Source: Panopea generosa
Taxonomy: Eukaryota; Mollusca; Bivalvia; Adapedonta; Hiatellidae
Direction of reading: 5' to 3'
Assembly: GCA_029582155.1 (NCBI GenBank)
Contig: CM055901.1
Location: 8,164,874-8,228,873 of the forward strand
DNA: 64,000 nucleotides
Shown here: positions 1 through 64,000 of the stretch, one piece after another
How positions within the stretch are numbered: position 1 is the stretch's first letter
How the letters are laid out: each line of letters begins with the position of its first letter
The notes under the pieces: model-generated
Database searches by the model: none
Told to the model about the DNA's origin: nothing
The model's input: only the letters and a program-made list of their open reading frames with translations
Made by a program: the position numbers and the translations under genes

Positions 1-590
1 GCAGGAAAATTAATTAAAGTTTATGTAAATGTGTAATGATGTTTTGACAATGTTGTTATCCATTGCCAAAATGCTATTGATTTCTTAATGTTACGGAACA
101 CAACTGTAAAAAGTATGACACTGATTGGCAACACTGAGCAGCGGACATGCATACAAATGTGTGTCAGTTTAGTCGAGACTCCTGCACAAACATTCAACGT
201 ACTAGAGGAGCCAGCGACGAGAGAAAAAGTTTGCAGAGCCCCTCCATCTAAATGGCACAAATGTTTAAAGATGGAAGGATGTCTATTGAAATGTAGGATG
301 ACGGTCTCCAGGGTGTTCCAGAAGTGGGAATCGAAAGATATGAAGTTTGATTGTTTCAATGCACCACATAAAATAGTACCTACGTTCACCAGCATTCACC
401 GAGGAATGGTATTCTAACAAATACACAAAGTGGATTCAGTGACATCGGAAATGAATTCGGGGAAAAGGATAAATATGTTGAAAAATATTAGAGAAGAACA
501 TGCCATGGTAAGTGTGATGTCAAATATAGATACCTGGATTTCACTCACACTCTTTTGGTTCTTCTATAAAGCGAACGCAAAATATCTTAA
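1..590. other. Unassigned left-edge segment with open frames on both strands
   Basis: This stretch is less AT-rich than its neighbours. It stays open for 109 codons on the plus strand (88-417) and 124 codons on the minus strand (21-395). I recognise no domain in either frame. A second short plus frame runs 430-651 into the adjacent AT-rich minisatellite. It lies downstream of the last EFR3 exon I can place, so it is either EFR3 intron or a remnant of a dispersed element. No splice signals or coding homology support calling a gene. Confidence 0.3.
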
Positions 591-2975
591 CAACAATCTA
601 TGCAATATTGTAGCTAACTATACTCTATACAATATTGTAGATAAACTATAATCCATACAATATTGTAGATAAACTTTAATCTATACAATATTGCAGATAA
701 ACTTTAATCTATACAACATTGCAGACAAACTATAATCTATATAATATTGTAGATAAACTAGTATCCATACAATATTGTAGATTACCTATAATCTATACAC
801 TATTGTAGATAAACTATAATCTATACAATTGTAGATTTATACAATATTGTACATAAACTTTAATCTATACAATACTGCAGATAAACTATAATATATATAA
901 TTTTGTAGATAAACTATAATCTGTACAATATTGTATATAAACTAGATAATCTATACAATATTGCAGATAAACTATAATCTATATAATATTGTAGAACTGT
1001 ACAATTTTGTGGATAAACTATAATCTGTACAATACTGTAGATAAACTAGATAATCTATACAATATTGCAGACAATCTATACAATATTATAAATCCATACA
1101 ATTTGTAGATAAACTATAATCTATACAATATTGCAGATAAATGATAATCTATATAATAGTGTAGATAAACTATAATCTATACACTATTGTAGATAAACTA
1201 TAACATTTACAATATTGTAGATAAACTATAATCTATACACTATTGAAGATAAACTATATTATATACAATATTGTAGATAAACTATATTCTTTACAATATT
1301 GTATATCTATATAATATTGTTGATAAACTATAATCTATACAATACTGTAGATATACTTTAATCTATACAATATTGTAGATACACTATAATCTATACACTA
1401 TTGTAGATAAACTATAACATTTACAATATTGTAGATAAACTATAATCTATACACTATTGAAGATAAACTATAATATATACAATATTGTAGATAAACTATA
1501 TTCTTTACAATATTGTATATCTATATAATATTGTTGATAAACTATAATCTATACAATATTGCAAATAAACTATAATATATACAATATTGTAGATAAACTA
1601 TATTCTATACAATATTGTAGATCCATACACTATTGTAGATAAACTATAATCTATACAATATTGCAGATAAACTATAATATATACAATATTACAGATAAAC
1701 TATAATATGTACACTTCTGTAGATAAACTAGATAATCTATAATCTAAACAATATAGCCGATAAACTATAATCTATACAATATTGTAGATCTATACAAATT
1801 TGTAGATATACAATAATCTGTATAATATTGTAGATTAACTAAAATATATACACTATTGAAGATAAACTATAATCTATAAACTTTAATCTATATAATACAG
1901 TAGATAAACTATAACCTATACTACATTGTAGATAAACTATAATCTATACACTATTGTAGATAAACTATAATCTATACAATATTGTCGATAAACAATATTC
2001 TTTACAAAATTGTAGATCTATACAATATTGTTGATAAACTGTAATCTTTATAACATGTAGATAAACTATAATATATAAAATATTGTACATACACTATAAT
2101 CTATACAATACTGTATATAAACTACAATCTATACAATACTGTAGATAAACTATAATCTATACAAGATTGCAGATAAACTATAATCTATACACTAATGTAG
2201 ATAAACTATAATCTATACACTATTTTAGATAAACTATAATCTATATAATACTGTAGATAAACTATAACCTATACAATATTGTAGCTAAACTATAATCTAT
2301 ACAATACTGTAGCTAAACTATAACCTATACAATATTGCAGCTAAACTATAATCTATAAAATAGTGTTGATAAACTATACTCTTTACAATAATATAGATCT
2401 ATACAATATTGTTGATAAACTGTAATCTATATAATATTGTAGATTAACTATTATCTATACAATATTGTACATACACTATAATCTATACAATGCTGCAGAT
2501 AAACTATAATCTAAACAATATTGTTGATAAACTATATTCTTTACAATATTGTAGATCTATACAATATTATTGATAAACTGTAATCTATATACTATTGTAG
2601 ATAAACTATAATTTATACACTATTGTACATACACTATAATCTATACAATACGGTAGATAAACTATAATCTATACAATATTGCAGATAAACTATAATCTAT
2701 ACATTACTGAAGTTGATAAACTTATTGTTGATAAACTATAAGCTATACAATATTGTTGGTAAACTATAATCTATATAATACTGTAGATAAACTATAATCT
2801 GTACAATATTGTTGATAAATTATAATCAATACAATATTGCTGATAAACTATAATATATACAATATAACTGATATACTTTAATCTATACAATAATGTAGAT
2901 CTATACAATATTGTAGATAAATTATAATCTATAAAATATTGCAGATAAACTATAATTTATACAATATTGTAGATA
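590..2975. repeat. AT-rich minisatellite, about 27-bp unit, roughly 85 copies
   Basis: The repeating core is ctatacaatattgtagata followed by aactataat. Units vary by single substitutions (attgta, actgta, attgca, attgtt) and by occasional short deletions. The array is nearly continuous for 2.4 kb, is about three quarters A+T, and has no long open frame. It probably sits inside a downstream EFR3 intron, because EFR3 coding sequence stops at 3347 while the protein is incomplete. Confidence 0.95.
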
Positions 2976-3346
2976 TATTAAAGCTTTACACTATGGCATA
3001 TTATATATTGTGTGTTTATTTCCTGATTCATAATTGTAGGGGAAGTAGATGTCTGGAAACTGCTTCGTAACATAAGTATATGTATATATCATACAATTTT
3101 ACAGGTGATTAATAACAATGATCAATAAAATTTACTTTCTTTCCACATATTTTTTTTTTAATTAATATTCTTATTTTTATAGTAATGTTAATTGTAATGC
3201 CATGTCAATATGTGATAAGAACAGATATAATTAATTTTGTTGACAAACATTATAATAACATCTTTTTGCTTTTAAACTTACTTTGTTTTTTAAAATATTA
3301 ACCATATTTATCTACAAGGATATAAAAAGGTAAACTTTATGGTTAC
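2976..3346. other. Unique AT-rich sequence, EFR3 intron
   Basis: Non-repetitive AT-rich sequence between the 27-bp array and the last visible EFR3 exon. On the minus strand it begins with the donor GTAACC at 3346-3341. I see no further EFR3 exon or other gene here. Confidence 0.6.
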
Positions 3347-3398
3347 CTTTAATAAAGTTTTCAACAGCATGGTCTGCAACTGGACATCCATTTGTACA
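3347..3398 (-). CDS. EFR3: EFR3 exon 12
   Basis: Acceptor ttctacatacag and donor GTAACC bound 52 nt. The first base completes a serine codon begun by AG at the end of exon 11; the rest reads VQMDVQLQTMLLKTLLK. This aligns with the conserved IQIMLL(R/K)SLL helix of EFR3. It was placed by phase as well as similarity, because another frame is also open. It is the last exon I can place. Confidence 0.85.
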
Positions 3399-6300
3399 CT
3401 GTATGTAGAAATATAATACTAGTTAAGATACCTGGTCAACAATTCAAAATTATTTTTCTTGACAATAACTAGTATTATAATCGAATTATAACATGTTAAG
3501 TCAGAAAATAATAAGATAAATTAATTTAGCACATCCATGCCATACCATACCTTAATCTAACACATCCATGCCATACCATACCATAATCTAACACATCCAT
3601 GCCATACCATGCCATAATCTAACATCCATGCCATACCATACCATAATCTAACATCCATGCCATACCATACCTTAATCTAACACATCCATGCCATACCATA
3701 CCTTAATCTCACACATCCATGCCATACCATACCTTAATCTAACACATTCATGCTATACCATACATAATCTAACATCCATGCCATACCATACCATAATCTA
3801 ACACATCCATGACATACCATACCTTATTCTAACACATCCATGCCATACCATACCATAATCTAACATCCATGCCATACCATACCATAATCTAACACATCCA
3901 TGCCATACCATACCTTAATCTAACACATCCATGCCATTGCATACCATAATCTAACACATCCATGCCATACCATATCATAATCTAACACATCCATCCCATA
4001 CCATGCCTTAATCTAACACATCCATCCCATACCATACCTTAATCTAAGTTAAACACATCCATGCCATACCATACCTTAATCTAACACATCCATGCCATAC
4101 CATACCTTAATCTAACACATCCATCCCATACCATACCATAATCTAACACATCCATGCCATACCATACCTTAATCTAACACATCCATGCCATACCATACCA
4201 TAATCTAACACATCCATGCCATACCATACCATAATCTAACACATCCATGCCATACCATACCATAATCAAATGCATTAGTGGTATCATGAATGTTTTCATT
4301 CCCAAAGATTCACGAAGTAAACTACATGTATCAATAAAATGGAATTTCTTTCTGAACGGACAGACAAGCAGGTACAAGACTGTGTGGTACAATGTATATA
4401 TTTTTAATATTGACACATTTTTTAATCAAAAAGTCAGACTTGTGTCCACCATTGATTGGAAACCATTTTTTTATAATGAGAAACCAGTTAATAAGTGGAC
4501 CATAACTCCTGCAAAAGTTTTACCAACTTAAGTATCTAACTTTTTTTTCATCTTTTTTTCTTCATCTTCCTCATTAACTTTGCCATAAAAATATCCTCAC
4601 CTATAATCTTCTTCATTTGTAAACTGTGGAAACTTTGTCATGATAATATACTCACCTATAATCTTCCTCATTAACTTTGTCATAATAATATACTCACCTA
4701 TAATCTTCCTCATTTGTAAAATGTGGACACTTTGTCATAATAATATACTCACCTATAATCTTCCTCATTAACTTTGTCATAATAATATACTCACCTATAA
4801 TTTTCCTCATTTGTAAAATGTGGACACTTTGTCATAATAATATACTCATTTATAAACTGTGGACACTTTGCTATGATAATATACTCACCTATAATCTTCC
4901 TCATTAACTTTGTCATAATAATATACTCACCTATAATTTTCCTCATTTGTAAAATGTGGACACTTTGTCATAATAATATACTCATTTGTAAACTGTGGAC
5001 ACTTTGCTATGATAATATACTCACCTATAATCTTCCTCATTAACTTTGTCATAATAATATACTCACTTATAATCTTCCTCATTTGTAAACTGTGGACACT
5101 TTGCTATGATAATAAACTCACCTATAATCTTCATTTGTAAACTGTAGAAACTTTGCTTTAGTAATATACTCACCTATAATCTTCTTCATTTGTAAACTGG
5201 GGAAACTTTGCCATGATAATATACTCACCTTTTATCTTCCTCATTAACTTTGTCATAATAATATACTCACCTTTAATCTTCCTCATTTGTAAACTGTGGA
5301 AACTTTGCCACGATAATATACTCACCTTTAATCTTCTTCATTTGTAAACTGTAGAAACTTTGCTGTAGTAATATACTCACCTATAATCTTCTTCATTTGT
5401 AAACTGGGGAAACTTTGCCATGATAAACATCATGATCTCTATCTTCTGGTAGTCTGGCAGATTATTGGCAAACTGACCTGAAATATTTGATTTTTAACAT
5501 TGTATATTTCTGACAGATTGTTGGTTCAAACTCATTTTCCCAGCAGAGAGCAGATACCTCCCTTACATGCGAATGAATCATTTATATATAAATATATACA
5601 TAGTAACTGTTATTAGCCAGTAACTCTTATATGCAAATTGATGGGAATTATCATAAAAAATTTGATGATATTCATGCATACAGTAATTTGCAATTTTAAT
5701 CAACAATGCCTGGAAATTTCCGAATGTTTACAGATAAGGTCGAGATGAGAAAAAATCAAAGCATTGAGGTTATCCCGTGTGTTTTGTTTCATTAAAGTAT
5801 TAGCAATAATAGCGAATTTAAATATGGTACATGCTTTAAGCGATACACAATGGTATTTTTCACCAGATATGATCCAGACATTCACAATGTATGTTACTAT
5901 ATATTACAACAATACCAGTTTTTTATAGCAGTAAAAGAATATAACTTGTTATGCTACTTTAAGTGATTATCAGATTTAAATGCTAAATTTTTGTCAACAC
6001 AACATGTATCACATTCTTTGTCAACACAACATGTATCACATTCTTTGGGGCTGGTTTCACATCAGGTTTAAAGTATTTTCAAAAGCAGCAAATGGTCTGA
6101 CCATGCTGTATTTGCTCATTTTTGTGTTTAAACTCACCTATAGTGTTGATCAAAGCTTCTTCAAATTTCTTCTCTTGATTTCTAACTGCTTCATTTTTAC
6201 TTTTATTGTCCAATGAAATACGTAGGTGCTTGACTAGAGTATTGAAGACATCTAATACTGACGGACCTGTTTACATAATAAACCATAGACAAAATAGATC

Positions 6301-9300
6301 TTAAAAATCAAATATGTTTTATTGTGAAATTGAAAATATAAAAACGATTATATGATAAACATATTATACATTATACACATATGAGTAATTTAATGATAAA
6401 TTTATAGCATCAAATCTTGGTTTTACAACATTTAGATTATTTGTTCGAAGGGTTAATTTTTTTCATATAAGGACAGTAGTTTATTTCCATGAATGCTATA
6501 CAATAACATAACAGAAATATTTGTAATTTAAATGTATTGTTTATAAACCAAGTTATGACACAATTCATAAAATATCAATAAACTTAAACTCCAGATGAAG
6601 ACTGTATGTTGAAATCTTAATTAGTGTAAACGATTTAAAAAAAAAAAGGCGGAGAAATGCAATCCCTATTAGTTGGGCCAAGTTAGCTCAGATGGTAGCA
6701 CATCTGACTAACAATCTAGGGGTCACGAGTTAAAATCCCATCCAGTCACAGTCTCCTTGATGATCGATATATATATATATGATGTTAAGTCTCATTGTCA
6801 TTCATCTGTCACTGTTGGGAAAGTTGTCAGTTACTTGTGGAGATGGGTGTACTTGAGTACCATCCAGCACTCTAGGAAAGAGTGGTTAGGTTAACTGATG
6901 AACTGTTAGCCCTTGATGGCATAAAAAGGACACTAAATACTCAAACAAACAAACATGAATACATGCACGTCTGTGTATACCTATTGATGCTCCAGCGGCT
7001 ATGAGCACTGCCTCAAACAGCACATCTACAATGGCTGCCTTAATGTCAGCACTGTCCTTTACATGTGTGTCCAGGTGGGACATCAACACTTGTATCACAA
7101 CATAGGCGTATTGTTGCTGAAACATTGTCCATACACAAAACAGTTATTGGTTTCAGCGGAAAATAGTGGCATTTTAGTTTATACTAATTTATCTTAGCTC
7201 GATTACGAAGAAAGCTTAAAGTTGAATCACTCTGGGGATCCGCATCCTGAGTAGAACCAGTACTGAGAGTTGTTATTTTAAAGGCATTTGCTCAAGCTAG
7301 GGATTAAACTCGAAACCTCTGGTATAAGCGGCCAACACTCTATCCACTACACTACCATTACCCTATTATTTTTTCATCAAGTCAACATGAGGTGGTACAT
7401 GCATGGTGAGCCAATTTCAGTAATCATGAGAGATCTATAATTGATATTTCACTGAAATTAACAATTTAAAGCAGGAAACCTCCATTGTTTATTAAAAGCA
7501 TCAAATAACTAGAAACATGTCCATAGGACATAGATGTCCCCACTATACAATTTTACTGAAAATTTAGTTGAAAAGGGGCCATAACTCCTGAAATATTTAA
7601 GCAACATTGACAACTATTGAACGTTACCTGTATTTTATAATCATAAAGCTTCACACCAAATAATTATTAAATACAAAGACTCACTTTAAACTCACCTGCA
7701 CAGAATACATGACGATTTTGAAACATTTAACCACAAATATGTTTGGCGTCCATAACTTGTGGTTATCCATATGGCTGAAATAAAAAAAAAAAACTGTTTG
7801 TTTGAATATTAAGCATCAGTTTATGTCATTGAGGACTAACAGACGATCAGTTCATTTAATAACTCTTTCCTGAGATCCTGGAAGGTTAACCAGTACCAAA
7901 TAACAACCATCTCAGCAATCACTTGAATCAGCATTGAGAGACAAATGACAATGAGATGCAATGTCGTATGTCAATCATCACAGAGACTGTGGCAAGAAAG
8001 GGATTCAAACTCATGACCACATGATTGATAGACAGATGTGCTACTGGCTGAGCTAACGGGATTCGTATAGCATACTAATATAAAATGGCAACTGTGAAGA
8101 TGACAATAATATAATTATTAAACTACTAAAAATATTTTGGACAAAAAATTAATTTTGAAATGGGCAATCAATCATTGCTTGTACACATTCTGTAAACTTT
8201 ATTTGTTTGTTTTTTCCTGTTGTATTTTTAGTTTAAAAAGAATATTAATCATATCTTTTAATGAATTCAGAAATACCTGGGTATTCCACACTTACAGATT
8301 GTGAAGGTGTGTTGTTGATTTAGGCAAGTTTGAGAGGGAAATAACAAATAATGTTGAAATTATGAATATTAACTGTAATTACATGTAATATGAAAAGGAA
8401 AGCAGATATTGCCTTCTTTTGTTAGTTTAAACATATTTTATTTCAACATGAAATGGGGTTGGGCCACAAGTTCTTTCAACATTAGGTTCGGTTCTTTTCG
8501 ATAGCCTGATTATATATAACTCCAGAATAGAATGGAAATATAAGTTTACTTACATAAGAACTGGTTTAAATATGGCTTTCATATTTCCATACGAAGCCCG
8601 GCATATAAGATCTCTGAAGACCGTCTCCGCCACTTGGGCTGGATGTTCGTCATCTTTGGGACTCTCAATATCAACAGGCACAAAACTGCAACATATTTAC
8701 TGAATGGTCAGTTTTGTGCAATTTATCAAAAACAATGTCAACCTGCATTTGGTATACTTTTATGGACATGAAATTTATTACATGAACTGATGTATGGACA
8801 ACTCACATTTCATCTATTACATGAACTAATGTATGGACAACTCATATTTCATTTATTACTTGAACTGATGTATGGACAACTTATATTTCATTTATTACAT
8901 GAACTGATGTATGGACAACTCATATTTCATTTATTACATGAACTGATGTATGGACAACTCATATTTCATCTATTAAATGAACTAATGTATGGACAACTCA
9001 TATTTCATTTATGACTTGAACTGATGTATGGACAACTCATATTTCATTTATTACATGAACTGATGTATGGACAACTCATATTTCATTTATTACATGAACT
9101 GATGTATGGACAACTCATATTTCATCTATTAAATGAACTGATGTATGGACAACTCATATTTCATTTATGACTTGAACTGATGTATGGACAACTCATATTT
9201 CATTTATGACTTGAACTGATGTATGGACAACTCATATTTCATTAATGACTTGAACTGATGTATGGACAACTCATATTTCATTTATTACATGAACTGATGT

Positions 9301-12300
9301 ATGGACAACTCATATTTCATTTATTACATGAACTGATGTATGGACAACTCATATTTCATTGATTACATGAACTGGTGGAACCATTTAGTGAAAAAATTGT
9401 GCCATTTTTGAGAAAAACACCAAACTTAGCACAAACATAGAACAAGGTTAACTGATCATTTTAACACCGAGACCCACTTTCAAAATGGTGGAAAATCAAA
9501 GATGATCACCAAGATGGCAGCCAAATTTAACAAAAACTCTATTTGTCTTTATATTTACAGGAGTTAATGATATTTGATAGCTCTTTATGACTAATGTTAT
9601 CAAGACATATTTATATTTGTTGATTTTAATGCTTTTATTGCATAAGAAGATTTTAAAATACAACGATATGCAAAATGTAGAATTAAAATCTTAAAAAATA
9701 GCGACAATATATCTATAATTTGAATATTCTGTTATAATTTTGCCCAACTTTTTCATAGTTACACACTTTATAAACATATAAAAATAAAGTTTCTAATGGT
9801 ATAGAGCAAAATATTTTATTCATATGCAAAATACGGTGGGTGGAGTAAATCAATATTAAATGTATATAAATACTGATGTGAACTCATATTTACATTATTT
9901 AGCATACTTTACTCTGTAATTTAACAAAATGTGTTAAAAGTTCATAATTAAATTTTTTAAAAATGTGAGATGTAATAGTATTTAAGTGCGTAATATGATT
10001 TGGTTTAAAATGTAAAAAATACTTATACCCGGTAATGCCGGTATGTTTTTATTGTTTTAATGATTAAGCTTTGCTGTCCTGATTGTTCTAATTTCTATGG
10101 AATACACGTATCAAAACTCAAAAGATGTCAGCAGACACATGTTTATACCCTAGATCATGCATATTGTAGAGAAGGGAGGGGACTATTTTATCCATGTGTA
10201 TCGGTTCCCAGATGTTCACCTGTATACTTACCCTGGATCATGCATATTGTAGAGAAGAGAGGGAACTATTTTATCCATGTAAACTGGTTTCCAGATGATC
10301 ACCTGTATACTTACCCTGGATCATGCATATTGTAGAGAAGGGAGGGGACTATTTTATCCATGTTATGTGTTTCCAGATGTTCACCTGTATACCTACCCTG
10401 GATCATGCATATTGTAGAGAAGGGAGGGGACTATTTTATCCATGTGTATCAGTTCCCAGATATTCACCTGTATACTTACCCTTGATCATGCATATTGTAG
10501 ATAAGGGAGGGGATTATTTTATCCATGTAAACTGGTTTCCAGATGATCACCTGTATACCTACCCTGGATCATGCATATTGTAGAGAAGGGAGGGGACTAT
10601 TTTATCCATGTGTATGGGTTCCCAGATGTTCATCTGTATACTTACCCTGGATCGTGAATAGTGTAGAGAAGTGATAGGACTCTTTTATCCATGTGTATCG
10701 GTTCCTAGATGTTCACCTGTATACTTACCCTGGATCGTGCATATTGTAAAGAAGGGAGGGGACTATTTTATCCATGTGTATCGGTTCCCAGATGTTCACC
10801 TGTATACTTACCATGTAAGGTGCATATTGTAGGGAAGGGAGGGGACTATTTTATTCATGTGTATCGGTTTCCAGATGTTCACCTGTATACCTACCCTGGA
10901 TCATGCATATTGTAGAGAAGGGAGGGGACTATTTTATCCATGTATATCGGTTCCCATATGTTCACCTGGATCGTGCATATTGTAGATAAGGGAGGGAACT
11001 ATTTCATCCATGTGTATCGGTTCCAAGATGTTCATCTGTATGCTTACCCAGGATCGTGCATATTGTAGAGAAGGGAGGGAACTATTTTATCCATGCATAT
11101 TGGTTCCGAGATGTTCATCTGTATGCTTACCCTGGATCATGCATATTGTAGAGAAGGGAGGGGACTATTTTATCCATGTGTATCGGTTCCCAGATGTTCA
11201 CCTGCAGCTCATCGCTCACTGTTTTTCTCACAACCCCCTGAAGACCTTTCAGTCCTGCAGTACGTATCCTGAAAATAATCAAGACTGTAATATATCTTAA
11301 CCCTTTACTTCATATAGACACCTTTGGACACCTCTAATATAGACGCCTTTGGACACGTAATATAGAAGGTTTTTGAATTAAACAAACTTAATACTTAATA
11401 CACACCTATTAATGCCCAAAAAATAAAATCTAGCCAGCCATTATAAGGCCCTAGAAAGACAATGTAATTTTTTATCATTTTAAGGGCAATAACTCTGGTG
11501 TTACAAAGACAATTCTGAATATTTTTGCCGGACACACCATACTATAAAGATAAATGTTAATCAGTAATAATTGTTATTAAAATTGGGGTGATAAAGTTAC
11601 AGGTATTGTCCCAAAAACAAAAGAATAATGCCAAATCTGTATCTCTCCACCCTTTGGTTGGAGGTAATAATACTGTATGTTTATGAACCTTACTAAATAT
11701 ACAGTACTGACATATATATTCAAATTTATTCACCATGAAAGATCCGTATAGTATTTCTCTAGAATGAGGTCAGATGTATGAAATGGAATGGTGGAATATA
11801 AGAAAAGAAAATAATAAAATAAAAAGTACAAAAAAACAAGGATATCGGTAGAACCGATGGATGCTCCAACAGCAAGTGTTTGATTGAGTAGTTAATGCAG
11901 CCTAGCAAGTTTCATGAAATTCCAACCACAGATTGTTCTGAAATATCGTGGATAAGGTGATGATGCATGGACCCATGAAGAAACGACTATTTGCTTCACC
12001 AAAAATTGTTGGGAAGAATACAAGTATTGAATCTGTAGGCCAGGACAACAGGCTTGCGTTCAGATTATGTACTAACTGTAGAGCAAGTTTCATATTAAAG
12101 GGCCTTAGCTCAATAAATAAACCACTGAATCAGAATGCCAAGACTACAAGCTTATGATCAGACCATGTATCTACTGTACATCTAGTTTATTTAAATCAGT
12201 TAAAACTGTGGTAGGAGTGGTGTTCACAAGGTTGAAGTTGCAAAGAACAAAGGTCCATAACTTAATAAGATATCAACAGCAGTGGTGGTCTTGGGGTAGA

Positions 12301-15300
12301 ACGTCCGTCTCACATGTGGAAGGTCAGGGTTCAATCCCCAGCCAGGTAACATATCAAATACTTGAAAAATGGTACTAGAAACTATCTTGCTTGGCGCTCA
12401 GTATTTAGGATAGTTCTAGGTCTGGTCAGCCTGGTGTCAGTATAATGTGACTATTGTGTGAGGAATCATATCATGTGTCTGTGGCATAGTACTGCAGTGT
12501 GGCAGCACTTAGAATCCTGTCACAAGCAGACACCTTTGCAATACAACTGAAAAACTGTTGAAAGCAACCATACAACAACAACAATAAGACATCATTGAAT
12601 TGGAAGGCCAAGATCATAGACTCATATTCAGGCAATGTACCAGCTGTACAGCAAGTTACATTTGAATCACGTTTCAACTATGGGAGGAGTTGCATTCATA
12701 AGGCTGTTGGTCCAAAATGAGATGGACATGAGATGGATGGAGGGGCAAAGATCCCAGTTTTTTTCTAAAAAAAAAACAGGGAATAATAATGTTGGAAAAC
12801 AAAATGGTAACATTTATTTAGTCCTAGCATTATTTTCTTATCTAAATCCCAAAGTCAAAATTGTGAAAATCAGAGTAGGTCTACCATTATCTCTAATATA
12901 AATGAAAAAATGTCTAAGCCTTGCAAACAGAGCTGATATGTGTACTGAACTTCTGATTTGTGATGCAAAGACTCAATTATGAAAGCAATGTCTGGGAAAG
13001 TTTTGAGATAAAAATTGACTATTTGGATAGCGCAAGACAATATCCTCAATGCATTTAAATAGGATTATGTAAATACAGAAACTAAGACATCCCTGAGGTA
13101 ATTACCAGTGATTGGCATGTGACGAAGTATTTAGGACAGTCGCTGATCAAAGTTCGCAAAGCAATTTTTTCACAATCTGAACTTAGTTCTCCCAATTACT
13201 GGCATATAGGGAAATCCAATAAAACTTGGGAGTAAGTTGTAATATAATAAAAACAATCGCCCCATTGGTACAAAAAGGTACCAAGTGACTTCTTATTTCA
13301 TATATCGGTACACTTGGTACCTTATTGTTCTAATGGGATGATATGTTTATGCATATATTCATTTTGTCATAATCTGTTATTTTTTCAATTAAGTGAGATA
13401 GTGAGTTTATAATAAATACCCTGTATGCTTAAACAGTCAATTAATTTCTGTAGTACAGCTTTATGAACATACCAGGAACATGTACAGGAATGTGATTATA
13501 TATTATTTAAGACAGTGGCAGAAATCTGATAATTTAAGTTTGATTAATGAAACGTTTAACCCTTTACTCCATAGATACGCGTTTTCCCGCACCAATCATA
13601 GAAGGCCTTTGAAAACAGTGCAGGAAGAGTTCAGATTGCTCATAACAAGCAATCTGAACTCTTCCTGCACGGTTTTCCACTCTGTCAGTTAATATAAACA
13701 TAATTCACCCAATAATTCAAAAGCCTTCTATATTAGGTGTCCAAAGTCGTCTATATTAGAGGTGTCAAAAGGCGTCTATATGAAGTAAAGGGTTAAATAG
13801 TGAGAGACGAATGACAATGAGACGCAAGTCACATATCAATCACCATGGAGACTGTGACTGGCAGGGGATTCAAACTCATGACTCCTGGATTTATAATCAA
13901 ATGTGTTACAAACAGAGCTAACTGGACCTGGCACAGGTGAAAATGATACTAGGGTATCTTCAATGTATAAAAATCAGATCACAAAGTATTACTCATATTG
14001 ACCATTTATGAAGCAAGTTTTGATAGAATATGGAAGCTAATTCAATTAAAAACCAAAGCATCATTACAGGGCAACAAGAATTTCTGAATGCATGTTACAA
14101 GAATGAGATGGATGGGTATTCAATCCTGTGTTGAAATGTGTTTAACATTTATGAGGGATGCATTGTCATATATGGGTTTTTATACTATATAAAAATATTG
14201 TTGCAATAAAATTAATAAAAAATAAATTAAAGAAGTATTTTTCTACTGGACAATTTTTAATATTTTAAAGTTACAATTGATATGTTTTTATCTTTAATGT
14301 TTGATCCTGTAGAAGCTTATATTAGTATTTGTGCATTTCCAACTTTTATTAAAGTAAATATTAATAGTTAATTCTTGAAAATCACACCACCACACCCATA
14401 CTAAACAAAAACTTAATTGATATGAAAAGGAAATACATTAAATTCATATACCATCCATCTGTAAAAAAAATATAGTCCCCTGTACAGAACCCTTATACAA
14501 CCCAGACCCTTAATTTATCACAACTTCAATCACCCACTCTTAGTGATTTGTTATGAACAGAAATGATTCAAATTTTAAAAAGAAATTGTTTTGTATGCAT
14601 GGATGCAAAATGTAAAAATTCAGTTTTCCCTATAATATTCCTATGTTAAAGTCACATTACAGGGCCCCTATATATCCTAGCCCCTTGATATGCATAATCT
14701 TCAATCCTTGCTGATGTAAGGATAATTAATATCAAATTTGAACTAGTTTGACTGAAAGGTAATTGAGAGGAAATTTGTGAAAATTCCCAATTTATAACCT
14801 TATTGCCCCATCCCCACCCCCTGGCCTCTAATGGAAATTCAATCCTCTTTACTGAACAAAATCAAATTTATTGTTACAAAAAAATGAGAATTTTCAATTT
14901 TCCCATGGTATTCCTATGTAAAACTAAAAAAAACCTAACAGGGCCTCTATACATTCAAGTGTGCCTTGATTTGTACAAACTTAGATTTCATAGGGATGAT
15001 TTATATCAAATATAAACAAATTTGACTGACCGGTTGTTGAAAATAAGATTCATGACAATGTTCAATTTTCATCATTTTGTGACCCCACCTGTCCCCTTTT
15101 AGAAAGTCAATCCTTCATACTGAACAAAATTATATTTGTTATGACTAGAAGTTGCTTCAAAACTCAAACTGAATAAAAAAATTCATGAATGAATGATAAA
15201 AAAGAGAATTTTCTGTTTTCCAATAGTATTCCTATATAAAACTAAAAGTTCCCTTACATACAAGACCACTGATTTGTACAAACTCTAAACCAATACTCAT

Positions 15301-18300
15301 TGGGATAATCCATATCAAATATGAACAAATTTGACTGACAGGATGTTGAGAAGAATTTTGAAAATTTTCTATTTTAATCCTTTTATTACCCACCATGGCC
15401 CATTATGGAAAGTCAATTCTCCTTATTGAGCCAAATCTTATTTCCTATAACTATATGATACTTCACAACCCAAAATGAATAATAATTTTGCCTATATTGA
15501 TAAAAAAGAAAGAATTTTCTGTTTTCCCATAGTATTTCTATGTAAAATTTTAAGTCCCCTTACAGGGTCCCTATAAATATTAGCCCCTAAATTCTTACCT
15601 GCAATTAAACCCCTACACATAGGGATAATTTATGCCAAATATGAAAAAATTTGACATACAGGTTTTTAAGACAACAGTTTTGTAATTCCCAATTTTTACC
15701 CTTTAAGAGCCCCTCATGAGCCCTTAAGACAGTGGAACCCAGTCATTTTTACAAACTGAACCTCCTTCACTGAACAATGCTTCTGTGAAGATAAATGTAT
15801 AGGCAAAATCATTTTCATTTAAAAAAAAAAAAATTGTTATAATTACATGTGTCCCCTAATTGAACCCTCGGGGCAGGGTCATTTTTAACCCTAGGGGGCA
15901 CCATTTGAACAAATCTAACAAAACTATAGCTGGTTATCATTACTACATAAACATTTTGAAAATCTATTAGGCTGTTCATGAGAAGAAGATTTTTTTAATT
16001 TTTGGAATATTTTTAATAAAGGCGGCCATCTTGAATTTGAGATTGAAAAAAAAATCTTCTGAATAGTCTCCTGAGCATAGAGAACATCCAGGTGAAGTTT
16101 CAGTTTAATTGGCCTAATGGTTTCAGAGAAAGTGCTGCTAACAGACAACAGACTACGGATGACTGACAACACACCATCGCATAAGCACTTCTTGCCTTTG
16201 GCCAGTAGAGCTAAAAATCATGAACTACTTTCTCTTGAGTAGTTTGAAATCATTAGAAAGTAGTTAATGGAAGCATATGAAATGAGCTATGTTTTTAAGT
16301 ATGTAACTCTCTACCATCCCAAAGAGTTGTTAGTTAGGTGTGATAGATTGTAATAGTTCCTTTTATATGTGCAAGTAGGATAAAAGTAAAGAATACAATT
16401 TTTAGCTTATGCCTACTGATTATAATGCTACAGTTAGATTTTTGTACTATCCCACATGAAATGCCAGAAGGAATACATATTCATAAATTCTTATAATCAC
16501 TTTGAATCATATTTTTCCTTGCCATAATCAGAATAAAGTATCCTTCAAGTTTAATGAAATGTTACATTTCTACAATAAATATATTAATTTTAAAATCAAT
16601 TACCTAATAAACGTGAGGGCCAAAATGGCCCTATATCGCTCACCTGACTTACCTTGAGTCACCCAACTTAAGTAGATTATATAATACATGTACACTCAAA
16701 ATTCCAGAAAAATGAGATGGGCAAGAATTTTGAGTTGTTTTGAAGATGTAACATATGCGTAGAAGAGTTCAAACTTGGTAGAGGTTCACCCATGGTAAAT
16801 GTCAGTGAAATAACATCAAAATCAGGTCTGTAGATTCTGACAAGAAGGCTTTTGAAGTTTTTACTACAGCTGCCTATATAGTAAACTAGCACCTCACTGT
16901 GGCAGTCATGTTTTTTAACAAATCACAACGGCTGGAACAAACTTGGTAAAGGATCACCCAAGGAACATTTCTACGAAATTGTTTTAAAATTGATCCGGTG
17001 GTTTCTGACAAGATGATTTTTTAAGTTTTTACTATAGCTTATATAATAAACTAACCCCCCCCCACCCCCCTCCTGCTCAGGTGAGCTAAAAATTGATACA
17101 ATAATGTTTAACATTATGTCAGTACTTACTTTGATCTGTCGGATTCATTGTCCATGCTACTGTGACACATGGCACTGAATTTGGACACAAAAAAATCATA
17201 GCGACGGTGGTAGGAAGGTGTGTCTTCTTCAATATTTGCAAATTTCACAAACTGTAAATAGAAATATATATATGTATGTCAAATATATACTCAAAAGAAA
17301 AAGTTTAGTCAGTATTCTCAATCTTGTCCCAATATGCCAAATTGTCAATTTTAACCTAATATATACAGCACCTAATACACTGTTCAATTCACGCCCCAAA
17401 TGTGCAGAATGACCTTCAGTGTGACCTCACTGATGAAAACTTAAATATATGGTTTTGCACATCACCTTGATAAATATGCAAAAGAGTTTTGAAATCCATC
17501 CATGTATGTCAGAATGACATTGAGTGTGACTTTGACCTTGAATATGGAGACCAAATGTTGGGTTCTGCATGTTAAGACATGTGAGGAGTAAATATGGGAA
17601 TTATTTTGAAATCCACCAATGCATGCCACAGTTATGGATCAGACAGCAAATAAGTGTTACTGTCAGCCAGAATATGTAAAATGACATTAGGTGTGACCTT
17701 GACCTTGAAGACAGAGGGAGAGACATATGTTGAGTTCTGCACGTCCAACTGATGTGATGAATAATTGTCCCAATTATTTTAGAATTCATCTATGCAGATT
17801 AGAGTTATGGAGCAGACATAATATAACTACATAATTATGACATTCATCGTGCCCTTGATATAGACATATATTTTAGGTTCTGCACACAGCCTTGATGTGC
17901 TGAGTAAATGTACCAAGTATTATGAAATCCGTCCATGCATGCCAGAGACATCAATGCAAAATCAATATGTTTCTCTCATCTCTGTTTTGTTGGTAGGAGA
18001 TATGATTATAATGTCTGTTGTATCAATAATAGCCAACAAAATAGCAATATTCCTGTATTATTTGGTGACAGTTTGATTATAAAACACATTTTCCTGCAAT
18101 ACCTCTATGGAAGTGCTCTCAGTTAACTGTCAGAATAAAATTAATACTGTCAAAAAATAAAAGCTCTACGTATAGGTCAGATGTACTATGGAATTTTCTA
18201 CCACCGTAGAAAGTACCATATAATACTTTAGAAAGTTGATCTACTTTCTTGTTCATGGAGCTATTTCATTGGTTGAAGAGGTAGATCAACCATCTACAGA

Positions 18301-21300
18301 CTATCATGGCATTCTATGAAAAATGAACGTTCTATCTGAGCGAATTTATTGACTGAGAAAGTAGGACATCATCTAATGTAAATTGAATGACATTATTTAT
18401 TGCTTGTATATTATTCGTTTATCTTGCACCTGTAGGAAAATTAAAATTAAAACTAATTCACAAGCCCATGGATGTGTAACATTATGGGGAGAAGTCAAGC
18501 ACGCTGCAAAAAATGACAGTATCATGTGAGTCCATCATGACTCCATATCAGTGCTCTCAATCTTAGATAATTTGGCATATCTAAAAGGATATCCTTATAG
18601 TTTAAACTTATTTGTTTTACTTCGATTGTGAAACAAGTTCTTACAACTTAGGCAAAAAACGCTCGAAGTCTTCCTGGTTAGAACCAGTGCTAAGCATATA
18701 AAAAAAAGTGTCTTGCCCAAGGAAACTACACATAGCTATGGAGGATCATGGGTTTGGTGCTCATGCCCTCCACTTGATATCCTTATGGCAATAAGGAATC
18801 AGTGGGCATATAAAAATTTATAAGCATAACATATTGGGGAAAATATTTTCTGTCAATTCAATTTTTTTTTAAAATCCTGATATGCTGCCATTAAGGGAAA
18901 GAAACTGACAGTGGGTGGGGGTGGCAAATGGACAAACAGTGATACACAACAGCTCATCTTTGAGAAGATGTGCTGGCAATTACTTACAGATGATGTGGCT
19001 AGTATCTGTAGCTCTAGTTCATCACATTCAAGAAGTTTTTGTACCATCTTCAGGAAACTTTCCACAAATAAGTTCAATGAATAGTCATGACAGGACACCA
19101 GTAACTTATCCAGGGCATCCATAGCTATTATCACCAGCCTGAAAATGTATACAGAATAGTCATGACAAGACACCAATAACTGGTCCAGGCATCCATAGCT
19201 ATTATCACCAGTCTAAAATGTATACAAAATAGTCATGACAGGACACCAATAACTGGTCCAGGGCATCCATGGCTATTATCACCAGTTTGAAAATGTATAC
19301 AGAATAGTCATGACAGAACACATAACTGGTCCAGGCATCCATAGCTATTATCACCATTCAGAATAGTCATGACAGGACACCAATATCTGGTCCAGGGCAT
19401 CCAAAGCTAGTATCACCAGTCTGAAAATGTATACAAAAACGTCATGACAGGACACCAGTAACTGGTCAAGGCATATATGGCTATTATCACTAGTCTGAAA
19501 ATGTATACAGAATAGTCATGACAGGACACCAATAACTGGTCCAGGGCATCCACGGCTATTATCACCAGTCTGAAAATGTATACAGAATAGTCATTACAGG
19601 ACACCAATAATTCAGGGTCCAGGGTATCCATGGCTATTATCACCAGTCTGAAAATGTATACAGAATATTCATGACAGGACACCAATAACTGGTCCAGGGC
19701 ATCCACGGCTATTATCACCAGTCTGAAAATGTATACAGAATAGTCATTACAGGACACCAATAATTCAGGGTCCAGGGTATCCATGGCTATTATCACCAGT
19801 CTGAAAATGTATACAGAATAGTCATGACAGGACACCAATAACTGGTCCAGGGCATCCACGGCTATTATCACCAGTCTGAAAATGTATACAGAATAGTCAT
19901 GACAAGACACCAATAACTGGTCCAGGCATCCATAGCTATTATCACCAGTCTGAAAATGTATACAGAATAGTCATGACAAGACACCAATAACTGGTCCAGG
20001 CATCCATAGCTATTATCACCAGTCTGAAAATGTATACAAAAAGCCATGACAGGACAACAATAACTGGTCCAGGGCATCCATGGCTATTATCACCAGTCTG
20101 AAAATGTATACAGAAAAGTCATGACAGGACACCATTAACTGGTCCAGGCATCCATGGCCTTAATCACCAGTCTGAAAATGTATACAGAATAGTCAGGACA
20201 GAACACCAATAACTTGTCCAGGGCATCCAATGTTATTATCACCAGTCTGAAAATGTATACAGAATAGTCATGACAGGACACTAATAACTGGTCAAGGACA
20301 TCCATGGCTATTATCACCAGTCTGAAAATGTATACAGAATAGTCATGACAGGACACCAAAAACTGGTCCAGGGCATCCATAGCTATTATCACCAGTCTGA
20401 AAATGTATATAGAATAGTCATGACACAGCTTTATTTACCAGTCTGTTGTTGTTGTTGTTGTATGGTGTTTAGCTTCGCTTTCAACAATTTTTCAGTCATA
20501 TTGCAACGGTGTCTACTTGAGACAGTATTCTAAGTGCTGTCACACTGGAGTATCATGCCGCAGACACATGGTATGATACCCCACCCAGTCACATTATACT
20601 GACACCGGGCCAACCAGACCCAGAACTCTCCTCTAAATGCTGAGCGTCAAGCGAGGAAGTTTCTAGTACCATTTTTAAAGTATTTTGTATGACCCGGCTG
20701 GCGATTGAACCCACGACCTTCCGCATGCGAGATGGACACTCTACCACTAGACCATGCCATGGTTTTATTACCAGTCTGAAAATGTATACAGAATAATCTA
20801 ACCTAGCTATTATCACCAGAGTGCAGGAAGTGTTCAGATTGCTTGTCACGAGCAATCTGAACACTTCCTGCACTGTTTTTTAAGGCCTTCTGTGATTGGT
20901 GCGGGAAAACCTGTATCTATGGAGTAAAGGGTTAATACAATCAAACATGATAACATGGTTCCACATTAAATTTCACCTGAAGCTGTTATATAATTCATGA
21001 CTTAACAGATACAGTATCTATCCCACCAGACAGCAGTAAACCAATACCAAAACACATAGACATCAAATCAAGTACAATAAAACAATTTTAAGAAGTAACA
21101 GATTGCCACGGTGCTGGAGGCACCATTGAAAATCAATGAACATCCTGATTAGTCTGGTGAAGTCAGGTAATAATATAACTGTTGATTAAATATGCATTGT
21201 CTTTATAACCACCTGTACATGCTTTTAGATTAAACTTATTTGTTTTACTTGTGAAACAAGTTATTACAACTTATACAAATCACACTCAAAGTCTTTCCGG

Positions 21301-24300
21301 GCAGAACCAGTACTAAGCATATGTGGAAAAAGTGTCTTGCTCTAGAACACCACACATAGCTGTGGCAGAAGACTGAACCCATGACCCATTCTATTTGATG
21401 AAAGGCTGAATTAAATTTATTTTAAACAGAAAAAGTATATAACAGAGCATCCGATCTCACATCAAAGATGGACCCTAACTTAGTAGAAGTAAGTACTGTC
21501 TTTCTGCATGGCACATTTACTTAGTCATATAAAAACCTTTGGACAGAGACCAGTCTTCCGTTGAGATGTGACAGGACATGATGGGACAAAGTGATTCTTA
21601 TATCTAAGCTCTCCCCCAATCAACCATTGTCTGTCGGAGGTGTATATAATTAAATAGGACTGAAAACGTAACAGTAAATACATGTAACTCATAAGTGACT
21701 TGTAAATGACATTAAACACATATTTTTTCCTATTCTTATGTTACAGTGACCTCGACATTGATCAAATTAACTTCAACATCACTCCAAATCATCCTATTCA
21801 TGTAAGAGAAACATATGTATACACCAATGTTGTCATAATACATTAAAGGAAACTGAAGTTATTGAGAGGAAACCATTTTTCTATTCTACATAAAAACAAC
21901 TTTAAACATGATACTATAAACTACAAAACTAATCCTTTTTCAATTTTCCTTTTCAAATTAGGAATATACATACATGTTAAAATTTCATCTAACTATCTTA
22001 AAGAGAACTTAAGTTATTAAGCTGAAACTATTTCTCTATTTTAAACAATGCTGACCTTGACCTGATTAACTCAACAAATTTAAAGTTTACTTTTCATCTT
22101 TGTAATAGAGATCAATAATAGCACGGAAGTGACAATTTGTTCATATAAAAAATTTTTTTAACTGTACTGTGTACGTGCGACAGAATCAAATACTTGTGTG
22201 TGTGAGATGGCAGAAGCACGTGCTACAGAATCAAATACATGTGTGTATGAGATGGCGGAAGCACCTGCGACTGAATCAAATACACGCATGTATGAGATGG
22301 CGGATGCACATGCAACCGAATCATATTAATGGGTATATGAGATGGTGGAAGCACGTGCGACAGAATCAAATACATGCGTAAATGAGATGATGGAAGCACT
22401 TGCGACAGAATCAAATACATGCGTATATGAGATGGCGGAAGCACGTGCGACAGAATCAAATACATGCGTATATGAGATGGCGGAAGCCAGTGCGACAGAA
22501 TCAAATACATGTGTATATGAGATGGCGGAAGCACGTGCGACAGAATCAAATACATGCGTATATGAGATGGTGGAAGCACGCGAGACAGAATAAAAAATAT
22601 GCGTATATGAGATGGCAGAAGCATGTGCGACAGAATCAAATACATGCGTATATGAGATGCTGGAAGCATGTGCGACAGAATCAAATACATGCGTATATGA
22701 GATGGCGGAAGCACGTGCGACAGAATCAAATACATGCGTATATGAGATGGCGGAAGCACGTGCGACAGAATCAAATACATGTGTATATGAGATGTTGGAA
22801 GCATGTGCGACAGAATCAAATACATGCATATATGAGATGGTGGAAGCACCTGCGACAGAATCAAATACATGCGTATATGAGATGCTGGAAGCACGTGCGA
22901 CAGAATCAAATACATGCGTATATGAGATGGCGGAAGCACGTGCGACAGAATCAAATACATGCGTATATATATGGCAGAAGCACGTGCGACAGAATCAAAT
23001 ACATGCGTATATGAGATGTTGGAAGCACGTGCGACAGAATCAAATACACGCGTATATGAGATGGTGGAAGCACGTGCGACAGAATCAAATACACGCGTAT
23101 ATGAGATGGCGGAAGCACGTGCGACAGAATCAAATACACGCGTATATGAGATGGCGGAAGCATGTGCAACAGAATCAAATACACGCGTATATGAGATGTT
23201 GGAAGCACGTGCGACAGAATCAAATACACACGTATATGAGATGTTGGAAGCATGTGCGACAGAATCAAATATAGGCATATATGAGATGCTGGAAGCATGT
23301 GCGACAGAATCAAATACATGCGTATATGAGATGGTGGAAGCACATGTAACAGAATCAAATACACACGTATATGAGATGTTGGAAGCATGTGCGACAGAAT
23401 CAAATACACACGTATATGAGATGGCGGATTCTGAGTAAAATGAGTATATGTAATGGGAAGAAGATGCTCAAATGCTCCAGATATTATCAAATTGTATCAC
23501 AATTTTAAAATGTTCAGTAAAGAAATACCAGACCAAACTAGCATTATAGATCATAGTTTCTCACTGCGTTTAAATAATATAGATCTATACTGACTACAAT
23601 CGTGAAAACATACATTTTTATCGCAGTCATCAATATTTATTTTCTAAAAAAAAGAAAACTCAATAACACTGCATGATGTTGCTTCAAGCTATTAGTTTTT
23701 TGTGTGACTCCTTGTTGATGAGGACTACCTTCAAAAAATCAAACATGCTTTACCATTAATATCTAATTAAAAAATAGTACAGGATTTCAGAAAACATCCT
23801 ATTTTTTCATAGCAGATGTTTATTCTGTTTTGAGTAATCAATCAATAAAAAACAAGAAAATATCGGTGGAACCGATGGATGCTCTCCCAAATGAGTGTTT
23901 AACTCTGTACCATATGATAATGATATTGAAAGTGGGAAGTAACTGTGAGAGTTCTAAAGAGAAGTCAATACCAAGCTGCATAGCAGGAACAATATGTGGT
24001 TCTTGACAGAACTCATTCGCAAATCACTGAACTGGAACAAAATGACAATATGCGCATATCTGAGCTAGTTTTACAAAATAAAGAACAAAGGTTGTAGTGA
24101 AATAGTGTCACAAAGACAATATGCACATCTCCACTTGGTAATGATGCATCCTAGCAAGTTTCATAAAATTCCAACCATGGGTTGTAGAGAAATAGAGCAG
24201 AGAAGAATTTGATCACAGACAATGAAAGGGCCATAACTCCATGAAAAATCATCAAACCAGAACACAAACATTACAAGTTTCACCTGAGGTTGTAGAAAAT

Positions 24301-27300
24301 AGAGCGGACAAAAATTTGGTCACAGACATAATGAAAAGGCCATAACTCCGTGAAAAATCATCGAACCAGCACACAAAGACAATATGCGTATCTCCACTTG
24401 GTAGTGATGCATCCTAGCAAGTTTCATAAAATTCCATCATAGGGTTGTAGAGAAATAGCGTGGACAAGAATTTGGTCACAGACAGAATCAAAGGGCCATA
24501 ACTGCGTGAAAAATCATCAAACCAGAACACAAAGACAATATGTGCATCTGCACTTAGTAATAATGCATCCTAGCAAGTTTCATAAAATTCCAACCTGAGG
24601 TTGTACAGAAATAGCGCAGACAAAAATTTGGTTAACGACTCAATTAAAAGCCAATAACTCCATAAAAAAACCATCAAACTGGAACAAAAAGACAATATGC
24701 CCATCTTCACTTGGAAGTGATGCATCCTAGCAAGTTTCATAAAATTCCAACTTTGGGTTGTAGAAAAATAGCGCGGACAAGAATTTGGTCACAGACAGAA
24801 TCAAAGGGCCATAACTCCATGAAATATCATCGAACCGGAACGCAAAGACAATATGCACATCTGCACTTGGTAATGATGCATCCTAGAAAGTTTCATAATA
24901 TTCCAACCAGAGGTTGGAATGAATTAGCCCGGAAAAGAACTTGGGGATGCACGGATGAACGGACGCACGCACGGATGAAGAGGCGACTATATGCTTTTCC
25001 CTTTGGGAGCATAAAAAGAGTCAAGATCTAAAAATAGATCAAGAACTGTTTATGATTGCTATAATCTGGGCTGCCTTTGGTTGGCTGGCCTGACAAAAGG
25101 GCATAACTTGTGTAAATTTTAAAATGCAAAGTTTAATTTTAATCCCTGATATATTAAGGTCTTGTAATAAGGAGCATCAACTACTTATCCAAAATGAGCA
25201 GGCAATGTTTGTGTGATTGAGCAAATGTTACACACTAGATGCCGACGAATGGGTCATTATAAAAACTCCTATTCATAGAATAGTTGTGCTTAAAATGTGA
25301 ATTTCACAGAAACAATCAATATCTTTCTATCTATCAACTTTCAAAGACTTAAACTTTCACAAAATAAGATGCACAGAAACTTAATTAACTGTAGTCTAAA
25401 ATAAGACAAAAGTTAATATAAGAAACCTTGTTTTGACAAATATGGATGCTGTAATCAATATCTTTCTCCCTTTATGTGAAAGTTGGAAAGCTGTAATTAC
25501 AAAGATTGAAATTGACTTAGGCAATAAATGGTTACATTTTGTGATGGATTTACTTTTCATAATCAAGTTCCTGGTAAAGTTAATATATCAAATAGGAAAC
25601 AACCCATCTATCTAGATAAATACAAACATGGTCTTGTAAACTCAGTCAGTAGCAGGTCTGACTATCAATCCAGGGGTTGTGAGTTTGAATCACTGCCAGC
25701 CACAGTCTCCGTGATGATTGATATACAACTCTCACCTTCATTTAAGTAGGATAGTTATCAGTTACTTGCAAAGATGGTTGTGCTTGGGTTCTTAATAATA
25801 TACCAACTCCAATCATTGTACATATACTTAAAAATACTTATTTCAATAAAACAAAACAAAATGATTTAACAAAAACAATAAAAAAAAAAATTTTTAGACT
25901 TAAAGACTAATTTAACTATCTTTAGAAGTAAAGGCCAATACCATCAGTCAAAATATTGTATGGCTTTGAGTAATACTAGTTAGTACACAATGTTCAGTGA
26001 TACTACTAAGTACATTTTTTTAGTGATACTACTTAGTACACCTCTTTGAGTAATACTAGTAAGTACACCACTTTGAGTAATACTTGTAAGTACACAATTT
26101 TGAGTAATACTATTAAGTACACAATTTTGAGTAATATTGCATAAGTACACAATTTTGAGTAATACTACTTGGTACACAACATTAAGTGATACTACTTAGT
26201 ACACAATTTTGAGTGATACTACTACGTACACAATTTTGAGTAATTTTAGTAAGTACACAACTGTTAATGATACTACTTAGTACACTTTTGAGTAATACTA
26301 CTAAGAACACAATTAAGAGTAATTCTAGCAAGTACACAACTTTTAGTATGTAACTTAGTTCACAATTTTGAGTAATACTAGTTACTAAACAATTTTGAGT
26401 AATACTACTTAAGTACACAATGGTCAATGATACTACTAAGTACACAACTTTAAGTCATTCTAGTCAGTACACAATTTTGAGTAATACTACTGAGAACACA
26501 ATTTTGAGTAGTACTACTCAGTACACAACTTTGAGTAAAGCTAGTTAGTACACAACTTTGAATGATACTACTTAGTACACAATTTTGATTTATACCACCA
26601 AGTACACAATTTTTAGAAATACTACTTAGAACACAATTTTGAGTAGTACTACTCAGTACACAACTTTGAGTAAAGCTAGTTAGTACACAACTTTGAATGA
26701 TACTACTTAGTACACAATTTTGATTTATACCACCAAGTACACAACTTTGAGAAATACAACTAAGCACACAACTTTGAGTAATACTACTAACTACACAACT
26801 TTGTGTTATACAAGTTAGTACATATTTTTGAGTAATGATAGTTAGTACACAATGTTCAGAGATACTTCTAAGTACACATCATTGAGTAATACTACTTAGT
26901 TCACCATTTTGAGTCATATTATTTAACACATTACTTTGGGTAATACTATTAGTACATAAATTTGAGTAATACTAGTTAGTACACAACTTTGAGTAATACT
27001 ACTCAGTACATAATTTTTATTAATACTACTTAGTACACAATTTTGAGTAATATTAGTTAGTACACAACTTTTAGTATTACCAGTTAGTACACAACTTTAA
27101 GTAATACTGCTTTAGTACACAACTTTGAGTAACACTACTTAGTACACAACTTTGTGTAATACTACTTTAGTACACAAGTTTGAGTATTACTGCTATGTAC
27201 ATAATTTTAAGTAATACTACTTAGTACACATTTTAGTTATACTATTAAGTACACAATTTTGAGTAGTTCTACTTAATAAATGACTTTGTGTTTGCTAGTT

Positions 27301-30300
27301 AGTATACAACTTTGAGTAATACTACTTAGTACACAATTCTGAGTAACACTACTAAGTACACAACTTTGAGTAATACTAGTTAGAACACAATTTTGAGTAA
27401 TACTACTTTGGTACACAATTTTGAGTAATACTACTTGGGTACACAATTTTGAGTTATACTTATTAAGTACGCAACTTTGAGTAATACTACTAAGTACACA
27501 ACTTGGAGTGATATTACTAAGTATGCAAGATTGAGTAATACTACTTAGTACACAAATTTGAGTAAAACTAGTAAGTACACAATTTTGAGTAATTCTACTT
27601 AGTACACAACTTTGTGTATGCTACGTAGTACACAACTTTGAGTAATATTACTAAGTACACAATTTTGAGTAACACTACTAAGTACACAACTTTGAGTAAT
27701 ATTACTTAGTACACAATTTTGAGTAACACTACTAAGTACACAACTTTGAGTAATACTAGTTAGAACACAATTTTGAGTAATACTACTTTGGTACACAATT
27801 TTGAGTAATACTACTTGGGTACACAATTTTGAGTTATACTTATTAAGTACGCAACTTTGAGTAATACTACTAAGTACACAACTTGGAGTGATATTACTAA
27901 GTATGCAAGATTGAGTAATACTACTTAGTACACAAATTTGAGTAAAACTAGTAAGTACACAATTTTGAGTAATTCTACTTAGTACACAACTTTGTGTATG
28001 CTACGTAGTACACAACTTTGAGTAATATTACTAAGTACACAATTTTGAGTAACACTACTAAGTACACAACTTTGAGTAATACTAGTTAGAACACAATTTT
28101 GAGTAATACTACTTGAGTACACAACTTTGAGTAATACTACTAAGTACACAACTTGTAGTGATATTACTTAGTATGCAAGATTGGGTAATACTACTTAGTA
28201 CACAAATTTGAGTAATACTACTAAGTACACAGCTTTGAGTAATTATGATTTGTACACAATTTTGAGTAATACTACTTTAGTAAACAATTTTGAGTAATAC
28301 TAGTTAGTACATAATGTTGTACAATAGTACTTAGAACACAGTTTTGAGTTATACAAATTAGTACATCTTTATTGTGTAAAACTACCCACTGCACAACTCT
28401 AGACTAACATGGCGGAATCTGGGCTCAAAAATATCTGAGAAACAATGCTAAGACAAAAACTTCACGTTGAAATGGCCAACAAAGCCAGAAATATTTTTTC
28501 TGTGAAAAAGCAAAACAAAAAGCAATGATTAAAATGTACCCCAGAGCATTCAAATTCAATATATGGTTTCAAAAGTAAGCTAATTCTGTCATGTCCATTT
28601 ATTTATATCTTAGTATCAAATGCCCCACTGATATCATACAGAATGAATGAATGAATAGGGTTTTATGGCTTAACACATTATAGGTTATTCGACGCCAACA
28701 GGAAGGAAGATTCCAGGTTCACTCTACATGTACAAAAACAACAAATTAACATACAGATTTAAAAAAAATACACCAACAAATGAATATGCAGAATGAACCT
28801 ATAACCTTGATACCGGCAGAACTGCAGAGTTTCAGCGAATTCTATCGTATTACTCAAATTGTCGCTTCTTACGACACATATGAGCCACAGTGGTCCTATT
28901 ATTGCCATCACTCATATGGCTCCCTGAAACCACACAGGGGTTGATTATTTAACCAAAATAGTGAACATGACAAAAAATGATAAAATGAACATGACACCCA
29001 TTCGGAGGATTCCTACCCCTCTGCAGAGATCGGCAGTGATTCTATTCTTAGCCGGAACCACACGGGCTCAATGTTAATACAAAAAAAAAACAACTAAAAA
29101 TAATATATATTCTATATATTTTTGTATTGAAAATAATATATATTCTATATATTCTGGTACAGAAGACAAGATTCTGTTTAAATTGAGATTTATTCTCCTT
29201 TGGTTTAAGCATTATGGTGGTGATGTTACGTCTGGTTTATTTTATCCTAATAATGTGATATTTTTATTTACATAAAATTAGCATTAATAAAGAGATTGTT
29301 ACTGATGAGTGTAAATCACACAAAAATAGTCTAAAATTAATAGTCATAGCCTTTATCACTCAATGTCAGCCTTTTTTCTTTGATATTAATATAGAGAATT
29401 GGAACCTGAATATCAGCGCACTGCGAGCGGGAATACAGATATCATCCTTATGTCCATTATTGTCCATTTCACATAAATCCCTTCCCTCCATTCATCCTTT
29501 CATCCAAGGTTTAAAAAAATTGCAAAATAAATGCAGTTATACTTTTAAAATAGAATGCAAAAATACTTTTAAGATTTTAAAGTGAAACAAAACTCACCTA
29601 TCAATAAAATAAGATCATTTATCCAGAGAATGTCATTCTACACACTTTATTCCATAAATGTTGAACGGCAAGTAAATGCATTGGAAGTGACACTCGGATA
29701 TTTGAATATTCATATGAATTCACCAAAAGTTCAAAGTGCCAGATCTTTGAATATTCATGTATACTTACCAAAATGTCAAAGGGTCAGATGCAAATGAGCA
29801 GAGTATGCATGCAAATGTTCCATAACTAACAAACTACATAATTATTGTATTATAGACACGGTGGTTCTCACAATGAATCAATAAGATAATACTTCGCGCT
29901 CTCAATTCTCCCGGTGATGAAAATCCATACATTATCAGCATTGCCTAATAGTAAAAGGTGTACTTCGGCTTTATTTCTATTTTTAATTAAAAAAAATACA
30001 TTCATGGACATTTACTGTAAACAATTGAGTCAATGAAAATGTTTGAATCCCATCACACCAACACAAAACAAGTTATACATTGCCAGCAAGAAGGAACAAT
30101 TTCAGGCTCTCTCCATGTACAAAGAAGCAAAAAACAACTACATAAAACTTGAGTTATTGAACAGAAACCATTTTCTATTATTAGCTTCAGTGACCTTGAC
30201 CAGATTTATTTCCAAAGCTACCTAGCTTCCTTTTGTGGTATGGCACAGTCAATTACAAAAAAAATCATCAAAATTATCTTGCAAGAAATGAAAGTTAGTG

Positions 30301-33300
30301 AGCAGAAAACAGTTTTTCATTTTTAGTATATGTGACCTTGAACTTGACCCAATTTTACTAGATTATAGGTTCCTAATCATGTTCAGAGCACAACGGAACA
30401 ATATCCACAACATTTAATCAAAACATCAAAAAACAAAATGCAGGTTATTGAGCAGATATCATTTCTTGATCTTGACATGATGTGACTCAAATACAATTCC
30501 AAGCTTTATCATAACATCTACAGGAATCCTTCAAATAAGTGTCATGTTTATTTTAACATCTTATGTTATATTCATCATTGTAGTTAAATTATCTTGGCTG
30601 AGAGATCTTAATCACTGCCATGTTAAAAACACTCAAGTCTCATAGACGAGGTTGTGGTTCCAAGCCCAGCTCAGTCTAAAACTTTAATGTAAGAAAGTAT
30701 GCCAGTTAATCGTGGAAGGACTTGGTACTACTCAGATTCATTCTGATGTCTTCTTCCTTAACCAGTAAAACTGGCTATGTCATATATAACTTGCCATGTG
30801 TTGAAAATGGAATTACACTACATTGTCCACTACACGACTGGTGGCAAGAATGGAAGATAACTCTAGCTCTGTACTTCTTAGAGTATGAAGTTTCTACAGT
30901 CATTCTGTACATTTATCTGTTCTAACATGTCATTTGTTGTTTTTGCTCGTAGAGAGTGATCCTGGAATGTTTGTCCCTGTTTGCATAATGTGACCTTTAT
31001 GCATTCAAACAAGTTGCTTTTTTTTTTTTTTTTAATAAAATGGTTATTTATACATGTATATGTAACTAACATTCAGACATAGGCTCTTATCAATGAATGA
31101 TTGATTGAACATTTAGCTTCATTTTTATGCCATCAAGGGCTAACAGATGATCAGTTTACCTAACAACTGTTTCCTGAGATTAACCAGTACTCGAGCACAC
31201 CCCATCTCCGCAAGTAACTGATAACTTTCCCACTTAAATCAGTGATGAGAGACGAGTGATAATGAGACACAATGTCGTATATCAATCATCACGGAGAATT
31301 TTGCTGGGCAGGGGATTCGAACTCACGAACCCTGGATTGATAGTCAGACGCGAAACCGACTGAGCTAATTGGGCCCGGCTGGCTCTTAACAAATGATGAT
31401 GCTGTACAACTGCATGATTTTTACAGCTTTTCAGATAATTTATATGAAGACAAGTGCAAGTACGGTGTGGGGATTTAACTCAGACATTCTCCAGACAGGT
31501 GCTCCCTCAAATCTGTAAGTGTTACATTATTGAACACAAAAATGAACTACAGAATTCAGACAGGAGAATTAACAACCTTTACACGTCAAATCTAATCAGA
31601 AACACAGCATACACATGCATGCACTTTACGTGAAAATGTGTTTTATTAACTCTTGTCATGCAATGGACAAATACAGCAACAAAAGCAATATATAACACAC
31701 AAAAGAAGAAGAATGAGGAATGATAAATAATACGTTTCAGATATGAATTGTCCATCATGAATGTTACATTGATAATTCAAACATAACTTACACAAGTTAG
31801 CTTTAATTACTGGTACCCACTGAGACAGGCATAAAATATGAAGTTACGTATCTGCTTACATACTGTGCAATCTAAATTTCGTATTTGCAGCATGTAGATG
31901 CATAATCGTCAGAAAAAGTGCTGTAAGTGAGAACGAGTGTTGCTCCAGTCAACTGCACCTAGAACATTCCCACCTTGTCAGACAATTCCAATATATCAAC
32001 AAGTTCACAATCCTAACTAAAACAATATTTAACATTCATTCCCAATAACAATATGTTTTGAATCATGTATTCCAAAACCCAACAGGAACAATCTTCATAC
32101 ACCTATACCCATGTCATGATGATGCTTCACAATGATTGGTGAAGTACAGCTAGTTAAATTAAGATTGTTGGTAGCCAGAGTAACATTAAAATCCAATCCA
32201 AATAGTTCAGCTTTTAGTTTATACTAACTTATTTTAGATCAGTTGCGAAGAGAATTTAAAGCTTACATGAACCGCTCTTGAGTTTACTTCTTGGGTACTC
32301 AGTGTTTTTTTTTTTGAGACGCAATTGGGTCACGCTGAGGACCGAACCTGTAACCTCTAGTGTGTATTGCCAATACTCTCTATCCACTGCACTACCACCC
32401 TGCTTTTTCCAGTGTTTGACTCCAATGACCTTAGTTTTTGCTTCACTTATTCCCAAACTACATGGGTAATCTTCTCACTGGGATTGTCCATTATATGAAA
32501 TTTTGTGATGATTAATGCAACTGTTAAGTAGTAGTATATAACAAGCGTTTAAACAGCATTGATGCCAATGGTGATGCCTAAACCAATGTCACTACAATAA
32601 ACTCTTTACCCTGGTATTCCTTGCAAAGTCCAGTTAAAAGGTATTAATTCATCTATCAATTCCAAGTACTTATAATTGGGGAGGGAAAAAAAAAAAAAAT
32701 TCGAAATAAATCTAAAACTTTCTGATCAGCCCTCACATCATTTTGCTAAACTCATTTTTCTAGATGATGTCAATTTTACAATTACTTAAGTGCAGATATA
32801 AAATTATCTTCCCAGGAGAAAATCGCGAGTTGCAGCCAGACAGCAATTATTTCAATATTTTTTGCATTTACAGCCAGAATAAGAAGACAGTTTTTCCTGG
32901 AGGCCACTACATTACATTCATCATGAATGACAGACAATTAAAAAGTTTTAACTAGAACAACAAGACTGTAACAAATAAAGTTTATTAATAGCGTCATGTA
33001 TTTCTCATTTCTTAAATGTCTAAAAAGGATCATTCGTGGTGGCAAAGGTGATCTATCAAAGTGGAACAGATACAGCTACTGGAAAATGTCAGATTTAAGA
33101 GAGACCTTAAAGAGTAATATTCTTACATGGGTCAAGACAAGGATACAACTAAAATTCAAAAGCAGTGTGGTAGTGTAGTGTAGGTTTGATCCCCAGTCAG
33201 CCTGATGCCCATCAAAAACGAACACCAAGTACTGGTTCTACCCAAGAAGTAGACACGAAAGCAGTATATATAAGCTTGAGTGTCAGGCTCTTGGACAAAT

Positions 33301-36300
33301 TCCACTAACCTGGGCCCTTGCTCTTGGGCTAGTTCCACTAACCTGAGCTCTTGGACCAAACCCACTTACCTGGGTCCTGGGCTCTTAGGCCAGCGAACCT
33401 AACCTTGACCCTGGGCTCTTAGGCCAGTGACAATAATCTTAGCCCTATTTCACTGGGCTCATGGGCTAACATTGACCCTGGGGCCATGGACCAGTTCCAC
33501 TAACCTTGGCCCTAGGCTTTTCGACAAGTTCCACTAACTTTGACCCTAGGCTCTTGGGCCAGTTCTATTAACATTGGCCCTGAGATTCTGGGCCAGTTCC
33601 ACTTATCTTGGCCTTAGGCTTTTGTGCCTTTTCCACTAACCATGGCCCTGGGCTCTTAGGCCAGTTCCACTAACATTTGCCCTGGGCTCTTGGGCCAGTT
33701 CCACTTACCTTGGCCCTTCGCTCTTTGGCCAGTTCCACTTACATTAGCCCTTGGCTCTTGGGCCAGTTCCACTCACCATGACCCTGGGATTTTGGGCCAA
33801 TTCCACTAACAATGGTCCTGGTTTCAAGGACCAGCACCACTAACCTAGCCCTGGGATTTTGGGCCAGTTCCACTAACATTGGCCCAGGGTTCATGGACCA
33901 GCACCACTAACCTTGGCTCTGGGATTTTGGGCCAGTTTCGCTAACACTGGCCCTAGGTTCATGGACCAGCACCACTAACATTGGTCTTGGGCTCCTGAGC
34001 TACCACCACTTACATTTGCAAGACTAAGATCTTCATACAATTAAAGAATTCAACTACAGACTTTTTATTAATGCGAAATTCATAGGAATTTTAATATGAA
34101 TACTATTTTCTAAGAGGACTGCGGCATGGTCTAGTGGTAGAGCGTCCGCCTCACATGCGGAAGGTCGTGGGTTCAATGCCCGGCCGGGTCATACCGAAGA
34201 CTTTAAAAATGGAACTTGAAGCTTCCTCGCTTGATGCTCAGCATTTAGAGGAGAGTTCTAGATCTGGTAGGCCCGTTGTCAGTGTAATGTGACAGGGTGG
34301 GGTATCATACCATGTGTCTGCGGCATGATACTCCAGTGTGACAGCACTTAGAATACTGTCTCAAGTAGACACCGCGATATGACTGAAAAATTGTTGAAAG
34401 CGACGCTAAACACCATACAACAACTACAACTATTTTCTTAGGTTTATATCAAGTTCTCGTGATGATGTTAGTTACATTTTAATTTTTTTTTTTTATTATT
34501 TTGTAACTTCAAATCTTACAGATAATAATTTCATAAACTTAATGACAGAGCTAGACCACAATAAATTTAAATTGTTCAATTATAAACTATCTAAGTTCTA
34601 TGCTTGCAGTTTCAGAATTAAATTTGCCCATGCCAATTAGACTGCAGATCCCTGTTTTTTAAACTTGGCAGAGAACTTATGGATTTTTTTCATCACATGA
34701 CAAGTAATATGGCATGTCCAGTTTTATTGGTGGATGAAAAGTCAGAATGAATCAGAGTATAATCACCGTCCTTCCACATGCAACAGGCAAACCTTCTTAG
34801 AATTTTTGCACATAGCAAGGCTCAAACACATGACCTCAATGGTTATTAGATATTAGCGCCTAAAACCACTTGACCCTGGAGGACCAAAGAGAACTTATCC
34901 AAAAACCATCACTCCAGAGTAAAAGAGGCTATTGGGCTTCTTATCACTCTTAACCTAAAAATTCTGTCCAAGTTTAGTAAAGAATGGATTTAAATAACTC
35001 AACAATTCAAGGGCTGCAGGTCCAGAATCCTGGGGCTTTCAGGCAGGTCATTGATTTGGCTGAAACAATCTTCCAATAAACATTTTGTAAAGACTGAATT
35101 TAAATTACTCAAGTAAGAAAGGAAACTTTATTACTCAGGAAGACAGAAAAGGTGAATCCTTCAGATTGGGCGACATAAAAATTTATTCCCCTCTACCAAT
35201 TTTTGGTTGAGAAATTAAAAATTGATTTGTGTATATTGCTTCGAAACAGTCATCAAACACATATCATTTGTAAAATTCTTACACTTTAACACCCCCCATT
35301 TGAAAAATGCATCACCAAAGGTAGCATTTATTCAGTGGAATACAGGATACTTTAGTTTTCTACACTAGTCTATTGTATATGATTGATCAATTCAATTCTT
35401 TTTATAGAATTTCTACATGTAAACTTACGTTGTACGTTTCCTTGCAACATCTCTACTTAGTCTGGAAGCCAGATATTCCCCAATCCTGTCAAGTTTCTCT
35501 GGTGACGACAAGGCATAAAACGTCAACTTGTCCATGTTATTTTTCACCAATCCATCCTTAAAAATATATAATATCAAATGGAACAATTCTATTTATTGTT
35601 GCATGATTTTTGTCAATGAAAATTCTTTTCCAAATGGATGCTATTTTCTAGAGTATGCACATCAAGAGATGTCACAAATTTCCCTTTCATGTCTCTTATG
35701 GTGATAGTACTGTTCTACATGTCTTAAAATTTTAAATGAAATAACAAATCCATTTTTTTTAAATTTCAAACAGGAAGGTAAACACAATTTTCTTTTAAAA
35801 TATATATATCTGAATTTTTGTATAGCTTCGGTATGTATAATAGAAAGCAAAATACCTAATTTTGGGCACAATTTTAATATGTAATGTCTATTACATGCAT
35901 TTCAACTAAAAATATCAACCAAAGATACCTTTATTCAATCATGTTTTCAAATTTAAACGTACCTCTGGATTGACAGGGAAAATGTCGTCTACAAGTCTTT
36001 TGTACCGAGGCTTCAATGCCTTACAACAACCAATACATGCTGAAATGGACAAACCATTACAAGTTACTGTGTTCAAGCATTACTACAACCTGCCTGTGCA
36101 GTTTTATAAGTTTTAGGCAAGAGACTCAATTCTCCACATTTTTCTGGAACTATTCTACCGAACATTGTGTGTGATTGTATATTAGTTGCATGAACTTGTT
36201 TCACAGACAATATAAAATAAAGGTTATTATACAGGCAATTCTCCTGGCAGTTTTCTAATCAATTCCCCTTTATCTTACTCACATGATAACCTACTGACCA

Positions 36301-39300
36301 CTTATAGGAGACAGTTAAAGTTCCTTTTAAAGGACCACATACGATATGAAAAGCAACTGCTCAGTACCAAAAGCCGAATAAAATCCTTACAGAAACAGAT
36401 GAGGAAATGAGAACTTTTTGCTATCTCATAGAATTTATATGCAAATTTCAAGTCCACTTTCAAAACCTCAATGGACCTTTACCTCTTGATTTGAATAAGC
36501 TTAAACCACTACTAATAGGGATAAGTAATGCCTAATGTAAACAAATTTACTAGCCAGTTCTTGAAAAGATTTTTGAAAATCACAATTTTAACATTCACAG
36601 CTACACCTGTACTAAGACTTTGGAGCCTTACTATTTTTTAAGTCTTTGGAGTCATTAGATAAAAATTCACAAACTCACTCACCCAATAATGTTGATAAAT
36701 CTCGAAATTTTAGAAGCGTTTTTTTTTTTAATTTTAGAAAAACACAGATCTATGGACAATTGACAATGATGTACAACATATAAAAGGAAATAGCAAAAAC
36801 TGATATAGATGAGCCAAAAATATGCAACTGGTTTAGCACTTTACTGTATACAGTTAACTTTTAATTATCAATTCACCTTATTGTCATATTTATTATCGCT
36901 CTTCACGAATTGTGTTACAGTGTACAATTTAGCATGCCACCACTGTGACATTTTTTTGTTGGTATTAACTGTCACATTGCAAGTATACATCACATAGAGA
37001 TATACATGTTACTGTATGAATTTATGACTGTCTATATGTCAAAATGGTTGCAGAAATTATGAGAGGCAACAAATTGGGCACCTAACATTTAGATTATGGA
37101 AGGGTATCACCACCATAACTCAGTCTGAAATTTTTCATTTGTTCTTTGAGCAATGGGTGTAAATGTTTCTTTCTGCTTAGTTCTTTGTGGGAAATGAAAC
37201 ATTTCATCTTTGTAACTTTGCAATTTGTCTATCCTACTATATTCTATCATTGTAAAAGTTACATACTTCCTGTCATAATATAATGAGTTCAGCATAATCA
37301 CGTGTTTCAAAAGGATTCGAATTGCAAACGTTTAACTATGCAATAAGCATGTTGTACAATGCACTTAGGCATATGTAACAATGCGAAATACACAGTTTAC
37401 ATTGTCAATTATGATGACAGGTGCCGCTTGATGTATATGAAAGAATAACCACTTGTCCCTAGTATAATCGGTGTTGCTTCGTTTTCATCGTAAGTCATAT
37501 GGAACATATGGTCAGCTACCACTATTGAGAGGTTCTCTCTGAATGGCCCTATACTTTTTTTCAGCCAATCAGAGAGATCCTCTCAAAGGTGGTAGCTGAC
37601 ATAAAGTAAGGCTGTATTTAGAGACCTAAATTCTGGTGAATGTTTACAGCAAATATTTCATTTCGCAACTTCTTGGGTTGTTTACAGGGCACCTGTCTGT
37701 AATTTTGAAGCGCCACTGAATATTTTAATGGGAAGTTGTGATTTATTACAATGATGACATTCAGGGGCGAAATAGTCTGGTACCTTGTCCAAAAATATTC
37801 CCTACACTCATTACAAAGGGGGTGAATATTGGAATAAAAAGATATTCGTGACCGACTGCAGCCGAAACACATATCGAAACATACATCAAATTCTAAAAAT
37901 ACATTATACGCAGCAAGTAATGTTTAATCTGACACAAAGAGACAATATGTATGTACATTTTACAATGATAGGATATAGTAGGATAGACAAATTGAAATAG
38001 CAAAGTTACAAAGGTGAAATGTTTCATTTCCCACAAAGAACTAAGAAGACAGAAACATTTACACCCATTGCACGTAAACTGTTTTAAACATGATTTTCAC
38101 TGTTTTGTTTTTTCCTCATATTCCGTCACAACAATGAGATTTTCCCATATTGAAGGGACCAGCCCCCATTCCCCGAAAACCAAAAAAAAACACTGAATTG
38201 CAACTACAGTAGGGTCTGACCAGGAACAGAAGCTCTTTGAACTCTGACTATAAAAACAAACTGTATCCACTCAAGGACTTTCGCATCAATATCATACTTT
38301 GGATAATGTGTCTTGCACAAGAGTTGTGGTGACTGTGGTCAAGTGGTTAGCATGGCTGCTGCAAGAGGTCCAAGAAACAATTATCTTGTTGTGTTTTTTT
38401 TAATTTACTCCCAAAGTGCCTTAGTCATTTGCTGATGACAGCGCAGTCTTCAAGGTGATCGAGAACGACCATGACAGACAGCTCCTCCAGAAAGACCTCA
38501 CAGCACTGGAAAAGTGGGAAGAGACATGGCAGATGAGCTTCAACCCCACTAAGTGCACTGTCATCAGGATCGCCCCTCGATGTCGGAAAATCATCGACAC
38601 AACATACTGTCTCCATGGCCACACACTTGAGGTGATGGATGCAAGTAAATACCTTGGAGTCACCATCACAGAAAGCCTCACCTGGGAGAAGCACATAGAC
38701 AACATCACGAGCAAGGCCAGTCGGACTCTGGGGTTCATTCGCAGAAACCTGAGGGAATGCACGCCACCTGTCAAGGAAGCTTCCTATAAAGCCATGGTCC
38801 GCCCCCAACTCGAGAATGCCGCCACCGTCTGGGACCCATACCAGCTAAACCACGTCAACACTATTGAACAGGTTCAGCGCCGAGCGGCCCGTTTTGTTTT
38901 CAACGACTATTCGACTAAGACCCCAGGATGTATCTCCAACATGCTTAAAGAACTGAACTGGGATCCCCTTGAACAGCGTCGAAAACACAGCCGGCTCTCC
39001 ATGATGTATAAGATCCGCAACAATCTTGTAGACATCAACGCAGACAAGTTCCTCCAAAGCGGCGACGCGCGTACCAGAGGACAACATAGGCTTTTCCAGG
39101 AGCGTATCAAAGACCAGATACTGTCGAACTCCTTCTTCCCAAGGACAGTGCGAGAATGGAATCTTCTTCCTGCCAGCACCGTATCTGCGCCTACCTTGGA
39201 TGCCTTCAGGTTACTCCTGGTGGAGTAACCTGACACTTTCTTCATCAGACATGACTACTGTATATAGTTTTAAATTTTTAACATTTGAGACTTCTGTGCA

Positions 39301-39855
39301 CCACCACCACGCCTAGTTTCGTTGAGCTACGTACGTTCTTTCAAGAACCCAGCTCAGTATATGGAAGAAGAAGAAGAAGAAAAGATACTGTGAAAGAATG
39401 CAAATCCCTTAGAGAGGATTTTAAGCAGTCCATCCAGTGTACAGGGAGTCATATCCAGGCAGTGCACATTAAATTTAAAAATCACACTGAACTTGTGTTA
39501 GTCAGTTATTCAAATGCCTATCAACCTGTGTACTTTGTGCCTACACCTAATCCTTGTTAGAGGGTGTTGTAGTAGATAGATATTGCTTTGGAGCTGGATC
39601 GAACTGCATTCTCTCTGGGTAGTAGGTCAAATGCTCCACATCATATATAAGTTAAATATACTACATATAGACTGACAACCATTATAGGTAATAACATGTG
39701 TATAAAGACAGTGATAAAAATGAAAATTTACCATTTGCGACCATGAGTGGTTAATAAAAAATGTTTCTCACGAAAACACATGACAAATGGATTGGTTTCA
39801 ATCAATTGTATTTATTATGCAATGATTATCTTTAACAGTAAAACTGCTTACCCAT
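3347..39855 (-). CDS. EFR3: EFR3 homolog, PI4KIIIalpha complex membrane anchor (N-terminal half, 12 exons)
   Basis: Family role: EFR3 is palmitoylated on N-terminal cysteines, binds the plasma membrane, and recruits PI4KIIIalpha through TTC7 and FAM126 to make PI4P. Seen here: coding exons on the minus strand at 39852-39855 (tentative), 35963-36039, 35429-35556, 18988-19138, 17130-17251, 11131-11268, 8554-8685, 7696-7774, 6981-7116, 6138-6266, 5381-5477 and 3347-3398. Phases agree at every junction and give about 415 residues of a family usually near 800. The N-terminus reads MACIGCCKALKPRYKRLV: a cysteine cluster then a basic patch, as in known EFR3 proteins. HEAT-like helices follow. The C-terminal half is beyond the left edge. 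Intron 3 is about 16.3 kb. Three exon borders (exons 4, 6, 11) are flanked by tandem copies of themselves. Confidence 0.95.
3521..4266. repeat. Minisatellite, 28-31-bp unit, about 25 copies
   Basis: The unit is cacatccatgccatacc followed by ataccttaatctaa. Variants differ by cttaatc/cataatc and by loss of the leading ca. It lies in the EFR3 intron between exons 11 and 12, ends sharply at 4266, and contains no exon sequence. A short minus-strand frame rich in YGMV/WHGC repeats is a by-product of the repeat. Confidence 0.95.
4267..4555. other. Unique sequence between two arrays
   Basis: About 290 bp of non-repetitive intron. A 94-codon open plus-strand frame (4247-4531) starts inside the preceding minisatellite and shows no recognisable protein; I treat it as chance. 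Confidence 0.5.
4556..5380 (-). repeat. Minisatellite made of EFR3 exon 11 3' end plus splice donor
   Basis: Read on the minus strand, full units carry CATGGCAAAGTTTCC, CAGTTTACAAATG, AAGAAGATTATAG then GTGAGTATATT. These are the last 40 or so bases of EFR3 exon 11 and its donor. Two unit types alternate: about 53 bp with the exon sequence, and about 42 bp with cattaactttgtcataat in its place. I count about 14 decoy donor copies downstream (in transcription) of the true donor at 5380-5379. Exon read-through meets TGA at once (TAT AGG TGA). Confidence 0.9.
5381..5477 (-). CDS. EFR3: EFR3 exon 11
   Basis: Acceptor aatatttcag, 97 nt, donor GTGAG. It codes QFANNLPDYQKIEIMMF then IMAKFPQFTNEEDY, matching the EFR3 segment NLPDYQRSEIMMFIMGKVP. 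The codon split with exon 10 gives glycine. The exon's 3' end and donor have been tandemly amplified just downstream. Confidence 0.97.
5478..6137. other. EFR3 intron 10
   Basis: AT-rich unique sequence. The only structure I see is a direct duplication at 5990-6050, where ttgtcaacacaacatgtatc acattcttt occurs twice in a row. No gene. Confidence 0.6.
6138..6266 (-). CDS. EFR3: EFR3 exon 10
   Basis: Acceptor tatgtaaacag, 129 nt, donor GTGAG. It codes PSVLDVFNTLVKHLRISLD, then a charged linker (NKSKNEAVRNQEKKFEEA) and LINTI. This matches GPTVLE(V/I)FNTLL(K/R)xLRLS of EFR3. The charged linker is shorter than in vertebrate EFR3A. Confidence 0.97.
6267..6674. other. EFR3 intron 9, AT-rich portion
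   Basis: Unique AT-rich intron sequence upstream of exon 10 in the transcript. It ends in an A-rich run (6636-6647) just before a SINE. No gene or structured repeat seen. Confidence 0.5.
6675..6955 (+). mobile_element. tRNA-derived SINE, family 1
   Basis: The head gggccaagttagctcagatg has a tRNA A-box; ggtcacgagttaaaatccc resembles a B-box. The body contains gtctccttgatgatcgatat, cagttacttgtggagatggg and aggttaactgatgaactg, and the tail is an aaac-type simple repeat. At least nine related copies lie in the window (6.7, 7.8, 13.8, 25.6, 31.1, 44.1, 51.1, 55.4 and 60.8 kb). An atatatat run interrupts the body. Inserted in EFR3 intron 9. Confidence 0.9.
6981..7116 (-). CDS. EFR3: EFR3 exon 9
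   Basis: Acceptor acaatgtttcag, 136 nt, donor GTATAC. It codes QQYAYVVIQVLMSHLDTHV then KDSADIKAAIVDVLFEAVLI and AAGASI, matching HLVIQQLLSHLDA...VRAGIVEVLSEA of EFR3. Phase 0 at the start and one base at the end fit both neighbours. Confidence 0.97.
7180..7365 (-). mobile_element. Short interspersed repeat, family 3b
   Basis: Shares with 32215-32405 and 43410-43605 the phrases gagtagaaccagtactgaga, a variable gcgaagc-like stretch, ggattaaactcgaaacctct, and ccaacactctatccactaca. The last phrase is the reverse of a tRNA-like D-arm/anticodon region. Likely a tRNA-derived SINE lying in the minus orientation in EFR3 intron 8. Confidence 0.7.
7696..7774 (-). CDS. EFR3: EFR3 exon 8
   Basis: 79 nt between acceptor tttcag and donor GTGAG. 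It codes HMDNHKLWTPNIFVV then KCFKIVMYSVQ, closely matching HLDHHKLWxPxxFAxxCFKIIMYSIQ. The split isoleucine codon with exon 7 completes the motif VL-I-HMDNH. Confidence 0.97.
7803..8062 (-). mobile_element. tRNA-derived SINE, family 1
   Basis: Reverse-orientation copy. It starts with the tail side (gactaacagacgatcagttc), runs through ctcagcaatcacttgaatca and ttcaaactcatgaccacatg, and ends at ggctgagctaacggg, the inverted tRNA-like head. In EFR3 intron 7. Confidence 0.88.
8554..8685 (-). CDS. EFR3: EFR3 exon 7
   Basis: 132 nt between acceptor atatgttgcag and donor GTAAG. It codes FVPVDIESPKDDEHPAQVAE then TVFRDLICRASYGNMKAIF and KPVL. The second half matches ECFRELLGRATFGN(I/M)KNAIKPVL of EFR3. 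The first half is the usual variable acidic linker. Confidence 0.97.
8763..9375. repeat. Minisatellite, 39-bp unit, about 15 copies
   Basis: Unit gatgtatggacaactcatat then ttcatttattacatgaact, with few variants, so it looks recently homogenised. Unit length is a multiple of three and a plus-strand frame of 74 codons (8790-9014) of repeating MYGQLIFHLLHEL results; I regard it as spurious. It sits in EFR3 intron 6, about 80 bp from the exon 7 acceptor, but contains no exon sequence. Confidence 0.96.
9376..10129. other. EFR3 intron 6, unique AT-rich part
   Basis: No genes. Sequence such as aagatggcagccaaattt near 9510 resembles ordinary bivalve intergenic repeats, but I could not tie it to another copy here. 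Confidence 0.4.
10130..11130 (-). repeat. Minisatellite made of EFR3 exon 6 3' end plus splice donor, 83-bp unit
   Basis: On the minus strand each unit holds GTGAACATCTGGGAACC, GATACACATGGATAAAATAG, TCCCCTCCCTTCTCTAC, AATATGCATGATCCAGG and then GTAAGTATACAG. This is the last two thirds of EFR3 exon 6 followed by its donor. About eleven extra copies lie downstream of the true donor; one (near 10968) has lost the donor and one (near 10804) reads ccatgtaagg. Unit length about 83 bp is not a multiple of three. Read-through of the donor gives an immediate TAA (CCA GGG TAA). Confidence 0.93.
11131..11268 (-). CDS. EFR3: EFR3 exon 6
   Basis: 138 nt between acceptor gattattttcag and the first donor GTAAG. 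It codes IRTAGLKGLQGVVRKTVSDE then LQVNIWEPIHMDKIVPSLLY and NMHDP. This is one of the most conserved EFR3 segments (IR(I/T)AG(I/L)xG(I/L)QGVVRKTV...WEPxHMDKIVPSLL). The true donor is the one at 11130-11129; later copies belong to the tandem array. Confidence 0.97.
11297..11385 (+). mobile_element. TTAA MITE family, partial copy
   Basis: Starts with TTAA then ccctttacttcatatagaca and ctctaatatagacgcctttg, the same end sequence as the copies at 13.56 and 61.79 kb. It stops after tttttgaatt, so the hairpin half is missing. Confidence 0.75.
11386..11838. other. EFR3 intron 5, no recognisable feature
   Basis: AT-rich sequence without long open frames. Phrases like ggcaataactctggtgttac recall the dispersed satellite-bearing elements elsewhere in the window. 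Confidence 0.4.
11839..12000 (+). mobile_element. Short copy of the dispersed element seen at 23.86 kb
   Basis: The head aaggatatcggtagaaccga tggatgctcc and the unit phrase agcctagcaagtttcatgaa attccaacca match the element at 23855-25016. The tail gaagaaacgactatttgctt matches that element's end. Only about one internal unit is present, against about six there. Confidence 0.7.
12279..12590 (+). mobile_element. tRNA-derived SINE, family 2
   Basis: Head gtggtcttggggtagaacgt and cagggttcaatccccagcca are A-box and B-box like. The body shares gtactgcagtgtggcagcac, ttagaatcctgtcacaagca and gactgaaaaactgttgaaag equivalents with copies at 20446 and 34119. The tail is a caa-type repeat. Confidence 0.88.
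12591..13257. other. EFR3 intron 5, no recognisable feature
   Basis: Diverged sequence with a C-to-A-rich tract near 12760. An 88-codon frame at 12635-12901 has no recognisable domain. No gene called. Confidence 0.4.
13258..13340. repeat. Small inverted repeat (hairpin)
   Basis: The arm cccattggtacaaaaaggta ccaagtg pairs with the reverse complement of cacttggtaccttattgttc taatggg across a loop of about 26 bp, with a few mismatches. Could be a solo miniature element. No gene nearby except the EFR3 intron. Confidence 0.7.
13556..13796 (+). mobile_element. Full-length TTAA-flanked MITE with internal hairpin
   Basis: Flanked on both sides by TTAA (13556-13559, 13793-13796). The terminal inverted repeats are ccctttactccatagata and its near complement ending in agtaaaggg. 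Inside, gtgcaggaagagttcagatt gct pairs perfectly with agcaatctgaactcttcctg cac around a 7-nt loop. TTAA target sites and short TIRs beginning CCC are features of piggyBac-type elements, so a piggyBac-mobilised MITE is my inference. Copies also at 11297, 20819 and 61786. Confidence 0.9.
13797..13932 (-). mobile_element. tRNA-derived SINE, family 1 (truncated)
   Basis: Contains gtgagagacgaatgacaatg, atcaatcaccatggagactg and ggggattcaaactcatgact and ends with the inverted head agctaactgg. Its tail half is missing and it abuts the TTAA MITE directly, so the MITE may have landed in the SINE, followed by a deletion. Confidence 0.85.
14450..16214. mobile_element. Dispersed element with internal tandem units of about 300 bp
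   Basis: The phrase tattcctatgtaaaac-like recurs near 14629, 14902, 15219 and 15523 at spacings of about 273, 317 and 304 bp. It comes with recurrent aggataatt-(a)tatcaaat, tttgactga and gaaaattcccaatttt. The right end caccatcgcataagcacttc ttgcctttggccag looks like a conserved element end. A related single unit is at about 36455-36640. No coding capacity seen. Confidence 0.65.
16618..17093. mobile_element. Non-coding inverted-end element
   Basis: One end reads gggccaaaatggccctatat cgctcacctg; the other reads gctcaggtgagctaaaaatt. The short complementary ends (gctcacctg / caggtgagc) suggest a non-autonomous element. It contains a C-rich run at 17046-17070. The frame 16677-16892 on the minus strand has no recognisable product. 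Lies just downstream of EFR3 exon 5 in the transcript. Confidence 0.55.
17130..17251 (-). CDS. EFR3: EFR3 exon 5
   Basis: 122 nt between acceptor tatttacag and donor GTAAGT. It codes FVKFANIEEDTPSYHRRYDF then FVSKFSAMCHSSMDNESDRS. The stretch FVKFANIEEDTPSYHRRYDFFVS is nearly invariant in animal EFR3 and was the first unambiguous identification of the gene. Confidence 0.98.
17400..17950. repeat. Imperfect tandem units of about 150-180 bp in EFR3 intron 4
   Basis: Recurring order: aatgacattgagtgtgacct-like, tgaccttgaatatggagacc, gttgggttctgcatgt, then a gattttgaaatccatccatg-like phrase and atgccacagttatggatcag. About three to four diverged copies. It resembles the internal satellite of the other dispersed elements here. 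A 62-codon frame in it is not a gene. Confidence 0.6.
18600..18785 (-). mobile_element. Short interspersed repeat, family 3
   Basis: Inverted copy of the 61352 element: attgtgaaacaagttcttac aacttagg, gttagaaccagtgctaagca, gtgtcttgcccaaggaaact. EFR3 intron 4. Confidence 0.75.
18988..19138 (-). CDS. EFR3: EFR3 exon 4
   Basis: 151 nt between acceptor tgtatacattttcag and donor GTAAG. It codes LVIIAMDALDKLLVSCHDYS then LNLFVESFLKMVQKLLECDE and LELQILATSS. This matches CIAMEALDQLLMACH...FVESFLRMVQKLLE...LQ(I/V)LAT(N/S)S of EFR3. It is the only copy in the flanking array that continues past CATGACTATTC into LNLFVES, so it is the true exon. Confidence 0.97.
19139..20445 (-). repeat. Minisatellite made of splice acceptor plus EFR3 exon 4 5' end, 74-78-bp unit
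   Basis: On the minus strand each unit reads TGTATACATTTTCAG then ACTGGTGATAATAGCTATGG, ATGCCCTGGACCAGTTATTG, GTGTCCTGTCATGACTATTC and back to TGTATACATT. That is an acceptor plus the first 60 or so bases of exon 4. About 17-18 extra copies lie upstream of the true exon in the transcript. Runs of 75-bp units keep a frame open for 166 codons (19413-19913); 74-bp units break it. The array is interrupted by a SINE at 20446-20763 and one remnant follows at 20764-20818. Confidence 0.95.
20446..20763 (-). mobile_element. tRNA-derived SINE, family 2, inserted in the exon-4 array
   Basis: Starts with a ttgttgttg run (inverted caa tail) and ends with gcatgcgagatggacactct accactagaccatgcc, the inverted tRNA-Val-like head with B-box ggcgattgaacccacgacc. 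The flanks tttatttaccagtctg (before) and ttttattaccagtctg (after) look like a target-site duplication taken from the array unit. So this insertion postdates the array. Confidence 0.9.
20819..20935 (+). mobile_element. TTAA MITE family, partial copy
   Basis: Begins inside the element at the hairpin (gtgcaggaagtgttcagatt / aatctgaacacttcctgcac), then ggccttctgtgattggtgcg, and ends agtaaaggg + TTAA. The outer left half is missing. It lies directly after the last remnant of the exon-4 array. Confidence 0.8.
21225..21400 (-). mobile_element. Short interspersed repeat, family 3
   Basis: Inverted copy: acttgtgaaacaagttatta caactta, gcagaaccagtactaagcat, gtgtcttgctctagaacacc. Inside the large EFR3 intron 3. 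Confidence 0.75.
21740..22115. repeat. Diverged dispersed repeat with gttattgag...aaaccattt phrases
   Basis: Two internal units share aaactgaagttattgagagg aaaccattttt / aacttaagttattaagctga and cttgacc(t/a)gatt. Related phrases occur at 30045-30540. Probably an old dispersed element in EFR3 intron 3; no coding content. Confidence 0.45.
22160..23435. repeat. Minisatellite, 45-bp unit, about 28 copies
   Basis: The unit is gagatggcggaagcacgtgc gacagaatcaaatacatgcg tatat. The length is a multiple of three and the unit has almost no stops, so several frames on both strands stay open (up to 351 codons on the minus strand, 22223-23278, and about 160-220 codons on the plus strand). The peptides repeat a 15-residue unit such as EMAEARATESNTCVY or FDSVARASAISYTHV. 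There is no start context, splice signal or homology, so I call it non-coding. It lies in EFR3 intron 3. Confidence 0.95.
23436..23854. other. EFR3 intron 3, unique part
   Basis: AT-rich, no long frames, no repeats I can pair within the window. Confidence 0.4.
23855..25016 (+). mobile_element. Dispersed element with about six internal units of 155-156 bp
   Basis: The head aaaatatcggtggaaccgat ggatgctc and the tail gcacggatgaagaggcgact atatgcttttccctttggga gcataaaaag flank tandem units. The marker gcatcctagcaagtttcata occurs at about 24144, 24410, 24566, 24722 and (variant) 24877, that is, at 156-bp spacing with one truncated unit. A one-unit relative is at 11839-12000. This layout (short ends, variable number of roughly 160-bp core repeats) is known from bivalve pearl-type MITEs and BIV160 satellites; the assignment is by architecture only. 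Confidence 0.75.
25017..25639. other. EFR3 intron 3, no recognisable feature
   Basis: Unique AT-rich sequence. Short frames at 25433-25749 show no recognisable protein. Confidence 0.4.
25640..25800 (+). mobile_element. tRNA-derived SINE, family 1 (truncated)
   Basis: Contains gtctgactatcaatccaggg gttgtgagtttgaatcactg, cagtctccgtgatgattgat and gttatcagttacttgcaaag. Its 3' third is missing. Confidence 0.85.
25965..28400. repeat. Minisatellite, about 27-bp unit, roughly 90 copies, with higher-order duplications
   Basis: Unit agtacacaattttgagtaat actactt with many variants. Some blocks have been copied as whole groups: about 137 bp near 26491-26627 repeats at 26628-26760, and a block of nearly 400 bp beginning near 27340 recurs near 27740. 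The minus-strand frames made of NCVLSSITQ-like repeats are by-products. Confidence 0.95.
28645..29070 (-). mobile_element. SINE-like element, family 4
   Basis: Begins with the gaatgaatgaatgaataggg tail, then gacgccaacaggaaggaaga, gcagaatgaacctataacct, catatggctccctgaaacca and agaatcactgccgatctctg (as its complement) and ends near tagccggaaccacacgggct. It is the same element, in opposite orientation, as 50386-50769. Confidence 0.85.
29075..31091. other. EFR3 intron 3 with weak old repeats
   Basis: Includes a duplicated ataatatatattctatatatt block at 29095-29150, a diverged dispersed repeat at 30045-30540 (gagttattgaacagaaacca, gtgaccttgaccagattta; related to 21740-22115) and a fragment at 30590-30745 (taagaaagtatgccagttaa) related to the SINE at 62229. 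No coding exon seen. Confidence 0.45.
31092..31379 (-). mobile_element. tRNA-derived SINE, family 1, near full length
   Basis: Runs from the (attg)n-like tail through gggctaacagatgatcagtt, ccatctccgcaagtaactga, tgagagacgagtgataatga, atcaatcatcacggag and ggggattcgaactcacgaac to gactgagctaattgggcccgg. It is the least decayed copy in the window. The tRNA-like head has CTGACTATCAATCCAGG as its anticodon arm. Confidence 0.92.
31380..32214. other. EFR3 intron 3, unique part
   Basis: No gene, repeat or structure that I can support. Confidence 0.4.
32215..32405 (-). mobile_element. Short interspersed repeat, family 3b
   Basis: Shares cagttgcgaagagaatttaa, ggaccgaacctgtaacctct and ccaatactctctatccactg cactaccacc with 7180-7365 and 43410-43605. 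It contains a run of twelve T. Confidence 0.65.
32406..33289. other. EFR3 intron 3, unique part
   Basis: No supported gene. The 33156-33365 frame on the minus strand partly reads the neighbouring minisatellite. Confidence 0.4.
33290..34015. repeat. GC-richer minisatellite, about 34-37-bp unit, roughly 21 copies
   Basis: Unit gggccagttccactaacctt ggccctgggctctt, with variants such as gggattttgg and ttcatggaccagcaccac near the right half. It is the only clearly GC-rich array in the window. It lies in EFR3 intron 3, about 1.4 kb upstream of where exon 3 ends, and has no exon content. Confidence 0.92.
34119..34430 (+). mobile_element. tRNA-derived SINE, family 2, near full length
   Basis: The head ctgcggcatggtctagtggt agagcgtccgcctcacatgc ggaaggtcgtgggttcaatg resembles tRNA-Val with a CAC anticodon, but the acceptor stem does not pair, so it is not a functional tRNA gene. 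The body ends gaccgcgatatgactg-like then (caa)n. The flanks actattttctaag and actattttctta look like a target duplication. Confidence 0.92.
34431..35428. other. EFR3 intron 3, part next to exon 3
   Basis: Unique sequence leading to the exon 3 donor. I see no gene or repeat. Confidence 0.5.
35429..35556 (-). CDS. EFR3: EFR3 exon 3
   Basis: 128 nt between acceptor tatttttaag and donor GTAAG. It codes DGLVKNNMDKLTFYALSSPE then KLDRIGEYLASRLSRDVARK and RT, closely matching DGLVK(T/N)NMEKLTFYAL(S)xPEKLDRIG. The split codon with exon 4 gives threonine and keeps the spacing RKR-x-x-LVIIAM seen in the family. Confidence 0.98.
35963..36039 (-). CDS. EFR3: EFR3 exon 2
   Basis: 77 nt between acceptor tttgtccatttcag and donor GTACGT. 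It codes CIGCCKALKPRYKRLVDDIF then PVNPE, equivalent to CGCCxALRPRYKRLVDNIFP of EFR3. The cysteines are the expected palmitoylation sites and KPRYKR is the basic membrane-binding patch. It starts with two bases of a split codon, so a tiny upstream exon must supply the start. Confidence 0.98.
36040..37149. other. EFR3 intron 1, part next to exon 2
   Basis: Mostly unique. 36455-36640 resembles one unit of the element at 14450-16214 (gggataagtaatgcctaatg taaacaaattta, gattttt-gaaaatcac). Confidence 0.45.
37150..38072. mobile_element. Inverted-repeat element with internal hairpin
   Basis: The left arm 37150-37270 (gcaatgggtgtaaatgtttc, ttagttctttgtgggaaatg, aattt-gtctatcctactata) is repeated in reverse at 37946-38072, with roughly 90% identity by eye. 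Between the arms, 37511-37547 (gtcagctaccactattgaga) pairs with 37564-37600 (ggtggtagctgac) over 37 bp with a 16-bp loop. No transposase frame is visible. It could be a foldback-type element or a MITE pair. Confidence 0.75.
38420..39385 (+). mobile_element. 5'-truncated non-LTR retrotransposon, RT C-terminal part
   Basis: From 38425 the frame reads SFADDSAVFKVIE, where FADD is the reverse-transcriptase active-site motif. It continues without a stop to TAA at 39226-39228: NPTKCTVIRI (thumb-type KC motif), KYLGVTI, LTWEKHID, KASRTLGFIRRNL and ending SAPTLDAFRLLLVE. This is typical of jockey/CR1-like LINEs in invertebrates. An in-frame TAG at 38422-38424 and the abrupt start suggest 5' truncation; a (GAA)n tract at 39363-39380 marks the 3' end. 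About 267 codons remain, GC-richer than the surroundings, so the insertion looks young. It sits in EFR3 intron 1 if exon 1 is correct. Confidence 0.93.
39852..39855 (-). CDS. EFR3: EFR3 exon 1, start codon (tentative)
   Basis: On the minus strand gaaagATGG is followed by GTAAGC, a good donor. Joined to exon 2 it gives MACIGCCKALKPRYKR, the right length and spacing for an EFR3 N-terminus, with an A at -3 for initiation. Only four coding bases are involved, so the evidence is phase, context and expected length. Confidence 0.5.
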
Positions 39856-40236
39856 CTTTCAAATTATAAATGAAAAGTGTCTTAAAACTGTTAAATGAAC
39901 AAAAACTATATCAAAACATTTCTGACATTTTTGACAGGTTAACAACGGTTATGCCCCTTAGATTCGAAACTAAAAGTTTGAAAAGAAATTTAGAGAGAAA
40001 TATACTAAAACGTCAATCTGTGGAATGCATGTTTATTAAGATTTAATTTAAAATTAATTAAATATGAAATCTTATATAAACATAAATATTGCTTATCTAT
40101 TAAAAAAAATAAGTAATGTATCAACATTATACGAAAATTCTAACATAATTCTACATGGTGAAATCCCCGGATGTTGTAGTAAACATTGGAAAACGTTCTT
40201 GGCGATTTGATTTTTGTTTTATCCTATTTATCAACA
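39856..40236. promoter_or_regulatory. Putative head-to-head promoter region of EFR3 and YJU2B
   Basis: If both tentative start exons are right, about 380 bp separate two divergently transcribed genes. The interval is AT-rich and shows no TATA box or CpG-rich core that I can defend. The call rests on gene arrangement only. Confidence 0.3.
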
Positions 40237-43200
40237 ATGGTACTCATTTTTATAACAGTATTTTCCCCCGACATACTGCCAGGAGTTTATGCCATTAAAT
40301 ATATCACAATTGACTATTCACAAATAGGCTAAACCAACGACACACATGCTCTCTGAATTGAATTGATAATTAAAATGAAATTGTGTGACAGCACTGAAGA
40401 AGTCCAGTTTCTGTTTAATGTTCATTCAATTGAGAAGTATTTACATTTATAAATATGTTGAACAATTTTAAGGTTACCCAATGCACCCCTTATCATCCTG
40501 TGTCCATTAACTTTTACTTTGCATACACTCTAGCACATGCCCTTTTTATTGAACCTTCTCCAAACCTACGCAGTACAGTTAAATATCTGCCATGACAAAC
40601 AACCATTCTATTTTTCATACCATCTTATTGCGTGAGTGTACACTCTCTGAGTGACTGTGTCAATTGCTCTATAATGATCATTTGTTATAAATGAATTGAT
40701 TGTAATATAGTATTACATAATGTACACATTTTAAAAGTGGATGTATAATAAGTTCAGAAACATTGTTCGCTCATAGATAATTAAGTGTGTCATGTTTTTA
40801 ATCATTATGTACATTCAGTAATATACTATATAATTGAAAAAAACTCAGTCTGTGGAATTCTCTTGTTTTGTCATTTCTTTTCTTCAAATGTTCTAAAATA
40901 ACTGTAAAATTTTAATGTATCTAGGAAATAAACATTACAACTATAAATTGTATCAAATGTATCTCAAAAATGTGTCAAGACCAGTAAATTGCATTTGCAT
41001 TGACCTGGCATAAAGCATTTGCTTAGGAATGTCTCAATAAGAATATTATCTGTTACAGGCTGAAAGAAAATCAGTTAATAAGTATTATCCACCAGATTGG
41101 GACCCATCTAAAGGCTCTGTCAACAAATATGTTGGACAACATCCTCTTCGTGACCGAGCCAAGAAACTTGGACAAGGTATTCTTGTTATCAGGTAATAAT
41201 TATGACATTCTGGTCATTTCTTGTCTCTATATATAATATTCATGATGATTTAATATTACTTTATTTCCCTATTTAGTAGCAAATTTTAAAATAGCATATT
41301 TTAAAATTATACATACATATACAAATAAGTTACACATGTCACAGTACATTATTTCACTAGCTTTTATTTTATTTAACCAAACTTCTGACACCATGTTATG
41401 TTATGTTTTGGAGGAGAGATATTATAAAGGCCATTTAAGATGTTTATTCCAAGAGTGAATATTAATATGGGTGTTTTATTTACATTTTGAACAATAAGGA
41501 GCTGAACTGAACAATAACAATCCATATTTAAACATATTATTTTGTATTCAGATTTGAACTGCCCTACAACATTTGGTGTGGAGGTTGTGACAGTCATGTT
41601 GGTATGGGTGTACGTTATAATGCAGAGAAGACTAAGACAGGAAACTACTACAGCACTCCCATCTACAAGTTCAGGATGAAATGTCACTTGTGTGACAACT
41701 ACTTCGAAATTCAAACAGATCCAAAGGTAAAAAAACATAGTTTAAACTAAATAATAAGATATAAATTGTATATACTTACTGGTATACGTTTTAAAAAAAG
41801 CCTGACTTTTCCATTTACACTGTAGGTATATTTATCATTAAGATTTTTGAATTGTAGGTAACATTTATTCATAGTAGAGAAACAAACAGAGTCACATGAG
41901 TAAATAATTGTTTGTTATTTCTTGTCTTTTTCTTCAAACCTTTTTTAGTGAAAAAAATTTCCATTATTTTTAAAGACAGAACAGTTAAAGATCTAGTTTC
42001 TTTTGTATAAAAGGTGCATATTAAATAAGTTGTTATGTTATGTTTTAGAACCATGATTATGTTATCCTGGAGGGAGCAAGGAGGAAGGAACAGAGGTGGG
42101 ATCCTAAGGAAAATGAACAAATTGTACCTGAAGGTGAGGTACAAACATTTAGGCTTTCCCTTGCTGTCATGACTTTATGGCATAAAGCAACATGCTTAGT
42201 TTCTTAAATGTTTCAGTACACATAACAACACTGCAAAATGAATGTCAATCAAAACTCATACTGGCAGGCCCTATATAAAGAAAAAAAAATCTTAAAGAGT
42301 GAAATTTTCACACTCGTCAAATAAATCAATGCTATAAATGAAATAACATTATTATTTAACATCACAGTGGCAACTGCAATACACAACCCTTCGCCTGTTT
42401 TTGATGGAACAATTGCAAAGTATTGCTGCGACATCAACAGAAAAAAATCTTGTTTATAATTACAAGGACTTAGTTAGAGAACGAAAAGCAACTGATTGAG
42501 CTTTTATTATGCTCACAAATTCACACAAAATCTTGTTTTCAGTTTTCCTAACCTTTTTCCATCTCCGGAACACAAATCAAATTTTTTTTCCACATTGAAA
42601 TTCACTACAAAACATTCCCAACAAATTGTGTTTAAAATTGTTGAAATATGTATGCTTACAAAATATGTATACTGCGGCTGAAAAAAACAACAAAGCACTT
42701 GAAAGTTTACTTCAAATTGCAATGTTTTTAATTCAAGATAAATTTGCATGTTTAAAATTTTATAAAACATCGAAGTCTACATACAGTTTACATTTTATGT
42801 ATAAGAAATCAGTTGCCTGTCAAATCTGAATGATTAATTCACCAAATTATCAATTCCCTGCATGCTTTTTTATCAACATTTAGAAGAGAGATGCCAGTTT
42901 CCTATCCTTCTATATAAATCTTTTATAATTGCTATGTGCTTCTATCACATGCTTATAAAATATTATCTGACACCATGTGAATTTTTTTTGGAAAAAAATC
43001 CATTTTAAACTTTTCATAATAAGCACAATCTTTTATCTCTAAAATCTGAGAACTAAATAGTGTAACTTTAATTGGTGAGGTTTTAATATACATGTATCAT
43101 AAGTATAGAAATTTAATGACAATGAAACACTTTGAATAACTAGTGTAGCATTGTTGATGTTCTTTATTGATCAAACCTTGGTTTCCACACTATTCAGACA

Positions 43201-45838
43201 AGGCCACTCAGAAGAAGATGGCGACAGATCCAATGTTTAAGTTGGAACATGGATCTGATGATGTGGAAAGAGGAAAGAAAGTGAAATCAAATCTTAGTTC
43301 TCTGGAGGTCCGCCGTGATGAGTGGAAGGATGACTACATGCTCAATAAAATGGCAAGAAACAAATTCAGGGTAAGTCAGGAATCAAAGAAATGACAAGTT
43401 TATACTAATTATTTTGAGCTTGATTGTGAAAATAGCTAAAATAGCTTATATGGGCTCTCTTGAGTCGGCATCCTGGAGAGAACCAGTTCTGACTACTGAG
43501 TGTTGTTTTTGCGAAGCATTGGGTCAAGCTTGGGATTGAACCCACATACTCTGGCGTGAGCAGCCAACACTCTATCCATTACACTGCCGTCAGCATTAAA
43601 GAAATGATTGCTTATTCATGTAGTTTTATTCAAGGTATGTCATATGAATAAATGCTGTCTTTGTTGTAGCCCTTGGATCAAGTTTGTGAAATCATCTAAA
43701 ATGATTATTAATTAATGGATAATATTGGGTTAGTAGACGCATCGTTGTTGTTGGGAAACCTTTGGTGGCCGCTGCTTCTTGTACAATACAGATTTTCACC
43801 ACAGTATAGACTAGCACAATATAAATCCATATTGTACGTGATCTGTATAATGACAGTTTTATTATTCATCTCTTGTTCTATTACAAAATATAATAAAATT
43901 AGAATTATCAAAAATTTGATATAGGTTTTACTTTACATTACCATACTTTTACACTTTGCAACATATTAATTAATGGTAATAAAAGATGATCTTCTGCATC
44001 AGCTTTGGGTGGTCTCATTTAGTTTGATATGAATATGGTGAAATACTGAAATTTTGGAATTTATATCATTTTGACCCAGTGAAAATGTTTGACTATAATC
44101 CATTATCAGTTTCTTGCAGAGATGGGTTGTGCTCGAGTACTGGTTAATCCCAGGAAACAGCGGTTAGGTTAACTGATCGTCTGTTAGCCATCGATGGCAT
44201 AAAAATTAGGATAAATATTCAATCAGTCAATCAATCAATTGTTTCATTGGGCCAAGTTGGTGATCAAACCCACAATCTTTGCCATGAGAAGCAAACACTT
44301 CAGCTGTAGAGATGCAGGTTAGGAGATCGTGGGTTCAATCCCCCACCAGGGTCATGTGTAATGTCAAGCAAGGCACTATTTGCATATGCTCAGTACTGGT
44401 TCTACCCAGAAAGACTTTGAGCATTATTTGTAAGAACTTGTTTCCCAATCAATATAAATTGAACAAATTTAAACAAATTTTACAGGAAGAAAAGAAAACA
44501 ATTAAAGCTGTAGAGGCATCAGATACAGCTCTGCTGACCAAGTCATCACTGGGGATCCCTCTTGTCAAGGAGAGGGAGGAAGATGTAAAACTTGCCAGTC
44601 TTATGAAGTACAGGACAGTTGAGTGTAAGTTACTTATGACAGTGCTCTTTATACCTCATCAAATAGTTGTTTGGTGATAACAGAACCCAATGACCAAGGG
44701 AGATTTTGATGATACTTCCATTCTCTCTTGAAATGGCATATACAGTAAATCCCCGTGTATAAAACGCATATATGTGATATAAAATGTGAGTGCTCAACAA
44801 ATGAATTCTGAAATTTCAGTCTATAACTAGTATAGGAGATGTGGGTACATCATAGTAAACCAATATCTGCTATATAGAACAGTATACAAACACAACTGTG
44901 ATTGCAGCTCATCAATTTATATGTATAAGATGATGTACATAAGATGAATATAAAATATGGTTTATATAAATAAGATGTATATAACAAAGGTTTGCATAAA
45001 TAAGAGATATACATGTTTATAAATAAGATGTATATAAAGAAAACGCTTTTCATAAAAAAATAATTAATGAGTTTCAGGTCAAAGTTAACCAGTTCCTGTG
45101 TTTTGATATTATTATGAATAAATGTTTTATGATATTGTTTTATTTTTGATAGCCTATGAAGAAAAGCAAAACCAAAAAAGGAAAGAGATAGAGAGTAGGC
45201 CATTGTTTCAGTCTAGTGCTATAAAACCAGATGAAGATAAACACGAAAGTAAAAAGTTGGATATACTTAAAAAGAATCTCAAGACTGCGAAAACCATATC
45301 ACACACAAGCCCTTTCGACAGGACGAAGATGAATACATTTGTAACCAACTCACCCCTGAATAAAATCAGTCTTGGAATAAGAAAAAAACCAATGCCATCA
45401 ATAACTCGAATAATCAAACAGCGAAAATGTGTTGATGACAGTGATGTGAAAAGCAGCCAAAATACAGAGAGAGAACAGCAAAGTATAGAGACATGTCGCC
45501 AATATCATACAGGAAATCTTAAAAATATATCCACAATGGACAATTTTCAAAATCCAATTTTTGAAACAAATTTAAGAAATGGCTCCAATAATGAAGAAAC
45601 AACAAACAATACTTCTGCTGACATAGATAAAATAGTGACTATTATTGAATCTGATTCAACGGACAGTTTAGAGGAAGGAGTAACAGTGTTGAATGATGAA
45701 GGTAAATGTCCAGATAATGATATGCATGGTGACGGAAAACTGGGTAATGGACAAATATTAGCTGGATATAAGAATGCCTCGAGTAAAACTGGGTTGAGTT
45801 TAGTGTCATCTTACAGTGATAGTGATACCGACTCCTGA
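40237..45838 (+). CDS. YJU2B: CCDC130/YJU2B (CWC16/Saf4 family), six certain coding exons plus tentative start
   Basis: Family role: CWC16/YJU2-type proteins associate with the spliceosome; the CCDC130/Saf4 branch acts in splicing-related surveillance. Seen here: exons 41059-41192, 41552-41726, 42049-42133, 43198-43370, 44486-44624 and 45153-45838, all phase-consistent. They give about 464 residues with M1, somewhat longer than human CCDC130. The N-terminal domain has AERKSVNKYYPPDWDPSK and two CxxC pairs (C55/C58, C90/C93) for zinc. The conserved core ends near residue 240; the exon 7 tail is lysine/serine-rich and disordered and closes with SLVSSYSDSDTDS, as in the human protein's acidic serine end. 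The start exon is uncertain: ATG at 40237-40239 before GTACTC, or ATG at 40154-40156 before GTGAAA. Confidence 0.95.
41059..41192 (+). CDS. YJU2B: YJU2B exon 2
   Basis: Acceptor tctgttacag, donor GTAATA. Codes AERKSVNKYYPPDWDPSKGS then VNKYVGQHPLRDRAKKLGQG and ILVI. The family start is MGERKxVNKYYPPDF, so only one or a few residues are missing upstream. Confidence 0.97.
41552..41726 (+). CDS. YJU2B: YJU2B exon 3, zinc-binding core
   Basis: 175 nt from acceptor tttgtattcag to donor GTAAAA. Codes FELPYNIWCGGCDSHVGMGV then RYNAEKTKTGNYYSTPIYKF and RMKCHLCDNYFEIQTDPK. The CGGC and CHLC pairs form the expected zinc site. Confidence 0.98.
42049..42133 (+). CDS. YJU2B: YJU2B exon 4
   Basis: 85 nt, acceptor ttatgttttag, donor GTGAGG. 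Codes NHDYVILEGARRKEQRWDPK then ENEQIVPE, matching NCDYVIVSGAxRKEERWD of the family. Confidence 0.97.
43198..43370 (+). CDS. YJU2B: YJU2B exon 5
   Basis: 173 nt, acceptor cacactattcag, donor GTAAGT. Codes KATQKKMATDPMFKLEHGSD, a lysine-rich linker, and EWKDDYMLNKMARNKFR, matching DAMFRLEHGE...WKDDFALNSxLRRxFR. Confidence 0.97.
43410..43605 (-). mobile_element. Short interspersed repeat, family 3b
   Basis: Contains ggagagaaccagttctgact, gcattgggtcaagcttggga ttgaacccacatac and ccaacactctatccattaca ctgccgtc. Same family as 7180 and 32215. YJU2B intron 5. Confidence 0.7.
44096..44470 (+). mobile_element. Adjacent SINE fragments (family 1 tail, then family 3)
   Basis: 44096-44245 is the 3' half of a family 1 SINE (gcagagatgggttgtgctcg, ggttaggttaactgatcgtc, then (atca)n). 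From about 44305 a tRNA-like ttaggagatcgtgggttcaa tccc begins, followed by ctcagtactggttctaccca gaaagac and gtaagaacttgtttcccaat, a family 3 copy ending 15 bp before the YJU2B exon 6 acceptor. Confidence 0.8.
44486..44624 (+). CDS. YJU2B: YJU2B exon 6
   Basis: 139 nt, acceptor aaattttacag, donor GTAAGT. Codes EEKKTIKAVEASDTALLTKS then SLGIPLVKEREEDVKLASLM and KYRTVE, matching the family's SLxIPLVPExEDDRKLAALLKF. The polypyrimidine tract is formed by the end of an adjacent SINE. Confidence 0.96.
44625..45152. other. YJU2B intron 6 with ataagatgtatataa-like repeats
   Basis: A loose tandem of ataa(g)atgtatata units at 44925-45035 opens a 117-codon tyrosine-rich frame on the minus strand that I regard as spurious. 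Confidence 0.5.
45153..45838 (+). CDS. YJU2B: YJU2B exon 7, C-terminal tail and stop
   Basis: Acceptor tatttttgatag; 227 codons and TGA at 45836-45838. Starts YEEKQNQKRKEIESRPLFQS, equivalent to YEDKQKLKRTEIxSRxxFP in human. The rest is low-complexity, rich in K, N, S, D and T, and ends SSYSDSDTDS. Confidence 0.96.
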
Positions 45839-45981
45839 CACAGCAACTCAAATTATAAACAATATTTAAGTTTTTGTTTCCAAACAAATTGCTAGATAAG
45901 CAATGTAATATTTGTACAATGTCTAAACTTCATTGTGCATAAATGAATTTACAATGATGAAAATATAATTAAAATTAGTTT

Positions 45982-45987
45982 AATAAA
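45982..45987 (+). terminator. Poly(A) signal of YJU2B
   Basis: AATAAA 144 bp past the stop codon, in a TA-rich 3' UTR. It is the first canonical signal after the stop. Confidence 0.65.
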
Positions 45988-46069
45988 TATTGTTGTGAAT
46001 TTTCCTATCAAATTGTCTTCTTAAAATCATGTTTTATTAATATCATCGAAAAATTTGAAACAGAAATCT

Positions 46070-48160
46070 TTTTTTATGCTCCCCTATGGGCAAGCATATA
46101 GCTGTCATTTTGTTAGTCTGTTCACAGCCTTTTCAGCATAACTCCAAAAGTACTGAAAGGAATTCAACGCCACTTGGAACATGGATAGAGGATAATGTTT
46201 AAAAGTGCGGAGCAAAACAATCATAACTCTGTCTTGAATAATGACAGATATATATCCCCTTTTATATTTTATTTTGCTGATTTTTGTCTTGTATACACTG
46301 TGACAGCTGTAGTTTTCGTCTGATTGTGACCAAACTTGGTCAGAATGTTTTTTGCCATTAAAACTACTGGATAGGCAGAGTTTTTGAATCAGTGAGAATA
46401 GAGTTATGGCACATGATTGGAAACTTCACACAACCCTTCCCAGTCATCAACCGTCCACAATAAATAAGTTTATAACTCTTGCATGAATATAATGCAAATT
46501 ATTGCTTGACTTTGAAATTCCGGTTAAAGTTTTGAATGCAAATACCATCAATGTATTTGATTAAAACTCACACAAGTCATAAAACTTACTAAATAAGTAA
46601 GTTAGAATTCTTGCATGAATGTTATACAAATTATGGCACTAGAAATTCCGGTTAATTTTGTGCGCAAATACCATCATGTCAATATCTCACCAACCACTCT
46701 GAATCTCAATGTTTCATTGAAACTTTACACAGGACTTCCCAGTCATCACACCTACTACAAGAACTAAGTTACATATCTCTTGCATGAATATGATGTAGAG
46801 TAAGGCTCTTGTTTAACTTTGAAATTCTAGTTTAAGTCTATTTCTCGGAAGTCACTGTAATGGGTAGAAACTTCATACTCGTTGAGAATAGTCGAGCACA
46901 TTGCTTTATGGACAGCTTTTGGTTTCATCTGATTGTAACAAAACTTGGTTAGAGTGTTTATAGGCATAAATGCTTACATGCATTGTTCATATAACCTGAT
47001 CAGGATTGAAACAACTGAGTTATTTCCATTAGATTTTGTTAAAAATGACAAAGAGTATCCATTCAATAACTTACTTTCCTTTATGATATTTTGATGAAAG
47101 TTTTGTAAATATGTTTTTATGTAAAAGAATCTTGAAATTGATTTTGATATAAAGTTCAAAGCCACTGTTATTAAAAATAGAAAAAGATTTTCCATTCAAT
47201 AACAAGTTTCGTTGAAGATATTTAGGAAATTTTGAGTATAGGTTCATGACGTGAAAATGAAACTTGTGATTGGTTTGAGGTTATATGGAGTCAAGGTCAC
47301 TGTTACTAAAGAAGAAATATGGTTTCATCTCAATAACTTAAGATAACAACCTGACCCCCACTTCAAAGGTCAAGGTCACAAATTAACTTTGTTTGACAAC
47401 GCTTTCAGTCATATCCAGCCCTTAACTTTGTCACCTATGGATAAATTTCAAAAACACTTTGCTGAGTTGATTAACATGACATTATGAAATGCTGCATGTA
47501 AGACCCAGAACCTTTCCTTAAAGGTCAAGGTCACCCTTTCAATTGTTTTGATATTTTGTGTCAGGTCTGTAACTTTGACGATGTGTCATATGTAAGACCC
47601 AGACTTGACCTCAAATGCCAAGGTCACACTTTGAGTTTGTTCAACAACACTTTGAGTTTGTTCAATAACACTTTGAGTCTGTTTGAGATTTCAAGTCCAG
47701 GCTATAACTTTATCATACATGGATGGATTTTAATAATACTTGGCTCAGTTTATCAATTGATCAACATGTCATGACGAAATGTCATGTTAAGACCCAGAAC
47801 CCTACCTCAGAGGTCAAGGTCACACTTTCAGTTTGTTTGATTTTTCATTTCTGGTCTGTAACTTTGTTTTACATGGAGGGATTTTTAAATAGCTTGATAC
47901 AAGTGATCAACATGTCATGATGATGTGTCACCTGCATTTGCCTGTAGAAATACACAAACCTTTACATTAGATGTCATGGTCAAGGTTACACAAAGGTCAA
48001 GGTCACACTTTATGTAAAAAAAACATAAAAATGCATTTCTTGTCTGAAAAATCAGTCCATGAATCTTGATATTCATGGATACATTGCTACCTATTATAAA
48101 ATATACCATTATTTTCACAGACCATTTGGGGGACATGTGACACTTACCTGTGACATTTCT
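46070..48160. mobile_element. Long non-coding dispersed element with internal units
   Basis: The head tatgctcccctatgggcaag catatagctgtcattttg is followed by repeated phrases: cataactc.., gattgtgaccaaacttggtc, and from 47280 many aaggtcaaggtcacactttg agtttgtt units and aacatgtcatgatgaaatg-like phrases. The right end is cacttacctgtgacatttct. Small open frames (for example 46974-47195) look incidental. The type matches other bivalve satellite-bearing elements. It fills the start of the YJU2B-FAF1 spacer. Confidence 0.55.
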
Positions 48161-50225
48161 AGTTTTTTAAGAAATATCAGTTTGTATTTTCTACTTATTT
48201 TTTCAAAAATGTTACTTATATTTTCAAAACAAGAGTGACACCACTAGTTTTATGAAAACTGATAGTTAACAATTATTTCAGATAGTTACACTTGGAGATG
48301 AATAGTTTCATACTGTAATACATTCATAAAGATCGATTCAATGAATGAGTAAAGTCGATGTCAACATGCTGTGTGTTTAACTTTCACAGTAGTTATAAAA
48401 CGAATTTCTGACAAGTTCTTTAACTGGTCAAATTAGATAGTTTATGTATGAATTACTGCCCTTGATAAATCAGATATTATGTTATTTGGCCTTGTTTGCT
48501 CTCATGCACCTGCAGTTACCATTTGACCAGCATCAAACATAAACAATAGTTTTTTTAACTAAAATATATTTGATAATTTATTAAACTGAAGTTTAATTAT
48601 AAAAATGATTTGACTATTTAAATATATTTACTGTTGGATCTTAGCCTAGACCCAGTTGTTATAAGCGCCTCTGTTACCTTAATGCCATTTTAAAATGAAT
48701 TTGCCAATCATTGTATTTTGAAATTTAATATTTTCAGATTTTGTTTGGATTGGATACATACTGGCAATTATAACAAAATGTTGTTATGCTTCTATAACCT
48801 ATTGTACTTGAAATAAAAAAAATTTTTTTTTTAAAGATATTGAACATACAAGATTTCACCTTGCAGAGTGTTAAGCTAACAGATCTTTGAACAACTCAGC
48901 CCAGGGTGCAAAAAGTAGTTTTATAACCAAAATACACCTTTTTTTAAAATGAAATCAAATAACATAAGTTTTTATAAAAAATGATATATATTTAATACCA
49001 ATATAGTAAACAACATGTCACAAACAGAATTCCAAATTATTCTCGAAATGAAACATTACATATTTTCTGCAAGACGACTGAATGGAACATTATCCACTGT
49101 TGCTTTTAAAAACAGACTGAAATATACACTTATCACTCAAAGAAATAGCAATAAAAAATGGAAAAATTAATAATTTTAAAGCATAGTGGCATAAACTTCT
49201 CAATATATTAAATTAATATGACAAATAAAGTGATAACTTTATCTTGATAATGATAATATGTAAATTAATATTTAATATTAACAATAATGTTAGGACACAT
49301 ACAGAATTTGGGCCCTGGCACATGACAAATTTTTCACCTATATACTAGTATATATACATGTATTACTGCTACAAGACCCAACATGGAGAACATTGTTTAA
49401 CATTTTTAACCTAGTCAACTTATTTTACTATTAGATTTACCATTTATATTGATTTATATTCCATTAGAAAAACAATAATAATTGAAACAAAAAAAAATCT
49501 ACCCACTTTAAAACTGGAAAATGACTGAGAGAAAGAGATATGCTTCATAGTGAAAAAGACATTTTGTTATCTGGTAAAACTATACTAAAATATGTACATA
49601 TAACATTATATTATATTGTAATAAATCGATAAAATTTTAAAAAAAAACAAAAAAACATATGTTTGAATTAATGTCCTTGAATTATAAAAATATGCTTTAT
49701 TTGACTCTGTGCATACTTAAGTACTGGCATGTTTCACTGGATCTATACCAAACTTACACAGCAGTTACAGGATCAGTTTTAAAATTGCTAAATCAAAAAA
49801 GTGATGTCTGAGTTATGGTCCTTACAAAAATTCTCTATTTGGCATTATATTTTTCTTTGGATATCAACCAAATTTACACAGTAGTACAGTACTACATATA
49901 AGTCCAGTTATAATACAATATAACAATGTTTGATTAAAATCAAATCAAAATAAAGAACTAGTGTTCAATAAAAAAAAGGTCTAAATCATTATAATTCAAG
50001 GGCACATAAATCAGTCCATGACACCTCAAACATACTAATTTTTGAATTGTAAGGTGTTATTGTAGTCTACAATATACTGTACCTTACCTTAATCAAAATC
50101 CAATAAATAATAAAAACTCTATAAACAAGAAGTAAAGTGGTATTTTTTGATAATTTAAGGGCACATATCTCGGCTATTGTATGGAAAATAACTTTTACAT
50201 GGTATTGTAGTTATAATCTTAATAG
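48161..50225. other. Intergenic AT-rich sequence
   Basis: About 2 kb of unique AT-rich spacer between YJU2B and FAF1. I found no exon, RNA gene or repeat array. Confidence 0.5.
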
Positions 50226-50805
50226 ATGTGAAACGTGTAGCCCAGTGGTAGAGCATTGGATCCAAGATCAGAGAGTCGAGAGTTCATTTCTGCACCATGG
50301 CTGTGTGTGGTGTCCGTGAGCCAGTATACTTAGTTCCAGGAACACTTCAAGTGTGATGTATGATTTGAAAGAACTTGTTTCACAAAGCCAGTGTGGTTCC
50401 GGCTAAGAATAGAACCACTGTCAATCTCTGCAGAGGGGTAAGAATACTCTGAATGGGTATCATGTTCATTTTATCATTTTTTGTCATGTTCACTATTGTG
50501 GTTAAATTATCAACCCCTGTGTGGTTCCAGGGAGCCATGAGTGATGGCAAGAATAGGATCACTGTGACATGCATGTCGTAAGAACTCTGCAGTTCGTAGG
50601 TATCAAGGTTCTAGGTTCATTCTGCATATTCATTTGTTAGTGTATTTTTTTTAATATGTATGTTAATTTGTTGTTTTTATACATGCAGAGTGAACCTGGA
50701 ATCTTCCTTCCTGTTCGCGTCGAATAATCTATAATGTGTTGGAACACCGTAAAACCCTATTCATTCATTGTTTCACAATCAGTTTAAAATAAATAAGTTA
50801 AACAA
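50226..50805 (+). mobile_element. Family 3 SINE interrupted by a family 4 element (nested)
   Basis: The outer element (50226-50385 and 50770-50805) has a tRNA-like head tagcccagtggtagagcatt ggatccaagatc and the usual gaacttgtttcacaatcagt ttaaaataaataagtt end. At 50386-50769 lies a family 4 element (cagtgtggttccggctaaga ... gtaaaaccctattcattcatt). The 9-bp gtttcacaa at 50377-50385 is repeated exactly at 50770-50778, a clean target-site duplication. Confidence 0.93.
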
Positions 50806-51114
50806 AATAATCATGAAATAGTCATATTTCCCATGGTATTCCGCAAAACAATGTTTTCCTTATGCTACTACTGATTAAGTTACTTTATAACTGAAGATGT
50901 TTAATTTCTAAGCTCAGCACTTTTTCATCCAATTTTCTGTGTCACCTACGTTACACTTTAAATCATAGAGAAGCTACAAGGGTTCAGATTTTTCACTTGA
51001 AATTGTTAAGAAAGGATATATGTGGCGACCAGCTAGCTTAGTGAGAGGTTTTAATCCACAGTCTACTTGGCAATTTGGTGCTTTAACCACTTCATCACAG
51101 ACAGGACTCATCAC

Positions 51115-51368
51115 TGTCTGATTGAATTTGTATGCCATTGAGAGCTAAGAGATGATCAATTAACATAACCACTCTTTCCTGGAGTCCTGGGAGGTGAAAT
51201 AGTATATGAGCACACCTATCTTCGCAAGTAACTGATAAATTCCCACTTGAATCAGTGGTGAGAGGAGAATGAAAATGAGAGGCAATGTCATATATCGATC
51301 ATCTTTGAGATTATTGCGCATCTGAGATTCAACCTCATGAACCCTGGATTGATAGTCAGATTTGCTAC
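51115..51368 (-). mobile_element. tRNA-derived SINE, family 1 (decayed)
   Basis: Contains gagctaagagatgatcaatt, ctatcttcgcaagtaactga, tgaaaatgagaggcaatgtc, tcatgaaccctggattgata gtcag. The head is degenerate. Confidence 0.85.
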
Positions 51369-52019
51369 TGAATAAGTATCCACCATCATTGATTTTAACA
51401 GGGGATTAAGTGAGATCTTCTACATGCGCTGGGTATGTCGCTCGTTGTGCTCATGTCTGACTGCTTTGCATCCCCTCTGAAGTATGTCAATCTTACTTTC
51501 ATATCACCTTTTCCAAATAAGGCACCACGGGAAAGGTTTAAAAACTCTAGGACATGACTGCACCGATAATAAAAACGGCAATAAAACCAGGCGCTTCTAG
51601 ATCCGGAACAAGCATGCCAGACACTAGCCTTCATTACAAATATGGAACTCGGATTTGTGTATGCTCCATAGTCATAGATTATTACCTCCGTTTGGCTACA
51701 GTAGATCATGCTGTTACATAATAATTTATGACCGAATCATTTTTTTAAGAACTACATTAAATGTTAAAAAGGTGATCAATCAGTGTCAAGTGATCCCCTT
51801 GTTTCTGAATAAGGTCAGTATCAAAAAGCCTTTTTGTTTAAATTGATGAGTTTAATATATTAACGCTTGCTGGCTGACATTGTTATTTGAATCGATTAAA
51901 GATAAGATGACCCTTTTTAAAATAAACGAAAATGTCCCTTTAAGGGTAATGACGTCATGTAAAAATATACATGTACTTCACTTCCGTATATCTGAGCATG
52001 CGTCAAACAGAAATCAACA
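51369..52019. promoter_or_regulatory. FAF1 upstream region / 5' UTR
   Basis: 650 bp before the FAF1 start codon. It includes a 104-codon minus-strand frame (51395-51709) without a recognisable domain and a short less AT-rich stretch at 51410-51620. The last 60 bp (cacttccgtatatctgagca) contain the ETS-like core CTTCCG near 51981. No TATA box is evident. The promoter call is from position. Confidence 0.4.
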
Positions 52020-52061
52020 ATGGCTTCTTGTGAGAGAGAACAAGTTTTGGCTGATTTTCAG
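52020..52061 (+). CDS. FAF1: FAF1 exon 1
   Basis: ATG preceded by aaatcaaca (A at -3). 14 codons, MASCEREQVLADFQ, then donor GTAAAT. Human FAF1 starts MASNMDREMILADFQ. Confidence 0.96.
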
Positions 52062-55000
52062 GTAAATTTTTACCCTTTTTCGTACGACTTTCTCGTGTTA
52101 AATCACAATTTAATTGGAAATAAATGTGTTTTACATCGTTTGAATAAGAGTGTGTTATTGATAACCATATGCTTAGGACAAGATTTCCGTTATTTGTGTC
52201 GAGGGGTTTCCGAAATGATCCACAACGCATAATTCGTGTTGCGACATTGCATAATTTGTGTTTATGAGTAACAGCTGATCAGTCACCAAGTCGTCTCATG
52301 TTCACATATTTGTATTAATGGGACCTTTATGTGCAAATATGGGCAACTTTTACATCGGTATCAGCGGGATCCGGTCATTTCGTAACCAAGTCGTTTCGTA
52401 ACCACTTATTTTCGTTCGTTTGGTAAACATTTTTTTCGGTCATTTCGTAACCAGTTTAAAATGTTGGTCATTTCGTAACCATTTTTTCTGTCATTCCTTT
52501 GTTATAGAGTACAATAAATTTGGAGAGGTGATAATGGGTCTAATAATGTGATCCACACGTTAATTTCTTCACTTGAGAATAACTGTGAAGAAAATGAAAT
52601 TTATGGTATAGAAAAACAACAACATGCAAACATTTTATTACATGATTATCAATATAAAACACTGTTCAGCAAAATTAAAAGCAAATTTTCATATATACAC
52701 ATAAAACTTATCAAACCAAAAACTTACAGAGCACGTTAAGCAAATTTCAAAGCAATTTAAAAAAAATAACGCAGCAAACTATTTACGAAAGAGTTGTTAC
52801 ACTATAAAAGTATATTAACGGAGCTAAATAATTTAAGAATTTTTTACCACAACATAAAAAGTATATTAACAAGGCACATTTCAAAACAAATTATATAAAG
52901 CGTTTTCACCACATGAAAAATAACAGATCCAATTATTTACGAAATTATTTACGAAAAAAGACTACACATGCATACATTCATTTACACTACATTTACTTCC
53001 TATATACACTAGACAATTTCTTTAGAATTCTCCCCTCCATCTGTCCATTTCTCTTCTTTTGTTTCTTTGTTAGCTTGTTTGCGGATACCAACTTCACTTG
53101 TGTACCGGCGCAGGTTGCCTCACGATTGAGGAGTTCCACCGTAACATAAAATTGTCTTGTTTGAACATACTTATTGCGATATTATTATTAATTTTAATTT
53201 CAATTAAAGGATAATCAGCATAACAGTTTTTAATTAAACTAATTAAAAGCAAGAGATCAATCACACTGTAATATTTAATTGCAATTAAACGAAAATTGGC
53301 ATATTATCAAGGAATGAAAAATATAAGGCAAATTACATCATGTCATTTTTCATTTTGATATGATCTTAATATAATAGAAATACCATAAAATATTGTTTTT
53401 TTTTATTCTTTATTCATCTTTACAAACCATTCGCACAATATGTTCAACTGGTTATTAAATGACCAAAACTTACTCCATGTATGTCATTTTTCATTTTAAT
53501 ATGATTTTAACATCATAAAAATTCCAAAAATTGATATTGAGCTCTCCCTCCCATTTCATTACAGTATTAACAGAAGGATTATTTCTCTTTTTTCTTGTTG
53601 AGACTCGCTTTCATTCGTAGGTTCAATGGAGAAAAAGATGTTATTTTATCAGCCATTTCAACAGCTGACAAAAAAAGTAAACAATAAGTTTGACAGGTTT
53701 CAACTTTACTTATATTTTATTTTATAGAGTGAGTGCGCAGTCGATCAAACCAGACACAGTCTACTCATTATTGTTGACGGGTTTTAACTTTACTTCCTTT
53801 TTGCAGAATGACCTCAAGATCAAAAACAATTGGATGCAGTCTTCTGATTTAAATATTTAATACATGTCTTTGACAATCAAGCTGCTTAGAGGTAATTTCG
53901 CATGAGAAACGAAAGAAATTTGATAAAAAAGACAAGAACTCATTTTTTTACCTGGATTATAGTTTGTTTTTTTTTCAAAAATCAATAAAATGAATACAAT
54001 AAATAATTTTCTCAACTTGAGATCCACACGCAAAAAAATGCCAGCTTAAGTAATTTCAACTCGCATTTTCAAAAATACAGCTCACATTTTGCACGTTGTG
54101 TGTGCTTAATTGGAGCTCTGTGGATGATGAAGTGTACTAGTTTTTGTCAAAGTATTCTGGTGTTCATTGGAAAATGACAAAAAAAATAAAGTTATGGGAT
54201 TCATCTTGAGACACTTATCTTCTTCTTTTTTTTTTACTTTTTTTCTGCTATAAAATATTTTGTTCATAAATATTATATAAGTCATTCATTTTGTAAAGTC
54301 TTGTGTTAAATTTTGGAAAATAAATAGACAAGAGTTCATAAAAAAAATTGTTTGAAACTCTATAAAAATAGTAGGTAGCTGTAAATTGAGTGTGCACATA
54401 GAAGAATGCAAACATACATTTTTAGCTTGCCGGGACGAAGTCCAAGGAGAGCTATTGCCATGACCCCGGCGGTGTCGGCGTCTGAAGACACCCAGGTTAA
54501 ACTTTTGCGTTTAAGTTTAAGATATCTATGTAACCACTCATTGGATGTGAATGAAACTTTGTATGTATGTTCACTATCATCAATGGAACACACGTAGACA
54601 AGAACGATAACTCTGGATTGCATTTTGGCAAAGTTATGGCCCTTTTCCGAATTAGACACCCAGGGGCAAGCTTTGTTGTCTTCTGACAACTCTTGTTTAT
54701 GTACAAGCTTGAAGTAATAAAATTTTATCAACAGCTTATCTAATGTAGTGTTAATTGTTGTTATTGTTTTACAGGCATGCACTCAGTTAGATGATATAGA
54801 GACATGTATTGCCATTCTTGACCAGAATGACTGGAATCTCATGGTAAGTTCAGGATTGCCCAGCTAGAAATGTTCCGTTGCTATCGAGCCAAAATATTAT
54901 CATGATTGGAAATGCACTCATAATCACCACTTTGCTGTACTGTCAGCTTGTATGGACTCCGCCTACCTGTACACCTCAACTTGACAGAAATTGCTTTTTT

Positions 55001-58000
55001 GAGTCACACAGGTCAAGGAATGATGAAGGGGCATTTAGTGTGTTACCCCTGTCCTCCCGATAAAATATTTGGTTTCTGGTCAATAACTTCTGATGGGGTC
55101 TTGGTGTTTTAGTAATAGTTTGTGTGTACCTGTATAATAATAATTAATAAAATAATAATAATAGATTAATATAATCATACATTGATAAGACTGGACTGTT
55201 TTAAAATAATTTCTGTTAAACTTGATAGAAAATTAGATCCAGACCCAATAGTTCACAAACAATTAGTAGTGGGGTGGGCAGACCCAATAAAAAGGTTCAA
55301 AATGAGTATTGAATTAATTGCATTAGCTACAATTTCTTTATGTGATTGTGTAATCTGTGTTTTAAATATTGAAGATACATTTGTATCATTTTCACCTGTG
55401 CCAGACTTGGTTAGCTCAGCCGATATCGGGCTTGACTGTCAATCCAGGAGTTGTGAGCTTGAATCCCTGTCTGAACACAGTCTCTATGATGATTGATATA
55501 AGACATGGCATCTCATTGTCATTAGTCTCTCACTGCTGATTCATGTAAGAAAGTTCACTTGTTTGCAGAGATTGGTTTGCTTGAGTACTGATTCCGAATT
55601 TTCCAGGAAAGAGTGGTAAGGTTATCAGATCATCTGTTAGCCCTTGATGGAATAAAAGTGAATCAATATTCTTACAAAGTTATTGGTTACTCTGAGGACC
55701 AAATAAGTTTAAAATCAGGTTTGGCTGGGTGAGTTATATACCCTTGAATTGTGAATAGAATTATTTATAATTTTATGCTGGAATTTTATTAACTTAAAAT
55801 TAAACTTATTCCTGAGTGACCTCTACATTATAAAGAATAGATAAAAATCTACAAATTTAAATATGGGAAGTTAATGTACACTTTTGATCATCTCTCTTTT
55901 TTTAGGTCAGAGTTTGAAATTTCTTTTAAAAGCTACTTGTCCTCCCTTGCCAACATCTTTTACTGAATGAATAAAATCAAAGAAATTTTAGGGACAGTTT
56001 CTAAAATGCTACTCGTCCTGTCCAAATATTTGTCATGGTGAGCGGACGAGGAATTTTTCAGTCCTATAGATAGGTACATTGGGAAAGGAACCCTAGATCT
56101 TCAATTTGATTTGTATTCTGCATTTTGATACATTCGGGAGGGCTGGTACTAATGCTGTTAAAACCTGTATAAATTTTGCATTTTATTCACTATTCATGCT
56201 ACAAATTAATATTTTGTGAACCTATAAAATTTGTCAAAAATATAAGTACAAAAGACAAAAAAAATGCCTAAATTGGGGAAAATGAACATTGAGAAAAACT
56301 TAACAAAATCTGTTTGATTGATCAACACAATGTCATGTAATAACAGCATTGCTCTTTTGCTTGGCTTTTCCTCAGCTGCCATGAGAATTGGGATTATTTT
56401 TAGCAAATGAGCAGGACTGTCTCTAAGTTTCTAAGTAGAAGGGGAAACTAAAAAAGTAGATGGGGAGGGGGGTCTGGGGGTCCTCCCCCAAAGGGGATCA
56501 AGGGGGGCAGTGCCCCCTTTTTCTGGGGGTCCTGGGGGCCAGAGGACCCCTGCCGAAAATGGATTTCAGGCATCTTTAGAGCCCCCAAATGGGTTTTCCT
56601 GAGAGCAATTTTACTTCCTTTTTAGACGCATTTCAGCAATATTAAAGAAAAATAGAAGAATATCGTGGTTGGTAATGGGACCAAATACTGATGCCCTGGT
56701 ATGCTTCGTTTAAATAATGTGCATTTGAAGGACTGTTTTTGCAATAGTTAACCAGTGTGACTTATGTTTATACAATGTAGATCTGTATTAACACTAAGAA
56801 GCACTTGACTGGCAATCAGAATAACAAGTGTTCTGTAGTGTTTAATTTGTATTTCAGTTAAGTTACTTATTTTTAATATAAACATTTCAATCTAATTAGG
56901 AATGGCCTTGGCTGTTCAACAGTTTCTTGTATTGGGGTTATTTGATTGGTGTCTTAAGATATCGGACCATAAGTTTAGAAAATTGGGTTACAGTCTAACC
57001 TGTGTAAGTGGTCACCTCTATTAAGCAGCCACTTGTCTTAAGCAGCCACATTTTCTATTTCCCATTCCTTATGTTTTCAGACCATACTTACCTATATTAA
57101 GCAACAACCTGTCTTAAAAGGTCACTTTTGCGGTTTTACTGGTTGCTTAAGACAGCTTTGACTGTACTGAATTTTTCGGAAAGTCTTATTTACCTGTAAC
57201 TGTTTCAGCAAGCGGTGCAGAGTGTGATGGGGCAGTCAGACTTGCCTATGGACATAGCTCCCCAGCCCTCACATTCAATTTCTCCACTTGACATCCCTCC
57301 AGAGGACAGTTTCTTCAGTTCAGGCATATTCAGTGACCCAATACCAAGACGTACAGATGCCAATGTGTTTGATGCTGCAACAAGTTTTGACCCCGGGTCA
57401 GCATCCGGTCCCGGCCCTGGAACATCTGATGGCACAGGATTCAGCTCACGTGGTCCAGACAAACGCATGCTGCACTTCAATGTAGAGTACAGGAACCAGA
57501 ATGTAGATGTGTTCATGGCTGATACAGAAACTGTAGGTAAGTCATGCTGATACAGGAACCAGAATGTAGATGATCATGTGTTCATGGCTGATACAGAAAC
57601 TGTAGGTAAGTCGTGCTGATACAGGAGGCAGAATGTAGATGTGTTCATTGCTGATACAGAAATTGTAGGTAAGTCATGCTGATACAGGAACCAGAATGTA
57701 GATGTGTTCATGGCTGATACAGAAACTGAAGGTAAGTCGTGCTGATACGGGAACCAGAATGTAGATGTGTTCATTGCGGATACAGAAACTGTAGGTAAGT
57801 CATGCTGATACAGGAACCAGAATGTAGATGTGTTCATGGATGATACAGAAACTGTAGGTAAGTCATGCTAATACAGGAACCAGAATGTAGATGTGGTCAT
57901 GGCTGATACAGAAACTGTAGGTAAGTTGTGCTAATACAGGAACCAGAATGTAGATGTGTTCATGGCTGATACAGAAACTGTAGGTAAGTCATGCTAATAC

Positions 58001-61000
58001 TGGAACCAGAATGTAGATGTGTTCATGGCTGATACAGAAATGGTAGGTAAGTCATGCTGGTATGGGAACCAGAATGTAGATGTGTTCATGGCTGATACAG
58101 AAACTGTAGGTAAGTCATGCTGATAAGGGAACCAGAATTTAGATGTGTTCATGGCTGTTACAAATACTGTTGGTAAGTCATGCTGATACAGGAACCAGAA
58201 TGTAGATATGTTCGTGGCTGATATAGAAACTGTAGCTAAGTCATGCTGATGAGGAATTGATAAACAATAAGTATGTACCTTAGAAAATCATGTACAATCT
58301 CAGTAAAAAACACCTGATCAGTCTTTCTTTAGAAAATAATCAAACTGTTCTATTAGCTACATTATCCTTGTTGACAAGTATGCTAGCTTCTATCAGCTTC
58401 ATTATCATTGTTGACAATTATACTAGCTTCTATCAACTACATTATCATTAATGACAAGTATGTCAGCTTCTATCAGCTACATTATCCTTGTTGACAAGTA
58501 TGCTAGCTTCTATCAGCTACATTATCATTAATGACAAGTATGCCAGCTTATATCAGCTACATTATCCTTGTTGACAAGTATGCTAGCTTCTATCAGTTAT
58601 GTGATTATTGTTGACAAGTATGCTAGCTTCTATCAGCTACATTATCATTGTTGACAAGTAGGATAGTTTCTGCCAGCTACATTATCATTGTTAACAAGTG
58701 TGCTTGGTTCTATCTGCTACATGATTATTGTTGACAAATATGCTAGGTTCTATCAACTACATTATCATTGTTGACTAGTATGCTAGCTTCTGTCAGCAAC
58801 ATTATCCTTATTGACAAGTATGCTAGCTTCTATCAGTAACATTATCATTGTTGACAAGTACACTGGCTTCTATCAGCTACATTATCATTGTAAAGTTGAC
58901 AAGTATGCTAGCTTCTATCAGCTACATTATCATTTTATACAAGTATGCTTGCATCTTTCATCAACATTATCATTGTTGACAAGTATGCTAGCTTCTATCA
59001 GCTACATTATTCTTGTTGACAAGTATGCTAGCTTCTGTCAGCTGACAAGTCTGATGTTCTCAGTCATATTCTGAACTGTCTTTGTGACATAGTTCTATGG
59101 GGCTTTGATGGTTCAATGGAGGTTTAAGATATAGAGCACTGTTGAACTGACTGTTTCCTTGTAAACACATTGATGCTGCAAGAGAGATAAATACTTTTAA
59201 GCTCGCCGGGACGAAGTCTAAGGAGAGCTATTGTCATGACCCCGGCGTTGCGGCGTCATCGTCGGCGTCATCTGTAGACACCCAGGTTAAACTTTTGCGT
59301 TTAAGTTTAATATATCTACGAACCACTCATTGGATGTGAATGAAACTTTGCATTTGTGTTCACCATCATCAATGGAACACACAGAGACAAGAACCATAAC
59401 TCTGGATTGCATTTTGGCACAGTTGTGGCCCTTTTTGGACTTAGACACCCAGAGGCGAGCTTTGTTGGTCTTCTGACAACTATTGTTTCTGGTCAGCCTT
59501 GCTTGTCTGCATATCAAAATTCATTTACAGATCTTATTGAATTGATGATTATCTTCAGAAAGTTCTTATCAATGTCTTTTCACATAGTTTTTATTATTAG
59601 AAGCTAATGTAACACCTTTCATTGACAGATTAATTCATTGATTTAATAACTGATTTTGTTATATTTTGTTTTCAGCACAAATCAAAGAGACATTGAGTAT
59701 TGAGCTTGGAATTCCAGTCAGTAAGCAGGTGTTGAAAGGATGGTCAAATAGAAAAGTTCACGACAATGTAAGTTATATGTATAATAGTGACAGGCAAACA
59801 AGAACGTTTAAGCTTGGTTCTGTATAATAGTGACAGGCAAACAAGAACGTTTAAGCTTGGTTCTGTATAATTTTGACAGGCAAACAAGAACGTTTAAGCT
59901 TTGTTCTGTATAGTGACAGGCAAACAAGAACGTTTAAGCTTTGTTCTGTATAATAGTTACAGGCAAACAAGAACTTTTAAGCTTTGTTCTGTATAATAGT
60001 GACAGGCAAACAAGAACAGTTAAGCTTTGTTCTGTATTGTTTATATGTCAATAAATTAATGGGCATATAGTATATTCTCTGTCCCATTTCTATTTGCTTA
60101 CCCCTCTGAGTCTGCAACGATAACATTTATCATGATCCTACTGCTACATCTCTGTTTGCATCTGCAGATACAGAAGCCTCTTCCCATTATTGCTGAGTCA
60201 CATGTTGTTCCCTTCCATTCCTGTAGATGAGGTTCACGAGGAGGAGGCCTATCCAAGTGATATTTCAGTTACAGTTTTAAGCTCAGCTATTTTTGATTAG
60301 GTGAACTTTTGTTATACCTTATTTAAAGGTGATTGTGTCAGCATTCCACATGCATCACTCAGTAAATTATACAAATCTTGCCTTATTCATTTTAAATTAA
60401 CACGTAGTACTCCTTATTACAAGAGCTTGCTTTGGGATTGAAATTCAACTCCGTGTCTCAAAATTTTACATGAATTATGGCCCTTTTGTCTTACCTTTTT
60501 TGAAGATAAAATGAGACACAGGTGTTGCATCAACAATTCAAAGTTTTTGTAATGTGCTCTGTTTCTCCATTTCTTGAATCTAATGATTTTTGTAACTGTA
60601 ACATTTTACAGTCTGTGTTGAGAGAGCTTCACCTTCCGAAAGAAAACACACTGTTCCTGTTAACACCTGACCTACATCCTACAGAAACGACTGCCGGAAC
60701 TTCATCAAGGTACACTCATTTATGTTTGCCCTGACATTGAACAGAAGAATTTTGTTTCTGTTTGTACATGTATTTATTTTTTCTGGCATAGATTGACAGT
60801 TGTTATACTTGACTTGTATGAAGGCTTCACTCTGGTATAAGTATGGTTAGCAAAGTCGTTAGTGTGTCTGACTATCAAGCCAGGGGTTGTGGGTTTGTAT
60901 CTCCATCCAGCTACAGTCTCCATGATGATTTATATACAATATTGCATTTCTGTGTCATTTGTTACTCACTGCAGATTGAAGTGGGAAAGTTATCAATTAC

Positions 61001-64000
61001 TTACAGAGATGAGTGTGCTTTAGTTCTGCTTTACCATGCTAGGATCCCAGGAAAGAGTAGTTAGGTTAACTGATCATCTGTTAGCCCTAAATGACTTAAT
61101 AATGATGCTAAATATTCAATCAATCAATCAATCATATTGAATATTCTAACAAAAAAAACTGATTTGAGCATGACTTGTTAAAAGTGAGTCAGACTGTAAG
61201 ATAATTTTATAATGCACATTACTCTTATGAACAGGAAACAGCAAAAAATATAATTTAATATAATAATTCTTAGCTGTTGCATTATAAAACTGATTGTTCT
61301 AATTGTTTCCGTATCTGTTTATATGACTGATATTGCATGTGTTTATATGTTGTGGAATGTATGGTCCATTGGTAGAGCATTGGATCTAAGATGGGAGGTG
61401 GATCTTGAGATCAATCCTCTGTCATGGTTATGTATGGTGTCCTTAAGCAAGACACTTTATCCGCATGTATGTTTAGTACTGGTTCTACCCAGAAAAATAG
61501 GATTTGTTGTAAGAACTTGTTTCACAATCAATGTAAAATAAATAAGTTGTATCTGCTTATAATGGCTCTATATATTTAAAGTGGCACAGATAACTTTACA
61601 AGAATGTACAATCTGAAGATCACGTGTAAAGAAAGAACAAAGTATCACCAGATGAACTTGAAATTTCAAGGAACAAAGACTGTGGAAGAGGTTTGCTATA
61701 GTATATTCATAATAACTGTCTCACATTGGTCAAAGTTAACACACAGATTTTAACACTATAAAGACAATATTTATTTCTGATCACCTTAACCCTTTACTTC
61801 ATATAGACGCCTTCTGACACCTCTAATATAGACGTCTTTTGATAACTTATATAGAAGGCTTTTGAATTATTGGGTGAATTATGTTTATATTAACTGACAG
61901 AGTGGATAACAGTGCAGGAAGTGTTCTGATTGCTTGTTACTCTTCCTGCTCTGTTTTCAAAGGCCTTCTGTGATTGGTGCGGGAAAACACTTATCTATGG
62001 AGCAAAGGGTTAGCTTATTACATTTGTATGCAATCATAAACAATAGAACTTCGATGACTCGAACTTGACAGGACTGGACAAAGTTTGAGTCAAGATTTGT
62101 ACAAGCCATGAATTTTTAACATTGTACCATATATATTGTACATTTGTCAACATTTTATGGTATACTATGTGTACACTTTTACCAGGTCCAATGAATTCTA
62201 GTAATGATGTTTGTTTCTTGTTTACTAGAGAAGGTCCTCCATGGCTGAGTGGTCTAAGGTCTCAAGATCACTTACCTCTCACTGCTAAGGTCTTGGTTCA
62301 AGTCCCGTTTGCTCCAAAAACTTTATGTGAGAAAGTTTGCCAGTTACTTGCAGAAGGACAGTGATTCATTCTGCGGTCTCCCTCACCCAATATGTACATG
62401 TATATAACCTGAAATGTGTTAAACATGGCATTAAACCCCATTCCAAAAAAAGTTGAGAGAGAAATGCAATTCACTTGAAAACTGTATTAATTTTTCAAAT
62501 TTAATAAATATACATTCACTGAATTTACCTTTAAAACAGACTCAAGAGCCATTCATATAACCTCTGAGCTGTCTTTGCAATCAAATTAAAATAAATTAAT
62601 ATAAACTAAGTATATAACAAACACATAGCAGTGGTGAGTGATTGAGCCAATGACCCTAATCTCTGTCTCTAGACCATGTGCTCTGCTATGTTTATATGTA
62701 AAGGTTGTTTGTACTATTACAGGTTAAGAGGGATGTGTTTAATGTATCTGATATACCAGTGAGATACCAGGTGTGGACTGGCTGGCCGGAGAAGACGGAA
62801 GACTCTGTAAGAAGGTTTTACTGTTTTAAGGAATGTGGAACTTTTGTATATTCAGATGACATGGTAGCTTTTTTCTCAATATGACATAGACTAGAATCTT
62901 AATTCTGTTTATGCTCTAGTCATTTGAAGAATATGCGGGTGTGTGTGTCTCTGTCAAATGGGTTTCCTATGAATCTTCTGAAAGAGTCTATGTATCAAAT
63001 TTATATTTCCTGTGTGGCTATATAATTATAAAATACAAATCAAGTTGGATAGTTGTCAACAATGGTCAAGTTTTACAGGAGTGTTGCCCTATGTCCTATG
63101 GAAATATTTCTAGTTCATGGAAGACAAAGAAATGCTGTATTGTTTTACACATTTTTAGCTCACTTGAGCTTAAGTGAGTGCCCTGTGTCGATTGTTAATT
63201 TCTCTGAAACCACTTTTACCAAATTTTGTGTGCAGCATTTTGACATGAAGCTATCTCAAAATTGTTTAAATTATGACCTTAGGGTCAAATTTGGCTCCAT
63301 CTGAACATGCTTATCAGTTTTTGTTGGGTTTTTTTCAAAATTTTAAGAATCATTTCCTCTGAAAGTGGATAGCCTGGAGCTTTGCTATGTTGCATGAAAT
63401 TTGGTTTCTATCGGTAACAGGAGCTCTTTCAAAAGAAGTTTGATCAGATGAAACTGAACTGTCTTGTGTTGATCATGAGGAGAAACTTGGAACTTTATGT
63501 GTATTGTCACTTATTTTTCAGCATCCAATTGGCACCATCGGTTTGTCGTATCCTAGTCATGTGTTTGAACTCACAACATCAAATCTGATGAACAAGCCAA
63601 AAACAGCTCAGGTAACATATTTTGTTGTATTACATATTCTATTCTTTTCTGAAAAATAAAATCAATAATTCAGCCATAGACTTTAGTTTAAGGGCTAAAT
63701 ACTGTACTAAAATCGAGTCTTTATTAATTTATTTGGCATACTTTACATTTATAAAGTCACTTCACTAATTCATGTGTGGTATGTTTGTTATTGTATTTAT
63801 AAGCTTCAATAATTTACCCCATAGCATGTTTATTACATTATATATGTCAAGTTGATTGTCGTGTTTAGGAGGTTGCCATGGAAATGGAGATGAGTGAGGA
63901 TGAGGAGGAGGATGACTTCCACGAGTTGTCTCCAACATACGATGAGTCAGACATTTTCTCTCATGATGACCATCTATCATCCAGCAGAAAGCAAGACCCA
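52020..64000 (+). CDS. FAF1: FAF1 (FAS-associated factor 1), N-terminal part, 9 exons
   Basis: Family role: FAF1 binds ubiquitinated proteins through UBA, binds VCP/p97 through UBX, and acts in protein degradation and cell-death signalling. Seen here: exons 52020-52061, 54775-54843, 57209-57536, 59676-59767, 60612-60709, 61582-61690, 62723-62806, 63522-63611 and 63869-64000 (cut by the edge), all in phase, 348 codons. UBA at about residues 1-50 (MASCEREQVLADFQACTQ ... DQNDWNLMQAVQSVM); a Ser/Pro/Gly linker; UBL1 at about 122-200; UBL2 at about 212-305; then an acidic stretch SEDEEEDD near 312-322. UAS and UBX are beyond the edge. Exon 3's 3' end is tandemly amplified. Confidence 0.96.
52062..54417. 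other. FAF1 intron 1, mostly unique
   Basis: About 2.7 kb intron in all. At 52370-52490 the phrase ggtcatttcgtaacca occurs about five times in short, irregular tandem. The rest is AT-rich without genes; frames at 52548-52739 and 52913-53149 are unrecognised. Confidence 0.5.
54418..54702 (+). mobile_element. Dispersed repeat, family 5 (copy 1)
   Basis: Begins agcttgccgggacgaagtcc aaggagagctattg and includes gacacccaggttaaactttt gcgtttaagtttaa, ccactcattggatgtgaatg and ctctggattgcattttggca. It aligns over its whole length with 59199-59486. Non-coding; the 140-codon minus-strand frame across it is likely chance. Confidence 0.88.
54775..54843 (+). CDS. FAF1: FAF1 exon 2
   Basis: 69 nt, acceptor ttgttttacag, donor GTAAGT. 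Codes ACTQLDDIETCIAILDQNDW then NLM, the middle of the UBA domain (human ACTGIENIDEAITLLEQNNWDLV). Confidence 0.97.
55401..55672 (+). mobile_element. tRNA-derived SINE, family 1
   Basis: Head ccagacttggttagctcagc cgatatcgggc, then gactgtcaatccaggagttg, cagtctctatgatgattgat, ctcattgtcattagtctctc, and tcagatcatctgttagccct tgatgg. FAF1 intron 2. Confidence 0.9.
55673..56990. other. FAF1 intron 2 with a G-rich patch
   Basis: Unique intron. 56461-56560 is strikingly GC-rich with repeated GGGG runs (tggggagggg ggtctggggg, aggggggcag) and complementary C runs. The rest is ordinary AT-rich sequence; no exon seen. Confidence 0.5.
56989..57166. mobile_element. TA-flanked MITE
   Basis: Ends acagtctaacctgtgtaagt and, inverted, acagtcaaagctgtcttaag are imperfect TIRs, with TA at both borders. 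The interior carries several taagcagccac / ttaagca phrases. It ends about 40 bp before the FAF1 exon 3 acceptor. Confidence 0.72.
57209..57536 (+). CDS. FAF1: FAF1 exon 3 (UBA end, linker, UBL1 start)
   Basis: 328 nt, acceptor aactgtttcag, donor GTAAGT. Starts QAVQSVMGQSDLP, the UBA end. Residues 50-120 form a low-complexity linker (IPPEDSFFSSGIFSD, then GPGPGTSDGTG) and are poorly conserved. The exon ends KRMLHFNVEYRNQNVDVF then MADTETV, the first strands of UBL1 (human MLDFRVEYRDRNVDVVLEDTCTVG). The final 50 bp and donor are repeated downstream. Confidence 0.96.
57537..58262 (+). repeat. Minisatellite made of FAF1 exon 3 3' end plus splice donor, 62-63-bp unit
   Basis: Each unit carries tacaggaaccagaatgtaga tgtgttcatggctgatacag aaactgtag then gtaagtcatgctga: the last 49 bp of exon 3 and its donor. 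About eleven extra copies follow the true donor at 57537-57538; the last ones have decayed donors (ttggtaag, gtagctaag). Reading past the true donor meets TGA after GKSC, so any downstream donor would give a premature stop. The peptide frame on the minus strand (NTSTFWFLYQHDLPTVSVSA) is spurious. Confidence 0.96.
58370..59062. repeat. Minisatellite, about 40-bp unit, roughly 17 copies
   Basis: Unit cagctacattatcattgttg acaagtatgctagcttctat with alternate forms attatccttg and attatcattaatg. It lies in FAF1 intron 3, 110 bp after the exon-derived array, and shares no sequence with it. Confidence 0.95.
59199..59486 (+). mobile_element. Dispersed repeat, family 5 (copy 2)
   Basis: Same sequence order as 54418-54702, beginning agctcgccgggacgaagtct aaggagagctattg. 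It retains an extra gcggcgtcatcgtcggcgtc segment missing from copy 1. Both copies lie in FAF1 introns in the same orientation. Confidence 0.88.
59676..59767 (+). CDS. FAF1: FAF1 exon 4 (UBL1)
   Basis: 92 nt, acceptor ttgttttcag, donor GTAAGT. Codes QIKETLSIELGIPVSKQVLK then GWSNRKVHDN (human EIKQILENELQIPVSKMLLKGW). The split codon with exon 3 is alanine. Confidence 0.97.
59779..60042 (+). repeat. Short minisatellite, about 43-bp unit, 6 copies
   Basis: Unit gtataatagtgacaggcaaa caagaacgtttaagcttggt tct. It begins 11 bp after the exon 4 donor but contains no exon sequence. Copies are nearly identical, so expansion is recent. Confidence 0.92.
60612..60709 (+). CDS. FAF1: FAF1 exon 5 (end of UBL1)
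   Basis: 98 nt, acceptor aacattttacag, donor GTACAC. Codes SVLRELHLPKENTLFLLTPD then LHPTETTAGTSS (human TVLKSLHLPKNNSLYVLTPDLPP). Confidence 0.97.
60838..61135 (+). mobile_element. tRNA-derived SINE, family 1
   Basis: Contains gtctgactatcaagccaggg gttgtgggtttgtatct, ctacagtctccatgatgatt, gttatcaattacttacagag, taggttaactgatcatctgt and a (atca)n tail. FAF1 intron 5. Confidence 0.9.
61352..61556 (+). mobile_element. tRNA-derived SINE, family 3 (best copy)
   Basis: Head tatggtccattggtagagca ttggatctaagatgggag, then gtccttaagcaagacacttt, tagtactggttctacccaga, ttgtaagaacttgtttcaca atcaatgtaaaataaataag. It defines family 3. It ends about 25 bp before the FAF1 exon 6 acceptor. Confidence 0.88.
61582..61690 (+). 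CDS. FAF1: FAF1 exon 6 (UBL2 start)
   Basis: 109 nt. Acceptor atatatttaaag, with a weak polypyrimidine tract; donor GTTTGC, a weak non-consensus form. Codes GTDNFTRMYNLKITCKERTK then YHQMNLKFQGTKTVEE. Similarity to human UBL2 (FMLIITHREVQREYNLNFSGSSTIQE) is clear only in the second half. Confidence 0.9.
61786..62013 (+). mobile_element. TTAA MITE family, near full-length copy
   Basis: TTAA then ccctttacttcatatagacg; the hairpin half is present but its arms are partly deleted (gtgcaggaagtgttctgatt gcttgttactcttcctgctc). The right end is agcaaagggt + TTAG, a one-base change from TTAA. FAF1 intron 6. Confidence 0.88.
62229..62455 (+). mobile_element. tRNA-Leu/Ser-like SINE, family 6
   Basis: Head ctccatggctgagtggtcta aggtctcaagatc with a long variable-arm-like region and tcttggttcaagtcccgttt as B-box; tail ggcattaaaccccattccaa aaaaag. 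A diverged fragment is at 30590-30745. Confidence 0.75.
62723..62806 (+). CDS. FAF1: FAF1 exon 7 (UBL2)
   Basis: 84 nt, acceptor actattacag, donor GTAAGA. Codes VKRDVFNVSDIPVRYQVWTG then WPEKTEDS (human VKRNVYDLTSIPVRHQLWEGWP). A very clear match. Confidence 0.98.
63155..63490. mobile_element. Dispersed non-coding repeat
   Basis: Starts tttagctcacttgagcttaa gtgagtg, followed by atttctctgaaaccactttt accaaatt and atgaccttagggtcaaattt ggctcc. It resembles the end structure of the elements at 16618 (gctcac / gtgagc) but I see no second full copy here. FAF1 intron 7. Confidence 0.45.
63522..63611 (+). CDS. FAF1: FAF1 exon 8 (end of UBL2)
   Basis: 90 nt, acceptor cttatttttcag, donor GTAACA. Codes HPIGTIGLSYPSHVFELTTS then NLMNKPKTAQ (human CLAESGLSYPCHRLTVGRR). 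Confidence 0.96.
63869..64000 (+). CDS. FAF1: FAF1 exon 9 (acidic linker, cut by window edge)
   Basis: Acceptor tcgtgtttag; open to the edge. Codes EVAMEMEMSEDEEEDDFHEL then SPTYDESDIFSHDDHLSS. It corresponds to the acidic region between UBL2 and UAS in FAF1 (human DVHMVSDSDGDDFEDATEF). Confidence 0.95.

Follow-up and report, generated by a model that had tools for sequence, protein, structure and literature searches.

The window, a 64,000-nucleotide stretch of the Panopea generosa genome, contains genes for EFR3 and FAF1, recognised respectively by a profile match of the joined protein to Pfam EFR3_ARM (E=2.1e-41) and by matches of the joined protein to FAF1 in the PDB (4.2e-57) and to UBA_4 (5.9e-8). 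The third gene in the window is YJU2B/CCDC130-like (Saf4_Yju2, 2.5e-73). Exon limits were placed through splice-consistent open frames, and the exon numbers (E3, E4 and so on) are those of this annotation, in which the first exon of EFR3 was not found. Relatives were found neither in viral contigs, where the query was the leading 205 residues from the EFR3 pieces, nor in prokaryote genomes, where it was 413 residues.

Tandem arrays of at least 3 copies and at least 150 bp were obtained by merging 68 TRF rows by hand. The original prediction had counted twelve arrays, four of them tandem copies of a splice junction in two unrelated genes. At our threshold the total becomes 13, and TRF, copy dissection and the gene matches all bear out the four (Table 1).

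Table 1. Exons, junction-spanning arrays and related features, in window positions.
Feature	Position	Strand	Description	Basis
EFR3 E11	5381..5477	-	97 nt; final 45 nt in repeat unit	splice-consistent frame
EFR3 E6	11131..11268	-	138 nt; final 74 nt in repeat unit	splice-consistent frame
EFR3 E4	18988..19138	-	151 nt; opening 60 nt in repeat unit	splice-consistent frame
FAF1 E3	57209..57536	+	328 nt; final 49 nt in repeat unit	splice-consistent frame
EFR3 E11 donor array	4564..5426	-	17 copies, 55 bp unit	TRF, copy dissection
EFR3 E6 donor array	10146..11204	-	13 copies, 83 bp unit	TRF, copy dissection
EFR3 E4 acceptor array	19079..20425	-	18 copies, 75 bp unit	TRF, copy dissection
FAF1 E3 donor array	57488..58250	+	12 copies, 63 bp unit	TRF, copy dissection
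SINE-like element	20440..20760 (approximate ends)		inserted in outer end of E4 array	
43-bp intronic array	59778..60037	+	first base = FAF1 E4 donor +11; not junction-spanning	TRF

Architecture and frequency of the junction-spanning arrays

In these four of the 13 arrays the repeat unit straddles a splice junction, a donor in three cases and an acceptor in one. To the exonic share given in Table 1 the unit adds 10 nt of intron in E11 (TATAG/GTGAGTATAT, the slash marking the junction), 9 nt in E6 (CCAGG/GTAAGTATA) and 14 nt in FAF1 E3 (ACTGTAG/GTAAGTCATGCTGA), and in E4 the exonic part is preceded by 15 nt of intron (TGTATACATTTTCAG). In 4/4 cases copy dissection shows that the exon-joined copy forms the exonic edge of the array and that all others lie on the intron side; a complete authentic exon border is kept at the exonic edge and the joined frames are open. 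The E11, E6 and E4 arrays each have one further, partial row of poor match beyond the copies counted. Within the E11 array, variants with internal deletions recur, and the copies follow a higher-order period of 204 bp.

The count was compared with a seed-level null, in which each array was reduced to a single unit, leaving 51,033 bp with 49 junctions, and exon-only seeds were excluded. Against the four observed, 0.69 junction-spanning arrays were expected (P=0.0034); adding 12 minor rows, which are short or of about two copies and junction-spanning in none, raised the expectation to 1.15 (P=0.023), and the uncollapsed window gave 0.54 (P=0.0014), all three P values being for a window picked for the pattern. 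Under a looser null, which places whole footprints at random, 4.6 arrays are expected to overlap a junction, so mere overlap is unremarkable and only the junction-containing unit is notable. The proposal that junction arrays exceed uniform-seed expectation therefore holds within the window (4 versus 0.69), and its companion, that random placement would almost never capture junctions, was too strong.

We also considered the non-spanning arrays as decayed junction copies and rejected this. Eight of the nine, all but a 156-bp array at 24180, were compared with all exon regions, with best scores of 16-27; the array at 59778 scored 40, and its own start falls within the compared flank.

Splice sites in the extra copies

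Most of the extra copies retain an apparent splice site. The GT is intact in 14/16 decoys at E11, 11/12 at E6 and 10/11 at FAF1 E3, and the AG in 15/17 at E4, giving 50/56 overall. Use of a decoy destroys the reading frame in all 45 motif-defined cases (14 at E11, 7 at E6, 14 at E4 and 10 at FAF1 E3). On a hand-set matrix, 27 of the 34 scorable donor decoys (39 in total) equal or exceed the real donor. Since the decoys break the frame and these 27 donors are no weaker than the authentic one, splicing would have to choose by position; we infer that the site bordering the exon body is used, and that strength does not decide. A coding repeat, or coding VNTR, was rejected as none of the 45 decoy sites yields an open frame. 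The 75-nt E4 unit is, by eye, in frame without a stop in its consensus; indels break the frame, and no decoy acceptor of E4 gives an open one.

Variation among decoys is lower at intronic than at exonic positions, whether counted by cells (18/650 versus 181/3055, P=0.0007) or by sites (12/48 versus 97/228, P=0.024). Splice-site positions compared with the rest give P=0.052 by site, and the GT/AG core varies in 2/107 cells (P=0.13). The lower intronic variation could hint at constraint on the decoys, and the mismatch tests lean towards purifying selection. We do not claim such selection, because the tests are confounded by the shared ancestry of the copies and by base composition, the exonic C and G positions being the most variable. 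Separately, third codon positions of the decoys vary more than the other two (7.4% versus 5.8% and 4.6%).

Comparable arrays in lancelets and humans

The arrays had been thought to be undescribed as a recurrent class, which is wrong: in the excerpts available of the sources cited here, the class is already known in lancelets and in human genes (PMC3087553, PMC3902484, PMC2630376, PMC6627357), and the present stretch adds several cases within a small region. In lancelet mirages, exon-intron boundaries have been duplicated in tandem in the manner of a minisatellite; the genes concerned are those for globins (BflGb6 and BflGb9), Adh3, troponin C and PGBD5 (PMC3087553, PMC3902484). They occur at both exon ends, with regular splicing reported as undisturbed and length varying between haplotypes (PMC3087553); in the mirage of BflGb6, interior copies are reported to be homogenised, with boundary copies excluded. 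As in 4/4 arrays here, the mirage unit spans the exon-intron boundary; 5' and 3' exon borders and several genes of one genome are affected, and many repeats bear splice signals. The excerpts also set the two apart, in the animal, in copy number (2-7 for the globins and PGBD5, against 12-18 here) and in unit length (150-160 bp for the globins, 60 and 108 bp for PGBD5 and 10-72 bp for Adh3, against 55-83 bp here). Length differences and undisturbed splicing are likewise lancelet reports, whereas the present arrays are known from the DNA of one haplotype.

The human cases, as excerpted, are closer in one feature or another. The 31-bp VNTR of CBS, c.1444_1467+7(16_21), is polymorphic at 16-21 copies (PMC2630376) and, by its coordinates, joins 24 nt of exon end to 7 nt of intron, as the present units do, but it is a single array in a single gene. 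In F7 intron 7, with its 37-bp repeats, splicing normally uses the most upstream 5' splice site alone (PMC6627357); the resemblance to our donor arrays is that many near-identical repeats follow one another and the real site belongs to the first. The CBS insertion c.844_845ins68 duplicates the intron 7/exon 8 junction and owes its tolerance to use of the distal site (PMC2630376); it is one duplication and, unlike the present cases, no array. Its sites are termed 'donor' in the excerpt of that source and are acceptors by position. Internal tandem repeats at exon-intron boundaries, again minisatellites, are also described in human segmental duplications, with 27 intron modifications (PMC2812944); these differ, according to the excerpt, in being defined by paralogs whose repeat numbers, and often whose splicing, are unlike, and average a 30 bp unit and 4 copies.

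Two further routes concern the gain of introns. Exon duplication is reported to have produced introns in flies (PMC2891723, in excerpt), and in the AGGT model a within-exon tandem genomic duplication makes a new donor and a new acceptor (PMC3443670, in excerpt). We rejected the latter for the present arrays, whose units hold one pre-existing splice site, either donor or acceptor. The excerpts of PMC3778950, PMC12783039 and PMC4039745 contain nothing on junction-spanning arrays, and among the matches listed from the mollusc and bivalve literature (titles and abstract openings) none describes such arrays in a mollusc.

Origin and persistence of the arrays

We consider it likely that the four arrays are mirage-type minisatellites, in which a tolerated duplication of a splice junction has grown into the intron and the decoys are ignored by virtue of their position. 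Judged from the anatomy, a short segment (55-83 bp) across the junction would first have been duplicated head to tail, and this would have had almost no effect. The first copy at a donor would keep the exon joined to a functional 5' splice site, leaving the extra copy intronic, and at an acceptor the last copy would keep the working exon border. With one complete border retained and the extra copies intronic, the duplication would be tolerated and so able to grow, while duplications wholly within these exons would alter the protein and be lost. Two copies could then seed slippage or unequal exchange and expand into the intron to 12-18 copies, as the copy variants and higher-order repeats suggest, and splicing would pass over the decoys by position, as reading frames and precedents indicate. 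The copies themselves say little about how the arrays grew: divergence of the full copies follows no clear trend towards the edges, and copy identity does not drop with inter-copy distance, apart from a peak at lag 3 in the E11 array; the partial rows at the outer ends match poorly.

Such arrays offer a natural test of splice-site choice where the spliceosome faces many candidates of equal quality and, if common in this lineage, would be a source from which new introns and alternative exons could arise. Breakpoints collected genome-wide would address whether splice sites attract duplication or just shelter it.

Selective filtering of this kind can explain why exon-derived arrays occur only at junctions, and the single junction-specific mechanism put forward for all four arrays is not borne out. 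Filtering by itself gives no reason to expect the intronic share to be short throughout, and this shortness may point to a mutational step particular to junctions. Breakage, nicking, R-loops or repair linked to U1 or the spliceosome would on that account preferentially set one end of the first duplication just past the splice site, an explanation that we regard as unlikely. It is consistent with the over-representation of junction-spanning units (P=0.003, in a window picked for the pattern) and with an intronic share of 9-15 nt in 4/4 arrays (joint P about 0.002, post hoc, n=4). A fifth array begins at FAF1 E4 donor +11, the human CBS unit ends at +7, and in 4/13 arrays a breakpoint falls between donor +7 and +14 (P about 3e-6, with the range set post hoc and 25 donors entered where 24 are annotated, in a test that overlaps those of over-representation and intronic share). 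Against this, the cases number four or five, the ranges were set after seeing the data in a window chosen for the pattern, and the nine non-spanning arrays include one near-donor match (P=0.07). The four junction units, folded as single-stranded DNA, are no stabler than shuffles (z from -0.31 to 1.90), and hairpin-driven slippage was rejected as a cause. At the unit joins, examined by eye, shared end bases number none at E6 and FAF1 E3 and one at E11, so homology-based slippage is not supported either. In its fullest form the idea is a long shot: splice sites would be preferred birthplaces of minisatellites, and the initiating duplication would have one end 9-15 nt into the intron, near the end of the splice-site consensus, at a point marked by DNA damage or repair that is linked to transcription or the spliceosome. 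If this were true, the CBS unit and the array at FAF1 E4 donor +11 would be products of one process.

Chance is improbable; on this view a few ordinary minisatellites began at junctions by accident, and the window drew attention because the pattern was noticed in it. The expectations of 0.69 and 1.15, with P reaching 0.023, leave some room for it; the recurrence of one common layout in four arrays of two genes, and the existence of the class in other animals, argue against it.

The arrays are probably without function. Retention for a role in splicing or expression, for example through redundant splice sites or kinetic control, would fit the intact GT or AG of the decoys and their less variable intronic positions, but intact sites are expected at a few percent divergence, the comparison of splice-site positions with the rest reaches only P=0.052 by site, and an open frame follows from 0/45 tested decoys; we regard this as very unlikely.

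An assembly artefact is scarcely credible: repeats are difficult to assemble, one lancelet mirage is reported to have been aberrantly assembled in a draft (PMC3087553, in excerpt) and 5/60 copies lack any substitution relative to the consensus, but the other full copies diverge from it by about 1-13%, every array joins its own exon, and the E4 array is interrupted by a SINE-like element that has related copies at other places in the window. The two flanks of this element are near-identical E4 array sequence ending ACCAGTCTG, with an array remnant beyond it aligned at 20757-20798. Its relatives lie at 34123-34430 (92%) and 12286-12587 (82%), and an ARAGORN tRNA-Val match at 34119-34190 overlaps the first of these SINE-like copies.

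Junction-copying arrays and their host genes

Gene structure across the 64-kb window is of the eukaryotic type. We annotated three genes via splice-consistent open frames, giving 26 exons and 49 splice junctions in the window, and Pfam and PDB sequence searches agree with all three annotations. More than one acceptor is possible for an internal FAF1 exon (61582-61690). TRF output comprised 68 overlapping rows. Merging these by hand left 13 arrays with three or more copies and a length of 150 bp or more; a further 12 minor rows, which are short or have about two copies, were reserved for sensitivity testing, and the remaining rows overlap or adjoin the arrays.

Consistent with the original prediction that four arrays copy splice junctions, the junction lies within the repeat unit in 4 of the 13, at EFR3 exons 11, 6 and 4 (E11, E6, E4) and FAF1 exon 3 (F3). 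Copy numbers were obtained by aligning each copy to its own unit. At their far ends the E11, E6 and E4 arrays each carry one more partial row of poor match, possibly a decayed copy or mere flank. In all four arrays the gene's own copy forms the exon end, with the decoys (extra splice-site copies inside the array) downstream of the real site for donors and upstream for the acceptor. None of the 13 arrays lies inside the YJU2B/CCDC130-like gene, located between EFR3 and FAF1. An open frame of 267 residues occupies 38425-39225, and its beginning (FADDSAVF) presumably resembles a LINE-type reverse transcriptase.

Genes, junction arrays and SINE-like elements in the window
Feature	Position	Strand	Details
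EFR3		minus	E2-E12; first exon not found, later ones outside window; EFR3_ARM 2.1e-41 (Pfam)
YJU2B/CCDC130-like splicing-factor gene	41059-45838	plus	six exons found, start not found; Saf4_Yju2 2.5e-73
FAF1		plus	nine exons found, last truncated at window end; FAF1 4.2e-57 (PDB sequence search)
EFR3 E11 donor array	4564-5426	minus	17 copies; unit 45 exon + 10 intron nt
EFR3 E6 donor array	10146-11204	minus	13 copies; unit 74 exon + 9 intron nt
EFR3 E4 acceptor array	19079-20425	minus	18 copies; unit 15 intron + 60 exon nt
FAF1 E3 donor array	57488-58250	plus	12 copies; unit 49 exon + 14 intron nt
SINE-like element, inside E4 array	20440-20760		near-identical flanks
SINE-like relative	34123-34430		92%
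SINE-like relative	12286-12587		82%

Association with junctions

Overlap with a junction does not require that the array copies it, so the appropriate null is the placement of seeds, the single units taken as the arrays' starting points; random placement of whole footprints gives 4.6 expected overlaps. With the window collapsed to one unit per array (51,033 bp in total, one base of the exon being lost to the hand-placed E11 seed), 0.69 junction-spanning seeds were expected among the 13 arrays and four observed (P(≥4) = 0.0034). Adding the 12 minor rows raises the expectation to 1.15 (P = 0.023). Seven of the 13 arrays have a junction no more than 130 nt away, where 2.4 would be expected (P = 0.004); this distance was picked after looking. 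The excess over chance is suggestive only, as these P values are uncorrected for the window's selection.

The class had been thought undescribed, a view that does not survive the literature. Lancelet 'mirages' are minisatellite-like tandem duplications of exon-intron boundaries (PMC3902484), and human segmental duplications contain repeats at such boundaries (PMC2812944). The EFR3 and FAF1 arrays are therefore further cases of a known kind; among the matches listed, none describes junction arrays in a mollusc.

Decoy sites and splicing

GT or AG is preserved in 50 of 56 decoys, and 27 of 34 scorable donor decoys are at least as strong as the real donor under a hand-set matrix. The real E6 donor reads GTAAGC; five decoys have GTAAGT in the same context. 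Swapping the real site for any of 45 decoys, motif-defined sites only (excluding, e.g., E6 copies with GTAGG), never yields an open frame of correct length. The genes would thus be workable only with the exon-bordering site, which we infer must be the one spliced. There are precedents for such choice among duplicated sites: splicing of F7 intron 7 normally takes the 5' splice site lying furthest upstream in the repeats (PMC6627357), and in CBS ins68 it takes the distal member of the duplicated pair (PMC2630376). If the exon-bordering site is taken, duplicating a junction would be nearly silent whereas duplication within an exon would not, a difference that would suffice to explain why exon-derived arrays appear at junctions. 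The expressed E4 copy (19079-19138) reads GATAAG (Lys) with G after AG; most decoys read GACCAG (Gln) with A. E4 decoys may preserve an older exon state.

Origin, growth and age

The intronic part of the unit is 9-15 nt in all four junction arrays. Given junction-spanning seeds, four out of four with at most 15 intron bases has P ~0.002 (post hoc, n=4), and a version of the test that uses the sum of the intronic shares, also post hoc, gives P=0.011. These shares may be set beside the human CBS unit, ending at +7 (PMC2630376), and the FAF1 exon 4 donor, where a wholly intronic 43-bp array (59778-60037) starts at +11 with the splice site outside the repeat. Selection does not obviously explain the short share. 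It could reflect break positions, but the sample is tiny and the test was framed with the data already known. Inspected by eye, unit joins share no end bases at E6 and F3 and one at E11, and fill-in or end-joining duplication would seem to fit them better than homology slippage.

Joint recurrence of E11 internal-deletion variants (204-bp TRF period, lag-3 identity peak) and repeated two-unit blocks in E4 (153-bp period) are typical of minisatellite turnover. Divergence from consensus among full copies spans 0 (5 of 60) to 13% and shows no clear gradient towards array edges. In E6, E4 and F3, identity is no lower between distant copies than between close ones. The SINE-like element interrupts the E4 array, so that the array is older than the insertion and unlikely to be an assembly product. 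ARAGORN places a tRNA-Val at 34119-34190, over one SINE-like copy, so the family may be tRNA-derived. Where the last E4 array remnant stops there is a near-perfect palindrome (20820-20874; 27-nt arms, 1 nt spacer), and similar sequence was seen by eye near 13600-13680.
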